Assembly: GCA_963971305.1 (NCBI GenBank)
Contig: OZ020308.1
Coordinates: 37,911,275-37,975,274, forward strand
DNA from: Arcuatula senhousia
Taxonomy: Eukaryota; Mollusca; Bivalvia; Mytilida; Mytilidae
Reading direction: 5' to 3'
Length of the DNA stretch: 64,000 bases
The stretch's first letter is position 1. Each line of letters opens with the position of its first letter. Both the position numbers and the translations under genes were made by a program. The notes below the pieces were generated by a model that saw only the letters and a list, made by a program, of their open reading frames with translations, searched no databases and was not told the DNA's origin. Of the stretch, positions 1 through 64,000 are shown piece by piece.

Positions 1-67
1 AGTACGAGACAATGTCTGTAGAAGATATGATTAGACGGGCAGGAGGAAGAAAGTCTAAGATTTTAGG
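1..67 (+). CDS. CTSC: CTSC exon, 5' truncated by window edge
   Basis: Reads [15 protein letters not shown] then RKSKIL from position 3, matching the end of the DPP1 propeptide just before the catalytic domain. The donor is GTAATG at 68 (phase 2). The joined codon with the exon at 1342 gives Gly, followed by RPSPAKP. Confidence 0.85.
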
Positions 68-3000
68 GTAATGAAAGAAGCAAAGATACACAAAACATAA
101 AAAACAAAAAATCAACCAAATAGAAATCAACAACGCGAACTCAAGTCATAATGAGAGTGAGCTCAGGTGCTCTGGAAGAGTAAGCAGTTCCAGCTTGCTA
201 TAACACACATTGTAACATACCATTAGCGTTCTTAATAATTGAAGGTAAGATTAACAATACGGCGTTTTAACCAAGGAAACAAAATATTCAGGTCAGTAAA
301 CAGACCCCCATACACAGGATTTTGCAAGGGGGTGCAAATTTTATTGGCAAGGTGTCTGAGACCAGGGTCTGAGATAGCATATGTCATACCAAGTGTCAAC
401 TTTTCTAGTCAGAGTTGAATTAAACATGGAGCTTGATATACTTGTTGGTTTTCAAAGGGGATGGAACCAATTGATTCTTAGCAATTATTAATGTATTGAT
501 TCCCAAGGGTATAATAGTGGCTAGAACTGATTTCTAAACAGTTTCATTTCAAGATTTTTTTAATCTATCAAGCCTAGGACATGAATGAGTGGATAATAAT
601 TATTAAAGGTGGTTGAATTTGTTGATGAAAATGGAGTGGACAAAATTTGGACAAGATATGATTTATAAGTGCTAAATTTGGCCCCCTAATTTACCATTTT
701 TTTTAAATGATTGAACTAAGGTTGAATTATTCTAGATCAGTTCTTAGATAAACAAGGTATAGTAAAATAACATTAATTTTAACTAAATCTTGTTTATTAC
801 GTCACAGTGACGTCATCAAATTATGTGAAAAAGAAATTTTTGTGAATAAGTGTTAAAATCATGCAAATTTTGAGTAGTTTTTCGTAAATTTTACTATGAG
901 CCACACCGAGTACCACAAAGATATTTTTGTGGTTTGTTGCTATATTGAAAATGATTATCTACATAAATTATTGTAGTGGTACTCTGTGTTGCTCATAGTT
1001 AAATTTGCTGAAAACCACATCAAAATCGCAGGTTTTTTGCAGTTTTTCATCAAATCACGATTTTAAAGCCACTTTGGATAACTATTTTAACATCATAATG
1101 GATCAATTTAAACAAAATAATGCTGATATAGTAAAGTTAAACTAATTTAAAGTATACATCATATACTTTTAGCTCATTTTAATAATTTCAAAATTTGGGG
1201 GCAAAATTGGGCTCTTATCATATCTTGTCCTTTAACAATTGTGAAGGCTGCCATGCATAGCAGCATTTTCTACATTCTGTTTAATGTGAAGTGCTTATAA
1301 ATGCACCAATTACTGTAGCATTTTATGTATTTATCAATTAGAAGACCCAGCCCAGCCAAACCAACAAGAGAACAGACAAAAGAAGCCATGTCATTACCAG
1401 ATTCATTTGATTGGAGGAATGTTAAGGGCATGAACTTTGTTTCACCAGTCAGAAATCAGTGTAAGTTCTGTACATTGCTTGGAGAAAAGTTTTGTTTTGT
1501 GTCTTTTTCACCAAATCATGTTGATGAAACAATTTTTAACCCCTTGGTGGCTCAAATGAAAGAAATACATCATATATATGAAGATGTGTGTAAAGAAATT
1601 TCATTGCACTCTTATATCATTCAGACGAGATAATTTAAAAAACATAGGGTGTCTGATAAAGGTTAATCAAGAAAAGCGCTTCACACGCAATGAATTTTTG
1701 CTGTTGTACACTTATCAAAATCATTTCAATATGTGGATGGTTTTTTTCTGGCACATATTCCATATTCCTTCGTTTTTAATAGAAGTTTATAATGTTGCCT
1801 GCAATGTGTTGCAGAAGCGACATTTAGGGGTTACTTTGGAACCATCCGTTGTCCTGTGGCGTCACAAAAATTTCCGTCACAGTTTTCCAGGCAACTACAT
1901 GCCACATGTTTTAAGACGCAGGCGACATATGCCTTCCAAGACTGCCAGTCTAGTTTTGAAACTTGTCTTTACCCAGGGCGATTACAGGAGGAGGGGCCCA
2001 TCCCATTTTGTCAGAAATGGTTGGACATACATGTATAGGAAATTGTTGAAGCACGGCCAGTGGGCCAATTGGCCTCTACTTAGCCAGTCAGTTGGCCTCC
2101 CTTTTTTAAATGACCAGATCTGCCACAGTGACTGTTTAGTTCTTTTGTCTATTATTAGCCGAGTTGCAACGAAGTTGAACTCGGCTATTGTGATGATGAT
2201 GGCGGGCGGCTGGGCTGGCGGCTGGGCGGGCGGGTGGGCGTCAACAATTGGTTTCCGGACCATAACTCAAAAAGTTGTGAACCGATTTTAATGAAACTTT
2301 GGGATATTGTTACATATTATAAGAGGAGGAACCCTATTGATTTTGGGGTAAATCCGTTCAAGGTTAAGGTCACAGCAACAGAAAATCCTTAGAAAATTTC
2401 TTGAATAAGTGGTTTCCAGACCATAACTCAAAAAGTTTTCAACTGATTTTAATGAAACTTTGTAATGTTGTTACCAATTATAAGAGGAGAAATCCTAATG
2501 ATTTTGGGGTAATTTTGTTTAAGGATTAAGGGCAGAACGGCAGAAAAACATGGTTTCAGGACAATTACTCGAAAAGTTCTCAATAAATTTTATTAAAGTT
2601 TTGGCATAATGTTGCAAGCTACATTGTATATGGACGGTTGAATTCACAAAATTTTTCATGCGTGATTGGAAGGGGTTTTTAAAAATGAAGACAAGGAGAG
2701 TTTTGGTTAATAAAATACGGCAACTCGGCTTTTGCACCCATGTGCATATTGATTTTTTTATCTTTTGTACATTACAAACTGACTCATAATTTAACTTTAT
2801 ACACAATTAATGAATTATAAAATAATTGATTAAAATTCCATAATTAAATTCATCTTTATTCTTATACATTGTAGTGTCCTGTGGTAGTTGCTATGCATTT
2901 GGGTCATTAGCTATGAATGAAGCAAGATGGAGAATCATGACCAATGGCACCATGACTCCCGTTTTTTCTACCCAAGATATTGTAGAATGTAGTGAATACT

Positions 3001-6000
3001 CACAAGGTATATTATATCTGTAGCCTTATTTCAGTGCATTAAAATGTTAAATAGCATCCAGCAGTTTCAGAGCTTTTTGGTATGACATCTCTTAAATTAA
3101 CATGGAGAGCATGTGTCAATAAAAGGTATTTTGTGAGATATTTCCAAATAGGATCTTTTGCTTTGAAATTTTAGCTTCACATTTCTTATGAAGTATATCA
3201 CATTTGAACCAGGTGGCATCACATTTTTATACGACCGCAAAAAATTATGCGATCGTATTATGTTATGGCGATGTCGTTGTCGTTGTCGTTGTCGTCGTCT
3301 GTAGACATTTGGTTTCCGTGCGATAACTTGAGTAAATATTGACCAATTGTTATGAAATTTTGATACGATGTTTGTTACCACTAAAGGAGGGTTGGTCTTG
3401 TATTTTGGGTTTGTGGTCCCTACCATTTTAGAAAAAAGGGCTAAAATGGGCTAAAACGGGTGTATTGACAAAACTGTTGTAAAATGTTTATTATTCATTT
3501 GATTTTGAAAATTCTTATTTTTTTATTAAACTCCTCATTAAATTCTGTCAACTAAATGTGTCAATGGTTTTAATATATATTGCACCCTTACATTGCTACA
3601 GGGGGTCAAAAAGGGGCCACACCCCAAAAATCGACTTTTTTATTTGTGGTCCGATTTTGAAAATCTTTTTTTCATTGGAATCCTTGTGAAAATCACTGCC
3701 TGTGATTTTCATTCAGATTTGCAATATATCTAACCATTTTCGAGAAATCAGGGGTCGAAGGGGCAAAAAACGCCATTTTTATTTAAAGTTTGTCCAGGTA
3801 AATAAATTTAGCTGTAGTGGACCAGCCAATTGTTATGAAGATTTAATATGATGGTTATATCCACTCAAGGAAGGTTGGTACTGTATTTGGGGTTTGTTGT
3901 CCCTACCGTTTATAAAAAAGGGCCAAAAGGGGCTAAAACGGGTGCATGACAAAACTCTTGTAGAATGTTTGAAAACTCTTTTTTGTTGAATTGCTCATTG
4001 AATTCTGTCACCTAAATGTGTTCATGGTTTGAAAATATATTGCACCTTTACATTGCAGAGGGGGCCAAAGACATGCAACACATATAATATCAACTTTTTA
4101 TTTTTGGTCCGATTTTCAAAATCTCTTTTTCATTGAAATCCATGTGAAAATTCCACCCCGTATTTTTCAATCAGATATGCAATCATTTTTACTTTTTTTT
4201 TTGAAAAAATAGGGGTTGAAGGGTTGAAAAGAACCAAACATGTCAATTAATATATAAGACTTTTTATTAGATGTTGATGTAAATATATATGTGTCAAATA
4301 TGCATTTTAAAGTCAACCACAGGGTGCATGTGTCAAAAAGCTTTAAAAGTCCACCATGGGCTGCATGTGACCAAAGCAATAGATGATCCATATTGGGCTT
4401 CCAACGTACAGGGTTCAACATGTTGCGGTCGTATCATGCTGCGCTCGGCGTAGCTTTTTTTATTAGGATGCTAAAAGGACATGGTGAGAACACTGTTTTA
4501 TGGAATAAGAGTTAGTAACAAAACCCACATAAATTAATTGCACTTTAAAATTGACAATGGCTAGCAGCCTTCAATAAAATAAGTGTTCACAGCTCTTTGT
4601 TTTGCTATGCACCAGGTCCTAGATTAAAAATTCAATGCATATGATACAAAACATATCAAAGGGCCTAGGTGGTCGACTGGTCTAAGGCGCTGGTTAAAAT
4701 ACCACACTATTGGTCACTTACCAATTACCACTTGTCTACAAAAAATGAAGTGTTCCCACCTGTATGTAATTAGATTTGTCAGTTACCTGTCCCCTCGGGT
4801 ACTCTGGTTTCCTTCACCAATAAGACTGACCGCCCTACATGGCCAAGGTGTGTTGAAAGGGAGTTAAACATCAACACACACATGCAAAACAAACAATATA
4901 AATTAAAAACTATTAAAAAAAAAACCCTATCAAACATAAGCTTTAATTGTAAAAGATTCTTGACTTAGGAATGAAGCAATTTAGTGAGGGAATTCCAAAG
5001 AGAAAAGGAATATAAATTTGAAATAACATGTACTGTCTTATAATTAAAAAAAAATAGAATGAAACAAAATTTGCAATAAACCCCAATTAATTAAAAAAAG
5101 TTTTTTAAGGCCCAATCTATGAAAGTAGGGGAATATACAATATTCAGGTCTGTCTGTCCGTCATTTCCTTCATTCCTCCTTCAGTCCCAAATGTTGAAAG
5201 ATTTTGTCTTTTGGACAAATTTGTGTTCAGTTTAAGATTTTATGAAAGTTGATTGAAATATTAGCATGATCATGATGATGAAATTAGTTGCATCTCCATA
5301 GCACACTAATGTAGTTCATATTTTTATAACTGACAACTGGTTATAGTGTCCAACGACCTGGATATCCTTTGTGCTTTCACTTAAGTTTACAACACAAAAG
5401 TTGGCAGCAATTACAATTTCTTATTTTGTAAAAAGGAAGGAAAATATGTATGCATGACACAAAACTACATGTATGGCAAATATTAAAATAGAGCAATGGA
5501 ACAGCGGATTTATTGCTGTTCTTCGCGATCATGATAAAGTCATAGAGAGAGGCATTCAATGTGAATGCTAGAATCTCATACATATTTAAACCACCATTTC
5601 CAAGTACATTTCTTGCACATCATATCATTATCTATTAAATTCTCTTTATCTGTTCTTTTCCCATAGGATGTGAAGGTGGATTCCCCTATCTTATAGGAGG
5701 TAAATATTCAGAAGACTTTGGCTTGGTAGAAGAATCATGCAACCCTTACACAGGGAAAGATGGAACGTGTAAAACTGATAAGACTTGTATGAGACATTAT
5801 TCAACAAAATATAAATATATTGGAGGATTCTATGGAGCGTAAGTTATTTATCAGTTAGAAGTATGTCATACTTTAATTAATTTTGAAAAAGTAGATCTCT
5901 AATAAATCTAAAAACCTAAAGCTTGTAGGTAATTTGATTAAACAGAAAATAACAATTACAGAATAGGCCCATAGCCAGATACTTCTGAAAAGGGGTGTGG

Positions 6001-6800
6001 TTAACAGATCATGAGAAGGTGTTAGGAATAAAAGAAACTTTAACCAGAGGTGAAAATTATATTGATTTAAAAAATTCCTATGAGTGTCTAACATTTTTTT
6101 TTTAAATGGGGACATGATCATACCCTTTGCACTGCACTGGATTTCCATTTCTTACAGCAGGGGTATCACATGTGAGCATAAGCTCACAGATTCACTTGTT
6201 TTAGATTTACATACATTGTATGTTAAAAGGTCACCTCTTTTAAATACACTTTGAATACATAGTGCGCAAGAATTTTTTTGCACAGGTACCAATTTCTATG
6301 TTTATTTGGGGTCAGGAAAACCATGAAATTTAAATTCCCATAAATAAATAAATCTTGCATTTATTTTTATGATTAATTTGTTATAATTACAACCAATCCT
6401 TAAAATTAATGTAATAATTTATCCACAAAAACTGATACATTTGTACCACCAATAGTTAATGTTTTCTTTTTTCAGATGCAATGAAGAACTGATGAAAATC
6501 AACCTACACAAGAATGGTCCAATGGCTGTATCTTTTGAAGTTTACGATGACTTTTTCCATTACAAATCAGGGGTATACAAACACACAGGCCTTAAAAACA
6601 GTTACAATCCATTTGAAATTACAAACCATGCTGTACTGCTTGTGGGCTATGGCGTTGATAGCATGTCTGGGGAAAAGTTTTGGACCATCAAAAACAGCTG
6701 GGGGACGTCCTGGGGAGAAGATGGGTTCTTTAGGATTTTGAGAGGGGCTGATGAATGTGCCATTGAAAGTATTGCCGTCCAGTCATTTCCAATTCTTTGA
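1..6800 (+). CDS. CTSC: Cathepsin C / dipeptidyl peptidase 1, C-terminal five exons
   Basis: Lysosomal papain-family (C1A) exopeptidase that removes dipeptides from protein N-termini and activates other proteases. Five exons join in frame: 1-67 (cut by the window edge), 1342-1460, 2875-3006, 5667-5838 and 6476-6800, giving about 270 C-terminal residues plus a TGA stop. The family has about 460 residues, so the signal peptide and exclusion domain lie upstream, outside the window. Visible landmarks are SFDWRN and FVSPVRNQ at the start of the mature heavy chain, CGSCYAF with the catalytic Cys at 2889-2891, [11 protein letters not shown] with the catalytic His at 6627-6629, KNSWG with the catalytic Asn at 6693-6695, and DECAIES near the C-terminus. 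Cys-to-His is 147 codons and His-to-Asn 22 codons, the same spacing as in the human enzyme. The YNPFE stretch just before the His matches the light-chain start of the family. The gene appears intact and functional. The introns carry several mobile elements. Confidence 0.96.
649..1230. mobile_element. Foldback MITE in first CTSC intron
   Basis: Starts with GGACAAGATATGAT at 649 and ends with its reverse complement (ATCATATCTTGTCC with one base change) at 1230. Inner inverted segments also pair: ACTATGAGCCACACCGAGTA near 892 with TACTCTGTGTTGCTCATAGT near 982. Most of the ~580 bases could fold into one long hairpin. It has no ORF, as expected for a non-autonomous DNA element. The flanking target duplication is unclear. 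Confidence 0.7.
1342..1460 (+). CDS. CTSC: CTSC exon with heavy-chain start
   Basis: The acceptor is ATTAG ending at 1341 and the donor is GTAAGT at 1461. It encodes the end of the propeptide and the start of the mature heavy chain ([12 protein letters not shown] then NFVSPVRNQ). A longer open reading from 1325 to 1633 is only intron read-through. Confidence 0.93.
1648..1790 (+). repeat. Dispersed repeat X, copy 1
   Basis: Shares GGTTAATC-AGAAAAGCGCTTC and ATATGTGGAT, TTTCTGGCACATATTCCATA with copies at 46500-46640 (minus) and 48166-48310 (plus). This copy is the most diverged of the three. The function and the type of parent element are unknown. Confidence 0.75.
1845..1935 (+). repeat. Dispersed repeat W, copy 1
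   Basis: CTGTGGCGTCACAAAA, then GTCACAGTTTTCCAG and an ACATG box, resemble 62477-62530 (CTGTGGCGTCGCAAC, then GTCACAGTTTTCCAG). It is a short shared segment with no coding signal, lying in the second CTSC intron. Confidence 0.5.
2157..2735 (+). mobile_element. Hairpin-headed element, family I
   Basis: The 5' hairpin is AGCCGAGTTGC (2157-2167) paired with AACTCGGCT (2178-2186). A GAT/GGCGGGC-rich linker follows. Three diverged units then begin at the shared GGTTTC-GGACCATAACTC motif at 2249, 2411 and 2551 (periods 162 and 140). The 3' end has GCAACTCGGCT at 2720-2730, an exact reverse complement of the 5' terminus, followed by T's. It has no coding capacity. It lies in the CTSC intron. Confidence 0.75.
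2875..3006 (+). CDS. CTSC: CTSC exon with catalytic cysteine
   Basis: The acceptor is TTGTAG ending at 2874 and the donor is GTATAT at 3007. The exon encodes [18 protein letters not shown] and ends at CSEYSQ. The catalytic Cys codon is 2889-2891. The codon split across the junction with the previous exon is TTG (Leu), where human has Ala. Confidence 0.95.
3229..4459 (+). mobile_element. Hairpin-headed element, family E
   Basis: The head is ATACGACCGCAA (3229-3240) with TGCGATCGTAT closing the hairpin at 3248-3258, followed by a GTCGTT trinucleotide run. TTGCGGTCGTAT at 4423-4434 is an exact reverse complement of the head. A small GCTGCGC/GCGTAGC hairpin and a T-run follow. Two ~485-base internal repeats share the 'TGTGGTCCCTACC' and 'GGTCCGATTTT' blocks. 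There is no real ORF. It lies in the third CTSC intron. Confidence 0.78.
4661..4885 (+). mobile_element. tRNA-derived SINE
   Basis: Begins with a tRNA-Leu-like head GGTGGTCGACTGGTCTAAGG with a box A shape. Its 3' half has the block common in molluscan SINEs: CCTTCACCAATAAGACTGAC, then GTGTTGAAAGGGAGTTAAAC, then a CA-rich tail. No good box B is left, so it is an old degenerate copy rather than a tRNA gene. Confidence 0.65.
4886..5666. other. Rest of third CTSC intron
   Basis: AT-rich intron sequence without a convincing coding, RNA or terminal-repeat signal. A short GTCTGTCTGTCCGTC run near 5150 resembles the linkers of the hairpin-headed elements and may be a remnant. The last 20 bases form the pyrimidine-rich acceptor tract. 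Confidence 0.5.
5667..5838 (+). CDS. CTSC: CTSC exon, heavy-chain middle part
   Basis: The acceptor is CCATAG ending at 5666 and the donor is GTAAGT at 5839. It encodes [20 protein letters not shown] and ends with YIGGFYGA, the conserved Cys-rich heart of the DPP1 heavy chain. Confidence 0.95.
6476..6800 (+). CDS. CTSC: CTSC terminal exon with catalytic His and Asn
   Basis: The acceptor is TTTTTCAG ending at 6475 and the stop is TGA at 6798-6800. It encodes [20 protein letters not shown] through [27 protein letters not shown] and [10 protein letters not shown]. It holds the heavy/light chain junction and two of the three catalytic residues. Confidence 0.96.
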
Positions 6801-6960
6801 ATTGATAAATTGATGATAATGTGATTAATGTGCTATGTAAATTGTCATTCCAAAACAAAATTCTCATGTTTTTTATTGCCATTTTGTTATTTCTAAAAAG
6901 TGCTAAGCATTTTGTATCAAATTATATATATATATAAATGTATTATTTTCATTGAATTTT

Positions 6961-6966
6961 AATAAA
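6961..6966 (+). promoter_or_regulatory. Poly(A) signal of CTSC
   Basis: AATAAA lies 160 bases after the CTSC stop, following an AT microsatellite-like stretch. It is the first canonical hexamer downstream, so it is the likely 3' end signal. Confidence 0.7.
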
Positions 6967-7129
6967 AATGCTCAATTTGATTTGTATCTGTCAAGATATG
7001 CCAGGGTATTTAGACTAAATTTTTATTCAAAAATCCTGGATTTATGAGGTAACAAACTTTATTCTTCTGAAAATCCCTCTCCAGTTTGAAGATTATGAAT
7101 GTTACATTTTTAGCTGAACGCCTTTAAGC

Positions 7130-7426
7130 CTACTCTTATCAATCACTACAAAGGGGTAGAAGGTAGAAGAGTAATTATAAGGCTTAGGAATTGCTGATTA
7201 TGATGACCAAAATCTTGAGATTTTCAGCAAAATTTTATACAAATTCTCTTGAAATCAAACATTAGATACTTTGTTATTATTTCTGAAAAAGTTATGCCAA
7301 ATATTATGGTTTTGGAAGAACTAATATAAACATCTATGGAATTCATAATTAACAAGTATTGTGTTAACATAGTTGGTGTTTATTCATTTACAATAACTGT
7401 TTCACACTATTCTAAATCTACTTTTT
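7130..7426 (+). repeat. Direct repeat pair Y, copy 1
   Basis: The stretch from ACATTAGATACTTTGT through CATCTATGGAATTCATAA to ACATAGTTGGTGTTTAT matches 61510-61650 at roughly 80% by eye. It sits just downstream of the CTSC 3' end, 54 kb from the second copy. The origin is unknown. Confidence 0.65.
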
Positions 7427-7660
7427 AGCTCATATGAGCTGACGCCTTATTTTAGCTATTAATTGTAATCACTTGGTGTCTGTCTTCTGTCTGTCAACTT
7501 TCTATAAAGACGTTCTTCTCCAAAACAACTGAAGGGAATGCTTTCAAACTTTGTGCACTTGTTCTTTTTGATGTGATCTACCAAATTTGTGCATGCCGAC
7601 TAACTTTCAATTACATAAATAGTCTTTTATGAGAGGTTTTCAAATTGACATGAATAGATA
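7427..7660 (+). mobile_element. Hairpin-headed element remnant, family J
   Basis: TTTTT precedes the perfect palindrome AGCTCATATGAGCT (7427-7440). A GTCTGTCTTCTGTCTGTCAAC linker and a CAAACTTTGTGCACTT block follow, like the start of the other hairpin-headed families here. No 3' terminus was found, so it looks truncated. Confidence 0.45.
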
Positions 7661-7674
7661 TAAAGAGATGTGGA

Positions 7675-7835
7675 ATAAGTGTACTCAACACAATCAACAT
7701 TAAAGAAACGGAAATTCAAAAATCACAATGGAAAGCAGCCATCATCAGTCTTCAACATGACCAGAGGTCACTGGTTACTGTCTTGCATTGGCCCAAGACT
7801 AAAAATACTTTGGTTTGAAGCTACATGAGTATCAG
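7675..7835 (+). repeat. Dispersed repeat V, copy 1
   Basis: TGTGGAATAAGTGTACTCAA opens a block that is repeated at 13481 (TGTACGCGACAC version) and, in shorter form, at 46674. All carry the GTGGAATAAGTGTAC core. This copy and 13481 also share TTCAAC-AG-CA and ATTGGCCCA further on. Confidence 0.65.
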
Positions 7836-8196
7836 CATCCGTACAGATCACTTTCAAGAGCGTCTCATTATGTAAGCTTCTAAAGTCATGATCGACGGAC
7901 TGAGAATTTATACTGATTTGTCCAATGTTAAAGCTTTTCTTTCCTCTGTATTATGGACCAAAGTGTATTGTCTGTATCTTTCATTGATGTTTTTTTGTTT
8001 CATACATCCGTGATTGTTAGATGGTTGAATTTTGATTTCCCCAAGCTTAGCACGCTTTAGCATTAGTACTTTAAATATGTGTTTGAGAACACACCAAAGC
8101 TATATCATATTTGTAAATTTCAAAGTTGGTAAATCTATAAAGTTCCTCCTACCCCATACACAGGATGATCTTAGTATTTGGGTTCCAGTTCAGTAT

Positions 8197-9115
8197 ATTT
8201 GTTCGCGAGCCCAACTGAGTTGGGGAGGGGATATAGCGTTTTGTTCGTTGGTTCTTAAGTACGATCTTAATGGTTTTTGTTTTGTCAATAACTATTGAAC
8301 AAAACTTCATGGAAGGATGATATTTGGTCAGTAGGTACATCTTTGATGGAAGTCAGCATCAGTATCAAAATGAGTCACATTGACCTACATTTTCCGCATG
8401 AATGACACAGGTTAAATTTAAGGTCCATGTATCAGCAACTGCAAGTGAAAGAGAGATTATATTGGCCCAGAAGTTACATCTTATATCTTACCCAGTATCC
8501 ATACAAAAATATTGTTAGCTTTATCTTCATTTTCCGCGTGAATGACTCGGGTTTTAAGTTTTGCTTAAGGTCCATATCTCAACAACTGCGAATGATAGTG
8601 AAAGATGTTGGATCAGTGGGTACATCTTGGAAAGTAACCAGCATCCTTACCAAAATGAAGTTACCTTGACCTACATTTTGCGCATAAAAGACGGGTTAGA
8701 ATTTTAGTGAATGTCCACATCTCAGCAACTGCAAGTGATAGAGATGATTTTTGAGTCATTTGGTACATCTTGGATAGTAACCAGCATCCGTAATAAAATA
8801 AAGTCACCTTGACCTACTTTTTTCAGATGAATGACGCAGGTTAAAGTTTTGGTTAAGTTCCACATTACAAAAGATTATATTGGGTCAGTAGGTACATCTT
8901 GGAAAGTAATAAGCAGTTATACCAAAATAAGGTCAACTTGACCTACATTTTCTTCACTAATGACTCGGGTTAATATTTTGGTTAAAGGTGCATATCGCGG
9001 CACTCCAATTGATGAAGGAATGATATTCTGAAACTGGGTAAATATTGGAAAGTAATTTTAACATCTGTTCAAGATTTAGGTCCATTTGACATTTTACTGT
9101 TACGGGCGAGGGGGT
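8197..9115 (+). mobile_element. Element with ~143-bp tandem units
   Basis: GAGCCCAACTGAGTTGGGGA (8209-8228) forms a head hairpin. Downstream the motif TTGACCTACATTTTC-GC-TGAATGAC-C-GGTTA recurs at about 8381, 8524, 8667, 8810 and 8939, a period of 129-143. Each unit contains CATCTCAGCAACTGCAAGTG and GGTACATCTTGGAAAGTAA variants. The apparent ORFs are by-products of the repeat. Confidence 0.65.
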
Positions 9116-9291
9116 TAGCTGTCGTGTGCGACTGCTTCATTTCTTTATTACAGGTTGCAAACTTCTTTGTAAGACTTTTGTGGAAAATGAATAACTTAAA
9201 AGGTATTATAGGCATCTTGGAATCTGATATTCAGTATGCAGACACTGGTTGTGGAATACTAAAGACCTAGATAGACTGTGGATGAGTTTCA

Positions 9292-9336
9292 AAGTGGTGC
9301 CGACAGGCGAGACAAACTCTTAATGACCACACTTGT
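9292..9336 (+). repeat. 3' tail of family C element
   Basis: GTGCCGACAGGCGAGACAAA, then CTTGTTT, matches the 3' end of the complete C element at 24275-24318 (GTGCCAGCAGGCGAGACATA). Only the tail is recognisable. Confidence 0.6.
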
Positions 9337-9339
9337 TTA

Positions 9340-11600
9340 TTACACCACCATTGAAATTCAGTATTCATTTGTATAGGACCGCCCGAATTACAGATAATTT
9401 GAAGGACTGGTCATACATGCGAAATTGTCAGGTATCTTTAACTACAATGAACATTGTGTCCAGCTGCGTCAAGCGACACAAACATCTAGCTGCTACCAGT
9501 TTATTGAAGCAACATTACTAAATAGCACAGGAGTAAGATATTTTGTCAATTGCTTTATCCTATAAAACCATATAGTATAGCAATACTATGTATGCATCTA
9601 TGATATCTTCTGCGATTTGGAAATATAAAGGTGTTTACATAAATTGAACATACATGCTAAATATCTGTCATATATATAGTTTCTTATCAGCTTGTGACAC
9701 AGATGTTTGATTTTTGCATAAAATACCATATTGTGTGAAGCAATTTTGTGCTCCTAGATCACCGAATGCTTAGTTTTGATCATGCAAGGCATAATTTTGC
9801 TTAGGCTTGACTCCACATATTTCATACTTGCATATTGTTATTTATATCGTTTGAAAGTGATTTACACTTAATAAACATGTAACTACCTGTTTCAAAAGTT
9901 AAGGCAGCCGCTATAAAATTAATCTTTTATCAAAATGCATCTGATTATAATTCCACAACTCAAATTTGTGTTAAATTTTAACAAATAAATTTGTTTAAAA
10001 TAATGCAATTTGATTGGACAATTTGTTTTCATATCCCAATGGAAAAAAACATGGGGGAAATGCCCATTTGTTTAAAGGAAGTGCCACCATTTAAAAGTTC
10101 TTTAAATTTATAACATTTCATGGTATTTTAATCGTTTTGAAAAATTATTCATAAGGAATGACTGATATATTTTTTTGTTTCATTTGGGATATGGGAAAAA
10201 AATTGCATTTTTGTCATACCCCAATGAAGAAAACAATAATGACATTCATTACTTGAATGGGTTCAACAGTTAACTAATTCAATAAAATATCTGTGGCGGA
10301 TCCAGAAATTTTCAAACAAGAGGGTGCACAATAAAAAAAAACGTCTGGAACTTCGTGTTTCACAAAATCTTTATGATTCATATTTGCATAATTTCTTAAA
10401 ATGATCTGAATGATTTTCAAAGTTTTATGTAGCAATACATGGACTTTGTGTTTGACTACAAGAAGGTACCCATTTCTTATCTGCAACTACTTCTAAACCC
10501 CTTCAATATTTGTAGCATACTTTTTAAAATTAATTGATATTTATTTGCTCACGTTTTTTCTAGTTTAAAATTATTTCGAAAAAAATATATGGCAGAGATA
10601 TTTCCCAACACAGTTCTATTTATTATCCACATGTAAGCTCAAACGTCATGGCGAACTCTCCTTAATACTGATATGCCATGGCACAAACTTGACAATATAT
10701 GAATAATCTGGGGTGACGGTTATGTTTACGGATTATACTCGTGCCTCTCTGAAGCGGTGATATACTTTTTACCTACGTTCGCCAACTTATAAAAAATAAG
10801 GCCTATATCGTTAATTGTGATGTAATAATGACGTCACATTTAGCGGTCTTATTTGACATTTAATAGAAAATATCTTCAATTTTAAATGGTTTCAGTGCAT
10901 ATTTTCCTTTAGAAAACATTGGGCTCATAAAAACAACAACTTCAAACTTTCAGAAATGATGGATTTCATCATTTTACATATTTGATTCAAGTATTAATTT
11001 GTTGTTTAGATGCGCCCACCTTTTAAAGACCAAAATGTGTGTGAAAATCAGCAAAAACCAATGAAATAAGGACATTTTCTGTAACTTATAGCTGTTTAAG
11101 TTATTGAATTTGCAAAACAACTAAATTGATATTACAAAAGCTTATCATTTTCTTTGAGCCTTATATTTGATCAATGTTTCAGTAACTTTAGTTATGCTCA
11201 GTTCTAATTTCATGGTAAATTTTGGGCCAAAAATGTGAATTATTGCCACTGACTGCACGAAGAAGTTTGAGGTGTTTGTTATGAAATGAAAGGTTCTGAA
11301 AGGTAATTTTAGCAAATGTACATTCTTAAATAATTTTAATGTTCCCTGCAATATTTATTTCTAATATTTAAGCAATTTATAGATGATTTTATCGTTTACG
11401 TACCTGGTGTACTCCCATCTAGGTCAAATATCGACTCTCTCTACGTTAAAAGCGAATATCCCCTACGTTTTAGCGACTCTCCTGTTGTAACGCTAATACC
11501 AGGTGATTTAGATAATTATGCTGGTTCTGACAGAAAAGACGGATGTGACTATGTAACCGAAATTGTTACATGTATTGTGTTTGCTGTGTTATGATAATTT
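9340..11600. other. AT-rich intergenic stretch
   Basis: No coding, RNA or clear terminal-repeat signal was found. ORFs here are under 75 codons with no recognisable domain. ACCTGGTGT near 11402 and ACCAGGTGA near 11500 are short opposed motifs that may mark an old insertion but are too short to call. Confidence 0.5.
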
Positions 11601-11622
11601 ATATTAATAACAGCCTACATTT

Positions 11623-12308
11623 CGTCATGTCAATCTTATAGTGTTATATCTCCAGTTTAAAAAAAAAAAATGAGATAATAATTTTTTTTACTTCCTTGTA
11701 CCCTCATACAGATATACCAGTGATAAAAATTGATATATTTTAAGTTTTGACAGTTTTCTTCAGATCTGAACTAGACTGTTCTATCTCCATATGTTCCATT
11801 GGATTAACATTGGGTTTATTTATAGCCCAAAACCGAAAGTTTAAGAAAGTTTCAATATTAGACTGATGTATATCCAAATGTTTGACTTATTATTTGGTCT
11901 TTCAAAGTTTTTTTGCCAGATATCTTTGAAATTCTAGGCTTATTTGTTTCTATCTTTTAAAATCATTCTATTTTCAGCACATTTTGGTGTGTCATAATAC
12001 GAATATTAAAGATATTATATATTTATGGTCTATCTCCATTGACAATATTAACAAGATTTTGAAAAAATCCACTTTGTTTCTTAACAATGTTCTATCTCCA
12101 AAAAAAGGGGGGTCTAATTCTATGTAATTTTGGTTGTCTGTTAAAAACAAATTGTTGTTTTCAACAAGTTTAAGAACTATACATTCAATAAATTCAAAAC
12201 TACTTATTTCTGAGACAATTTACCAAAGATTTTGGACTACCAACTTTAAACCCAATTTACCAACAATTTAAAAATATTGACATACATCACTATAAGATTG
12301 ACATGACG
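11623..12308. mobile_element. Element with perfect 21-bp inverted ends
   Basis: The 21 bases at 11623-11643 (starting CGTCATGTCAATC) are repeated exactly in reverse complement at 12288-12308. The ~640-base interior is non-coding and holds four CTATCTCCA-like motifs at about 11645, 11781, 12031 and 12092. This is probably a MITE. The target duplication is not clear. Confidence 0.6.
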
Positions 12309-12779
12309 ATTTGTATTTCTCCCATTCCTGGTAAATAAGAAAAAAAAATTGTTTTACTATTTAAACAAGACAATTTTGTTACACCTTACCGACCGCGGGG
12401 TAATACATACATGTACATCAAAGGCAGTCCGGATTATTCATTTACATTATAAATAAACTTTTTTATATTTTATGTATGAAACTTTGGCCGACGAACTATG
12501 AATCAACTAGACGTGGCTTAAACAGCTTGATGAAAATAGTGCGTATTCGATTTTCCAAACGACATAAGACTTTTGACAACAGGAACTACAAAAAATGTAA
12601 CGTTCACAGGACTCTTCATTTTTACGGATGAACGTCTGAAGCAAAATTTGTTGATTATATTTAAGGGAAAAAACTGATCGCGTGAATGTAGCTTAGTTTT
12701 CATACAATTTTGGTCATTCATTTCCATTTTATCATAAACAGATTCTGTCATCTGAATGTATCAATACCTTCGATGTATG

Positions 12780-13268
12780 CTGCACTGTTGCAAGGCAATA
12801 GTGGGTTAAAGTGAGGTTGTTTCCAAATATCAAGTTTTAAAATTGTTATCCGATTTCAACAACCTTTCTTATTACAATTCTTATAAAAATCCATTCCTGT
12901 ATTTTTCAATCAGATTTGTTATATCTCTTTCGGTTTTCAAGGAATTTTGGTCAAAAGGGAACCAAAACCATAAAAACGTCAAATGATATAACATATATGA
13001 ATACACGTAATAATAATGCATAAATATGTTTTGTCAAAATTGGATCTGTAGTCAGGAACTAACCAAAAAAATTGAATGTTGAATGTTGAACGTTGAATAT
13101 TGAACCAACTTGACGCTGGTCTAAAGTCCACACCGCAAATGCATGTGTTAATAAGCCTTGCAAGTCCAACATGGACTACGAGTATCTAAATCAGTTGACT
13201 TTCTTTATACTCTCCGATATACAGGGTTCAACTTGTTGCGGTCGTATTATGCTGTGCTCTGCGTAGTT
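12780..13268 (+). mobile_element. Family E, 5'-truncated copy
   Basis: Shares TATTTTTCAATCAGAT and the terminal block GGGTTCAAC-TGTTGCGGTCG, TATTATGCTGTGCTCTGCGT with the full E element at 3229-4459. The 5' hairpin is missing. Its T-rich tail is immediately followed by a B-type head at 13272. Confidence 0.7.
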
Positions 13269-13271
13269 TTT

Positions 13272-13475
13272 ATACCCGGCCACACCAAGTGGCGGGTTAT
13301 TATTCGTTTAGTGTCTGTCCGTCCGTCCGTTCGCCGAAGGTTTCCAGATGATAACTTGAAGACGCGTCAAGGGATTTGAATGATATTTTGCACTGCTTTT
13401 GATTACAATACAAGAGAGATTGAGTTCAATTTTCAGTATGTTACTAAAACAATATCCGAATTACATGTAGAAAAT
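13272..13475 (+). mobile_element. Family B head, 3'-truncated copy
   Basis: ATACCCGGCCAC (13272-13283) pairs with GTGGCGGGTTAT (13290-13301) in a hairpin. A GTCCGTCCGTCCGTTCG linker follows, then GATAACTTGAAGACGCGTCA and GATATTTTGCAC as in the B element at 31093. The 3' part is absent. Confidence 0.72.
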
Positions 13476-13479
13476 AATG

Positions 13480-13604
13480 AAAAGTGGAATAAGTGTACGC
13501 GACACAGAAACATTTAGAAAGAAAAAACACAAGGGACGACCGCTACCAGCCTTCAACGAGGTCAGTAAGCGCTGCTCGCGGTTCTGCAATTGGCCCATGG
13601 TCTA
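13480..13604 (+). repeat. Dispersed repeat V, copy 2
   Basis: GTGGAATAAGTGTACGCGAC opens the copy, which ends near GCAATTGGCCCATGG. It is homologous to 7677-7790 and abuts the left arm of the 326-bp inverted pair. Confidence 0.65.
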
Positions 13605-13930
13605 TATATCACTAGTAAAGCCATTTGGGTTTTGATTGGCCATTTTGGCATTAACCCGATTTGAAAAAGATTTAAAAATATTGAATTGAATTGATTTAGA
13701 TTGCCCTCTCTATTTCAATTCATTTCAATCTAAATCAAACTCTTTGTGATCTAAATCAATGCATTTTGGGACATGCGCCTTGCAGTCAATCAATCTAAAT
13801 CAATCTCACTGACAGCCCCGTCAAACTACTATGGTTAAACCCGGTCAATCTATTTCAAACCTCGTTAATCCAAAACCCTAGCAGTCAATCAATCCAAATC
13901 AATCCATAGGCAATACCATTTAAACTAACA
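13605..13930 (+). repeat. 326-bp inverted repeat, left arm
   Basis: Matches 24991-25316 in reverse complement over its full length with only scattered differences. The outer end is TATATCACTAGTAAAG and the inner end is CCATTTAAACTAACA. It is full of ATCAATCTAAATCAATC-like motifs. The arms are equal in length and lie 11.06 kb apart. They could be terminal inverted repeats of one large element or two separate insertions of a short element. Confidence 0.85.
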
Positions 13931-16900
13931 GAAACACGATAATTTGAAATCATAATAAATTTTAGATTTCCGGAAGTATTTCATATTTACACAAATTAAA
14001 GTCATTATATCTTATTTATTTTTTTTAATTATATATTGCGTTCTTATTTTTATTTATTTATCATTATGAATATTTCAATCTTAGTTTTAATCATTTATTC
14101 TAAAATTACCCAACTGACATGACTAAAATGTGTCTATATAGCTATGTTTGTAATGTCGGCCTGATAATAATTCTTTATGAAGAACATGTAAACGATATCG
14201 TGCATGGTAATATAAATCCTGTAAATCATTGTATCCCCCCCGACCAGCTTTAACTTACTATTGAACGCATGTGGTTGTTATTATTGATTTTATATTTTAA
14301 AAAAAATTATATTTTCCTCAAGTGATAAAAAATAAATTAGCAATTTACATGTGTAGTACGCAATTTTCCTTGTATATTTAAAAAAAGTTATAGTCTTCAC
14401 TAAGTAGTCAATGTATATCCGTTTGACTCCATAACTCCATAGATTTTAATTCCAGTGTTGTCCTTGTCCGGCCGGTGACTACAGATGCGATATATTATTT
14501 TGAAGAAGTGTTCGGCAGCCGGTAGCAACCTTAAATAATTATATATGGCCAATTGTGTTTTTTATTTCAACTATTTAGTTGAGTTTGGCTGTTGTTCATC
14601 GTTATAATTAATTCAGAAATTGGTATCGTGTTTACTTGCTCATTCAGTTATAATATGATACATATATCTAGTTTCAACCGCTCGTTTTCGCTTGAGAATT
14701 TATTGTCATTCTTTTGTTTGGTTAGAACAACACCACTGTTTTATTTCTCTTTACCATCAATCTTTTCTAAGTACCGAAGAAAACCGTTTTCGTTATGTAC
14801 AGTGCATAGCATTGTCTTTGTTATGAGTTGTGCCAAATATTGCGTATGATAAAATAATGGGTTTTTTTCGTGTACAAAATTTCAAATTTAGTGTTAAAAA
14901 CATAATGCATTAAATTTTAGATAAAACAAACCCTTACCAAGTATCAATTTTAAACAAATAATATATTTTTATACACGAATTTATTGTTTAGTGTCGAAAA
15001 ATATTTTATTTCTTTTTAAAGATAAAATAGACAGTCATGACAGTAACGTAGTCTTGTTCTATATGCTCTTATTAAAATTTAGTAATATGCATATAATATC
15101 ATTAATACAAATGTAAAGAAACTAAGCTTTGGCATCTACTGAGGGTATCTAGTAAGCACAAGATTCAAAGAATTATCTAGTTCTAGTGTGTGAAAAAAAA
15201 ATACATAAAGAAAATAAAGAACACTTTAAGCCTTCATCACTAACACTTTAGCTCGATCGCCAAGAGATATGTTATTTACTGTTGAAAGTAGCAATAAAAG
15301 TTTTGCATTCGGTGAAATGAAGCAAAATATATGTTTTTTTTTTAAAGAGAGGTGTTCCGTCTATAGACCAATTGCGAGTTCATCCATTCCGGAACATTCC
15401 GGAAATTAGAATGTCCAAATGTCAAAGGTCAGCTTAGGCTGGTACCCCGCTGTTATCTGAACAGTAGGTAGCCGGTTGCCAGCTTAAGGTCAACTGAGGT
15501 AAGATCTGACATCAGAACATGAGAAGCAATGGAAGCAACATTTTTACCGATTTATTTCAAGAAAATAATGACAGAAAATTGAATAAAAAGTCGTATTGGT
15601 CAATTGTTAATGGTTAAAGAAATATAAAAACATACATTTCCTAGGGGTTGGAGACAATGGACAGTTTTCCCTATTTCATTGATCAGAGAGTAGGTACAGG
15701 TTTTCCAGTAAAATCAGGGTAAAATGGTGGCTATTTTGGAACTTGCAATCCGGGTATAGTGTTATGAGGAAGAAAAGTGTGTCCATTTCAGACGAAACTT
15801 TCTAAAAACTTTACCAACTTTCACGACGACGACCTCCACTCACTTCTGGATCCTTCATTAAGACATATCTTTACCCATGTGAAAACGTTTCCGTACAGAA
15901 TCGTATTACACTTTTTATATTAGATTTGTATTGTCCGTCAACGATAGTTGCGGGGCATATAGGTAGTTCTTTGGTATGTCCATCCGTTCCTGTGCCAGTT
16001 GGGTCGTGCTGATTACTTGTAGCCGCTACTTAACTTGTCTTAGAGTTTCAATATATTTTGCACACGTATAACCATGCAAAAGTACAATATATACATTATC
16101 TGAAGTAAGTTTTCTAGAGATAAACAATATTAACCAAGTTTGCGTAAATTCCGTCAGAAAAAAATAATGCAAGGTTGTGTAGTGTTTTCGATTTTGTGAT
16201 TTATATTAACGTCACAGCAGTTCTATTTATTTAATTTTGGAATGTATGTTAAACTTTCGAAAATTCTGGATCCGCACCTGCAGTTTATTGTTTTATTATA
16301 AGGTTAGTGCACACATGTATTAGATAAAATGCATTAAAAGAAGCCCACATATTGCACATGGAATGTATCTTATGTTTAACTGCTATTGTGTGAATAAATA
16401 TTATTGACAGCAAAGACAATATTTATAAATTTCAATGTTGGATTAAAAAAAATGTGTCTTTTGAAATCCCCAACCACAAAAAAGGACTAGCTGGACCTAA
16501 ACTGTATCACATTGTAGTGAGAAAAAACAGAGTGATGTCACCTTATATTACGGCCTGAAAAAGATGGAAATAATTATTCTGGTCTCTACCTCAAAGAGTT
16601 AAAAAATAATCTGTTCCTAGATTATTAAGTGTGATGTGTAGAAAATAATATTCTTACCGCACAGCGGCGGAAAATAATTTTCTTTATTTTGAAAATAAGT
16701 AATCTAAACTGCCAGCCCCCCTCTTCCTTCAAATGGCGGTCCACTTAAACATTTCTTGTTTTCTTCGCTTTGAAACCATAAAGTATAGCTCTCTGAACTC
16801 TGATATCATATGGTTTATGGTTATAACCGTTAGTGGATCTGATTCGGTATTTAAACAGACCTCGGCGTCACAAAACTTACTTAAATAAAACTCAATGTAT

Positions 16901-19900
16901 TTACCACGAGAGGCATGCAAGAATAATCTCAGACTTAAGAATATTTCTTTTTGTTTTGTAGTGCCGGGGCCAGGTGATATAACTAAAAAGTTTTAGTACC
17001 TTCATATGAGCAACTTTCATAAATAATAAGAGTGTCTAAAAAATGGCATTATAATGACGGACATCAAACTCAAACCGTAGAATCAGAAATAATTTTATAT
17101 TGGAGGTCTTTTAAAATTTTCAGTAATGAACCATAGAAAACTTGGAACAAATAATAAATTGTAATGACACAAAAACTACTTTTTGGAGAAATTTGGACTC
17201 CGAGCTATCTAAGCCTTCTTCGAAACTGTAGCGACCGGTATATAAAGGGTTATTACGGACGGAATGGGTGACAGACGGAAGGATTGACTTAAAGCAACAA
17301 GCCGTATTTAAATCGAATTTGACATATTTTCGATCGATTTTAGACGTGTTCAGAACAGATCAAATGTGCTGCTCCCCTTCCCCAATTTTAAAGGGGGTTA
17401 AGATTCCTCAAAGTCATTCACATTCAAATGTTCACAAAAATCACTGACGAAAATATAAATTTTCGTTATTTATAAATATTTATATTAATAGCTACTTCTT
17501 AGCCTTATTTATTATCAAAATCAACGCTACATATATTGTGTTTGTACCGATTAAACTTTGTGACTTTTGTCTTACCTTTTTTCACGCATCATAGAAAATA
17601 GAGATAATTAAGTGTATTTTAAAATGATTTGACCACACGCTGTCAGAGGAACACCAAAAATGATACAGTTGTGATTTATATTTAAAAACATGTATACGCG
17701 TGGATTATTTATTATTCATATAAAAATGTAAGTTACTATTTTAGATAAAGAGAGAAAATTAAGAATTTGGAGACATATGTATAGAAAGTAAAAAAGGTCA
17801 AAATTGCTGTTTCTTACTTTCAAATTGTGCATTTAATATTCTTATTTCGTATTTCTTATATAATGTGTATCGGCCTAAAAATATAATGAAAATTCAAATG
17901 CTAACACAGAATTTCAATTTTCTAAACTTACGAAGGCTTGGATTTTTAACGGGGTAAAGATCTAAACAATATAAATTCAGGAACTAACTAACATAGCTAA
18001 CCATTCGTATTTTCTATATCTAACAAAATTTTACTTTTTGCATCACAAATCCTTCAATTCGTCTTTCTGACTTTTATCATTTTCATTTTAAAGAAGAAAC
18101 AGAACGAAAATAAGATGATTATCATGATATTAAGATGTGGAATATAAATATGGAATAAGAACGTTCAGGTATATAAAATTTAAAATTGGGAAGTAAGAAA
18201 CGAGGAATTAAGACCATTTCAGCATTCATAATTCAACACCTTTATGTATCATTGCTGCAAACATTAGGCAGACAAACAAAACAGTTTGGTGTTATATATT
18301 ATATTTTATTTATTTTATTTTATTTCATTTTCGATGTGTGAAGATAATTAAGTGTTGTTTTGTTTCTAAAGTCTTATTGTGTATTTAAAAATTTCATGTT
18401 GTGAATTAATTCGCTAATTCGTTAATCCCCGCTGTGAGACGCACGAGGCAGGATGTTATTTAAATGACATGTATATTACATGTACTAAATACCTGACCCG
18501 GTAGCAGACGAACTAATTAGCAGTTACCTGTAAAATCTGCACATACGGAATTTAAATGTAAGATGAACAAATTACCGAAAAAAATAAGAAACGAAATATT
18601 AAATTTGTTTTGGAATTTACAACATTTTTATTGTATTTTTGAAACACTGGTGCTGCGAGTTGAGATTTTTTATTTTCCCCTCTCCGACATCAACACGTTT
18701 TCCGTGTATTTTTCAAAATTGAAAATTGTCAATTTTAAATACTTTTTCGATCTACAGTCTTTTCGGACTTACGACAGTCGATTGCCACGTCGGTACACGT
18801 TTGCTTTGCTTCATTCATATTTTACTTGTTTATTTCCAGATTTAAGGATAAAAGTGAAAAAAAAGCTTAAAAAAAGACTTTCACACTCTTACAAAGTAAA
18901 AACAAAATTATAAAAAGACTTTCGATTTACAAAATTGTTAAAGTTGATTTTTCACTTTCTTGTTTTGCTAAATTGGGAAATTTTAAATTCGAATTTCAAC
19001 ATATATTTTAGAGGCTGAACATAGACAGGCAAAGCAGAAAAAAATAAAAACAGAAAATTAATGTCAAACCCTAAAAATATGGAAAAAAAGTTTCCTTCAA
19101 GAAAATAATTGGAATTGGAACCAATAAGAAATATTTATTGATAGTTGTCTAAAACTCATAAAACGTAAATTTAGCTACTAACAATTAAACTTTAAAGGAA
19201 ATCTAAAATATGTTTTTACCAACAAGGGATTTCTTTTCTTCTTTTTTTTTTGAATTATAGATAAATTTATTATGATTATGAATGGAATTCGAAAGTTTCT
19301 TTTTTAAAGGAAGGATATTCGTTTGTAACGCCACTTTGACGCCCCTTTTCACCACAACTTATTATGCGCCAGTTTATCATTTGCACCATGCTTTTAAGAG
19401 CTAATTTAAAAATGTTTCTCACTGTGCTTTTGTAGCCTTTCTTATAGTGTCAATTTATTTTATTTACTAGTAGTAAGAATTCATCTTGAAGGAGTGGATT
19501 CCTCACAAAATACTTTTTCAAACTATACAATACTCTTGATATTTATATGTAAATGCTCAACTAAATTTGCGCAAATAAGCTCCGAAAACGGACGCTATGG
19601 AGCCTAAAAGAATTGTTATTCTCAATATAGCAAGGTGAGAAAATTAGTATGCCCGGAAAAAGTTATTGAAACCAATTATGGAAATTTCACATATAGAAAA
19701 AAGGTAAGAAGAAGAAATCACAAACATTAAACTTAAGTTAAGAGTTTAATAGTAAAATCAACTAAATATATATGGTGCCGTGGATGTTTTGTTATTTTGT
19801 AACAGAAAATTATATTTAAAAAAAAGGCTAGACTTAACTAAACACAAATGAGAACTGCAGCGGAAGTTAAGCATGTCAGTTAACTATATGTTTAAAAGCT

Positions 19901-22045
19901 TATCCTCGTAGCATTGAGATGAAATATTGTGCACCATCAATATTGCCGAGAAAACTGTGATGAGTATTTTTGTTACGGACAGACAGACAAACATACGGTG
20001 TCTTTGATTTAAAGCATATGAAGAATAGTTGGTACCCCCGACGAGCGTTTTAAATGGAACCGACTTGCGTGTTGCTCGGAGTGACCTCTTCCCATGCTAA
20101 ATTATAAAATTTATAAACCGAAGTTTGTGCTCATGAGTCACTGAAATTCTGTGAATGAAGATAAGGGGTCATTTTCAATTTTTTTGTCCCTGTATAAAAT
20201 AAAGAAATAAATCCGCTCTAAAAAAATAGAAAATGCATGAATAGAGTCAAATTTACAGAAAAAAAATAATTGGCCGTTAGCCTTAATTTGTTATACTTTC
20301 GTTTTTTTTTTTTCAAATATATTTTTTAATTTAAATTTATAGAACTACTATTTAGTAAGAAACCAAAGAGGTGGACTATATTCATTAGAGAAAGTTATAT
20401 ATGTAAAGGAGTTTAAAAATACTTTTTTTTTTTAATAAAACCTTTTTTTCATCTGAAAAAAAACTAAAACTGTCTCAGCTTAAAAATGGTCTAATCTGTA
20501 ATCGTAGTTGTTTATTTGTTGTTTATTCGATGCTATTTGAATTTCCATGCATGACTTGTCGATCCCGATCCCAGCAGGATGTACCGGCGGCATATCAAAG
20601 GATGTTAATTAAAATCTCTATAATTCTAAAGCAGATTGAAATATTTTTACAAAAAAATTCAAAATATATTAGTTCTAACGTTCTGAAACCATTTACATAG
20701 TTTTCAATGCCATAAAACAAAAGCATCATGTCCTTGGTGCACATTTTGGGTCCTTAGTGCACTAAGAAGTCCTGTGTGGTGTTTAGACGTACCCGACCCG
20801 AATAACACAATCGATATTTTTTCTTCCTATAGGGTCGCTACTATTCCGCTGAAGTATACAAAGAAAAGAGCTTGAATTATTCGAGCTTAGATGGACCCGT
20901 TTCCTTCTGTGTTGTCTTTGGTACATGTATGTTTGCATCCCATTTTAAAACGGCAACACTTAACTTTTCGATGCTTGAACATGAATGTAACTTAAAAATA
21001 TAGTAGATCTTCGAAGTTAATTACACTATACAAGGACAAGAACCGACAGACATGACAAATTAAGAAAAAAACCTTCTGATTTTCTTTCATTATAATAAAC
21101 TAATACGTAAATTGGGAAACTAATTTTAAAACAGGTTCAAATTGGTGTAATTTATTATATAGCAAGACTTTTGAACGAAACCGGTTAAGTTAATAACAAT
21201 TTAAAACTGGACCAAAGCACCAGAGCAAGCATGTCTTTTGAATATATAGCTTTTATAAAACTTGAAAAAAAATATAGCCGACAAATGCGTGGCATTCAGT
21301 TTTAATGTCTTATTGAAAATGACTGTAAGTCCTCTGTTTTAATTATATTAAGAAAGATCAAGATAATGAAAGAAAGTTCATTGAAATAAATGTCGGAAGC
21401 CTCACATAAATATAGATTTTAATATGATGACAAACAATATTATCGTATTTTCGTTTCAGCAAACATTCTTGAATTTTATATAAAGTTTCTATCGTGTTTT
21501 AAAGATGAGAACCGTATCATTTAATGATGCTTAAAATATAAAAGACCAACAGAAAACTGTATTCAAAAGTTATAAAAGTAATATATTTTTTTGAAAATTT
21601 ATTTCCCTGTGACACATGTAACACGAACACTATGGTCGTAAGGCGTTTCCGAACATAATAAAAATTCTTGGGAGTATATATGTTGTCTAAAAAGTTACGC
21701 ACTCTTTAATGGCCTAAAAAGTGACACCCCTTTTTCGAAAACTTATTTCACAAATAAACTATACCCGTCTGAATTTATTAGTGCGAGTGCTTTCCATTGT
21801 AAGTGCGAATATGCACGAGTATCTTAGACTTGTTGCCATGTGACCCAAAATAACTCTTTGTGTTTTTTAACTTATCACATATAGAAAAAGACGGAAAAAT
21901 TTTCCAAAGCAACTTTATACATCGAGGTTATACAGAATGTGATGGAAAATCTTAATCCAAAAAGAAACACAAATGTTAAAAACACTTATTGATTTCAGAT
22001 ACCAATGGCTAGTGCGATCGCAATATAGTTATCTTATATATATAT
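13931..22045. other. Long AT-rich stretch without recognisable genes
   Basis: Eight kilobases inside the 326-bp inverted pair. The longest ORF (18563-18913, 116 codons) is Phe/Lys/Leu-rich with no recognisable domain and no start context, as expected by chance at this base composition. GACAGACAGACAAAC near 19979 and GTCCGTCAACG near 15931 resemble linkers of hairpin-headed elements. No transposase, polymerase, integrase or capsid-like product was seen. Confidence 0.5.
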
Positions 22046-22049
22046 ATAT

Positions 22050-22260
22050 TAGCTCGCCCAAGCAACGATCATTTGAGCTATTGCCGGCATTACTTGGAGT
22101 TTGTGAGCTTCCGTCCGTCCGTTCAACTTTTCAAAAATCTCCGCTGAAACCGTTATGCAAAGCTTTTGTGATCTGTAACTTAAAATGTTTAGAAAATACA
22201 GCTTTCATATCTTGCTCAGTGGTTATATGTCAATTTCGATACGTTTAATTTAAAAACAAC
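22050..22260 (+). mobile_element. Hairpin-headed element remnant, family F
   Basis: After a TA microsatellite, AGCTC (22051-22055) and GAGCT (22075-22079) close a hairpin. ATTGCCGGCATTACTTGGAG and a TCCGTCCGTCCGTTC linker follow, then CAACTTTTCAAAAATCTCCG. This is the same order as family A (29588). The 3' end is not visible. Confidence 0.5.
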
Positions 22261-22904
22261 AACCAAAAAATCAGCAAATCTGTTCTTTTTCGTCCACCTG
22301 AAAAGGTTTTCTTTTTTATGTGTTTTTCTCTCTAATCGTATAGGGGAGCAACTCATCTAGATCTGTCCGTTCGTATATCTGTCCACATATACATGTATCT
22401 CAAAATCGCAAATCCATCTAAGCCGCCCGGTGGATTTTAGTGAAACTTGATATGGAGATAGGCACCAAGAAATTGTAATTCGATCGGGTATCATTTTGGG
22501 TAGATAACATCAATGACTTTTCAATATAGAGTTGATAACAAATTATCAGTAAACTTTTGTTATTTCTTTTACAGTATACCTGTTGTTCCATGTAAACTGA
22601 AAATATATCCCTCGACATTTTTTTCTAAAATAAACGTTCTATTTTCTTGATCTTTTGTCATTTATATTCTATAAATGTCCTTCAAAACCTGTGAAAACCC
22701 GTTTCTTTTTAGTCTATCTCCGCCCTCACAAAATGTCATAATCATATATGCTATAAACCGTTTCTCTCTATTCTTGCTTATTACAAAAATATTGTTGACT
22801 AGATCTTGGTAAGCCATTTTTTCTCCTTTTGCTCAATATTTCATATTAAGTTTTAAGGGAAAAAAAACTTTTTAAAACCATAATATTCGGATATTTATTT
22901 TTAA

Positions 22905-23185
22905 AGTGAGTGAGTGAGTTGGTGTTTTACGCCCGTGCAACGCTATATAGGTTATTTACAGGCGATGAACATGAAAAGGATGATAAAATGAACATGAAAT
23001 GATGATGATAAATGAAATATGGGGAAGGGGGGACACAAAGGACCGGTAAATTTTGAAGAACCACAGGAAAAGGGGAGAGGTGGGTAGGGGCGGAAAATTT
23101 AGCCTATGTGGTGCACTACTTGGCGGTCCACAAAGGGGTCTTTTACGTGCATGAAGCGTGGCACTCTCCACACACTATTAACATA
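22905..23185 (+). repeat. Dispersed repeat Z, copy 1
   Basis: GTGAGTGAGTGAGTTGGTGT and TTTTACGCCCGTGCAACGC lead into an ATGAACATGAAA-rich part and TTTTACGTGCATGAAGCGTG, CTCTCCACACA. Related copies lie at 40757-41205, 41300-42110 and 53110-53410. Its reverse-strand ORF is not a gene. Confidence 0.8.
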
Positions 23186-23562
23186 GCAAAAAGTCAGTAT
23201 GTATATATGTATGTATATTAAAATATTCTAAAATTAAAAAGATCGCTTATTAAACAATCGCACATAATACAGATGTAGGAAACTTAAAATGAAGTATGGA
23301 GTTCCATTAGATTCTAATTAAGCATGATTTATGTTCTTCTGTTTGATTTTTTTTCCAATTCTGATTATTGTTTTTTAAAGTGGAATTAACCTAGCAAAAA
23401 CCCAGTATGTTCGTATGTATGTATCTTAAATATTTTAACTTACTAAACAACCGCACATAATACAGATGTAGGAAACTGAAATGAGCTATAGAGTTCCTAT
23501 AATTTCTAATTATGCATAATTAATGTTTCTCTGTTTGATGTTTTTTTTCAAATTCTGATTTT

Positions 23563-24318
23563 TGTCTCGCCTGCGAAGCAGAGCGGGACATAGGTGTTAC
23601 TTTACCGGCGGCGGCGACGGCGACGGCGGCAGCGGCGACGGCGGCGTTAACTTTTTGGAAAAGTTTTATGAGCACCTCCATATCTCAAGAACTATAGGTC
23701 CTGGGTTGATGAAACTTGGTATGCATATGCCCCAGTAGTACCTTAGCACAGTTGCATCCCCATCTTTTGACCTTGACCTTGATTTTCCGGTTGAATGACT
23801 TTGACAATTTTCAATACATTTAATAGCAATGGAAAAGTTTTGTGAGCACCTTCATATCTCAAGAACTATAGGTCCTAGGTTGATGAAACTTGGTATGCAT
23901 ATGCCCCAGTAGTAGCTTACCACAGTTGCATCCCCATCTTTTGACCTTGACCTTGATTTTTCGGTTGAGTGACTTTGACAATTTTCAATACATATAATAG
24001 CAATGGAAAAGTTTTGCGAGCACCTCCATATCTCAAGAACTATAGGTCCTAGGTTAATAAAACTTGGTATACATATGCCCCAGTAGTACCTTAGCACAGT
24101 TGCATCCCCATCTTTTGACCTTGACCTTGATTTTCCGGTTGAGTGACTTTGATTATTTTTATTGCATATATTTGCAATGTTTAAGTTCTATAAACATGTT
24201 TTGATCTCAGAAACTGAAAATCCATGTAAATTCAAAATATAGTGGAAGTAAGAAAGAATAATTGTTTCTGATGGTGCCAGCAGGCGAGACATACTTTAGT
24301 GTTAACTCTTGTTTTTAT
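23563..24318 (+). mobile_element. Hairpin-headed element, family C, three 174-bp units
   Basis: The head is TGTCTCGCCTGC (23563-23574) with the imperfect partner GCAGAGCGGGACA (23578-23590), then a GGC/GAC trinucleotide linker. Three near-identical 174-bp units start at 23659, 23833 and 24007; each has CATATCTCAAGAACTATAGG and TTGACCTTGACCTTGATTTT. The tail has GCAGGCGAGACA at 24280-24291, an exact reverse complement of the head, and ends CTCTTGTTTT. The 81-codon reverse ORF exists only because 174 is divisible by three. Confidence 0.85.
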
Positions 24319-24990
24319 AATTTCTTACAATTTCTTACGTACATGTATATGACAGAAAATAAAATATAATGGAAAAGTAAAATAAATCGATCTTTGAGTG
24401 TCTTGATAATCGGTTAAAAAATACAATCTGTGGCTGAGACAATAATTAAATATGATTTTCTCAGTCTGTGGCAATGAATAACATTTACATGTTAGCTAGA
24501 TTGTTTAAACACCAGAAAAAAATTTCTATGCAAATAGGTCAAGGTACACGGTACACGGAGCGAAATGATGGGTACACGGTACACGCTAAAAAAGGAACGT
24601 TGTATGATTCAGGGAGTGTGCAACCTACCCAACACGAAAACACGAGAAGAGAAATAAAAATCAAAATCACGAAAACATGTAAAATCAAAATCACAAAAAC
24701 ATGTAAAATAAAAACGTCGAAACGTAGCACAAAAAACCCTTTTGTCAGTCATATCCTTTACCACCCTCATATAAACAACAAAAATATTTAAAATTGATTA
24801 AGCAATAAAATGCACATTTCTTTACTAATTTTTATTATACATATGTTGTATTTGAGGCAAATAATTAATTATTTTATCATGTCAGTTATTTTATTTTATT
24901 AATTGTAAATATGCTAAATTAAATACTTTGAATTGGTTATTTGATACAAGTTATGCAATCAATTCTAATGTATTGTGTATACGAATGTGT
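24319..24990. other. AT-rich spacer with a short tandem duplication
   Basis: Two copies of a 24-base unit (AAATCAAAATCACGAAAACA-type) lie at about 24656-24703, and GGTACACG is repeated near 24541-24583. The 107-codon ORF over them is repeat-driven. No gene was recognised. Confidence 0.5.
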
Positions 24991-25316
24991 TGTTAGTTTA
25001 AATGGTATTACCTATGGATTGATTTGGATTGATTGACTGCTAGGGTTTTGGATTAACGAGGTTTGAAATAGATTGACCGGGTTTAACCATAGTAGTTTGA
25101 CGGGGCTGTCAGTGAGATTGATTTAGATTGATTGACTGCAAGGCGCATGTCCCAAAATGCATTGATTTAGATCACAAAGAGTTTGATTTAGATTGAAATG
25201 AATTGAAATAGAGAGGGCAATCTAAATCAATTCAATTCAATTTTTAAAAATCTTTTTCAAATCGGATTAATGCCAAAATGGCCAATCAAAACCCAAATGA
25301 CTTTACTAGTGATATA
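24991..25316 (-). repeat. 326-bp inverted repeat, right arm
   Basis: Near-identical reverse complement of 13605-13930, with the same two ends. ATAT follows the CTAGTG end at 25312-25315, and ATAT also precedes CACTAG at 13606-13609. This could be a 4-bp target duplication, but ATAT is its own complement and weak evidence. Confidence 0.85.
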
Positions 25317-26272
25317 AAATGCATATAATTCAAATCCAGCCCTGAAATAGTCAAAGATATACATACCCCTTTCTTAAAAAAAACCCAGAAAACATCAAAA
25401 AGACAAGTACAAACAAAAGCTTTGTCAAAGATTCCTGTATCAATATTCCTAGACATAGCACAAAAACTAAACACACAATAAAAATAAAATCGATCAAAGT
25501 TCAATTCCACTAGAGAGAAACTTAGACAAAAGGCAACACGAACGAAAGGATGGTAAAGGAACTCTCTATAGAACAGTCGCTGTTACTGACATCTTACTGA
25601 GAATCATCAATCGACCGATGTGAAAAAATCAAACATATCGATTTTAAATCCGACACAACACTACAAACAATAATGATTTGGTGGAGAGTCATCACACAAA
25701 ACCAACATGCTTGTCACTTTAATGCTTTAAAATGACAATTACTAATAAAGCATATGGAAGTCTTAAAGTAAGTATGAAGTTATCAATATATCTGCCAAAA
25801 ACACTAAATTCAACCAAAATAACCAAAATATTCAATTCATATCCATTGCGTAATAAATTTTGAAGCGAATTTTTCATTTCCATTTAATTGTTTTTAAACT
25901 TGTGAGCTTTATGAAGAACATTACCATAAGATTCAGGATGTGATATTCCTTTCACTATCAGAAATCAACGTGTACAATTATTTTTTTCAATAAGAGATCG
26001 ATGCTTGTGGAAGAATTTAGAAAAAGATTTTACTAACTTGTGGTATCGATAACCTTGTGTAATCATTTTCAGTAATAAAACGGTTTTGTTTTAAATCAAA
26101 AACACCACTGCAGATCCGAGCATATCTTACTAACTGTGAAATGTAAACCCCGTACAGTATGACGGCGCTAGAGGAACATCTCCTTCAAGAAAAGGGAAAT
26201 TTATAATTGGGAAGTTAAAGTCATCACGTTTATCATACATGTCATATACTTTGGTTTGTAATTTTCTGTCAA
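25317..26272. other. Intergenic stretch, nothing recognised
   Basis: About 950 AT-rich bases with no terminal repeat, RNA gene or credible ORF. Confidence 0.5.
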
Positions 26273-27367
26273 TACCCGGGTGTAGATTTTCCTAGGAAAA
26301 CAATGGAAAACCTTGGAAAAAAAACACGGAAAAAAAACTTTGAGTATTGTCACCTCGGAAAATTGAAAAGAAAATGAAAACCTTGGAAATAAACCTTTGA
26401 AAACCTTGGAAATAAACCACGGAAAACCTTGGAAATGAACCTTGGAAAATTGGAAATAAAACCACGGAAACCCTTGGAAATGAACCTCGGAAAACCTTGG
26501 AAAATTTTGGCAAAATCCTTGAATTTCTGCGCTTTCCTATTGATCTGAAATAAACAATGCATCGCAGTCTGTGGTCCCAGATATTGAACTACAAACATGA
26601 ATGTACAAATGTAACACATCTTAATATAATAAAGATATTACATAATTATTCAAACTTCATGCAGCACTTTCATTCAATTCATTACTAAATGATGCTTTAA
26701 TAAGATAAATGGAGGCTTGCTAATTTCTTAATTTCCTACAAAGATATTTCATTTTAGGCTATATAAATGAAACTAATGATTTATTTAGAGTACATGTATT
26801 TATGGGAGATAATCCATGTTTTTCATTTGTATAATATCATAAACCTTTCAAAAACATGCATTTCTATAATTGTCATTATTATTTTAAAATAAATAACTTT
26901 GTTTTCACATTTTATCTATCAAAACAAGTTCAAAAAATGTTTTTGATTAAACATATGTACTTACATGCATCACATAATTCAACTTTCATGAAATTTCCTT
27001 TATAAATAAACTTGTGCTCACTGTTTCAAACAAAAACATTGGCTCCAAAGTCATTGAATGTCAAATTCAAAATAGCAGACGACACTTCTGAGCATGCCCA
27101 GAAAAAAAACCACGGAAAGTAAAAACCTTGAAAAATCAAATCTGTATAAAACCTTGGAAACCTGTCGAAAAACCTTGAAAAACCTCGTACTTCCAAACTT
27201 TATGAAAAAGATTCCAAACTTTACAATAGAAAACCACAGAAAACCAAAAAATAACCATGGATTTTTTTAAAAATCTTGGAATACAAAATTTTCCAAGCTT
27301 TTTTCTAAGGAAACCATGGAAATAGTTTGGAATTCCATGGTTTCCATGGAAAATATACACCCGGGTA
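26273..27367. mobile_element. TA-flanked element with self-similar interior
   Basis: TACCCGGGTGTAGATTTTCC at 26273 is mirrored by GGAAAATATACACCCGGGTA ending at 27367. If TA is the duplicated target, the termini are CCCGGGTGTA, which fits a Tc1/mariner-type MITE of 1091 bases. Both sub-terminal regions (26280-26515 and 27105-27350) are built from repeats of the CCTTGGAAA-TAAACC type, some inverted as TTTCCATGGAAA. There is no transposase. Confidence 0.7.
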
Positions 27368-27479
27368 GGTCACTTTGAAAAGTTAAATTTCATTGAATGA
27401 TATTTTCTTATCTAAGAAATATAACTCAATCTTTAATTTATAAAAAAAACTTAATATCTGAATTTCATTTTCTTTTTCA

Positions 27480-28055
27480 AATAGGTCAAAAATAGTTCAC
27501 ATTCTTGCCCTTTTACCATTATATTATAATTATATGTGATAGTACAAATCCTTTGGTACTTTAAGTGGCCATGGATGGGATCATGACCCACCTATACTTA
27601 ATATTCTGAAAACCATTGAAATCCCTGCCCTATAACCATATATATTATTACTCTTTATGAATCATTTGGTACCATATTGGGGGCTTGAGGGGTCATTCCC
27701 CATCCCCTAAAATGCTAAAATGCAAAATGTTCTGAAAACCATTGAGATTCCCATTCTATAACCTGTATTGTAGTACTAATTATGATAAGACGAACCATGT
27801 GGTACCATACATGTAGGTGGGTTTAAGGGGGTCTTGCCCCAACCTCCAAATGATGAAATACTATAAATTCTGAAAACCAATTAGATCTACACCCTATTAC
27901 CATATATATTATTACTTCTTATGATAAGACGAATAATTTTGTACCATACGGGGGTCCGAAAGGGGGGTCATGCCACACTCCTTGAATGACAAAATGTTTT
28001 ATCGTGGCGGGGTAGCATTTAATGTCCTATTAGATGCCCTATTATTTATATAATG
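27480..28055 (+). mobile_element. Family B-related 3' part with ~130-bp units
   Basis: TTCTGAAAACCATTGA motifs recur at 27604, 27730 and 27868 (periods 126 and 138), with TTTGGTACCATA and GGGGTCATGCC blocks in each unit. The end, ATCGTGGCGGGGTAGCATTT and AATGTCC, matches the 3' end of B at 35462-35483. The 5' head is missing. Confidence 0.65.
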
Positions 28056-29587
28056 TAGAACTATCATGCAGACATTTTATTGAAAAAATAAATTACAAAT
28101 ATGTTTTTTTGTCAAGTAATGATCTTACAATATTTTGAGAAGATTGGAGATAAACTAAATAGTTCATTTATCAAAACATAAATTATCGTGATCAACCTTT
28201 GTAATACAAAGTTCAGATTATTAGCTGACAAAGTTGACAGAAGAACGGTTTGAATCAAGAACGTTGAAGCCCATGCATGAACCTACCTTCAATTGAAGAT
28301 CAAAAAGGAACCTTACCAGGTATGATACTACTTTATTCCTCTTTCCTTTTGCATACTTTGAACTAAATTTAATATCTAGATCTTTCTCAATAAGATGTTA
28401 AGTGTATAAATTTTCAAATCCAAGAAAACGAGGCATGCAAATCAAAATTATCAAAAATATGTGTCGAGTAATCCAATGCAGAAGCTGTTTATTCCATGAA
28501 AGTTAAGTAAAACATCTCAAATTTTAATTTGCTAAAAAACTGGTGAACACCTAGCTGCTGCCAAGTGGTTTGCACAAGCAATTTCAACGACTTGGTGTTT
28601 ATTGCTAAACATTGGCGATATTGCTATGTAAATATTTGTTCTCAGGAAATTTATTTTCCAGGGGAACTATTAAGGAACAAATAAAGGTTCTGAATTCTGA
28701 ATGGAAATTTGGCTGTTTGTCTTTATTGTTTTCCTCCCATTTTAAATAAAAACCTATGAAACTGATTACTTAAAGAAGACATAAATAAACATAACTCAAA
28801 TCATGTGCATAAAATTTCGCAATTTAACTTATATTATTGCCTCAGTGTATCGGGTTTTAGTCTGGACATAATATAGAGCTTTTCTAATTTTAAAGCAACA
28901 GATATTACAATTGTGTATAAAAATCTCTTCATCACACCGTTTCCATATAAGAGCATAGAATGATTATATTCACTAAAACTATCATTTCTTCTATAATGGC
29001 AATATAAAGTCAGGACCATCGAGATTTTTGCTTTCGGTATGTCTTCCTAGTTTTATCTTATTTTCTTGGACGTTTGAGATATATCCTCCACGATCGGTAG
29101 TGTTACTTTTATTGGACTCATTTATATGACTTTGAAATTTCTGACTGTTTCATTCAACCACGTCAAAGATAAAACCATATAATCAATCGCTTAATAGATA
29201 CATATGTATACCTGTAGGCAAAGGATGATTAATAATAATATCATATGTCTATAGTTTATCTTAATTTTGATTGGTCCAGGGTACATGAAAAGTATAAAGC
29301 AGAAAGTAGTAGTTATTGACTGATAATACGTTTTGACAATTTAGTCGCTAAAAATAGATACCTATCACTCGTGAGTCATTAAAATAAAGTCTTGACTGTG
29401 ACGCCATTGCTCTTATGAACTCAATTTACCAAGAAAAGGTCTAATATGTACTTGTATTACAATTTTGAATGATTTCACTCTCAGATATTTCATCATATTC
29501 ATGTTCAAGCTGAAAACGGTTTCTAGAAAAAAAATGATGATTTATATCTGTTTTTCAATACTTATACGTAAATGGGTTTCGTTTTTT
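28056..29587. other. Intergenic stretch, nothing recognised
   Basis: AT-rich, with no ORF above 75 codons, no inverted termini and no RNA gene seen. Confidence 0.5.
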
Positions 29588-31088
29588 GCTCACCTGACCG
29601 AAGGGTCAGGTGAGCTATTGCCGTCACTTGGCGTCCGTCGTCCGTCCGTCCGTCCATCGCCCAACTTTTCAAAAATCTGAAACCGCATGGCCAAATGTAA
29701 GTAAACTTGGTAGGGTTGTTCTATAGTATGTCCTTTACAAAACAATCGTTCGGATTTTTGATTGGATGAACAACATGGCCGCTGTGTCTAAGAATAGAAC
29801 ATAGGGGTGAATTGCAGTTTTTTTGCAAATAACTCAAAAACAGTAACAAATATCAAAATTCAGCAAGGTAAAAGTGATCAGTACCTCAAGATCTATCTAC
29901 CCAGAAATTTTCAAGAAGATCCAACAACCGATGTAGGAGTTATTGCCCTTTTTCTGGATTTTTTCAAAATTTTGCACTTATTTAGCCCAATATATTGAAA
30001 ACTATACAAGATATTTTAAAAATTCAAATTGCATATATTTCATGTCATAGGTCATAGCTATAGAACCATTTCTTTTAGGAGTTATGGCCCTTAAAGCATC
30101 AAAATTTACAATTTTTCATTACTGTTCCCCTGAATTTCAAAGATTAACTTGTCTGACACCTAACATCAAACTTCAACCAAACTTGACACAGTTGTTAAAT
30201 AGCATAAATGCTCCAATACTATTGTTCGGATTTTTGATTCCTAAAATAATATGGCCGCTTTGGCTAAAAATAGAACATAGGTGTAAATTGCAGTTTTTTG
30301 CTAATAACTCAAAAATGATTACAGATATCAAAATTCTGATGGGAATCAAAAGTGATCACCATCTCATGATCTACCTGCTTTGAAAGTTTCAAGAAGATCC
30401 AACAATTGATGTAGGAGTTATTGCCCTTTTTCTGGATTTTTTTTTTTAATTTTTCACTTGTTTAGCTATATTTCTTGAACATTATACACGATATATTTCA
30501 AATATTTAAATTGCATATGATTAGGCACATCAAGATCTACATTTCATGTATTTAGGTCAAAACTGAAGGACCATTTCTTTTAGGTGTAATTGTCCTAAAA
30601 TTTACCATTTTTCATTACCTTTTCCCTGAATTTCAAAGATTAATTTGTCTGACACCGTAAGACCAACTGCATTTTACCTTGACACACTTGTTTTAATAGC
30701 ATATATGCTACAACTCTATTGTTCAGATTTTTGATTGGTCTAATAACATGGTCGCCATGGCTAGAAATAGAACATAGGGATAAATTTATTTGTTTTGCTA
30801 ATAACTCAAAAATGGTTTCAGATATCAAAATTGTGCAAGAATCAAAAGTGATCAGCATATTTAGATCTACATGTCCTGAAATTTCGGAAAAGATCTGACT
30901 TCTGATGTGAGGTTATTGCCCTTTTTCGTAATTTTTGCCAAATTTTGCACTTATTAAGCCCAATAGCTCGAAAACTAACCAATATATTTCAGTAATTTAA
31001 ATCGCATATGGTTAAGCACAATTAAATCTACAAAATATATGTATCTGTGTAGTTCAGGTGAGCGATTCAGGCTCCTGGGAGCCTCTTG
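29588..31088 (+). mobile_element. Hairpin-headed element, family A, complete
   Basis: The head is a perfect 12-bp stem, GCTCACCTGACC (29588-29599) with GGTCAGGTGAGC (29604-29615), followed by a CCGTCCGTCCGTCC linker. The body contains three to four diverged ~300-base blocks, each with AATAACTCAAAAA, AAAAGTGATCA, ATCTAC and GTTATTGCCCTTTTTC. TCAGGTGAGC at 31054-31063 is an exact complement of the head. A terminal hairpin GGCTCCTGGGAGCC (31070-31083) and CTTG complete the element. It is non-coding. The next element (B) starts four bases later. Confidence 0.85.
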
Positions 31089-32482
31089 TTTTATACCCCG
31101 CCACACGAAGTGGCGAGTTATTATGTTATACCCTCAGTTTCTTTCGGTGTCTGTCTGTCTGTCCCTCCGTCCGTCCGTCCGTCCCCGAAAGTTTCCGACC
31201 AATAACTTGAAAACGCGTCAAGGGAATTCAATGATATTTTGCACAGCTGTTTAGTACAATACAATACAGGTCAAGTTCGATTTCCAGCATGATCTGAAAA
31301 ATACTTTTTTGAGATTGTCCACTTTGAAATATCAAATTTAATGATTTTTTTAGTTTCCAACTGATAACTTGAAAACGCTTCAAGGGAATTCAGTAATAGT
31401 TATTACATGAGGACGCGGTGTGTCAGTAAAAGATCACCCCGACGGCCGAAGGCCGTAGGGGGTGATCTTACTGACACACCAAGTCCGAATGTAAAAACTA
31501 TTTTACATCCCAGCCTTTAAAATATATCATGTTAAATTTAAATACAAACATTAGACTACATTTTGTGCATTTAGTATCCTTATTGGGCCCCTTCAATATT
31601 CTTCATGTACAATTTTTTAGCGGAGATTTTCCATCGGTTTCGTGGTCTGGTGGATATTAAGGTAGACTTGGAACAGTGTTTCCCGGTGGAAACTATGTTA
31701 TTTTTCAATCTTCCAAAAAACTCTGTTGTTGATTTTATAATTTTCCTATGTTAAACTTAGTGAACATTTCTCAAAAAACGTGTTTGAAAAACAAAAGAAA
31801 AGGAACAATAGAGTTGAAAAGGTAGAATAGGGTATTCCGAGAGATGATCCGGCTCAGATCACCCCTGTCAGAACAAAGGAGCAGGGATGTAAATGATATT
31901 TCCCACAGCTGTTTAGTACAATAACATACAGGTCAAGTTTAATTTCCAGCATGATCTGAAAAATACTTTTTTGAGATTGGCTTTCCGACTAGTTTCCGAC
32001 TTATAACTTAACAAGAGGCCCCCAGGAGCCTCAGTCGCTCACCTGACATATGTGCCTGAAAAGTTATTAGGCAAAATCTTTTTCACATTGAAATGGTCAT
32101 AAGTTAAATAAGTGGTCATCTGACAATATGGTTTAACTGAATGTAGTTATGATTGTACAGAGTAATATTCTTTTAATATTTTTCTTTCCTTCAACATTCT
32201 ACGAGGAATAACCTCTAAAATGAACAGTATTACAATCTTGATCTTATTTCATATTTTATAGATCATGATGTGCAACAATATGCAATATGCAATTAATATT
32301 TCTTAGATATCTCATACAGATTTTAAGATATTGAGCTTGAAACATTTTTGTAAGTGCAAAATTCATAAAAAAATAAAATAAAAGGGCAATAACTTTTTTC
32401 ATGGGTTGTTAGATCATCTTCAAAATTTCAGAGCTGGTGGATCTTAAGGTGCTGATCAATTTTGTTCTCATTCAAAATTTAA

Positions 32483-33665
32483 CAAGAACAATCGATGTCT
32501 GGCCCTGCGTCGCACGGCAAAACGTTGAACCCTGTACGTTCTAGGCCCAATATGGACAGTCAAAATATTTTGACACTTGCATCCTATGGTGGACTTACAA
32601 AGCATATTTGTCACATGCCACCCAATATTGTAAAAATAGACACAAAAAATAGTTTCTATTTTTTCCCCTTTTGTTCCCTTTATTGCTAAACAGAAAAGGT
32701 GGGTCAAGAAAAAAATTGTATCCTCCATTTTGTATCCAATATATGACCAAAATTAACTTGTAAAAAAAAAGTTCCTAAACCAGACCATAAATAAAAAATG
32801 TCACATTTTTGCCCCTTTTGGGTCCTTTGTTCCTAAACAAAAAGAGAGGGGACACCCAAAATCATCCCACCCTTTAATTTATGGTGAGTAACACTACTGT
32901 AAAGTTTCATAGCATCTGGTCAACCAAAACAAGTTATTGTGGAAACAAATTAAAAAGTTGCTTTTTGGCCCCTTTAGGGCCCTACGTTTCTAAACGAAAA
33001 AAGAAGGGACACCCAAAATCAGCCCAACCCTTCCTTTTATGGTAAGTAACATTACTGTAAAGTTTCATAGCATTTGGTCAACCAGAACAAAAGTTATTGT
33101 GGAAAAAATTAAAGTCGCTTTTTTGGCCCCCTTTGGGCCTCTAATTTCTAAACGAAAAAAGAGGGGACAACCAAAATCAGCCCAACCCTTTCTTTTATGG
33201 TAAGTAACATTACAGTAAAGTTTCTTAGCATTTGGTCAACCAGAACAAAAGTTATTGTGGAAACAAATAAAAAAGTCGCTTTTTTGGCCCCCTTTGGGCC
33301 TCTAATTTCTAAACGAAAAAAGAGGGGACACCCAAAATCAGCCAAACCCTTCCTTTTAACTGTAAAGTTTCATAGCATTTGGTCAACCAGAACAAAAGTT
33401 ATTGTGAAAAAAAAATTAAAAAGTCGTTTTTTCGGCCAGTTTTGGGCCCCTAATTTCTAAACGAAATTATAAAATGACCCCAAAAGGAGAGGTGCACATC
33501 TTCAATATATCTGTAATCACTGTGTAAAATTTCAGAAAGATCTAGTGTTTGGTTTTTGAGATTCAGATTACACAAGACAGGCCCCATAGCGGGACGGACG
33601 GACAGACGGACGGACGGACGGAGTGACCTGACTACTAGACCTGCTTTCGCCTTCGGCGACGCAGG
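32483..33665 (-). mobile_element. Hairpin-headed element, family D, inserted in A
   Basis: The head on the minus strand is the complement of GCGACGCAGG (33656-33665), with hairpin partner CCTGCTTTCGC at 33640-33650 and a (GACG)n-rich linker at 33595-33622. CCTGCGTCGC at 32504-32513 is the exact complement of the head end. Five units carry GGCCCC-TTTGGGCC and TTTCTAAACGAAAAAAG at 32811, 32967, 33125, 33286 and 33434 (periods 148-161). The terminal block GTTGAACCCTGTACGTT is shared with family E, so D and E are relatives. Confidence 0.82.
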
Positions 33666-34455
33666 TAAAAATCTGTCACCCTGTTTGAGTTATTAGCAGT
33701 TTACCCCAATGTTCTATTTTCAGCCAACGCGGCCATGTTTTTCAACCAATCAAAAATTCCCACAGCTGTTCTACACACCTAATGCTTGTTAACAACAATA
33801 CCAAGTTTGGTTCCAATTGGACTTAAAGTGTAAGAAGAGTTAACGTTTTCAATGTAATGAGGAAATGCTGTGAAATAGCTTAATTTTGACGTTCTAAGGG
33901 CAATAATTCTTAAAAGGAAAGGTCATACAACGTTGACCCTACTGCATATTTTATAGATCTGGATGTGCTTAACAATATGCAATTTAAATTTCTCAAATAT
34001 CTTTTACAGTTTTTAAGATATTTAGCTTAATATGTGCAAAATTAACAACAACAACAAAAATCACAAAAAGGGCAATAACTCCTAAAAGGTTGTTGGATAT
34101 TCTAACAAAAATTCAGAGCTGGTACATCTTGAGGTGCTGATCACTTTTGTTTTCAATCAAAGGTTTTAAATCTTTCACCGTTTTTTAGTTATTTACAAAA
34201 AAACTGCGACTTCCCCCTATGTTCTATTTTTAGCCACAGCAGCAATGTTTTACAACCAATCAAAAATCCACACATCAGTTTTATACATTTAATGCTAATA
34301 AACAATTATACTAAGTTTGGTTGCAATTTGACTTAAAGTGTTTTGAATGTAATGAGAAAATGCTGCTCAATTATGACGTTCTAAGGGCAATAACTCCTTA
34401 AAGGAAAGGTCCTACAACGTTGACCCTATTACATATTTTGTAGATCTTGGTGTGC

Positions 34456-34866
34456 TTAAGGTTCCTTTAAATGAAAAATGGCTGCCAAACTTAAAAAAAA
34501 TACACAGATTCAGCAAATGATGAATTTTGTTCAAAACCTGTCTAATTAGATTTAACTTACCAATATCCAGAGCAAGCTAGTATATAAAATCCCACAATGA
34601 GTCTTAATTCAATTTTATTTACATAAACAAGTTAGGTGCGTCTGATAACTATCCTACTGTTCGAGCGTACCCTTATAAATATTTAATATTTTACCTTCAA
34701 AGACAGTTTTTATATGTTATTATTTCTAGCTTGCTTTAGATAAGATTGTAAAGCATTCATTTCAATATAATTTTAGCAAAATACTTTTTTCATCTAGGCT
34801 GTTTATTTTTTTAAATATTTGTATTGAAAATGCATGGCAGCCATTTTTCATTTAGAAGAACCTTAA
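34456..34866. mobile_element. TTAA-flanked MITE inside family A
   Basis: TTAA then GGTTCCTTTAAATGAAAAAT, GGCTGCCA at 34456-34487 is mirrored by TGGCAGCC, ATTTTTCATTTAGAAGAACC then TTAA at 34835-34866. The TTAA duplication and ~27-bp inverted ends fit a piggyBac-type non-autonomous element. Another family A copy gives a matching empty site (GTGCTTAACAA). Confidence 0.82.
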
Positions 34867-35479
34867 AAACAAGCAAATTTTAATTTCTCAAATATCTTCT
34901 TTTGTTTTCAAGATATTGAGCTAAACAGGTGCAAAATTTGCAAAAAAAATCCACAAAAAGGGCAATAACTCCTACATGGATTGTTGGATTTCCTTCAAAA
35001 TTTCAGGGTAGGTAGATCTTGAGGTGTTGTTCGCTTTAGTTCTGCCAAAATGTTGATATCTGTAGCCTTTTTGAGTTATTTGCAAAAAACTGCATTTTAC
35101 CCCATGTTCTATTGTTAGCCACATGTACAGCGGCCATGTTTTACGACTGAAAATCCCCACATCAGTTCTAAGCACCGAATGCTAATAAACAACCATACAA
35201 AGTTTGATTGCAATTGGACTTATGGTGTCAGAGGAGTTAACGTTTTAAAAGGTTTACGGACGAAGCCAAATGATGACAATAGCTCACATGACCCTTCGGG
35301 TCAGGTGACCTTAAAACCCGTCAAGGGATTAAAATGATCATTTGCACAGCTATTTAGTACAATAAAATTCAGGTCGAGTTTAATTTCCAGCATGATCTGA
35401 AAAACAGTTTTTGAGATTGGCAACTTTGAAGAATCAAATTTTACGAACTATTGATATAATTTCGTGGCGGGGTATCATT

Positions 35480-36304
35480 TAATGTCCCATTCGATGTCCT
35501 ATTCATTCTTTAATCTTTTCACTTACTTTGAGAAGTCATTGATATTAGTGAATATCGGTTTTATCAACCCTACAAAATTATATCCTCCTGGCCTTTGACT
35601 TAGTTGAATATAATTTTAGTCGAGTTGATAAAACATGGTATAAACCTTTAGCTATACAATTAACATAAATTTTTTAGAAAACTTGATAACTGACTTTTAT
35701 CAAAAATATTGGGTTATCATTTTTATCGTTGGTCGTTCAAAGTTTGTCTTATTTAATCAAATAAGCCTTGCTACAGAATATTGTTATCTCTTTTTAGCTT
35801 CGACAGACAAAGATTGCACCACAGAAGACTTAAGTTGACGAAAAGAAAAGCCAACGGTATGAAAAACTTTATATGCTAGGCTAAAGCTTAATAAGTGGCA
35901 CATTTCTGCTTTTTCTAATACCTTCTGCAAAAGTAACAGCAAAATATTAAAATATGATGAAAATTAAGCAACCAAATAAATTAAAATGAGATTAAGATCG
36001 TCGAGGTTTATATGTCTCAGGAAATTAGTGAGGTAAACATTTGAGAAATGCACTGCCGCTAATTGTCTATTCTCGACCTGAAATCTATATCTGCACACGG
36101 GCATTCAAAGACTGAAATAAATCTCGCATCTCTATTTCAATTTATGAGAAAAAAAAACATATGTTTCATGTTTGAGATAACGAAATAATTTTTTTCTTTC
36201 AATTTATTTTATTTTGTCATTGCCTTATGAAGATTAACAATACTGGTATAGAAAGTGCATTTTTATCTATTTTTTTCTTTTGTCGGTGTTAGTTTATAAA
36301 TTAA
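35480..36304. other. Intergenic stretch, nothing recognised
   Basis: AT-rich sequence between element B and the next foldback element. No coding or structural signal stands out. Confidence 0.45.
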
Positions 36305-38930
36305 GACCGATTATCCCTAAACATCAAAATAACTGGGACATGACATGTCTCAGATTTTGCTGATTTTCATTTTATAAGTTGATATTGACCACTGGATCAC
36401 AGAAATAATGACTGTTTGTTATGATTGGTCACGGTTGCCATAGTAACCGTGGCAGTCATTTTTGACCATTTCTCATACCTCAAAATAGCCTATATTCAAT
36501 TCCCAATTTGTTAAACAAAATCAATCCCAGATCAATGGAACGTTTTATTTGCTTAATTCCATACCTCATTGAAAATATTCAAAACAGTTTGAAGACTATT
36601 TTTAAAGGCGTAGTCAGAACGAGGCGATCGAATATGTCAAGAAATCGTGCATTTTTTGTAATTTTTGTGACAAAACAAATACTGTTTTTGCCACTTTACT
36701 GTCTGAATTTTCAGAAAATGCACCAATCACATATACTCAATACGAACATTATAACATAGACTGATGATTGATATAAAAAACGTATAAAAATCTCAATGGG
36801 GTAACAAAATGTGTCTTCAAATAAACACTGTTAAAGTTGGTTACCATGATAATTTGTGAAAAATTGTCATTTCTGAATTGTTCAATATTTTCATGAAACT
36901 TCTGTTTCTTAAAGGGTAAGTTCACGATTTTTGACATATGGTCTTAAATTGTTCAGAACAATGTTTTATAACAGTGTGCAATTTTTTTTCTCATATCTTA
37001 ACTTATAACAAAGATATTGGAGATTATTTATTTGAAATAGTCCCCTACTCTACATTAGGGGACTACTTCAGTTAATCAGAATTTCTACTGAGTAGCAAAA
37101 AATCATATTAGTTCAAACGTTTAAATGATCATGTGGTACGTCCAATAACCAACACAATAATTAAAATAATCAAAAGTCAACAAGATCATTTCATATTTTC
37201 AAAACAATTTCTATATAAAATTATAAAATATCTATTATCTTTTTCTTTTATATTGAACTATGTTATCAATTAGATAAAATTAAAATTCTATAATTCAAAA
37301 AAGTATTATTTGTATTTACTATTAAGAAAGAAGTTGTGTATTTAAATGTAAGCCATCATATTTCATTGAAAATAATTGTGATATAATTATGTAAATTACA
37401 GGTCATTCTATTTCTTATCCCCCACTGGGTTTGCTAAAAGTGTTAATTAATGTGAATTTATTGTCATTGTCTCTCAGCAGGTACATGTGTAATGGTTAGG
37501 TAAACATAAATGTAATTAGTCACAGCTGACTTGAGGTGAAATAATTATCAATACCTACAGGTGTCAAAACCTAATATACAAACATTCAGAAACAAAGTTT
37601 TATGTACTAGATCATTTCATTTTCATTCTAGCATTTAAAACAATAAATGTGATTTATATGCAAGATTCTCACAAAGATAATTAAAAATGACTGATTTAAA
37701 TTGACCAAAAAATCATTATTACTAATTAAAGAATAACTCCATTTTGTTAATTTTAATAAGGATTTTCTATCACTTATTTAAAATGCCATAACATAGATGC
37801 ACATAAAAATATTATATATTGGCAATTCAATAATTAGGTAAATGGTGGGTCACTGTCAAAATGAGACTTTGTCGTATTCAGATGTTTTGTGTAATTTAAA
37901 ATGACAGAAACCAAAAGATAAAAAATAAAATTCCATAATTGTCAGCTTATTAAATTGAATATAAAAGTTTAAATGATATACCACAATTAGACAATGCATT
38001 AGAAATCATATGACAAATTTTCATTTTTTTGTGAACTTTCCCTTTAAGGTTCAATTGAACCATGTTGAAGTTTTATTTTTAACAGACATCATATAAACTG
38101 AAAATGATATTGAAATCATTCCAGAGTACAGTTTCTTAAGGTCAAGGTCATCTAGATTTTGAGATTTCTGATATGAGAATTTCGAAAAAAAAATTCAAGT
38201 GACCTCGAGATCATCACAAGTGATCTTGAAAGTTTTCTAATGACATAATATGTTAAAAGGACCCTTTAAGGAACATATAATGACAATAACTGTTATCTTG
38301 GTTCATATTGAATGTATGGTCATACATATATCAAAATTTCGAAAAGTTACCGTTTTCGTCTTATTACCATGGTAACCAACTTTAACAGTGTTTTCTTAAG
38401 AAATTTTTTGTTACCCCATTGAGATTTTGATATTTTTAAAAAATCAATCATTGATTTACATAAAAACATTCATGATGAGTATTTGTGATTGGTGCCTTTT
38501 CTGAAAATGATGTCAGAAAAGTGGCAAAATGGTAATATTTTTGTCAAATATTTATCGAGAGTAATACACCATTTAATCTCTTGACATCTTTAGTAGCCTT
38601 GTGCCGGCTACATAAATAATTAAAGTATTAAAACTGTTTCAAATATTATCAATGGGGTATTGAATTATTCAAATAAAAAAAAATATGTTGAATACCAACT
38701 GCTTTTCCTTGTAAAATTGGGGTTTGAATATTGCCCTTTTCAGCAGATTTGAATCGCCCCAAAATGGCCACCACGGTTACCATGGCATCCGCGGTCAATT
38801 GTAACAAACATTCATTATTTTTGTGATCCAATGGTAATTTTCAACTTATAAAATGAAAATCGTCAAAATCTGAAACATGTCATGTCTCGCCCTATATTGA
38901 AATATTTTGATTCTTACAGATAATTAGTGT
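36305..38930. mobile_element. Large foldback element with ~600-bp arms
   Basis: The left arm (36305-36908) is the diverged reverse complement of the right arm (about 38270-38930). Matching blocks include GACATGACATGT-TCAGATTTT, TTTTCATTTTATAAGTTGA, CAATGGGGTAACAAAA and CACTGTTAAAGTTGGTTACC, in mirrored order. By eye the arms are 70-80% identical. The loop is interrupted by a TTAA-flanked element (36909-38047). It has no ORF with a recognisable product. Without the nested element it is about 1.5 kb. Confidence 0.82.
36909..38047. mobile_element. TTAA-flanked element nested in the foldback loop
   Basis: TTAA (36909-36912), then AGGGTAAGTTCAC, at one end; GTGAACTTTCCCT (38031-38043), then TTAA (38044-38047), at the other. 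The inverted ends differ at one base of 13. The body is 1131 bases, very AT-rich and without a transposase. The TTAA duplication suggests mobilisation by a piggyBac-like enzyme encoded elsewhere. Confidence 0.75.
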
Positions 38931-40225
38931 AAATGGTCAATCTATGCAAGCATTTGAAACATTTTTCAGGCATAGTAACAGATTTAGCTCAAAGCTCATG
39001 AAAGTGTTGCCAAATAAGAAACTATCAAAAAATTACCAATAATTGTTATCAATATGCCTGGTTAACTTGTCATGGACTAAAAAGTCCAATATAGGTCTGT
39101 AGAAGGCATATATTATACAATATATATTTTGGAAAAATGCAGGCAAGTTCAATTAAAAAAAAAGAAAAAACAAGTACTGACATTTGTGTTCTTAAATCAT
39201 TAAAAACATTATGGGGATTAAGACTTTTTGTTGGAAAAAAGTGTTGTGCAATTTTTTATCTCTTTTTACCAAAGTAATGGATTTTTTTCTACCTCACAAT
39301 ACACGATAATATGAAAAAAAGCGATCTACTACAAACTCATTTTTCAACTTTTGCTTTTTGCAACTCTAAATTTCTATTATCAATGAAATTCGAGAAGAAA
39401 CTATATCCATATACTCATCAGAAATTGGCTTTTTTTTTCATTAATTTCATATCTTTTTTATGACTTTTCCAAATTCACCAAAAAAATTTGCAGTATATAA
39501 TAATCACCTCAAAACTTGAATTGTTTTGACAAAAAAATTGCATGGCAACATCTAACAAATTCAAACATTTAGTTATCATACACACAAAATTATATTCCTT
39601 TACATTTGCAACATCTGCAAATCTTATGGACAGAAAGTAAACATGGTACGACCAGACCATTGTCTAGAGATTACTAGTCTTAAAAGAAACAAAATTTTGA
39701 AATTGAAAACAAAATTACATTTTCATGTTATTTCAGGTATTAAAATTCACACATTTGAATAAAAACAAACCCTCACAATAAATAAAAGTTCCCGCAAATA
39801 CAACAAATATTGATCATGGTGAATGTCCCCCAACGGCTCATAAATAGCGTTATCATACAAAAAAAAATGAAATAAAGTCTTTGTCTTCAAATTACTCTTT
39901 TAATATTATGATGGTATACACTTACATAATAAAATCATGCATAAATCAACAACCTTATACCATTTTGTCTTATTCAATTTATATGTTTTAAATAGTTTTA
40001 AAACAAAACTATCAAAGTGCCTGCATCATTCAACGTGATGTAATTTGGACTTTCTCCGACTCAGAAGTTGTTATCTGTTACAAATTATATGATTTAGGCG
40101 TGTTCATAAAAGTAAAGATGAAGTCATATTTCGATCATTTAAATTTTTATATTTATTGGTAACTAAGTCCTGTTTTTTTCTGCTTTTTAATCATGAGGCC
40201 AATATAATAAATATCCTACATTTAA
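38931..40225. other. AT-rich intergenic stretch
   Basis: No coding, RNA or repeat-terminus signal was found. Confidence 0.45.
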
Positions 40226-40520
40226 CTATGGATTTTCGATTGAAGCGTGCAAACACAACAATGAAAATTTACGTCGTCATGAACAAGCCAATCGGTAACA
40301 AAAACCGCAAAACGTCACAGTAAGAAAGACCAACGTCAGATGACTATTCATCAATATCCAATCAGATCTAATGTTTGAACGACCCATTCATTCAATCAAT
40401 GTATGTAATCATATGTAACGATTTGTGGTTTTTGTTAACGTTTGGCTTTGTTCATGACGACGTAAATTTTCATTGTTGTGTTTGCACACTTCACTTTACG
40501 CTACAATCGAAAGTCCATAG
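40226..40520. mobile_element. 295-bp foldback MITE
   Basis: The arms 40226-40318 and about 40420-40520 are reverse complements. They share CTATGGA-TTTCGATTG at the ends and the exact block GTGCAAACACAACAATGAAA, ATTTACGTCGTCATGAACAA, except that GAAGCGTG on the left is extended to GTAGCGTAAAGTGAAGTGTG on the right. About 100 unpaired bases form the loop. There is no ORF. Confidence 0.82.
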
Positions 40521-40756
40521 ATCGGACGGGTTGTAACCTTTTCTGTCCTAATTTGTTCAGCCGCCTGAAACCAATGTTTTGATTGTTTCGAAAATTGTAT
40601 TTTTGTGGTCAATTTCCTTTAAATTGGCAGATCAGGATTCGCATGTAAAAATGTTTAAGTTACTTTTATTTTCTATGAGATGGAGGTTTGACTTTTGAAT
40701 TTCTTATGATTTATTTTGGCAAATCTGACCATTGAAATATTAAGCAATAATGAAAG

Positions 40757-41205
40757 ATGAGTGAATGAGTGAGTGAGTTGGTGTTTTAAGCCCTTGCAAC
40801 GCTAAATAGGTCATTTAAAGGCAATGAACATGAAATGATGATGATGAGAAATATGGAGGTGGAATGGGAAATAAAATATCAGTAAATTTTAAAGACCACA
40901 AGAAAAGAGAAGAGTAGGTAGGTGCTAAAAATTCAGCCCATGTGTGCACTACTTGGCGGCCCAAAGATGTGTCCTTTACGTGCTCAAAGCGTGGCTCTCT
41001 CCACACAACTTTGCCCATTATGATCAGCAGTCAGGTTCCGTATTATAGAATTGACAACCCCCATGGATATGGCAACCCTTTTCAACCACCTAGAGTACAC
41101 ACTTGGTTGGCTAAGTACCGACCCGACGTCGGAGTCCAAAAACCTTTAGTCGCCTCTTACGACAGGCTAATCTCTGCTGAGGGCCTTTTTTTCACGGAGC
41201 GCAGG
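40757..41205 (+). repeat. Dispersed repeat Z, copy 2
   Basis: GAGTGAGTGAGTTGGTGTTT and AAGCCCTTGCAACGCTAAAT lead into ATGAACATGAAATGATGATG, GTGCACTACTTGGCGG, CGTGGCTCTCTCCACACA, and a 3' block with GACGTCGGAGTC and AGTCGCCTCTTACGACAGGC. It is longer at the 3' end than copy 1. The two ORFs over it (one per strand) are not genes. Confidence 0.78.
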
Positions 41206-41299
41206 AAAAAGATCTTTGACATGAAAACCGAGAAAACACACTTTTCATAAATAGGTCAAGACATCTGCATTTTGTTTGACATATTTATCAATCATTACT

Positions 41300-42110
41300 G
41301 AAAACCTTTTATTGTTCAACTCCCAAGCAGCGCATTTTTGGCTATATCCGAGAGACAAACATTAAAGGAGTATACAATTTTCATGAATGTTGATGGAGCA
41401 GATGAAATTGGGAATGAGAATTTTGACTAACAATGAAAAAAGAAGTGATATGTGTGCATGGGGATCCTGCGTTAGTTAGTTATTGCTTTACTCCCAAGCA
41501 GCACGATTTCGGCTATATCCGAGAGATGAACATGAAATTGGTGATACAATGGACATGAAATGATGATGAAGTGGATGAAATGGGGACACAAGGCCAATCG
41601 GGTTGGAGAGTTTTGACTGCCACTGGAAAAAAGGAGTGATGGGTAGGGACGGGAAATTTAGCCTCCTTCATGGGGTCCTACTCCTACCGAGACTGGCAGC
41701 AGGGTTCTTTTACATGCGAGGAACGTGATTTTTTTCCCAACACGCTGTACCACTATGGTTTGTGGTCAGGTTTTCCGCATTATAGCCTGACAATCCCGCA
41801 TCTCTCGAAGTCAGGGCTGCCCCATTCAACCACCTGGGGCACACATCCCAGTCACTTTGTGGGCAAAGCGGCCTGACCCGACGTCAGGTTTCTGAGCGCT
41901 CTTTAGTGGCCTTTTACCGGCCTTTACGCCACCAGGAACCCGCACGGGTTCGGGGATCTTGCGTGTCGTACTCTTACTGAGACCTACAGCAGGGTTCTTT
42001 AATGTGCGAGGAACGTGATTCTTGTCTCCATATGGTCGCTACTATGGTTTATGGTCAGGGTTTCGTATAATATTCTGACGATCCTGGCATTCTTTATGAC
42101 AGTGCTGCAA
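41300..42110 (+). repeat. Dispersed repeat Z, rearranged copies 3
   Basis: CTCCCAAGCAGC and GGCTATATCCGAGAGA occur twice (about 41321 and 41491). The block GAGACTGGCAGCAGGGTTCT, TGCGAGGAACGTGATT, CACTATGGTTTGTGGTCAGG is present at 41680 and again, diverged, at 41980. It shares GGGCTGCCCCATT-AACCAC and GGCACACATCC with 53350-53395. It looks like a tandem duplication within the Z family. Confidence 0.7.
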
Positions 42111-42385
42111 AATTCAACCTGAAAGGTGTGCAACATGACCAAAAATCTCTTATTGACCCTTGACTAACCTTTGAAGCGGAATTTGGCTGTAATTGCGTCA
42201 GCATTAGTTAAGAAAGCGCTTAAGCTCGAGCAGTTAAGTTTACCTGTGTTTTGTAGTCTTGCAAGTGAAGACACTTGAACCGACAAACCTTTCGGAAGCT
42301 TACTACTAAGACGTTCGGAGGCTCTCAAGATCTCTAATCTGTAATAATAATAATGTCGTCTGCTAGAATGAGCTATCAACAATCC

Positions 42386-42698
42386 TTTTAATTCATGGCT
42401 ACCAATCGATCCCAATCACAACCGAATGCTGTGACGAGAAAATCCTTAGAGGAACTTCCGGGTGTGATTCTGGGGAACTAAAATCGTTATTTTCACAAGG
42501 TGTGTCTACTGATCATGGCTCCGTCTATTGCTTTAAGGCAAAAAAAGAAAAATCCAAGAATGTCATCGTTCCCTTTGATTATTCCCCTGTCACATATTAA
42601 AAGCTCTTTCTCATATGTTAAGTTATGACGGCTCTAGAACCTTTGACAGTTGGTGGGGGTAAGGGCCAGCGATCAATCAGACGGATTTAATACCTTTG
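42386..42698 (+). repeat. ~310-bp inverted repeat, left arm
   Basis: Matches 44106-44405 in reverse complement. Shared blocks are GGCTACCAATCGATCCCAAT, TGTGTCTACTGATCATGGC, TTTGATTATTCCCCTGTCAC, CAGTTGGTGGGGG and CAGACGGATTTAA. Both arms also contain the same short open stretch ending PFDYSPVTY and a TAA stop (left stop at about 42598-42600). The spacer is 1.4 kb. It could be an inverted duplication or the arms of a transposon. Confidence 0.8.
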
Positions 42699-43260
42699 GA
42701 AAAAAGATAAAGCTCATTTATTTAACTGATTAACAAGCACGAAGGACTTGAGTACAAAGGTGATTTCCACAGTACTTACAGCTAGAAATTTTTTTATACC
42801 ATGGTTGATTTAATGACACCGCCGGCGTGAATTTCTCAAAATTATAAATTACATGTACTTATTTGATGAAATGATTATAAGAAGAGTATTCAGATGGCAA
42901 TAGCGCCTGCGATCAAAATTTCATTTGATGTATTTCATAGAGAAACAAACGCACAACACGCGTTTTAAATAAGGTATCACGAACATACAGTTCTTATCGA
43001 GAATTTTTAGGTCTTTTGGGGGAAATGATTGATCTTATGTTTATATTTCTAAACGATGCTTTTTCTTTATAGATAAAAATGCAGAACTTTTTCGCGTAAT
43101 AGCAGATTTCAGTGTCTGTTGTCGCAATTATCAAAATTATCCAATAATCATATTAATGCAAAAGATTCCATAACGTAAATAGTGGTCATTTGATTTGAAT
43201 TTATTTCTACATACCTATCGATTTCCTCATTACAGCTAGATTGGTCAGTCTTAAAAATTA
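42699..43260. other. Spacer, nothing recognised
   Basis: AT-rich part of the spacer between the inverted arms. No gene or repeat terminus was seen. 43468-44105, after MITE M, is similar. Confidence 0.4.
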
Positions 43261-43467
43261 CAGTGGTTTCATTATTGTTCGTGGGGTATCAATTTTCGTG
43301 TTTTTTTGGATTGTCTTGACCCACGAAATTTGATACTAAACGAAAAGGAGATTTTAAATTTGTTTGTATGTTGCAAACTTCAGAACCACGAATTTAAGAA
43401 TCAACGAACTGACATTCATTCAACAAACCACGAAAATTGGTACCCACGAAAATAAATGAATCCACAG
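43261..43467. mobile_element. MITE M, copy 1
   Basis: CAGTGGTTTCATTATTGTTC and GTGGGGTATCAATTTTCGTG at the left pair with CACGAAAATTGGTACCCACG and AAAATAAATGAATCCACAG at the right. It is a ~205-base palindrome-like element with a second copy at 60797-61017. It has no ORF. This copy lies in the spacer of the 42.4/44.1 kb inverted pair. Confidence 0.78.
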
Positions 43468-44105
43468 AAGTTGAGGGAATTTTGTGATACTAACGAAAGC
43501 CAAAGACCGAAGAGACCAACCAATTAATATTATATCAATAGATCGCCTGTCTCAATAATGACCATGCACAACAGTATTTTTTCAATTATTTTAATCAGAA
43601 TTGTTAGGTATATTATTATAGATCAAATTAGCCAAACTTTGATTTTATATTAAATATTTCAAATCATGTTATTCGTAAGTATACATCTTAATCAACCCTA
43701 AACCTAATAATCCTGAATATGCTGTGCTCGTATTCAGATAACACCAAAATAATATTATTTCCTGTTTCTTTGGTTAAATTCTAAACTGACTAACTTCATG
43801 TTCTGTTCTAAAGTCCTTCTGTAAGTAAGTTTTTTCGAACCACCAATTTTCTCCTGATTCTTAGTTTGAGCATAGTGCTTAAGAGAAAGAAAAAAAGTCC
43901 CAGTGTACAAGTAGTTTTATGATCAACCAGTTATTAACTATTGAACGTAACTATGAATACTATTGACCTCCGCATAGTCATTTTTTCTGTATACGCTAGT
44001 TTTTGCAACAGGCTGGTGATAAAAGAGAAAATGATATTATTTTCCAGCCCTACGTAATAATTTTTTACAACAAATTATACATATGACCCTAGCAAAATCG
44101 TCTTT

Positions 44106-44405
44106 GCAAAGGCTTAAATCCGTCTGAATGATTACTGTCCCTTGCCCCCACCAACTGCCAAAAGTTCAAGAGCCGTCATTACTTAAAATACGAGAAAGAG
44201 CTTTTAATAAGTGACAGGGGAATAATCAAAGGGTATGATGACATTCTTAGATTTTTCATTTTTTGCTTTAAAGAAACACACGAGGCCATGATCAGTAGAC
44301 ACACCATGTAAAAATAACGATTTTAGTTCCTCCGAATCACATCCGGAAGTTTCTCTAAGGTCTCGTTGGCTGTGATTGGGATCGATTGGTAGCCGTGTAA
44401 TTGGA
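44106..44405 (-). repeat. ~310-bp inverted repeat, right arm
   Basis: Mirror of 42386-42698. On the minus strand it carries an 84-codon ORF (44204-44458) whose last ~50 residues match the left-arm reading frame, both ending NVI-PFDYSPVTY. No domain is recognised. Confidence 0.8.
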
Positions 44406-44894
44406 ATTCGGCGATTAAATAAAAAGAATAAATTTGAAATCGTTAGGGGCTCACCCAATGTTATTGGAGTAGCCAGTACAAGTCATCAGATTATTTCTTA
44501 GAATATTAAACTGAAATAAAACAAATCCGGGAAAGTGGTATTCATAAAACAATGTAAACTAAGATTTTCTTAATTCCGTAATAAAGGGAAACTCAACCCA
44601 AAATACTTAAAAGATATTCATAAAGCTTCTTACACTAAGGAAACACTTAGGTGTCCCCTTGAATTTAAAGTAGCTATATGGCTACCTTAAGTTATTTGAA
44701 CATCAATCCATTTATTTTCACACATTTTTTAAATAATTTATATTTATTCGTATAAAACTATTATGGAATTGTTCTAGTACAAGTAAATAAAACAAACTTC
44801 TCATATTATGTACGCTTGTATCAAATGAGTAAGGCTTGTAAAAACAACATTTCAAATGATTGAAATAGAGCTAATTAAGATAGTGTTTGTAATA

Positions 44895-45182
44895 TCTCAC
44901 AAAATGGACGACAGCTTACAGCCTTTTTTCGCCACACAATAGTTTCGTTCATTCCCCTTTGTTTAAAGTTCTGCTTGCATACCCAATCACTACTTCCTTT
45001 CCATTTTCCAGTCGTTCAGACAGCACGGCATCTATTGCCGCAGTGCTTGCGCCTGTGTCCAAAATGAGTTCACGTGAAAATCTGTGCAAGATTAGGACCG
45101 TTTGTGAGTTTGTCCTTTAAGAAATGGAATGCATCTTGGCACTCTTGTCTCGAAATTGCCTGCCATTCTCAGTCAATTTGTG
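44895..45182 (-). pseudogene. Ty3/gypsy RNase H remnant
   Basis: On the minus strand, reading down from 45182, three shifted frames give HKLTENGRQF, then ECQDAFHFLKDKLT, then LDTGASTAAIDAVLSE, then KEVVIGYASRTLNKG, then RNYCVAKK. This is the order at the RT/RNase H junction and in the RNase H domain of Ty3/gypsy (Metaviridae-type) polyproteins, where the usual block is a DASxxxIGAVL-like motif. At least two frameshifts and in-frame stops show it is dead. It begins exactly where the RT remnant at 49801-50210 ends. Confidence 0.85.
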
Positions 45183-46499
45183 CGAGCACTCTCCGTGAGG
45201 GTTACGATTCCAGCCTAATTACCTCAACGGATCAAAACAATTTTCTGTAATACATACTTTTAGTAATCTGTTTGTACATTTTCATATGGAACTATGTGTT
45301 TGAGAATACCTTAAGGCATTTTTTTGTTATTTCGTATAATTTAGGGTTAAGTACATTTCACTTTTACACTGATCTTGAAATTTATGAAGTTCAGGCCGAT
45401 CAGAAATTTTATCACATTAATTAATAAGTGATTAAACATTTAAAACTTAATAGAGTAGCCGATTAAGGTGTAAAATAACATATACTAGGCAAATAATCGA
45501 GGGTCTAGGTCCTAAATCGTTTCTTTCTTTGCGTATTCGAGTGCACACAATTGGTTTTGCTATGCTCCGATGAGGTCTATAACCCTGGTGGAGAGTATCG
45601 TTGTAAGTGTTACTAGTGCAGTGACAATTTCAAAAAACGTGCTTATTTTCGGAGTTTAATCAACCGGGTGGACACACGGCTAATTTTTGTTTTATTGTTT
45701 AGAGTATACCTTTAGGCAACTTTTTTGCCTGGTCGTAAAGATTTCCCATGGTGCAGTTTTGTTTTTTATGAAGAAAAAGGGGGGCCTTCTGGTTTTGGGG
45801 AAATTTATGTGTTGACTTTGGTTTACAAGTACTTTAAGGAGGGCTAAACAGGGTTAAAACTTGATAGTGATTTAGGTAGTATATTTCAGAATTCCAAAAC
45901 TTCCTTAATGAGCGTTTTTATTGTAATGTTTTAAATATTTTTTCAAATTTAAAAAAGCATAAACAATTGACAGAATTTAGGTGTATTTCAGTTGTAATAG
46001 CTCAATTAAAATAGGTTAATGTCTGTATTTTTTGTATTTTACAATTAGAATATGATCATTGTAAAACATAAGGCTTATTTTTATCTATTTGTGTGTTCTA
46101 CTTTTAAAAATATGTTTGAAAGTTAACGATGGTTCAAATCTGTCAAAACTTGTTTCCGGATTTCAATAACTTATCATGACCGGTACGATTCAGAAATTAT
46201 AAATTTGTTTATTTTTTTCACATTTAAATCGTCTTAAACCCACAGATAATCCACTTTGCTGACAGCAAATCATTTTTTTGAGCAAAATGTAATAAAGCCG
46301 ATTCTCTTAAAAATAGTTTTTGAAGCTAAATTATAATATTTTATAAGTTTTTCAAAATATCTAATGACAAAACTATTTAACAACAAAATGCAACGGTCCG
46401 ATTGTGGCGCTATGAATGTCTTCAAAATTTTATTAGCTCGTCTTATAATATATTGAAAACGTTTTAACCCATTCTCTTGCAAGTTTTCGACTGAATGAT
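45183..46499. other. Sequence between the two gypsy remnants, left part
   Basis: AT-rich with no recognised coding. It is part of the 4.6 kb that separates the two contiguous gypsy fragments, so it probably arrived after the retroelement. Confidence 0.45.
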
Positions 46500-46640
46500 G
46501 ACACTTAATTAAATACGAAAGAATATGGAATATGTGCCAGAAAGACACGATCCACATATTGAATGTACAATGCAAAATTTCGCTGCGTGTGAAGCGCTTT
46601 TCTGGATTAACCTTCATCAGACACGCTAGGAGTAAAAATT
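46500..46640 (-). repeat. Dispersed repeat X, copy 2
   Basis: On the minus strand it reads TTTACTCCTAGCGTGTCTGA, then GGTTAATCCAGAAAAGCGCT and TTCTGGCACATATTCCATAT. It is very close to copy 3 at 48166-48310 but in the opposite orientation. The 115-codon ORF through it is not a gene. Confidence 0.8.
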
Positions 46641-46671
46641 GAAATTGATACTAGTAATAGAAGAAAATGAG

Positions 46672-46715
46672 ATGTGGAATAAGTGTACGCGACACAACCT
46701 ATTAATAAACGGAAA
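46672..46715 (+). repeat. Dispersed repeat V, partial copy 3
   Basis: GATGTGGAATAAGTGTACGC and GACACA match the start of the V copies at 7675 and 13480. The downstream part is different. Confidence 0.55.
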
Positions 46716-47289
46716 CAACATTGTTTTCCAAATTATTGCATTTTGATTCCAACAAAAAAAATGTAAAAGTACATGTATTAAATTCTAAAAGACCAACTGT
46801 TTATCTTCCGAAAAAGGTCATGACAGAAAAGTAATTCTTTGAAACGTGCATGAACATTGCATCCGTACCGTCTGTTACATGTATATAGTCAGACGGTCGC
46901 GGTTTCAAATCTGTCGTCTGGAACTGTGTTTTAGTTTTAAATCAAATGATAGTTTAGTAACATTGTTTAAAATATATTTCATTTCCACCAGACGTTTCCA
47001 ACCTGTTCATAAAATTAAAGGAAGAAGTATTTTATTTCGGAATCAGTCATTTAGCAAAACAAAGATATATCGTCTCTGTGTGTGTTCCAATCTGATACAC
47101 CTCGAGTGTACAGTAAATATATTTGTTATTATATTTAACAGAGTACCACTATGAAACAAGAAAAGTCGGCAAACTGTTTTTTGTAGTATACGAACCTTAA
47201 ATCAAGGTTCGCAAGAAAAACCCTTAAAATTTGATTCCAAGTTTAAGATATATATTAGCACAAAGACTCTATTCGTTACAATGACAAGT

Positions 47290-47660
47290 TTGATGCCTCC
47301 CCACGACATTTCTAGCGAGAGGCATTAAGGTATGCTCATGTCCGTCCGTACGAATTTCTGTCAAGCTTTCCCCAGAAACCGTATTTGATAATGATTTGAA
47401 ATTTGGCAAGGTCACCGTTAAGTATGACAGACTGTATGCCTTAAGCGACTTTCAGACCTGACTACTTTCTTGTTGGGACTGGGTCGATATGCAAATTTAT
47501 GTAAAATTTCCATCAAGCTTTTCCATAGACCGTACACGAGAATGATAATGAAACTTGATATCTCAGTATCACAAACTACGTCCCAAGATACTTTCGGCCG
47601 GACTTTCTGGACTTCTACTCCTCGTTTAGGGCCTAGTGCGGGGCGTTTGTGCCCTATTCC
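47290..47660 (+). mobile_element. Hairpin-headed element, family G, partial
   Basis: ATGCCTC (47293-47299) pairs with GAGGCAT (47329-47335). ATGTCCGTCCGTACGAATTT follows as a linker. Two units carry TCAAGCTTT-CC-AGA-CCGTA at 47358 and 47513 (period 155). No matching 3' terminus was found, so the copy may be truncated. Confidence 0.55.
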
Positions 47661-48165
47661 TACTTTAATTGGTTATGTAAATAATAGTTATATCAACAAC
47701 AGTTAAAAAAATCATAGATTAGTCAGTCAGTAAAGTGGGTTTAACGAGCAATCGTACACATAGACTATTGCTAACTGTCATGGCATGATCGTAAGACTGA
47801 TAAATTATGTATTTCTGAACACCTATTTCACATTCTATAATCTTCTATTGGTGCTTCTCACTAGCTGTCATACTGATCGAGCTTGTATCGATAGACCTAA
47901 GCCAAGAGTTAATGGTCCTGTTTCAGGATCTAAGTCTTTAACGAAAATGGTATCCCCCAGGTTCAAATCCTAGCGTGTCCAGATCCGATCTTTTAGCTAT
48001 ATGAGTAGCTGAACTTGTGGTTTTGGCAGTATCGTATGTTTTTGTTCCACACTTATGAAACCAGGCAACTTCGTTAAAGTTTGTTTGGTTTGGGTTTGTT
48101 TTGTTGTAATATTTTTTGGCTTCTGTTTTTGATTTATCAAATCTTATATACTACCGGTTTTCCAA

Positions 48166-48310
48166 GTTTTTTACTCCTAGCGTGTCTGATGAAGGTTAAT
48201 CCAGAAAAGCGCTTCACACGCAGTGAAATTTTGCATTGTACATTTATCAAAATCATTTCAATCTGTGGATCGTGTCTTTCTGGCACATATTCCATATTCT
48301 TTCGTAATTA
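48166..48310 (+). repeat. Dispersed repeat X, copy 3
   Basis: TTTACTCCTAGCGTGTCTGA at the start, with the internal CGCTTCACACGCAGTGAAAT and TCGTGTCTTTCTGGCACATA blocks. It is the inverted partner of 46500-46640, 1.5 kb away. Nothing in it is recognisable as protein. Confidence 0.8.
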
Positions 48311-48429
48311 ATTTGGTTAAGTGCTATAATAACTCAGCTCAAGTCCACTGCTTTTGAAAGAAACTGCATTTTCACAGGGTTGTGTCTTAGTTTTTGTTTG
48401 AATTGCCGGTGCATAAGATCTAAAAGCTA

Positions 48430-48840
48430 CGAACCATCTATAGCTCAACGGTTGCTATCTTCACTCAAGAAATTTTACGGAAGACATGCATTTATAGACA
48501 AATATGGGATTTCGATCTCTCAGATGAGTGCAGATGTTGATTTGTCATAGAGTTTAGTTTTGTCGTCCTTTACCGGATTTGACACGCTGAATTGACTGTT
48601 GCAACGCGACGGGTGTGCTATAGCAAGCAGGAAGTGCTTACTCTTCCAGATCACCTGAGTTCACTCTTATTTCATCTGGAGTTCGCGTTGTTGATTGATA
48701 TTCAGTTATTTTGTGATTCCATGTTTTACATGTTGTCTGTTTTTGTCCCGTTCTTGTTGATGTTTACTGGTTTTGTCTCTGCCCTTTCGGACTTTTGACA
48801 TTCGGATGCCCCATTGGTACCTCTGCTTCTTTGATATGAT
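48430..48840 (+). repeat. Dispersed repeat U, copy 1
   Basis: Contains CTCAAGAAATTTTAC, TTACCGGATTTGACAC, CGCGACGGGTGTGCTATAGC and CGGACTTTTGACATTCGGAT, ATTGGTACCTCTGCTTCT. Matching parts lie at 60740-61190 (first half) and 56690-56775 (tail). The order suggests a ~400-bp interspersed element. The 68-codon ORF is by chance. Confidence 0.72.
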
Positions 48841-49800
48841 CGGTCTTTAATTATGAATCTGCATGGGATAGTTGATCAAACCGTATACCCTTCACTGAAA
48901 AAAATGGATCTAGGTCTCTTCTGCGTTGTACTTTTTTCAGAGCTGGTTTGGTTTGCGATTTCCTTTGGATGCTGATCATGTACGTGTTAACAGTGCTGGT
49001 GACAATTTTGTCATTTTGAAAAAAAAACTCCAATAACACTTACATTTTGTTATATTATACATATAATGGACACCACTGGTATATAGTAAAGTCGACCATT
49101 GTTTGATAGTGCAGTAATTTGGGGAGGAGTGTTTAATAACTTATGTGACTTTTATACTTGTCTACTTGTTTTAGTTAATATTATTCTTCTTAGATTTGAC
49201 GTATTCTAAGTATAAGAAAAGACACAAAACGGTGATTGGTAAAGATGATAGAAATTTACATGCTGTCAGGCCATGGCATGGGTATTTTATAAATGTAATA
49301 GTCTTCATAGATTTTGATAAAATCCTTGTTATAAGTTGTCAAAAATATGTATACAGTTTGAAAAAAAGTTTGCAATTAGTAAATATGAAAAAGTCGTATA
49401 ATTATTCAGAAATTCCGGAATAAACATAGAAAATTGAAGAAACGCACCTAGAAAGAAAAGGGGCATAATTCAAGCAGTAAAAGAGTTATGGCCCCTAATT
49501 ATTTACTCTGTTCGTTTGGTATATGCTCAAAGTATCTTAAAATTCAAAAGTTTAAACAAAATCACAAGCTTTTACTAAAATATGGACATAAACGTTGAAA
49601 TTTTACGAAAATTAACATGCTGACAATTTGACCTTTGACCTCTGATCACTGACTTTTGCACCATTTGTAACCTTTACGACCACTCAAAATGAATGGGGTA
49701 AGAGTTAAGCTATCCAAAGAGGTATGATTCAGCCGTGTGTCAGGGTGGTTGATTAAAATTTGAAATTGACACTCTAAGTCACTGCACTATACGTTATCTA

Positions 49801-50210
49801 GCATTTTGCTTTAACAGAAAAATCTTTGATGTAACGACGATAGTAGCTACAAAGTCCTAAACATGACCTTAGTTCAGTTACATTTGATTGAACTGGCCAG
49901 TTCTTAAAATCATCAATTTTGGATGGATCTGTAACCTACCTCAGTTATGACACTTCCAAGAAATTTTCTTTTAGCAAAGACAATTTTGTTTTAGCTTCAA
50001 CCCTGCGTTTTGAAGTCGCTGAAATGTCTTTTCAATATTTTCTATAATATCATCAAATGTTTTCCCTATAACAATAATATCGTCTAGATTAATAAGACAA
50101 ATGTCTCATTGCAATCCCGATAACATGGTTTCCAAAGGTCTCTCAAAACACTCTTCTTACCTTTGTTATACCGGGCTTAGTGTTGAATGCATAAAACTTT
50201 TTCTCATGTT
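49801..50210 (-). pseudogene. Ty3/gypsy reverse transcriptase remnant
   Basis: On the minus strand: RPLETMLSGLQ, a stop, then INLDDIIVIGKTFDD, NIEKTFQRLQNAGLKLK, a stop, NWPVQSN-like and TELRSCLGL-like pieces in shifted frames, and LCSYYRRYIKDFSVKAKC to a TAG at 49798-49800. These are the catalytic palm and thumb blocks of gypsy RT. The usual Tyr before LDD (50079-50087) is Asn here, and several stops and shifts show it is inactive. Upstream minus-strand sequence to about 50280 may be a further, less clear part. Confidence 0.87.
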
Positions 50211-50812
50211 CTCTTCTATTTTTGCTATGGCAGATGTTAGGCCAACTACTTTCTCACATAGCTGAGGCATGTTCACAGTAAAACAACAACACTTACTAGG
50301 ATTTAAAAACTAAAATCCAGCATTTAACTTATGCAAACGATTTACTGAAGTGTCTTTTAACTGAAAACACAAAAACTGTTATTTACACAATAAAGATATC
50401 CAACTTATATACATACAATAAATTACAAAAAGATAAGTATTTTAGCAAATGGAATCCCACCAGCTGCCACCATGTTTGTAACATGCTACCACAGGCGGTC
50501 TGGGTTTCGTACCAAAGCCACTTTGGATTCCGGCACTAAAACACTTATACATTTAAATCAAAATGAGCTTAAGAGGCACAAATTGTACACAAAGATTTAT
50601 CTTGTAGCAAATAAAAACTTTAAAAACTTAGAACCTTGCATGAAAAGTCTAACTGAAAGTCAAATTGAACTCGTTTGAAAAGCATTTCGAACACTATACA
50701 CTTTTACACAAAATATATCCAATACACTGAATCCCATAATAAAGAATCATAACAATTCACTTTGCACATAGAATTTACAATTTAATCCAAGGGAATATAT
50801 ATTTCACTTACT
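50211..50812. other. Intergenic stretch next to gypsy remnant
   Basis: No clear coding. Earlier gypsy domains (protease, Gag) would be expected here on the minus strand, but I see none that can be supported. Confidence 0.4.
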
Positions 50813-51055
50813 AAGGGACCGACCATATGATTTTTATGGGGGCTATGGTGAAAATTGAAATAAAAAGTCTGGATGGCAAAAATCCAGAAAAGTGCTTTGA
50901 ATTAAAAAAGGCAGGTTGCAGTTTTGGGCTAAAATTTTGAAATAGCTTTAAGAATAAAAATATTTGCGCGCTCGCAGGCTCAGCTTTTACCGAAATTAAG
51001 ACGGCAGGACGTAGAAAATATCCATACCCATAAAAATCAAATGGTTTCTCCCTTT
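50813..51055. mobile_element. MITE between 14-bp direct repeats
   Basis: AAGGGACCGACCATATGATT, TTTATGGG at the left mirrors CCCATAAAAATCAAATGGTT, TCTCCCTT at the right. TTTAATCCAAGGGA occurs both at 50781-50794 and at 51054-51067, followed in both by TTCACT-ACTAA. There is no ORF in the ~243 bases. Confidence 0.72.
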
Positions 51056-51089
51056 AATCCAAGGGATTCACTGACTAACTAACTGATTG

Positions 51090-53105
51090 TGACCTACTGA
51101 GAAGCGGCTTCAGCTGCCATACATACTAACTGTTTGGTAGACTCCGAGTTGATATTTGAAGGTTGTCAGGAAGTAGACAATGGATATTTCATTATAACCA
51201 AATTAGGGGTATTCTCCTATTTATCACCAGGTAACTTATTTCATATCCCTTTACTTTTATAACCCACATTGTAAACAATGCACTTTGTCACACTTATGCT
51301 ATTGTGAGCAAATTTAGAGATTTTATTACGTTTCTGTCGATCGCATTCCTAGAATTATTGCAGTCGAAACGAGAGTGAATTCAGGTGCTCCGGAAAAGAA
51401 ATAAATTCCTGCGTGCCAGAGCACATCCGGCGGGTTGCCAAAAAATCTATTTAGTGTTGGTCAAATCCGGAATGGATGACATTACCAAATTTTACTTCAA
51501 ACCAACATCTGTGCTAATCTGAGAGATATAAATCCCGTGTTTGTCTACAAGCACTTGATACCTTCCTTAAAATTTCTTGAGTTTTGGCAACCAGGGTGCA
51601 ACATACACCTGTGCTCACAATTTGCTTGTCAGCCGTTTAGCTCTATAAATGAAGTTGTTATACTCCCCAAAGCTCTGGAATAACGAATCAATTGTGATAC
51701 GTAAGCTCCATAGTTATGCTGGAGAGGACAGAATGTAGCTACACAGAAAGGGATAGATTGAAGTCATCACGTTTGTCATAGAGCTTTGTACAAAACAAGT
51801 TTTCACAATATATGTACAACAGTCTCATAGAATATAAATTTAATGAAAGGATGTGGAGTAAATGAATACGAGACCATAACACATACAAAAATGTATGTAA
51901 TTGCCAATTTTGCTAAGAAGTGATACCTTGAGCGTCTTTTGTGTTATCATCATAGAGGCATAACATACTGTTGAAATAAACCCCCCCAAAAAAAGCAAAG
52001 AAACAGATCAAACAAAAAAAATACCACCCCCTCCCAGCAAAAAAAAAAAACAAAAAAAAACAAAAGAGACACTACAAATTAAAATCAACTATACTCTGAT
52101 TAATAATAACGCTTATAAAAAAAATTAAAAATAGTAAAAAATAAAAATAAGATCACCTCATGGTCCGATATAAAAATGTTATACTTGGTGTAAGGTAGGT
52201 AATGCTAATGTATTTTTATACTTCTTGCGGCAACGATAGTTATGTATACGTCTTATGTCGTTTCTCCGATTATTAATGCAATGGAAATGGGAAGAATGAT
52301 AAACGTAGCAGTTTTCTCAGCAATTGGCAAAACATTTAATTTGAAATGTGATATTTGACTTCAGTATGAGGTCCTATATAGCAGGTAGAAATTTTAGTTC
52401 GTCGAAAATCTACACCACTGTATACCAACTTGTGTATTCCACGTAAGTGGTCAGCAGATGAAAAAATTCGTTACACTTTTTCTTAGAATTTTTCATCACC
52501 CTAACTGGAAATATTGTAAATGAGGTCATAAATAACTTGATATTTGAAGGTATTTGAATGTCTTATGTCCGGGAGGGCAATTAAAAAAACGAATGGGGAC
52601 AGTCCAATGAAGCAGACAACATAAACACAAACGCCACTGGATAGTGATCAAGAACGGAACTAAAGTTGAAGCTAAGTGTACAAAATCGAGGGTTGATTAT
52701 TTGCCTTATTTAGGAAATTACAGGCGTTTACTGAATGAGCAATAACTCACTGATTTCTTGTTAATATTCTTCTAGTTATGTCTGTTTGTTGTTTGCTTTA
52801 TGTCCAGTCCACAATATTTCAGTCATAATCAGGACAAGAATTAATTGACGAATTAATTGAAACAACAAATTGAATTGTGTTAATGGTGCAGACCTACCCC
52901 CAGGTAACAACACCCATAACACAGACCCATGAATTTCATGCAAAAAAGGGCCAACCACAAACCAAAAGAAAAACGAACCAACAAGACAGGCTAATGTATA
53001 CCCTCAACGCACTTACCTGTGTGGGACATAGCCAACCATTACCCAATTTAATACAATCAACACTTATCTGTCGAAAATACAATGATGATTCCTGGTTGAA
53101 CCTAC
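51090..53105. other. Intergenic stretch
   Basis: No supported gene. It contains C/A-rich low complexity at 51980-52065. The ORFs at 52776-52958 and 52877-53149 overlap on opposite strands, are repeat-adjacent and lack domains. Confidence 0.5.
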
Positions 53106-53109
53106 ACAC

Positions 53110-53410
53110 ATTGGGGGAGAAAAATGGGGGTTGGGGGTTTGAGAAATAAAGGAACTGTAAATTTTGAAGACAACTGGAAAAGTGGAGATGTGGGCAGTGG
53201 CGGAAAATCTAGCCTATGGGATGCACTACTTGGCAGTTTACAAAGGGATCTTTTACGTGCATGAAGCATTACCATCTCCACACACGTTGGCCCACTATGG
53301 TTTGCGGTAAGGTTTTCCGCATTATTGCCTGACGACCCTGGTATTCATTATTACAGGGCTGCCCCATTGAACCACTTAGGGCACACATCCAAATCGCTTT
53401 ATGGGCTTAT
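53110..53410 (+). repeat. Dispersed repeat Z, copy 4
   Basis: GCACTACTTGGCAGTTTACA, TTTTACGTGCATGAAGCAT, TCTCCACACACGTTGGCCCA, then CACTATGGTTTGCGGTAAGG and the GGGCTGCCCCATTGAACCAC end. It ties copies 1-2 to copy 3 as one family. It ends ~150 bases upstream of the membrane-protein gene. Confidence 0.8.
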
Positions 53411-53540
53411 TTTAGCTATGACCTAGATCCAAATTACTTAGAATTGTATATCACTAAGAATTTTTGTTAACAATAATATACCGGAATTTATTATGATTAA
53501 AGATTACATCAAAACTTTTGGATGTAGTTAAAATTAATAC

Positions 53541-53552
53541 ATTTTTTTTCAG
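53541..53552 (+). promoter_or_regulatory. Probable splice acceptor of 5' UTR intron
   Basis: ATTTTTTTTCAG at 53541-53552 is a strong 3' splice site ten bases before the ATG at 53562. A non-coding first exon would then lie upstream; it was not identified. Confidence 0.5.
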
Positions 53553-53561
53553 GAAATCAAG

Positions 53562-54821
53562 ATGCATATTGTTGCCTTTGTCTTCGTAGTAATACACATG
53601 GTTACTCCCGGAGAAAGCACGGAAGATGTACGAAAATCCGGAAATAATGTTATTCCAGCAAACACTACGATTTGTAATTTTGAAATTTTGAATTTGGAGG
53701 AAGTCAGGTCTTCATTTAATAAAAAATCAAAATTTGAAGATGTATGGATGATACTTTTTGATATAAATTTTCCGATCTATTTTTTTTCAAATAAATTCAG
53801 TGTATATGATGTACAAAAACAGCATTACGAGAATGGATTAACAAGGTGGATATGGATGCTTGAAAAACACAGAAACCTTTTAACTTATCCGGTAAATTTG
53901 GAAGCTTTAACTTTTCAAATTGCAGCATCAATTGAAAGAACCATTCAAGTTGATGTTAACGTTTCATTCACGTCTTCAAGCTACGGCAATGATGAAATGT
54001 ATACTGTTTGTTCTGGGGGAATTTTCAAAGTCTTATTTTCGCACGTGTTCAATGAAACTGATAACAATTGGATATTTTGTCATAGATATTTTGAAGGCCA
54101 AAAATATAAAGATTTTTTGCTTCGGTTTACTGGGTCATGGCTTGGGTACGATCATAAGTGCTATGACAGATATAGAACAAGCGAAAAAGAAGCAGGTATA
54201 ATTGAAAAGGGAATAATTAACTCTGTAGTAAGCATTTTTGGTTTTGTTATTAGTATTTATATTTCTCTGTTTTTATTACTTTTACCAAATCGATATGAAC
54301 CAACAAAAGACTATCTTAATTCAGTTAGCTATTATACGAGAGGAGATTCTCCATATAGCATGGATAGACTGTTGTTATTTTCACTATCAAGAATTAACAA
54401 GTATTGCAAGTACTTGCCAGAAATTTTGATGTTTTTTATGTATTCATTAACTAGTGTATCATTATTTTTCGTTACCGAATATTTCATGCACAAAATTCCT
54501 GATTACAAAACATTTCTCCTTATATATACTGGGTATAAAAGCGAGATGAATGCACCTGAATGGGTTGGTTATATAATATTTTATGTATTTTATACGATCT
54601 TTTTACTTGTCAGTTTGATTGCAGTAACTAAATCAGACAACGTGTCAAATGTATTAACATGCAAAGAAGATTGCGGAAAAATTAAAATTAGTATTTCAAC
54701 GTTTATTATCAATGAAGAAACACATAAACTTTATTTTGGATATACAAAATATGCAATATATTTTTTAGATCGAATAGCTGCTTTTTGCAGTTTAAAATTT
54801 TTGTTAGTTGGTAAGAAATAA
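53562..54821 (+). CDS. Multi-pass membrane protein of unknown family, N-terminal part
   Basis: 419 codons from ATG. Residues 1-18 (MHIVAFVFVVIHMVTPGE) look like a signal peptide. Residues 20-215 are a predicted ectodomain with four Cys (38, 150, 173, 200) and N-glycosylation sequons at Asn34, Asn133 and Asn164. Membrane segments are at about 219-241, 285-306 and 334-356. It ends LLVGKK then TAA, but the stop lies inside GGTAAGAAATAA, where either a donor site (GTAAGA at 54811) or a one-base indel could let translation continue into the next frame. That frame carries further membrane segments and has no ATG of its own. I recognise no domain. It is probably a lineage-specific molluscan surface protein. 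Confidence 0.8.
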   Translation: MHIVAFVFVVIHMVTPGESTEDVRKSGNNVIPANTTICNFEILNLEEVRSSFNKKSKFEDVWMILFDINFPIYFFSNKFSVYDVQKQHYENGLTRWIWMLEKHRNLLTYPVNLEALTFQIAASIERTIQVDVNVSFTSSSYGNDEMYTVCSGGIFKVLFSHVFNETDNNWIFCHRYFEGQKYKDFLLRFTGSWLGYDHKCYDRYRTSEKEAGIIEKGIINSVVSIFGFVISIYISLFLLLLPNRYEPTKDYLNSVSYYTRGDSPYSMDRLLLFSLSRINKYCKYLPEILMFFMYSLTSVSLFFVTEYFMHKIPDYKTFLLIYTGYKSEMNAPEWVGYIIFYVFYTIFLLVSLIAVTKSDNVSNVLTCKEDCGKIKISISTFIINEETHKLYFGYTKYAIYFLDRIAAFCSLKFLLVGKK

Positions 54822-56452
54822 ACGTTTGTTCAATAAGTTTTTTTGAACTAAATACTCCGACGCCTACCACGTGGAAGGATAAAATTGAAATAATATTATG
54901 GTATATTTTATTTTTATTTTTTAATGTACTGTTCTTCTTTTTAAATACATGTTTGGGGTTAATTTTTCTTTTAACGCCTATTGGCCTGTTTTATTTAGCT
55001 CTTAAAGCCAGTTGTTCGAGCTGTACATGTAAATGTGAAACCAAAAAAGCATGTTGTAAAAACAGTGGTTTAGTTATTATACCCGTTATCTTCATAGCGA
55101 TTGTCGGTCTTTACATTTATATTTATTTTTGTAAACCTGGTGTCCCACAATTCCATTTTACAATACAGTTTATTCTAAGAGCTCTTATCTACTTGCTATT
55201 TGTTGTAGGCCCAATATTTTCAGGCACGAAACTTATTTTTAAGTGGTGGCCTACTGCTCTACTAGCATTTGTTTATTTGGTTAAATTTAACTTAACTTTT
55301 CATTCTGACTTGAAGAAGCTATTACTAAAATTGATTGACGCTAAAAAAGACGTATTGAAGAAAATAAAAGAAGAGTTTTCTTCAAAAGGTCAGCAAGAAC
55401 TAAGTACAAGTCAGAAAGGAGAAAGTTCATCAACTAGGCAAGAAGGTCAAAGCCCTTTAACAAGTCAGCAAAAACAAATTACTTCAACGAGTCAGAAAGA
55501 GCAAAGTACTTCATCAAGTCAACAAGGACAAAGTACTTCAACAAGTCAACAAGAACACAATACTTCAACTAAGCAGCAAGGACAAAGTACTTCAACAAGT
55601 CAACAAGGACAAAGTACTTCAACAAGTCAGCAAGAGCAAAGTACTTCAACTAAGCAACAAGGACAAAGTACTTCAACAAGTCAGGAAGGACAAAGTACTT
55701 CAACAGGTCAAGAAGGACAAAGTACTTCAACTAAGTACCAAGGACAAAATAATTCAACAAGTCACCAAGAGCAAAGTACTTCAACTAATCAGCAAGGACA
55801 AAGTACTTCAACAAGTCAGGAAGGACAAAGTACTTCAACAGGTCAACAAGAACAAAGTACTTCAACTAAGCAGCAAGAACAAAGTACTTTAACAAGTCAG
55901 CAAGAACAGAGTGCTTCAACAAATCAACAAGAACCAAGTGCTTCAACAAAGCAACAAGAACAAAGTACTTCAACAAGTCAGCAAGGACATAGTATTCCAA
56001 CAAGTCATCAAGAAAACAGCTGTTCCATTTCTGTTGAATTATTTGATGAGATTGTAAATAAATTCTTTCCGCTTCGTAAACAAATTATGATACTAGTCGT
56101 AAAAAGTACATTGACAATTTTGTTTTTATATGTAACCTTTGATAGCATAATCCAATCAAAAGATAACATTGAATTGGCTCAGTTATTTACTGCAGTGCTC
56201 CCTGCCTTGGCAGAAAGGTTTCTGTCACCGGGAAGTATTGAAGATAAATTTCGATTTCACGAGGAACAAATAAAAAAGTATCTTGAATCAAAGATAATAA
56301 ATACCCCCAATAATAATGATATTATTCAAATAGAAAATGAAATTACTCGTGAATTTTGTAAAGGTTGTCTGTGGTGTAAAAATAAACTTTGTTGTACAAA
56401 TCATTGTGGTACCAATCAAGAAGAAGAATCATTGCCTCTAAATATTAATTAA
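54815..56452 (+). CDS. Membrane protein, C-terminal part with Ser/Thr/Gln repeats
   Basis: Open from 54815 to the TAA at 56450-56452. No ATG occurs before about 56084, so it is not an independent gene. It reads TPTTWKDKIEIILW, a Phe/Leu-rich membrane stretch, a Cys cluster CSSCTCKCETKKACC, two membrane segments (about 55066-55130 and 55164-55240), possibly a third, a Lys-rich helix, then 22 nine-residue QSTSTSQQG-type units. After the units come a membrane segment starting QIMILVVKST, ALAERFLSPGSIEDKF, and a Cys-rich tail CKGCLWCKNKLCC. If a 188-base intron (54811-54998) is used instead of a frameshift, the first membrane stretch is lost and the reading joins in frame at ALKASCSS. No known family is recognised. 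Confidence 0.72.
   Translation, partial: EINVCSISFFELNTPTPTTWKDKIEIILWYILFLFFNVLFFFLNTCLGLIFLLTPIGLFYLALKASCSSCTCKCETKKACCKNSGLVIIPVIFIAIVGLYIYIYFCKPGVPQFHFTIQFILRALIYLLFVVGPIFSGTKLIFKWWPTALLAFVYLVKFNLTFHSDLKKLLLKLIDAKKDVLKKIKEEFSSKGQQELSTSQKGESSSTRQEGQSPLTSQQKQITSTSQKEQSTSSSQQGQSTSTSQQEHNTSTKQQGQSTSTSQQGQSTSTSQQEQSTSTKQQGQSTSTSQEGQSTSTGQEGQSTSTKYQGQNNSTSHQEQSTSTNQQGQSTSTSQEGQSTSTGQQEQSTSTKQQEQSTLTSQQEQSASTNQQEPSASTKQQEQSTSTSQQGHSIPTSHQENSCSISVELFDEIVNKFFPLRKQIMILVVKSTLTILFLYVTFDSIIQSKDNIELAQLFTAVLPALAERFLSPGSIEDKFRFHEEQIKKYLESKIINTPNNNDIIQIENEITREFCKGCLWCKNKLCCTNHCGTNQEEESLPLNIN
55421..56014 (+). repeat. 22 x 27-bp coding tandem array
   Basis: Exactly 594 bases made of 22 uninterrupted 27-base units encoding QSTSTSQQG variants, preceded by a degenerate unit at 55391-55420. 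Residue 6 of successive units runs R S S S S K S S K S G K S N S G K S N K S S. This shows a three-unit higher-order repeat (units 4-6 and 7-9, 81 bp) and a five-unit one (10-14 and 15-19, 135 bp). No indel breaks the frame. Confidence 0.93.
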
Positions 56453-56523
56453 AAAACAAAATAGCGTTCATTTGTGCAAATCTTTTTTTGAATAATTAAG
56501 CTGTGTGTTTGTTATAATTTGGC

Positions 56524-56529
56524 AATAAA
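56524..56529 (+). promoter_or_regulatory. Poly(A) signal of membrane-protein gene
   Basis: AATAAA lies 72 bases after the stop at 56452, the only canonical hexamer close by. Confidence 0.65.
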
Positions 56530-56689
56530 AGATCAACTCTCAATTTTATAATTTACGCATAAGGACTACGAATAAGCAAAAACGAATCAGATGTTATGAA
56601 TTGATGAAACTTTAAAAAATATAAAGATAAAATTCAATATAAAAATGAAACTGGTTTTTGTGTTTATATATTGCCCGTTTCGTCATGCT

Positions 56690-56775
56690 GTTCTCGTTCG
56701 TGTTTGTTAATATTTTTTTTCCTTTCGGACTTTTGACATTTGAACACCTCATTAGTACCCCTTTGCTTCTATAAT
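56690..56775 (+). repeat. Dispersed repeat U, tail copy
   Basis: TTTCGGACTTTTGACATTTG, ACACCTCATTAGTACCCCTT and TGCTTCT match the end of U copy 1 (48784-48832). Confidence 0.6.
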
Positions 56776-57283
56776 TTATACTCTTGTAATGACATTCATT
56801 AAGTTGTACTAACGGTAAGTGGGGTGTCTAAAAATGTGTCCATAATTTTCCAAAATTTTGGCGACAGCTACTACAGTAGCTATAAAATGGAACTTTGAAT
56901 ATCGATAATAGAATAAGAAATTCACCATCAGAATTTTTGTAGAATAGACTTTGAAAATGTTTTAGTACTTTTATATAAAATCAATATAATATAGAAATGC
57001 GTTCTGGGACGCTATAAGTCCAATCCTCCATGGCTAACATCGAAATCAAGAAGCAAATTAGATGGAAAAACCAAATACACGAAAAAGCTAAATAGTCTAA
57101 AAAAACAGCACTTGATGAAATTCTGATACATTAGAAATGAAACCACTCAATTAATTAGAAAATCTAAGTCATCATATAACCAAAAGATAATCCAAGAAAC
57201 TAAACAATAAGAACATCAGAATCTAATTGGTGGAACATTGTTAAAATGTTTTCCGGGGTAAACTATCGAATATTCCACCGATA

Positions 57284-58523
57284 ATGAAAAACGATACTGT
57301 TATCTCCGATGATACGGAAAAGGCCAATGAGTTCAATGCATTCTTTGTTGAACAAATTCGACTAAACGATTCAGGACATGATCTTCTAAACTCAAACAAT
57401 ATTCCGCAAGACCTACTCAGTGACATAAAAATAACAGAAATGGATGTTGAAGATGTTATGCAAGTCCTTAATCCAAGTCAAGCATCTGGATCAGATCTTA
57501 TAAGCCCGTGAATCTTAAAAGAAGCAGCCTCTGTCCTTAAAGCCCTTTCTGTAAACTTTTCAATATGTCCATGTCTCAGTCCACTTTTCCAACCGAATGC
57601 AGAAAGGCAAATGTCACCTCCTTTTTCAGAAGTTAACAAGCCTGTTGTGCAAAAAAAAACAATATCACTTCTAATCATACTATCAAAACGCATGGAACGC
57701 TGCGTGTATAAACACGGTCATAATTTCTTGAAACATAATTCAATCATTAGTAAAAATCAATCTGGTTTTACACTAGAAGACTCTGCTGTTAATCAACTAA
57801 TTGACATCTCAAACGATTTTGGTAAAGCGTTAGATGAGGGAAAATAAATTAGAGTAGTCTTTTGTGTCATATCTAAAGCATTTGACAGAGTATGGCACAA
57901 AGGTTTTCTATATAAACTCCAGAACATTGGAATAACCGATAAAGTGGTTAATTGGTTTTAAAATTAATTAAGTGGGAGGGAACAGCGAGTTGTTATTAAC
58001 AGGTCGAAGTCGACCGGGCTACAAATATCCGCCGAAGTTCCACAAGGTTCTATACTGTGACCTCTCATATTCCTAATATTTATAAACGATAAAGTAACTG
58101 TTATTATTGCAGGTATTTAACTGTTGCAAATGACACAAGCCTTTACATTGTTGTTGATAATCCCCAAACAGCATCTGATATACTAAATCAGGACTTGTCA
58201 AAAATTCACAAATGGTCTCAAAACTGGTTAGTAAACTTCAAACCACAAAAACCGAAAACATGACTATAAGTCGAAAAATTATAAAATCAAACCACCCTGA
58301 ACTCAAAATGAACGAACACGGAATCCAAGAAGTGAAGAGTCATAAACACCTTGATGTATATTTTTCAAATAATGGTACACGGAATGATCATATAAATTAT
58401 ATACTTGATAAAGCATATAAACGTATAAATATATTGAGGAAAGTCAAATATACTCTAGATAGATATATACTAGGCAAAAAAAGAAACGTTACACTTATAT
58501 TTTATTTGATAAAGTCTCTATAA
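57284..58523 (+). pseudogene. LINE reverse transcriptase, broken
   Basis: Pieces in several frames cover the RT finger, palm and thumb. In motif A the first Asp of the usual DISKAFD is Val (57866-57868). In motif C the usual F/YADD is VAND (58123-58134), so both metal-binding sites are damaged. Stops interrupt at about 57509, 57845 and 58058. It cannot encode an active enzyme. Confidence 0.87.
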
Positions 58524-58524
58524 C

Positions 58525-59310
58525 AAACTAAAACTTGTAACTCATTGAATAAACGTATCTTTGGTCATACTAAAGAGACGAACATACAGTAAACTTAATC
58601 TAAATAGAATTTTACATCTCCTTACAGTTTTACCTAGATATAGTAGAAAATCAAGTTTGCAAAGCAGTATCGGTCCATGCTAACATTTAATTTTTGTCAA
58701 TATGACAGCATTTAGTTGAGTTCAGTATTTAGGGATATTAAACAATCTGTAAAACTACAGGAATGGGATATCTTAAACTGTTTCCGGTGGGATTTAGTTA
58801 TTTCTAAAGACGTTGTTCAGTAAAATAAATAATAACAAAATGCGCATATATGTCACCAATTGTTTTACTGCTACCTCGAAACGATTCTCTGGTCTATGAA
58901 TATGTATTCTTAAAAGTCTTTAAAATGATTTGTAACCTGTATTTTGGGCATTATCGTATCCTTCTTATTTTGACGTTAACGTGAAGTGCCTGACTTACAT
59001 TTTTTAACCTTTAAGTGTGACCTTTTATTAACCGTGATATTTGTTACATTTAACCGACACAATCACCAGCTTAATTGATTTTTTACACGGAAAATTTTGA
59101 AAGTTGCAATTTTAGTAAAAATTAAAAAATGATATTACGTCATTTAAGAACCCGTCTTCAATACGCAAATTTGACAGAAAACCCCGTTTATTGCATAACC
59201 TCTACATTCAAAATGAAAACAAAAAATGTTTCGAAAAAAACTTAAAAGAAAACCAATGTTATGTTTCTTTTTTTGCCTTGTAAACTTTAGAAAAAATATA
59301 TTTTTGCTTT
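58525..59310. other. Sequence interrupting the LINE
   Basis: The LINE reading is lost after RYILGK (about 58477) and resumes at RPILEYADVA (59318). The ~800 bases between show no recognised coding and no clear inverted termini; they are either an old insertion or fully decayed sequence. Confidence 0.45.
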
Positions 59311-59315
59311 ATCAG

Positions 59316-60055
59316 ACCATTCTTGAATATGCCGATGTTGCATAGGATAACTTAACCCAAATACAAACCCAAAAGCTGGAAAATGCCCAACTCGACGCAG
59401 CCCTTCTTGTCACCGGAGGAACAAAGCTAGCTAGTGCGAGAAAATCTTTACACGGAAACTAAATGGGAAAAATTAACCAACAGAAGACATTCACATAAAC
59501 TAATAACTTTTCATGAAATGGTAAATGGTCTATCTTCGCAATATCTTTGCAACCTTCTCCCGGCTCGAGTTCGAGACCGTAATACTTATGGAACACGTCA
59601 AGCAAACAATCTCACGCGAATTATTACTAGAACCGCCCATTACTCCAACTCTTTCTTACCTCTTACTTCTAATATGTGGAACAACCTCTCTGACACCATT
59701 AAAAATTGTAAAACAATCTCAACTTTTAAGAAAGAACTTTTAAGCAAAAACGGAGAAGTTCCAAATTATTACTATTCCGGGACACGACTGGAACAAATAC
59801 TACACGCGCGTTTAAGATTAAACTCTAGTTCTTTAAATTATGATCTTTTCATATGAAACCTAGCAGACTCCCCAAACTGTCGATTTGGAAGCATAGAAAC
59901 AACAAATTATTTCTTTTTATGTTGTCCTATATATGATGCCCAACGTTTCGAAATGTTTAATTACCTTGTTCAGTTTCCAATAAACTTACGCCTTGAAGTA
60001 CTACTATACTCACTATATATATGGTTCAACTGTCTTGAATGACTGCGAAAACGAG
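59316..60055 (+). pseudogene. LINE ORF2 C-terminal domain, broken
   Basis: RPILEYADVA, a stop in place of the usual Trp, NLTQIQTQKLENAQ, LLVTGGTKL; then an open stretch 59434-59856 with HKLITFHEMVNGL, LPARVRDRNTYGTRQANN, YSNSFLPLTSNMWN and ARLRLNSSSLN; then a stop, ADSPNCRFGSIETTNYFFL and CCPIYDAQRF. The Cys/His pattern is typical for the end of these polyproteins. The 140-codon ORF is the longest surviving piece. Confidence 0.85.
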
Positions 60056-60059
60056 ACCT

Positions 60060-60740
60060 TATTTAAATACCCGACCAAGGCTAAGCTAAACTAAACTCAT
60101 ACTTTGCATTTCGTCTTTTAGCCCTTTTGTTTTTTCACCGCTCAACCTTCTTAGAACTATCAATGCATCCTTTGTATATATTTTCTTCTTCATAAGGTCA
60201 TACATTTTTCTTCCTTGTATTATTGTTGATTTCTTTCAATAATATATATATTTGATATATTTGATATGGAACATTTAGGACATGTTATATGGATATATGA
60301 TTAATTGTAAGTAGTAATTACTATCAGGAGACAGATTCGTATAAGCACTCTGTACTTGTTTCTGAATCCACTTATTTAATATGTTATATTTAAATGTATA
60401 TAATGTCATTTCTAAATACATATGTTAAAACAAACTATGTTGTGTTTTGTGTCACCAGACCATAAGATCTTAGAAGAGGGAGGTTTGGAGCCACATAACC
60501 AGGTTAAACCCGCCATTTCTTTTGAAATGCCTGTAATAAGTCAGGAAAATTGCGATCTTCAATTTCTCTGGTGTGTCTTTGCCTTGTTTTGTCTTTACTT
60601 GGATATACGAGATTGATCATCCCAGCTCGGTAATTTTGTTGTTACCTTTATTTTCAAATTGTCTACTTTCCCTTCTTGTGTAGTAACATTCCGTCATGTT
60701 TGACACAGAAATTGCTAGCACAAGGTTATGTTGATTCTCG
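60060..60740. other. Flank of the LINE, nothing recognised
   Basis: AT-rich. A TATATATATTTGATATATTT stretch near 60243 may belong to the LINE 3' end. No gene. Confidence 0.4.
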
Positions 60741-61190
60741 GTAATGGTGTTATCTCAAGAAATTTTACTGCAGACACCATGCACCCGTTGATAAAACTGT
60801 GGATTCATGTGGATTCATTTTTTTTTTCGAGGGTACCAATTATCGTGGTTTGATGAAAAAAGACTGCTTTGTTAATATTTAAATTTGTGGTTCTGAAGTC
60901 TGCCGCATACCGATCTATGTTAAATTTCATTTTCGTGGGAAATCAAATTTCGCGTGTTACAGGCTATCCATGAAAACCACGAAAATTGATACCCCACGAA
61001 TAATTATCAAACCACAGTATACGATTTCTACCTCTCAGACGAGTGTAAATGTTTGTTCTCATAGAGTTTTGTTTTGTCTTCCTTTACCGGATTTGACACC
61101 AACGAATTGGAAATCGGCAGCGCGACGGGTGTGCTATAGCAGGCAATAACCGGCCACTCTTCCGGGATTCACTCTTGTTATAAACTCACG
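60741..61190 (+). repeat. Dispersed repeat U, copy 2, split by MITE M
   Basis: CTCAAGAAATTTTACTGCAG at 60753, then after MITE M the part CTACCTCTCAGACGAGTG, TTACCGGATTTGACACCAAC and GCGCGACGGGTGTGCTATAG. U copy 1 (48465-48660) has the same parts joined directly, so it shows the empty site. Confidence 0.75.
60797..61017. mobile_element. MITE M, copy 2
   Basis: CTGTGGATTCATGTGGATTC and GAGGGTACCAATTATCGTGG at the left; CACGAAAATTGATACCCCAC, GAATAATTATCAAACCACAG at the right. It is related to 43261-43467. The central GTGGTTCTGAAGT block is also shared, inverted as ACTTCAGAACCAC in copy 1. Inserted in repeat U. Confidence 0.8.
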
Positions 61191-61439
61191 TATAAAGTTG
61201 TACGTGGATGTACCAAAAAATGAGTAGATTTTTTGAATTTTATATGACAATCATGACAATGGGTATAGTTTTAAGAATTTTAATTTTTATGAAAATTGTC
61301 GATTTTATATATATATAGGTCATGAAAATTTGAAATTTTAGAAAAATTAGGGTATTGAATTGAAATCAAACATGACACATCCCCACCCGGTGACGGATTA
61401 TGATTGATAATAACCTATGCTGACTATTTCTTATAAAAG

Positions 61440-61690
61440 GGGGGTGTTCAAAGCTCATTAAATTTCCAGTCAATTTTCAGACAAATTTTCTTGGAGTTGT
61501 TTTACAGTCTAGCATTAGATACTTTGTAATTATATTGAACAAGTCATGACAAATATTAAGGATTTGGAAAAATCTAAACATCTGTGGAATTCATAACAAG
61601 TATTTTGTTCACATAGTTGTTTTGCTTATATACCATGGGTGTTTCAGACTAATTCTTATCTACGTTTGTAACACTTAAAATCATGTTTAC
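61440..61690 (+). repeat. Direct repeat pair Y, copy 2
   Basis: GCATTAGATACTTTGTAATT and CATCTGTGGAATTCATAACA, AGTATT, ACATAGTTG match 7256-7375 downstream of CTSC. Confidence 0.65.
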
Positions 61691-62460
61691 TTTTGCTTGT
61701 TAAATCCTTTTACGAAAGGATTTCTCACAGTCTTGATTAACAAATGCATGCATGTATTCATTTAAAAGAGAAGTTTTTATTTTCAAATGCCAGGGTTTCT
61801 AGTGTACAAAATAGTTTGATCTGTTCGACATTAACACAAGGCAGGATGACCCCAATGTTACAAAAACATATATTTCTTTATCTTATAGAATTTCAGCTTT
61901 TGAAAACGTTATTTAATGTCTACATAACAATCAGGTTGTGGTTCATGTAAGTACATTTATACTTAGTTTAATATTTGTTTTTACAATATAGGAGAATACA
62001 CGTATCTCACAAGTGATGTCACGTTTACTTTCCAGGCTTTTACCCAGTTGTATCTCATTTAGTCAAATTGCTTTGCGATAAACCACGTAATATCAAAATA
62101 GCATTTGAAAACATTATAATTACAGTCTTTAAAACCATTTACTTTTATTTGGTAAGATGGAACAATTTCATGTATACTCCTATTCTATGAAGAGGAGGAC
62201 ATACTGTTTTATACTTTTCTGTTCATCTGTTCATTTGTTCCTTACTTTGTCGCCAGTAACGTGTTGTATAGTTTGCTGGGTTTGGCTTCCTTGTTCAAAC
62301 GTTTTGGTTTTGAGTACTTTTCGTTTTCAACAGTTTTGGAAATTGACCTTCTAATGTTTTGATTTAAATGCTACTGATGAGAGGTAACTCCTTGAAATAT
62401 CGATATATAGCATATCCAAATTTACCGTTTATAACCGCGTTTTGGTATTTGTAATTTTAT
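61691..62460. other. Intergenic stretch, nothing recognised
   Basis: AT-rich; ORFs of 65-68 codons have no domain. 62561-63455 is similar. Confidence 0.4.
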
Positions 62461-62560
62461 ATAGGAGTATCCGTAGTTCTGTGGCGTCGCAACTTTTTTT
62501 GTCACAGTTTTCCAGTAATAACATGTCACAGCCTCTTGATACTTGGCATGTAGCTTCCTC
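62461..62560 (+). repeat. Dispersed repeat W, copy 2
   Basis: TTCTGTGGCGTCGCAAC, then GTCACAGTTTTCCAGTAATA, ACATGTCACA, related to 1845-1935. Confidence 0.5.
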
Positions 62561-63461
62561 CTATATTACTCTATAGTGTAAAGCTATTTTATGCCCGTAA
62601 TGCAGCTACTTCCTGTTTACCAAATATTAATATATAAACACTAAATATACTTATATATTTTCCAAAAATAAAACTGAAAAAAGTTGCTTAAAAATCACTT
62701 TTAAATTGCTGATTCCTGTGGACTGCCCCTTGTTTTACATGTTTTTTTTTGCCCGAACGCGGTGAGTAAGGTGCATGATTTCTTTTAAAAAATCATTTTT
62801 GGGGTTGGATGGGCTTCTACTAGTATAAACCATCATACTATAAAAAAACAATTCACAAATGCTCTTTATATAGTTCGGGGTATCTTTGGTCATCATCGAG
62901 CATCTCATTGCAACATTTAGAGTCACCTTACCATTACGGCTTCACATACGTTTACCAAACGCAAGAAAAAAGTTAACAATGGCCCAATCAATGTAAAATT
63001 TTAAATTCAGTATACCGTGACTGCGGGAGCATGAAAATAAAATGCTAATGAATTTGGTCCGGACTGATGCTAATATGCATCTGCAAACAAATATGAAAGG
63101 TGCTTCATAACTTGTGAACATAACACAGACTTAAGAAATTTTTTTTTACAATTGTGGACAGACACTGCCGTCGTTACTGCCAGAATCATCATACCCAAAT
63201 TTCGAGACATATACCATATGACACCTCACATAGGACACAAAGGTGTGCTGGCAATAATGTTTAAATACTAGAATGGCGATCTTTCATGGAAGATGTATGT
63301 CGCCAGCATTCATTAACCGGATGTGAAAAAATTACCGTTTTGTGAGAAATTAGGGTTAAAAGGGCAAAAATCGCAAATTATTACTTTCTTTAGGCAACTG
63401 GTTTTATACAAATAAAATAGTTGAAGTGAGCAAGTTTATAATTTTAAATATAATGATTATT

Positions 63462-64000
63462 ATGTCTCCCCTTCCCAGAAGGGGGAGGAGACATGTTGTT
63501 TTCGTGTCAGTTCTTCTTCTGCTTCTTCTTCTTCTTCTGCCTCTTCTTCTTCTGCTTCTTCTTCTTCATCTTAGTCTTCTTCTTCTTCTTCTCATACAAA
63601 GCGTGTTCGGGCCATAACTTTTTTATCCTTTGTAATAAGGCTTTGATATTTGGCATGTGGATGTGTTACGTACCAGAATGACTTTATATGACCTTGACCT
63701 TTACCTCAGGGTCAAATTAATGCTCATTTTACATGCAAAGTGTTTACTACCTATTTCCTTTTTGTTTTTTGACATAGGGCGTTGATATTTGACAAGTAGA
63801 TGTATCACCATAAGACAATGTGCTGCAACTATGCATTGCATTCATTTGACCTTTGACCTCAAGGTCAAATCGATTCTAATTTAACATGCAAAATGTGTCC
63901 TGGCTAGAACTTGTTTATTCTTAACATATGGCTTTGGTTTTTGAAATGTAGATGTATCACCAATCGATGACGTCTTGTATCGCTGGATATTCTTCATACG
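63462..64000 (+). mobile_element. Hairpin-headed element, family H, cut by window end
   Basis: TGTCTCC (63463-63469) and GGAGACA (63487-63493) close a hairpin with a CCTTCCCAGAAGGGG loop. A TTC/TGC trinucleotide linker follows (63511-63592), then units with TTGATATTTG-CA-GT-GATGT at 63643, 63781 and 63934 (periods 138 and 153), each with GACCTTTGACCTCAAGGTCA-like blocks. The 3' end lies outside the window. The Leu-rich and Phe-rich ORFs over the linker are not genes. Confidence 0.7.
63511..63592 (+). repeat. TTC/TGC trinucleotide repeat
   Basis: An imperfect (TTC)n with TGC interruptions, forming the linker between the hairpin and the tandem units of family H. Confidence 0.85.

Follow-up and report, generated by a model that had tools for sequence, protein, structure and literature searches.

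Six families of mobile elements with no recognised gene of their own in the 64-kb window, by which we mean the whole stretch of DNA analysed, probably from a mussel-like bivalve, have ends of the non-autonomous Helentron/Helitron2 type (HINE/DINE-1-like), and judged by their sequences they are members of this known kind, whose design has already been described. In each family, a motif at the 5' end (a) has a complementary copy nearby (local a') and a second one near the 3' end (far a'). We consider it likely, with a probability of roughly 0.8, that these three copies form a pairing switch, which would mark the 5' end for a Rep enzyme and then serve as a copying stop.

The letter-by-letter check showed that the 5' a is exactly complementary to the far a' in 6/6 families, in agreement with the preliminary description (I, 11/11; E, 12/12; C, 12/12; A, 10/10; B, 12/12; D, 10/10). 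The element of family I (2157–2756, forward strand, as are all features below unless stated otherwise) starts with a 5' hairpin at 2157–2186 having a C-GAA-G tip, and its far a' (2720–2730) is followed by a 3' hairpin (2733–2746) and a TTTT at about 2756, where the 3' end was placed by inspection. The first copy of family E (E1, 3229–4458) has a 5' hairpin with an A-rich loop (3229–3258), a far a' at 4423–4434, a 3' hairpin at 4438–4454, and a T-run. The right part of a second copy (E2, 12742–13271) contains the far a' at 13236–13247 and a tail that finishes with TTTTT, and a search for its 5' end found none. The element of family C (23563–24315, with the 3' end placed by inspection) comprises a 5' hairpin with a GCGAAGC tip (23563–23590), three repeats of ~174 nt (23656–24179), and the far a' (24280–24291). 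A C-like right end at 9295–9338, which is 79.5% identical to C over 44 nt, is preceded by an array of ~140-nt repeats (8313–9056), and no clear 5' end was found for it.

The remaining elements are largely nested in each other. The first copy of family A (A1, 29588–31092) has a perfect 12-bp 5' hairpin at 29588–29615, a far a' at 31054–31063, a 3' hairpin at 31069–31084, and the end CTTGTTTT. The first copy of family B (B1, 31093–35511) has its 5' hairpin at 31093–31121 and its far a' at 35464–35475; its 3' end at 35511 was placed by similarity to a right-end fragment of the same family (B3, 28004–28054), which consists of the a' GTGGCGGGGTA and a tail. Inside B1, the second copy of family A (A2) lies on the reverse strand (32010–35310), with a 5' hairpin at 35310–35282 having a C-GAA-G tip, an a' at 32046–32037 with one mismatch to its own a, a 3' hairpin, and the end CTTGTT. 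This copy in turn contains the element of family D, also on the reverse strand (32481–33666), with a C-GAA-G-tipped 5' hairpin at 33666–33639, interior repeats at 32789–33466, and the a' at 32513–32504. A third insert in B1 at about 31402–31882 (F), an extended palindrome centred on CGAAG, was tried as a seventh family and rejected, as no far a' was found downstream of it and no HINE layout was seen. Tandem repeats are present within C and D, and GTCC-type microsatellites follow the hairpin in A, B, and D. The copy A2, the E right end at 13236, the B left end at 13272, the B fragment at 28004, and the C-like end at about 9303 were absent from the first list of elements.

The motif was said to differ from family to family, and this holds: each a is complementary to its own 3' copy over 10–12 nt and to those of the other five families over 3–6 nt. 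The far a' lies 23–36 nt inside the presumed element end in the six families, several of these 3' ends being placed by inspection. To compare the pairs with chance, GC-rich hairpins were scanned on both strands for a local arm with at most two ungapped mismatches and an exact a' 250–6000 nt downstream. The scan returned 6 rows, namely I, E, A, B, and two cross-matches between A1 and A2, and forty first-order Markov shuffles (2-kb blocks) averaged 0.6 rows and never exceeded 3, a value that occurred twice. Since the four true pairs stand against a shuffle maximum of three, the margin over chance is modest. Families C and D escape the scan, since the local arm is bulged in both, with 3 and 4 ungapped mismatches. 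In the same scan, the mirrored arrangements gave 5 rows (a' upstream), 3 rows (a downstream), and 3 rows (a upstream), several of which are cross-matches of the A copies. Of the GC-matched k-mers of the window, 0.02–0.76% have an exactly complementary copy within that downstream range. We conclude that the exact pairs of a and far a' exceed the chance expectation.

The far copy had been described as exact and the local one as sometimes imperfect. The first part stands for the six families, with A2 as a copy whose far pair has one mismatch, and the local arm is perfect in A1 only; this contrast is partly a selection effect, as the cases were chosen for their exact far copies. The flaws of the local arms are a bulge in I, one mismatch in E, a G-T pair and a bulge in C, and a 1x2 internal loop in D. 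Folding predicts a 5' hairpin in 6/6 families, that of B being limited to the inner six pairs. The competition between the two partners of a was examined by folding a joined-end strand, a model that ignores proteins and the long loop of the linear strand. In this model, the predicted probability of far pairing is 0.56 for I, 0.98 for E, 0.99 for C, 0.95 for B, and 0.94 for D, and reaches 0.88 for A2 despite its far mismatch. Family I is near balance, its local pairing amounting to 0.39, and A1 with its perfect local hairpin is predicted to pair locally (0.99) and not with the far copy (0.00). Of the two competing partners proposed, the far one is favoured by the predicted folds in the named copies of 5/6 families. 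As A1 is the exception, a thermodynamic switch would not be universal.

The word CGAAG is found at the tip of 5/6 family hairpins and is absent from that of E. A strict C-GAA-G triloop occurs in three of the six family hairpins, or four when A2 is counted. There are 33 CGAAG words on the two strands of the window, and the seven most stable surrounding folds are those of F, A1, I, D, A2, C, and B1; closure is strict in F, I, D, A2, and C, whereas A1 has a 4-nt and B1 a 5-nt loop. The second copy of family B has CCAAG at this place. When the 5' ends were compared in 15 pairs, the similarities of I–B, I–A, and A–D were matched by only 5–6 of 200 shuffles, and part of the recurrence of the tip may reflect common descent. 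The DINE-1 subTIRs as given in print (PMC2374699) do not display the CGAAG tip, the loop itself being left out there. No name for the tip, such as "GAA loop", was found in the body text of the Helitron/Helentron papers among the matches listed.

A clear 3' hairpin is predicted in 3/6 families (I, −4.3; E, −5.6; A, −4.7 kcal/mol). Downstream of the 3' copy in B, C, and D, the folds reach −0.4 to −0.5 kcal/mol and no clear hairpin is seen, and the tail of E2 also folds weakly (−1.1 kcal/mol). Most insertions are in T-rich sites: B1 begins immediately after the T-run that closes A1, and the 5' hairpin of the second B copy (B2, 13272–13300) likewise adjoins the T-run of E2. A direct T-run is missing in family I, and the window contains no empty site for I, C, or E1. 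Empty sites are visible for two nested insertions, D in A2, where the alignment is gapless over 88 nt, and A2 in B, where 1–2 A/T differ depending on the border chosen. No target duplication was found at these two readable sites. The 5'-TC and CTRR-3' ends of canonical Helitrons (Helitron1) were not found, as the ends here open with the hairpin and close with T-runs. Of the features of HINEs, subterminal inverted repeats of 8–15 bp whose 3' copy sits some 20–60 bp from the end, a nearby inverted-repeat fold, and T-rich insertion (TT or TTTT) without target duplication are present.

The six families had been called unrelated, which proved wrong for D and E: their bodies are similar (z 12.1) and their right flanks are 77% alike over 110 nt. 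Yet the two carry different a/a' pairs, matched within each element. Families I and B are weakly similar (z 3.8). The right ends of E1 and E2 are 75% alike over 135 nt, with the entire 12-nt far a' identical. In family B, the far copies (B1, B3) read GGTA and the local copies (B1, B2) read GTTA.

No Rep/helicase (RepHel) gene was recognised in the 64-kb window, from which 10 reading frames were run against Pfam, and Rfam gave 0 matches at the gathering threshold. Pattern scans of viral and genome contigs, two of the viral scans being empty, gave no recognisable relative among the matches listed. Screening of at least 187 pattern loci left 6 rows past a lax filter, none with a hairpin by eye, and 6 further loci in viral contigs have the 17-nt palindrome without HINE flanks.

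These observations bear on other explanations of the three copies. In cut-and-paste transposons, inverted terminal sites bound by the transposase are the rule, and the copies could be such double-stranded sites for a family-specific DNA-binding domain, their inversion reflecting protein geometry with no pairing of strands. The 3' copy, which has no local partner, could be a simple site, and an own enzyme for each family would explain the private sequences. We regard this as unlikely, since both a and a' have changed between D and E, although the neighbouring right flank is still 77% alike, and the recurrence of the CGAAG tip across differing stems points to a folded strand.

It is somewhat less probable still that the far a' arises incidentally during copying, re-templated when strand switching or gene conversion links the local a' with the 3' end, so that its exactness would come from its making and not from selected pairing. 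In favour of this, the far and local a' run in the same sense, and recent copying would fit the exactness seen in so few cases. However, as B reads GGTA in the far copies and GTTA in the local ones, the far copy does not derive from the local one as it now stands, and E1 and E2 keep the whole far a' within right ends that are 75% alike. A last explanation invokes elements of the foldback or MITE type, or inverted repeats that arise by chance in DNA rich in repeats; in its favour, rows are also found in mirrored arrangements, several of them A cross-matches. This explanation is very improbable, as the 3' copy sits inside the element end, no target duplication is seen at either nested site that can be read, and the 6 rows (four true pairs) exceed every one of the 40 shuffles.

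In the pairing switch that we favour, a on the displaced single strand would first fold onto the near a', mostly with a CGAAG tip, and the resulting short stem would abut the nick site. Unwinding of the 3' end, or joining of the two ends, would then allow the far a' to pair with a. This would open the 5' hairpin and rebuild a stem next to the nick site at the T-run, so that the matching end could be cleaved and joined by the enzyme, whose source would be an autonomous relative in another part of the genome. Points against this model are the local fold of A1, the near balance of I, the weakly folding tail of E2, the choice of cases by their exact far copies, and the lack of a clear 3' hairpin in B, C, and D, and of a recognised Rep/helicase in the window. 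To these are added, from published passages, the subTIRs of Cg_HINE, most of which have one mismatch outside two of the element groups (PMC7492417), and the right end of the canonical Helitron Helraiser, which is not strictly required for transposition (PMC5876387). A further idea, which we put forward tentatively and hold to be rather doubtful, is that the 5' switch times itself: an ultra-stable type of mini-hairpin tip (C-GAA-G), which would be common to elements from molluscs to fungi despite drift all around it, would snap the 5' end shut once it becomes single-stranded, and the slightly flawed stem would later yield to the exact far copy. The stem would then act as a private barcode changed at both ends, so that copying stops at the element's own end only.

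With six families and nested insertions in only 64 kb, the window offers natural material in compact form for studying the Helitron2 termination model. Each family has its private barcode, even the related D and E, where it is matched within the element, and the hairpin tip recurs. If tip and pairing matter, Helentron end signals would be recognisable by structure where sequence searches fail.

The assignment of the ends to the Helentron type agrees with the architecture given in published passages on Helitron2, DINE-1, Helentron/HINE, and the oyster Cg_HINE. The Fusarium Helitrons FoHeli1 and FoHeli2 also belong to the nearest known systems, but are described as autonomous fungal elements of about 5–6 kb (PMC5148889). 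The DINE-1/HINE elements of Drosophila and mites share the subTIR, the partial or interrupted inverted repeat adjoining the 5' subTIR (in DINE-1), the 3' stem-loop, and T-rich insertion, and the B start ATACCC resembles most of the printed DINE-1 subTIRs (PMC2374699, PMC4067079); in contrast, the host phylum is another one, and ATAC is present only in B and E, not in the other four families. The Cg_HINE elements of the Pacific oyster, likened here by the description of their parts, have a 5' subTIR of 11–12 bp, a nearby complementary inverted repeat of 7–12 bp, a left-flank microsatellite (GTCY/GTCC in several), internal tandem repeats, and a 3' subTIR followed by a palindrome (PMC7492417). 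In Helitron2, which the window families resemble apart from the points given next, the 5' ATIR lies at the end or at most 2 bp from it and folds into a 5' hairpin, the 3' ATIR lies about 20–30 bp from the end and upstream of a 3' hairpin, and insertion follows TTTT (PMC3627910). Unlike Helitron2, the window families have an unclear 3' hairpin in 3/6 cases, a 3' copy 36 nt from the presumed end in B, and bodies of satellite-like repeats. According to the proposal of Bao and Jurka, pairing of the 5' and 3' ATIRs destroys the 5' hairpin and thereby sets the replication endpoint (PMC3627910); in the published passages, such an end-recognition or switch role appears to be proposed rather than shown. 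As both the end design and the switch idea are already in print (Bao & Jurka 2013), the interpretation first given for this DNA was right, but not new.

Seven two-ended elements were found in the window: I, E1, C, A1 (29588–31092, plus strand), B1 (31093–35511, plus), D (32481–33666, minus) and A2 (32010–35310, minus). The letters denote six families without a recognised gene of their own, and the numbers denote copies. Five further elements are partial, namely E2 (12742–13271, plus), B2 (13272–13300, plus), B3 (28004–28054, plus), a C-like right end and an A-like left end near 22040 (22040–22150), which is 77% alike to A over 71 nt and in which a hairpin can no longer be made out by eye. The borders of the elements were easier to set because of the nested copies. 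D lies inside A2 and A2 inside B; when D was removed and its flanks joined, the repeat was recovered over 88 nt without a gap, and the removal of A2 recovered the repeat with one or two A/T of difference. The first base of B1 directly follows the CTTGTTTT end of A1 (31092/31093), and that of B2 directly follows the TTTTT end of E2 (13271/13272). Both left ends of B that were found adjoin the T-run end of another HINE (a non-autonomous Helentron/Helitron2-type rolling-circle element), which suggests that element ends are favoured landing sites.

B1 also holds an insert, F (31402–31882), which is not HINE-like: it contains a long near-perfect palindrome (about 31411–31480) with a CGAAG centre, and its AGATCACCCC arm recurs as a direct copy near the opposite end (31856). 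Elsewhere in the window, an exon-like frame at 6456–6797 matches the papain family (Peptidase_C1, E 5.8e-30) and belongs to a host cysteine protease gene, which we take to be cathepsin-C-like. An inverted repeat pair of 326 nt (13605–13930 and 24991–25316; 98% complementary, 11 kb apart) perhaps represents two copies of another mobile element, and the further inverted repeat pairs at 42444–44360 and 46507–48313 (247 nt, 89%; 57 nt, 96%; 77 nt, 99%) have the appearance of additional transposon families. At 55406–56012, a 27-nt tandem repeat of 22.5 copies lies within a 499-residue reading frame that comes after a 419-residue frame with Mytilus relatives (four of its seven protein matches are from Mytilus, at 33–40% identity over part of the query). 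These matches make a bivalve the likely host.

Every element opens with a 5' hairpin, in which the arm motif a faces a nearby complement, the local a'. Next to the hairpin, A, B and D have a GTCC-like microsatellite, and I, E and C have short G+C-rich repeats of other kinds. The bodies carry tandem repeats of 174 nt in C and 158 nt in D, with a repeat length of about 160 nt in I and B and about 480 nt in A and E. The far a', the complement of a near the 3' end, lies 23–36 nt from the T-rich presumed end; the 3' ends of I, C, B and D were set by inspection. A clear hairpin is present 3' of the far a' in I, E and A (−4.3, −5.6 and −4.7 kcal/mol, respectively), and no clear hairpin was found there in C, B and D (−0.4 to −0.5 kcal/mol).

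A letter check against the sequence confirmed that all six a/far a' pairs claimed in the preliminary description are exact and correctly placed; these cases had been picked for having exact far copies. Both strands of the window were scanned for a GC-rich local hairpin with an exact complement 250–6000 nt downstream. The scan gave six rows, whereas 40 locally shuffled windows gave 0.6 on average and never more than three. Two of the six are cross-matches of A1 with A2, leaving four true pairs against at most three in the shuffles. C and D are absent from these rows because of bulges in their local arms (three and four ungapped mismatches). Mirrored arrangements gave 5, 3 and 3 rows. GC-matched k-mers taken from the window had an exact complement within this range of distances in 8 of 16,393 (I), 27 of 40,808 (E), 2 of 10,030 (C), 86 of 26,094 (A), 71 of 9,395 (B) and 24 of 3,820 (D) cases, counts that include the real pairs and the nested elements. 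For each family's 5' arm, taken as the first 17 nt counted from just before the element start, the complementary stretch was 10–12 nt long within the family's own 3' region and 3–6 nt long within the 3' regions of the remaining five families.

The word CGAAG occurs 33 times on both strands of the window. The seven sites with the greatest fold stability are F, A1, I, D, A2, C and B1, which comprise six HINE hairpins and the palindrome F. Strict C-GAA-G closure is seen in five of them (F, I, D, A2 and C). Among the 34 C-NNN-G tips passing the same filter, GAA and its complement TTC occur five times each and the other triplets listed at most twice each. By family, the CGAAG tip is present in I, C, A, B and D and absent from E; the triloop is strict in families I, C and D and in the copy A2. 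The tip word of B2 is CCAAG, and both this and the absence from E count against the tip. GCGAAGC is described as a mini-hairpin that melts at temperatures as high as 78 °C and resists nucleases (PMC4686876). The same C-GAA-G tip appears in print for FoHeli1 and FoHeli2 (PMC5148889), whereas the subterminal inverted repeats (subTIRs) of DINE-1 are printed without a CGAAG tip, a further point against it, and without their loops (PMC2374699). In this sample, the recurrence of the tip is compatible with common descent as well as with selection.

The families had been described as unrelated. When the bodies of family pairs were each compared with 100 shuffles, this held for 13 pairs (z −2.2 to 2.1) but failed for D–E (z 12.1), and I–B proved weakly similar (z 3.8). 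The right flanks of D and E are 77% alike over 110 nt, in an alignment that enters the a' of E by seven bases and ends one base short of the a' of D. The two hairpins showed no alignment beyond shuffles (score reached in 113 of 200). Since the flanks align and the hairpins do not, D and E carry different a and far a' sequences, and each of the two elements remains self-complementary. This one case is consistent with paired change or with an exchange of end modules.

Folding with DNA parameters was applied to strands in which the 3' end is joined to the 5' end of the same element. The predicted mean probability of a pairing with its far copy was 0.56 for I, 0.98 for E, 0.99 for C, 0.95 for B, 0.94 for D and 0.00 for A1; the predicted local folds of the 5' end alone were −11.6, −7.4, −9.5, −7.3, −10.9 and −15.1 kcal/mol, respectively. 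In A2, whose local arm has decayed, the prediction was 0.88 far and 0.02 local despite one mismatch in the far pair. The far partner is thus favoured in the predicted joined state of six of the seven two-ended copies, A1 being the exception. In the Bao and Jurka model, as outlined in PMC3627910, pairing of the 5' and 3' ATIRs (the corresponding Helitron2 repeats) opens the 5' hairpin when rolling-circle replication comes to its end; the predicted folds fit this model, as agreement and not as proof. For Helraiser, a canonical Helitron, precise joined ends and a 3' hairpin acting as terminator are reported, together with a right end that is not strictly required (PMC5876387).

The Helentron-type end design proposed in the preliminary description is supported by what is in print. 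DINE-1 is described with a 5' subTIR and an adjoining partial or interrupted inverted repeat, a 3' subTIR and a 3' stem-loop (PMC2374699), and the same end anatomy is printed for Helentrons and HINEs (PMC4067079), for Helitron2 (PMC3627910, which also reports compensatory changes in two elements with the label CQu) and for 11 Cg_HINE elements of the oyster (PMC7492417). As this anatomy was already in print, our observation is correct but rediscovers a design that was known before.
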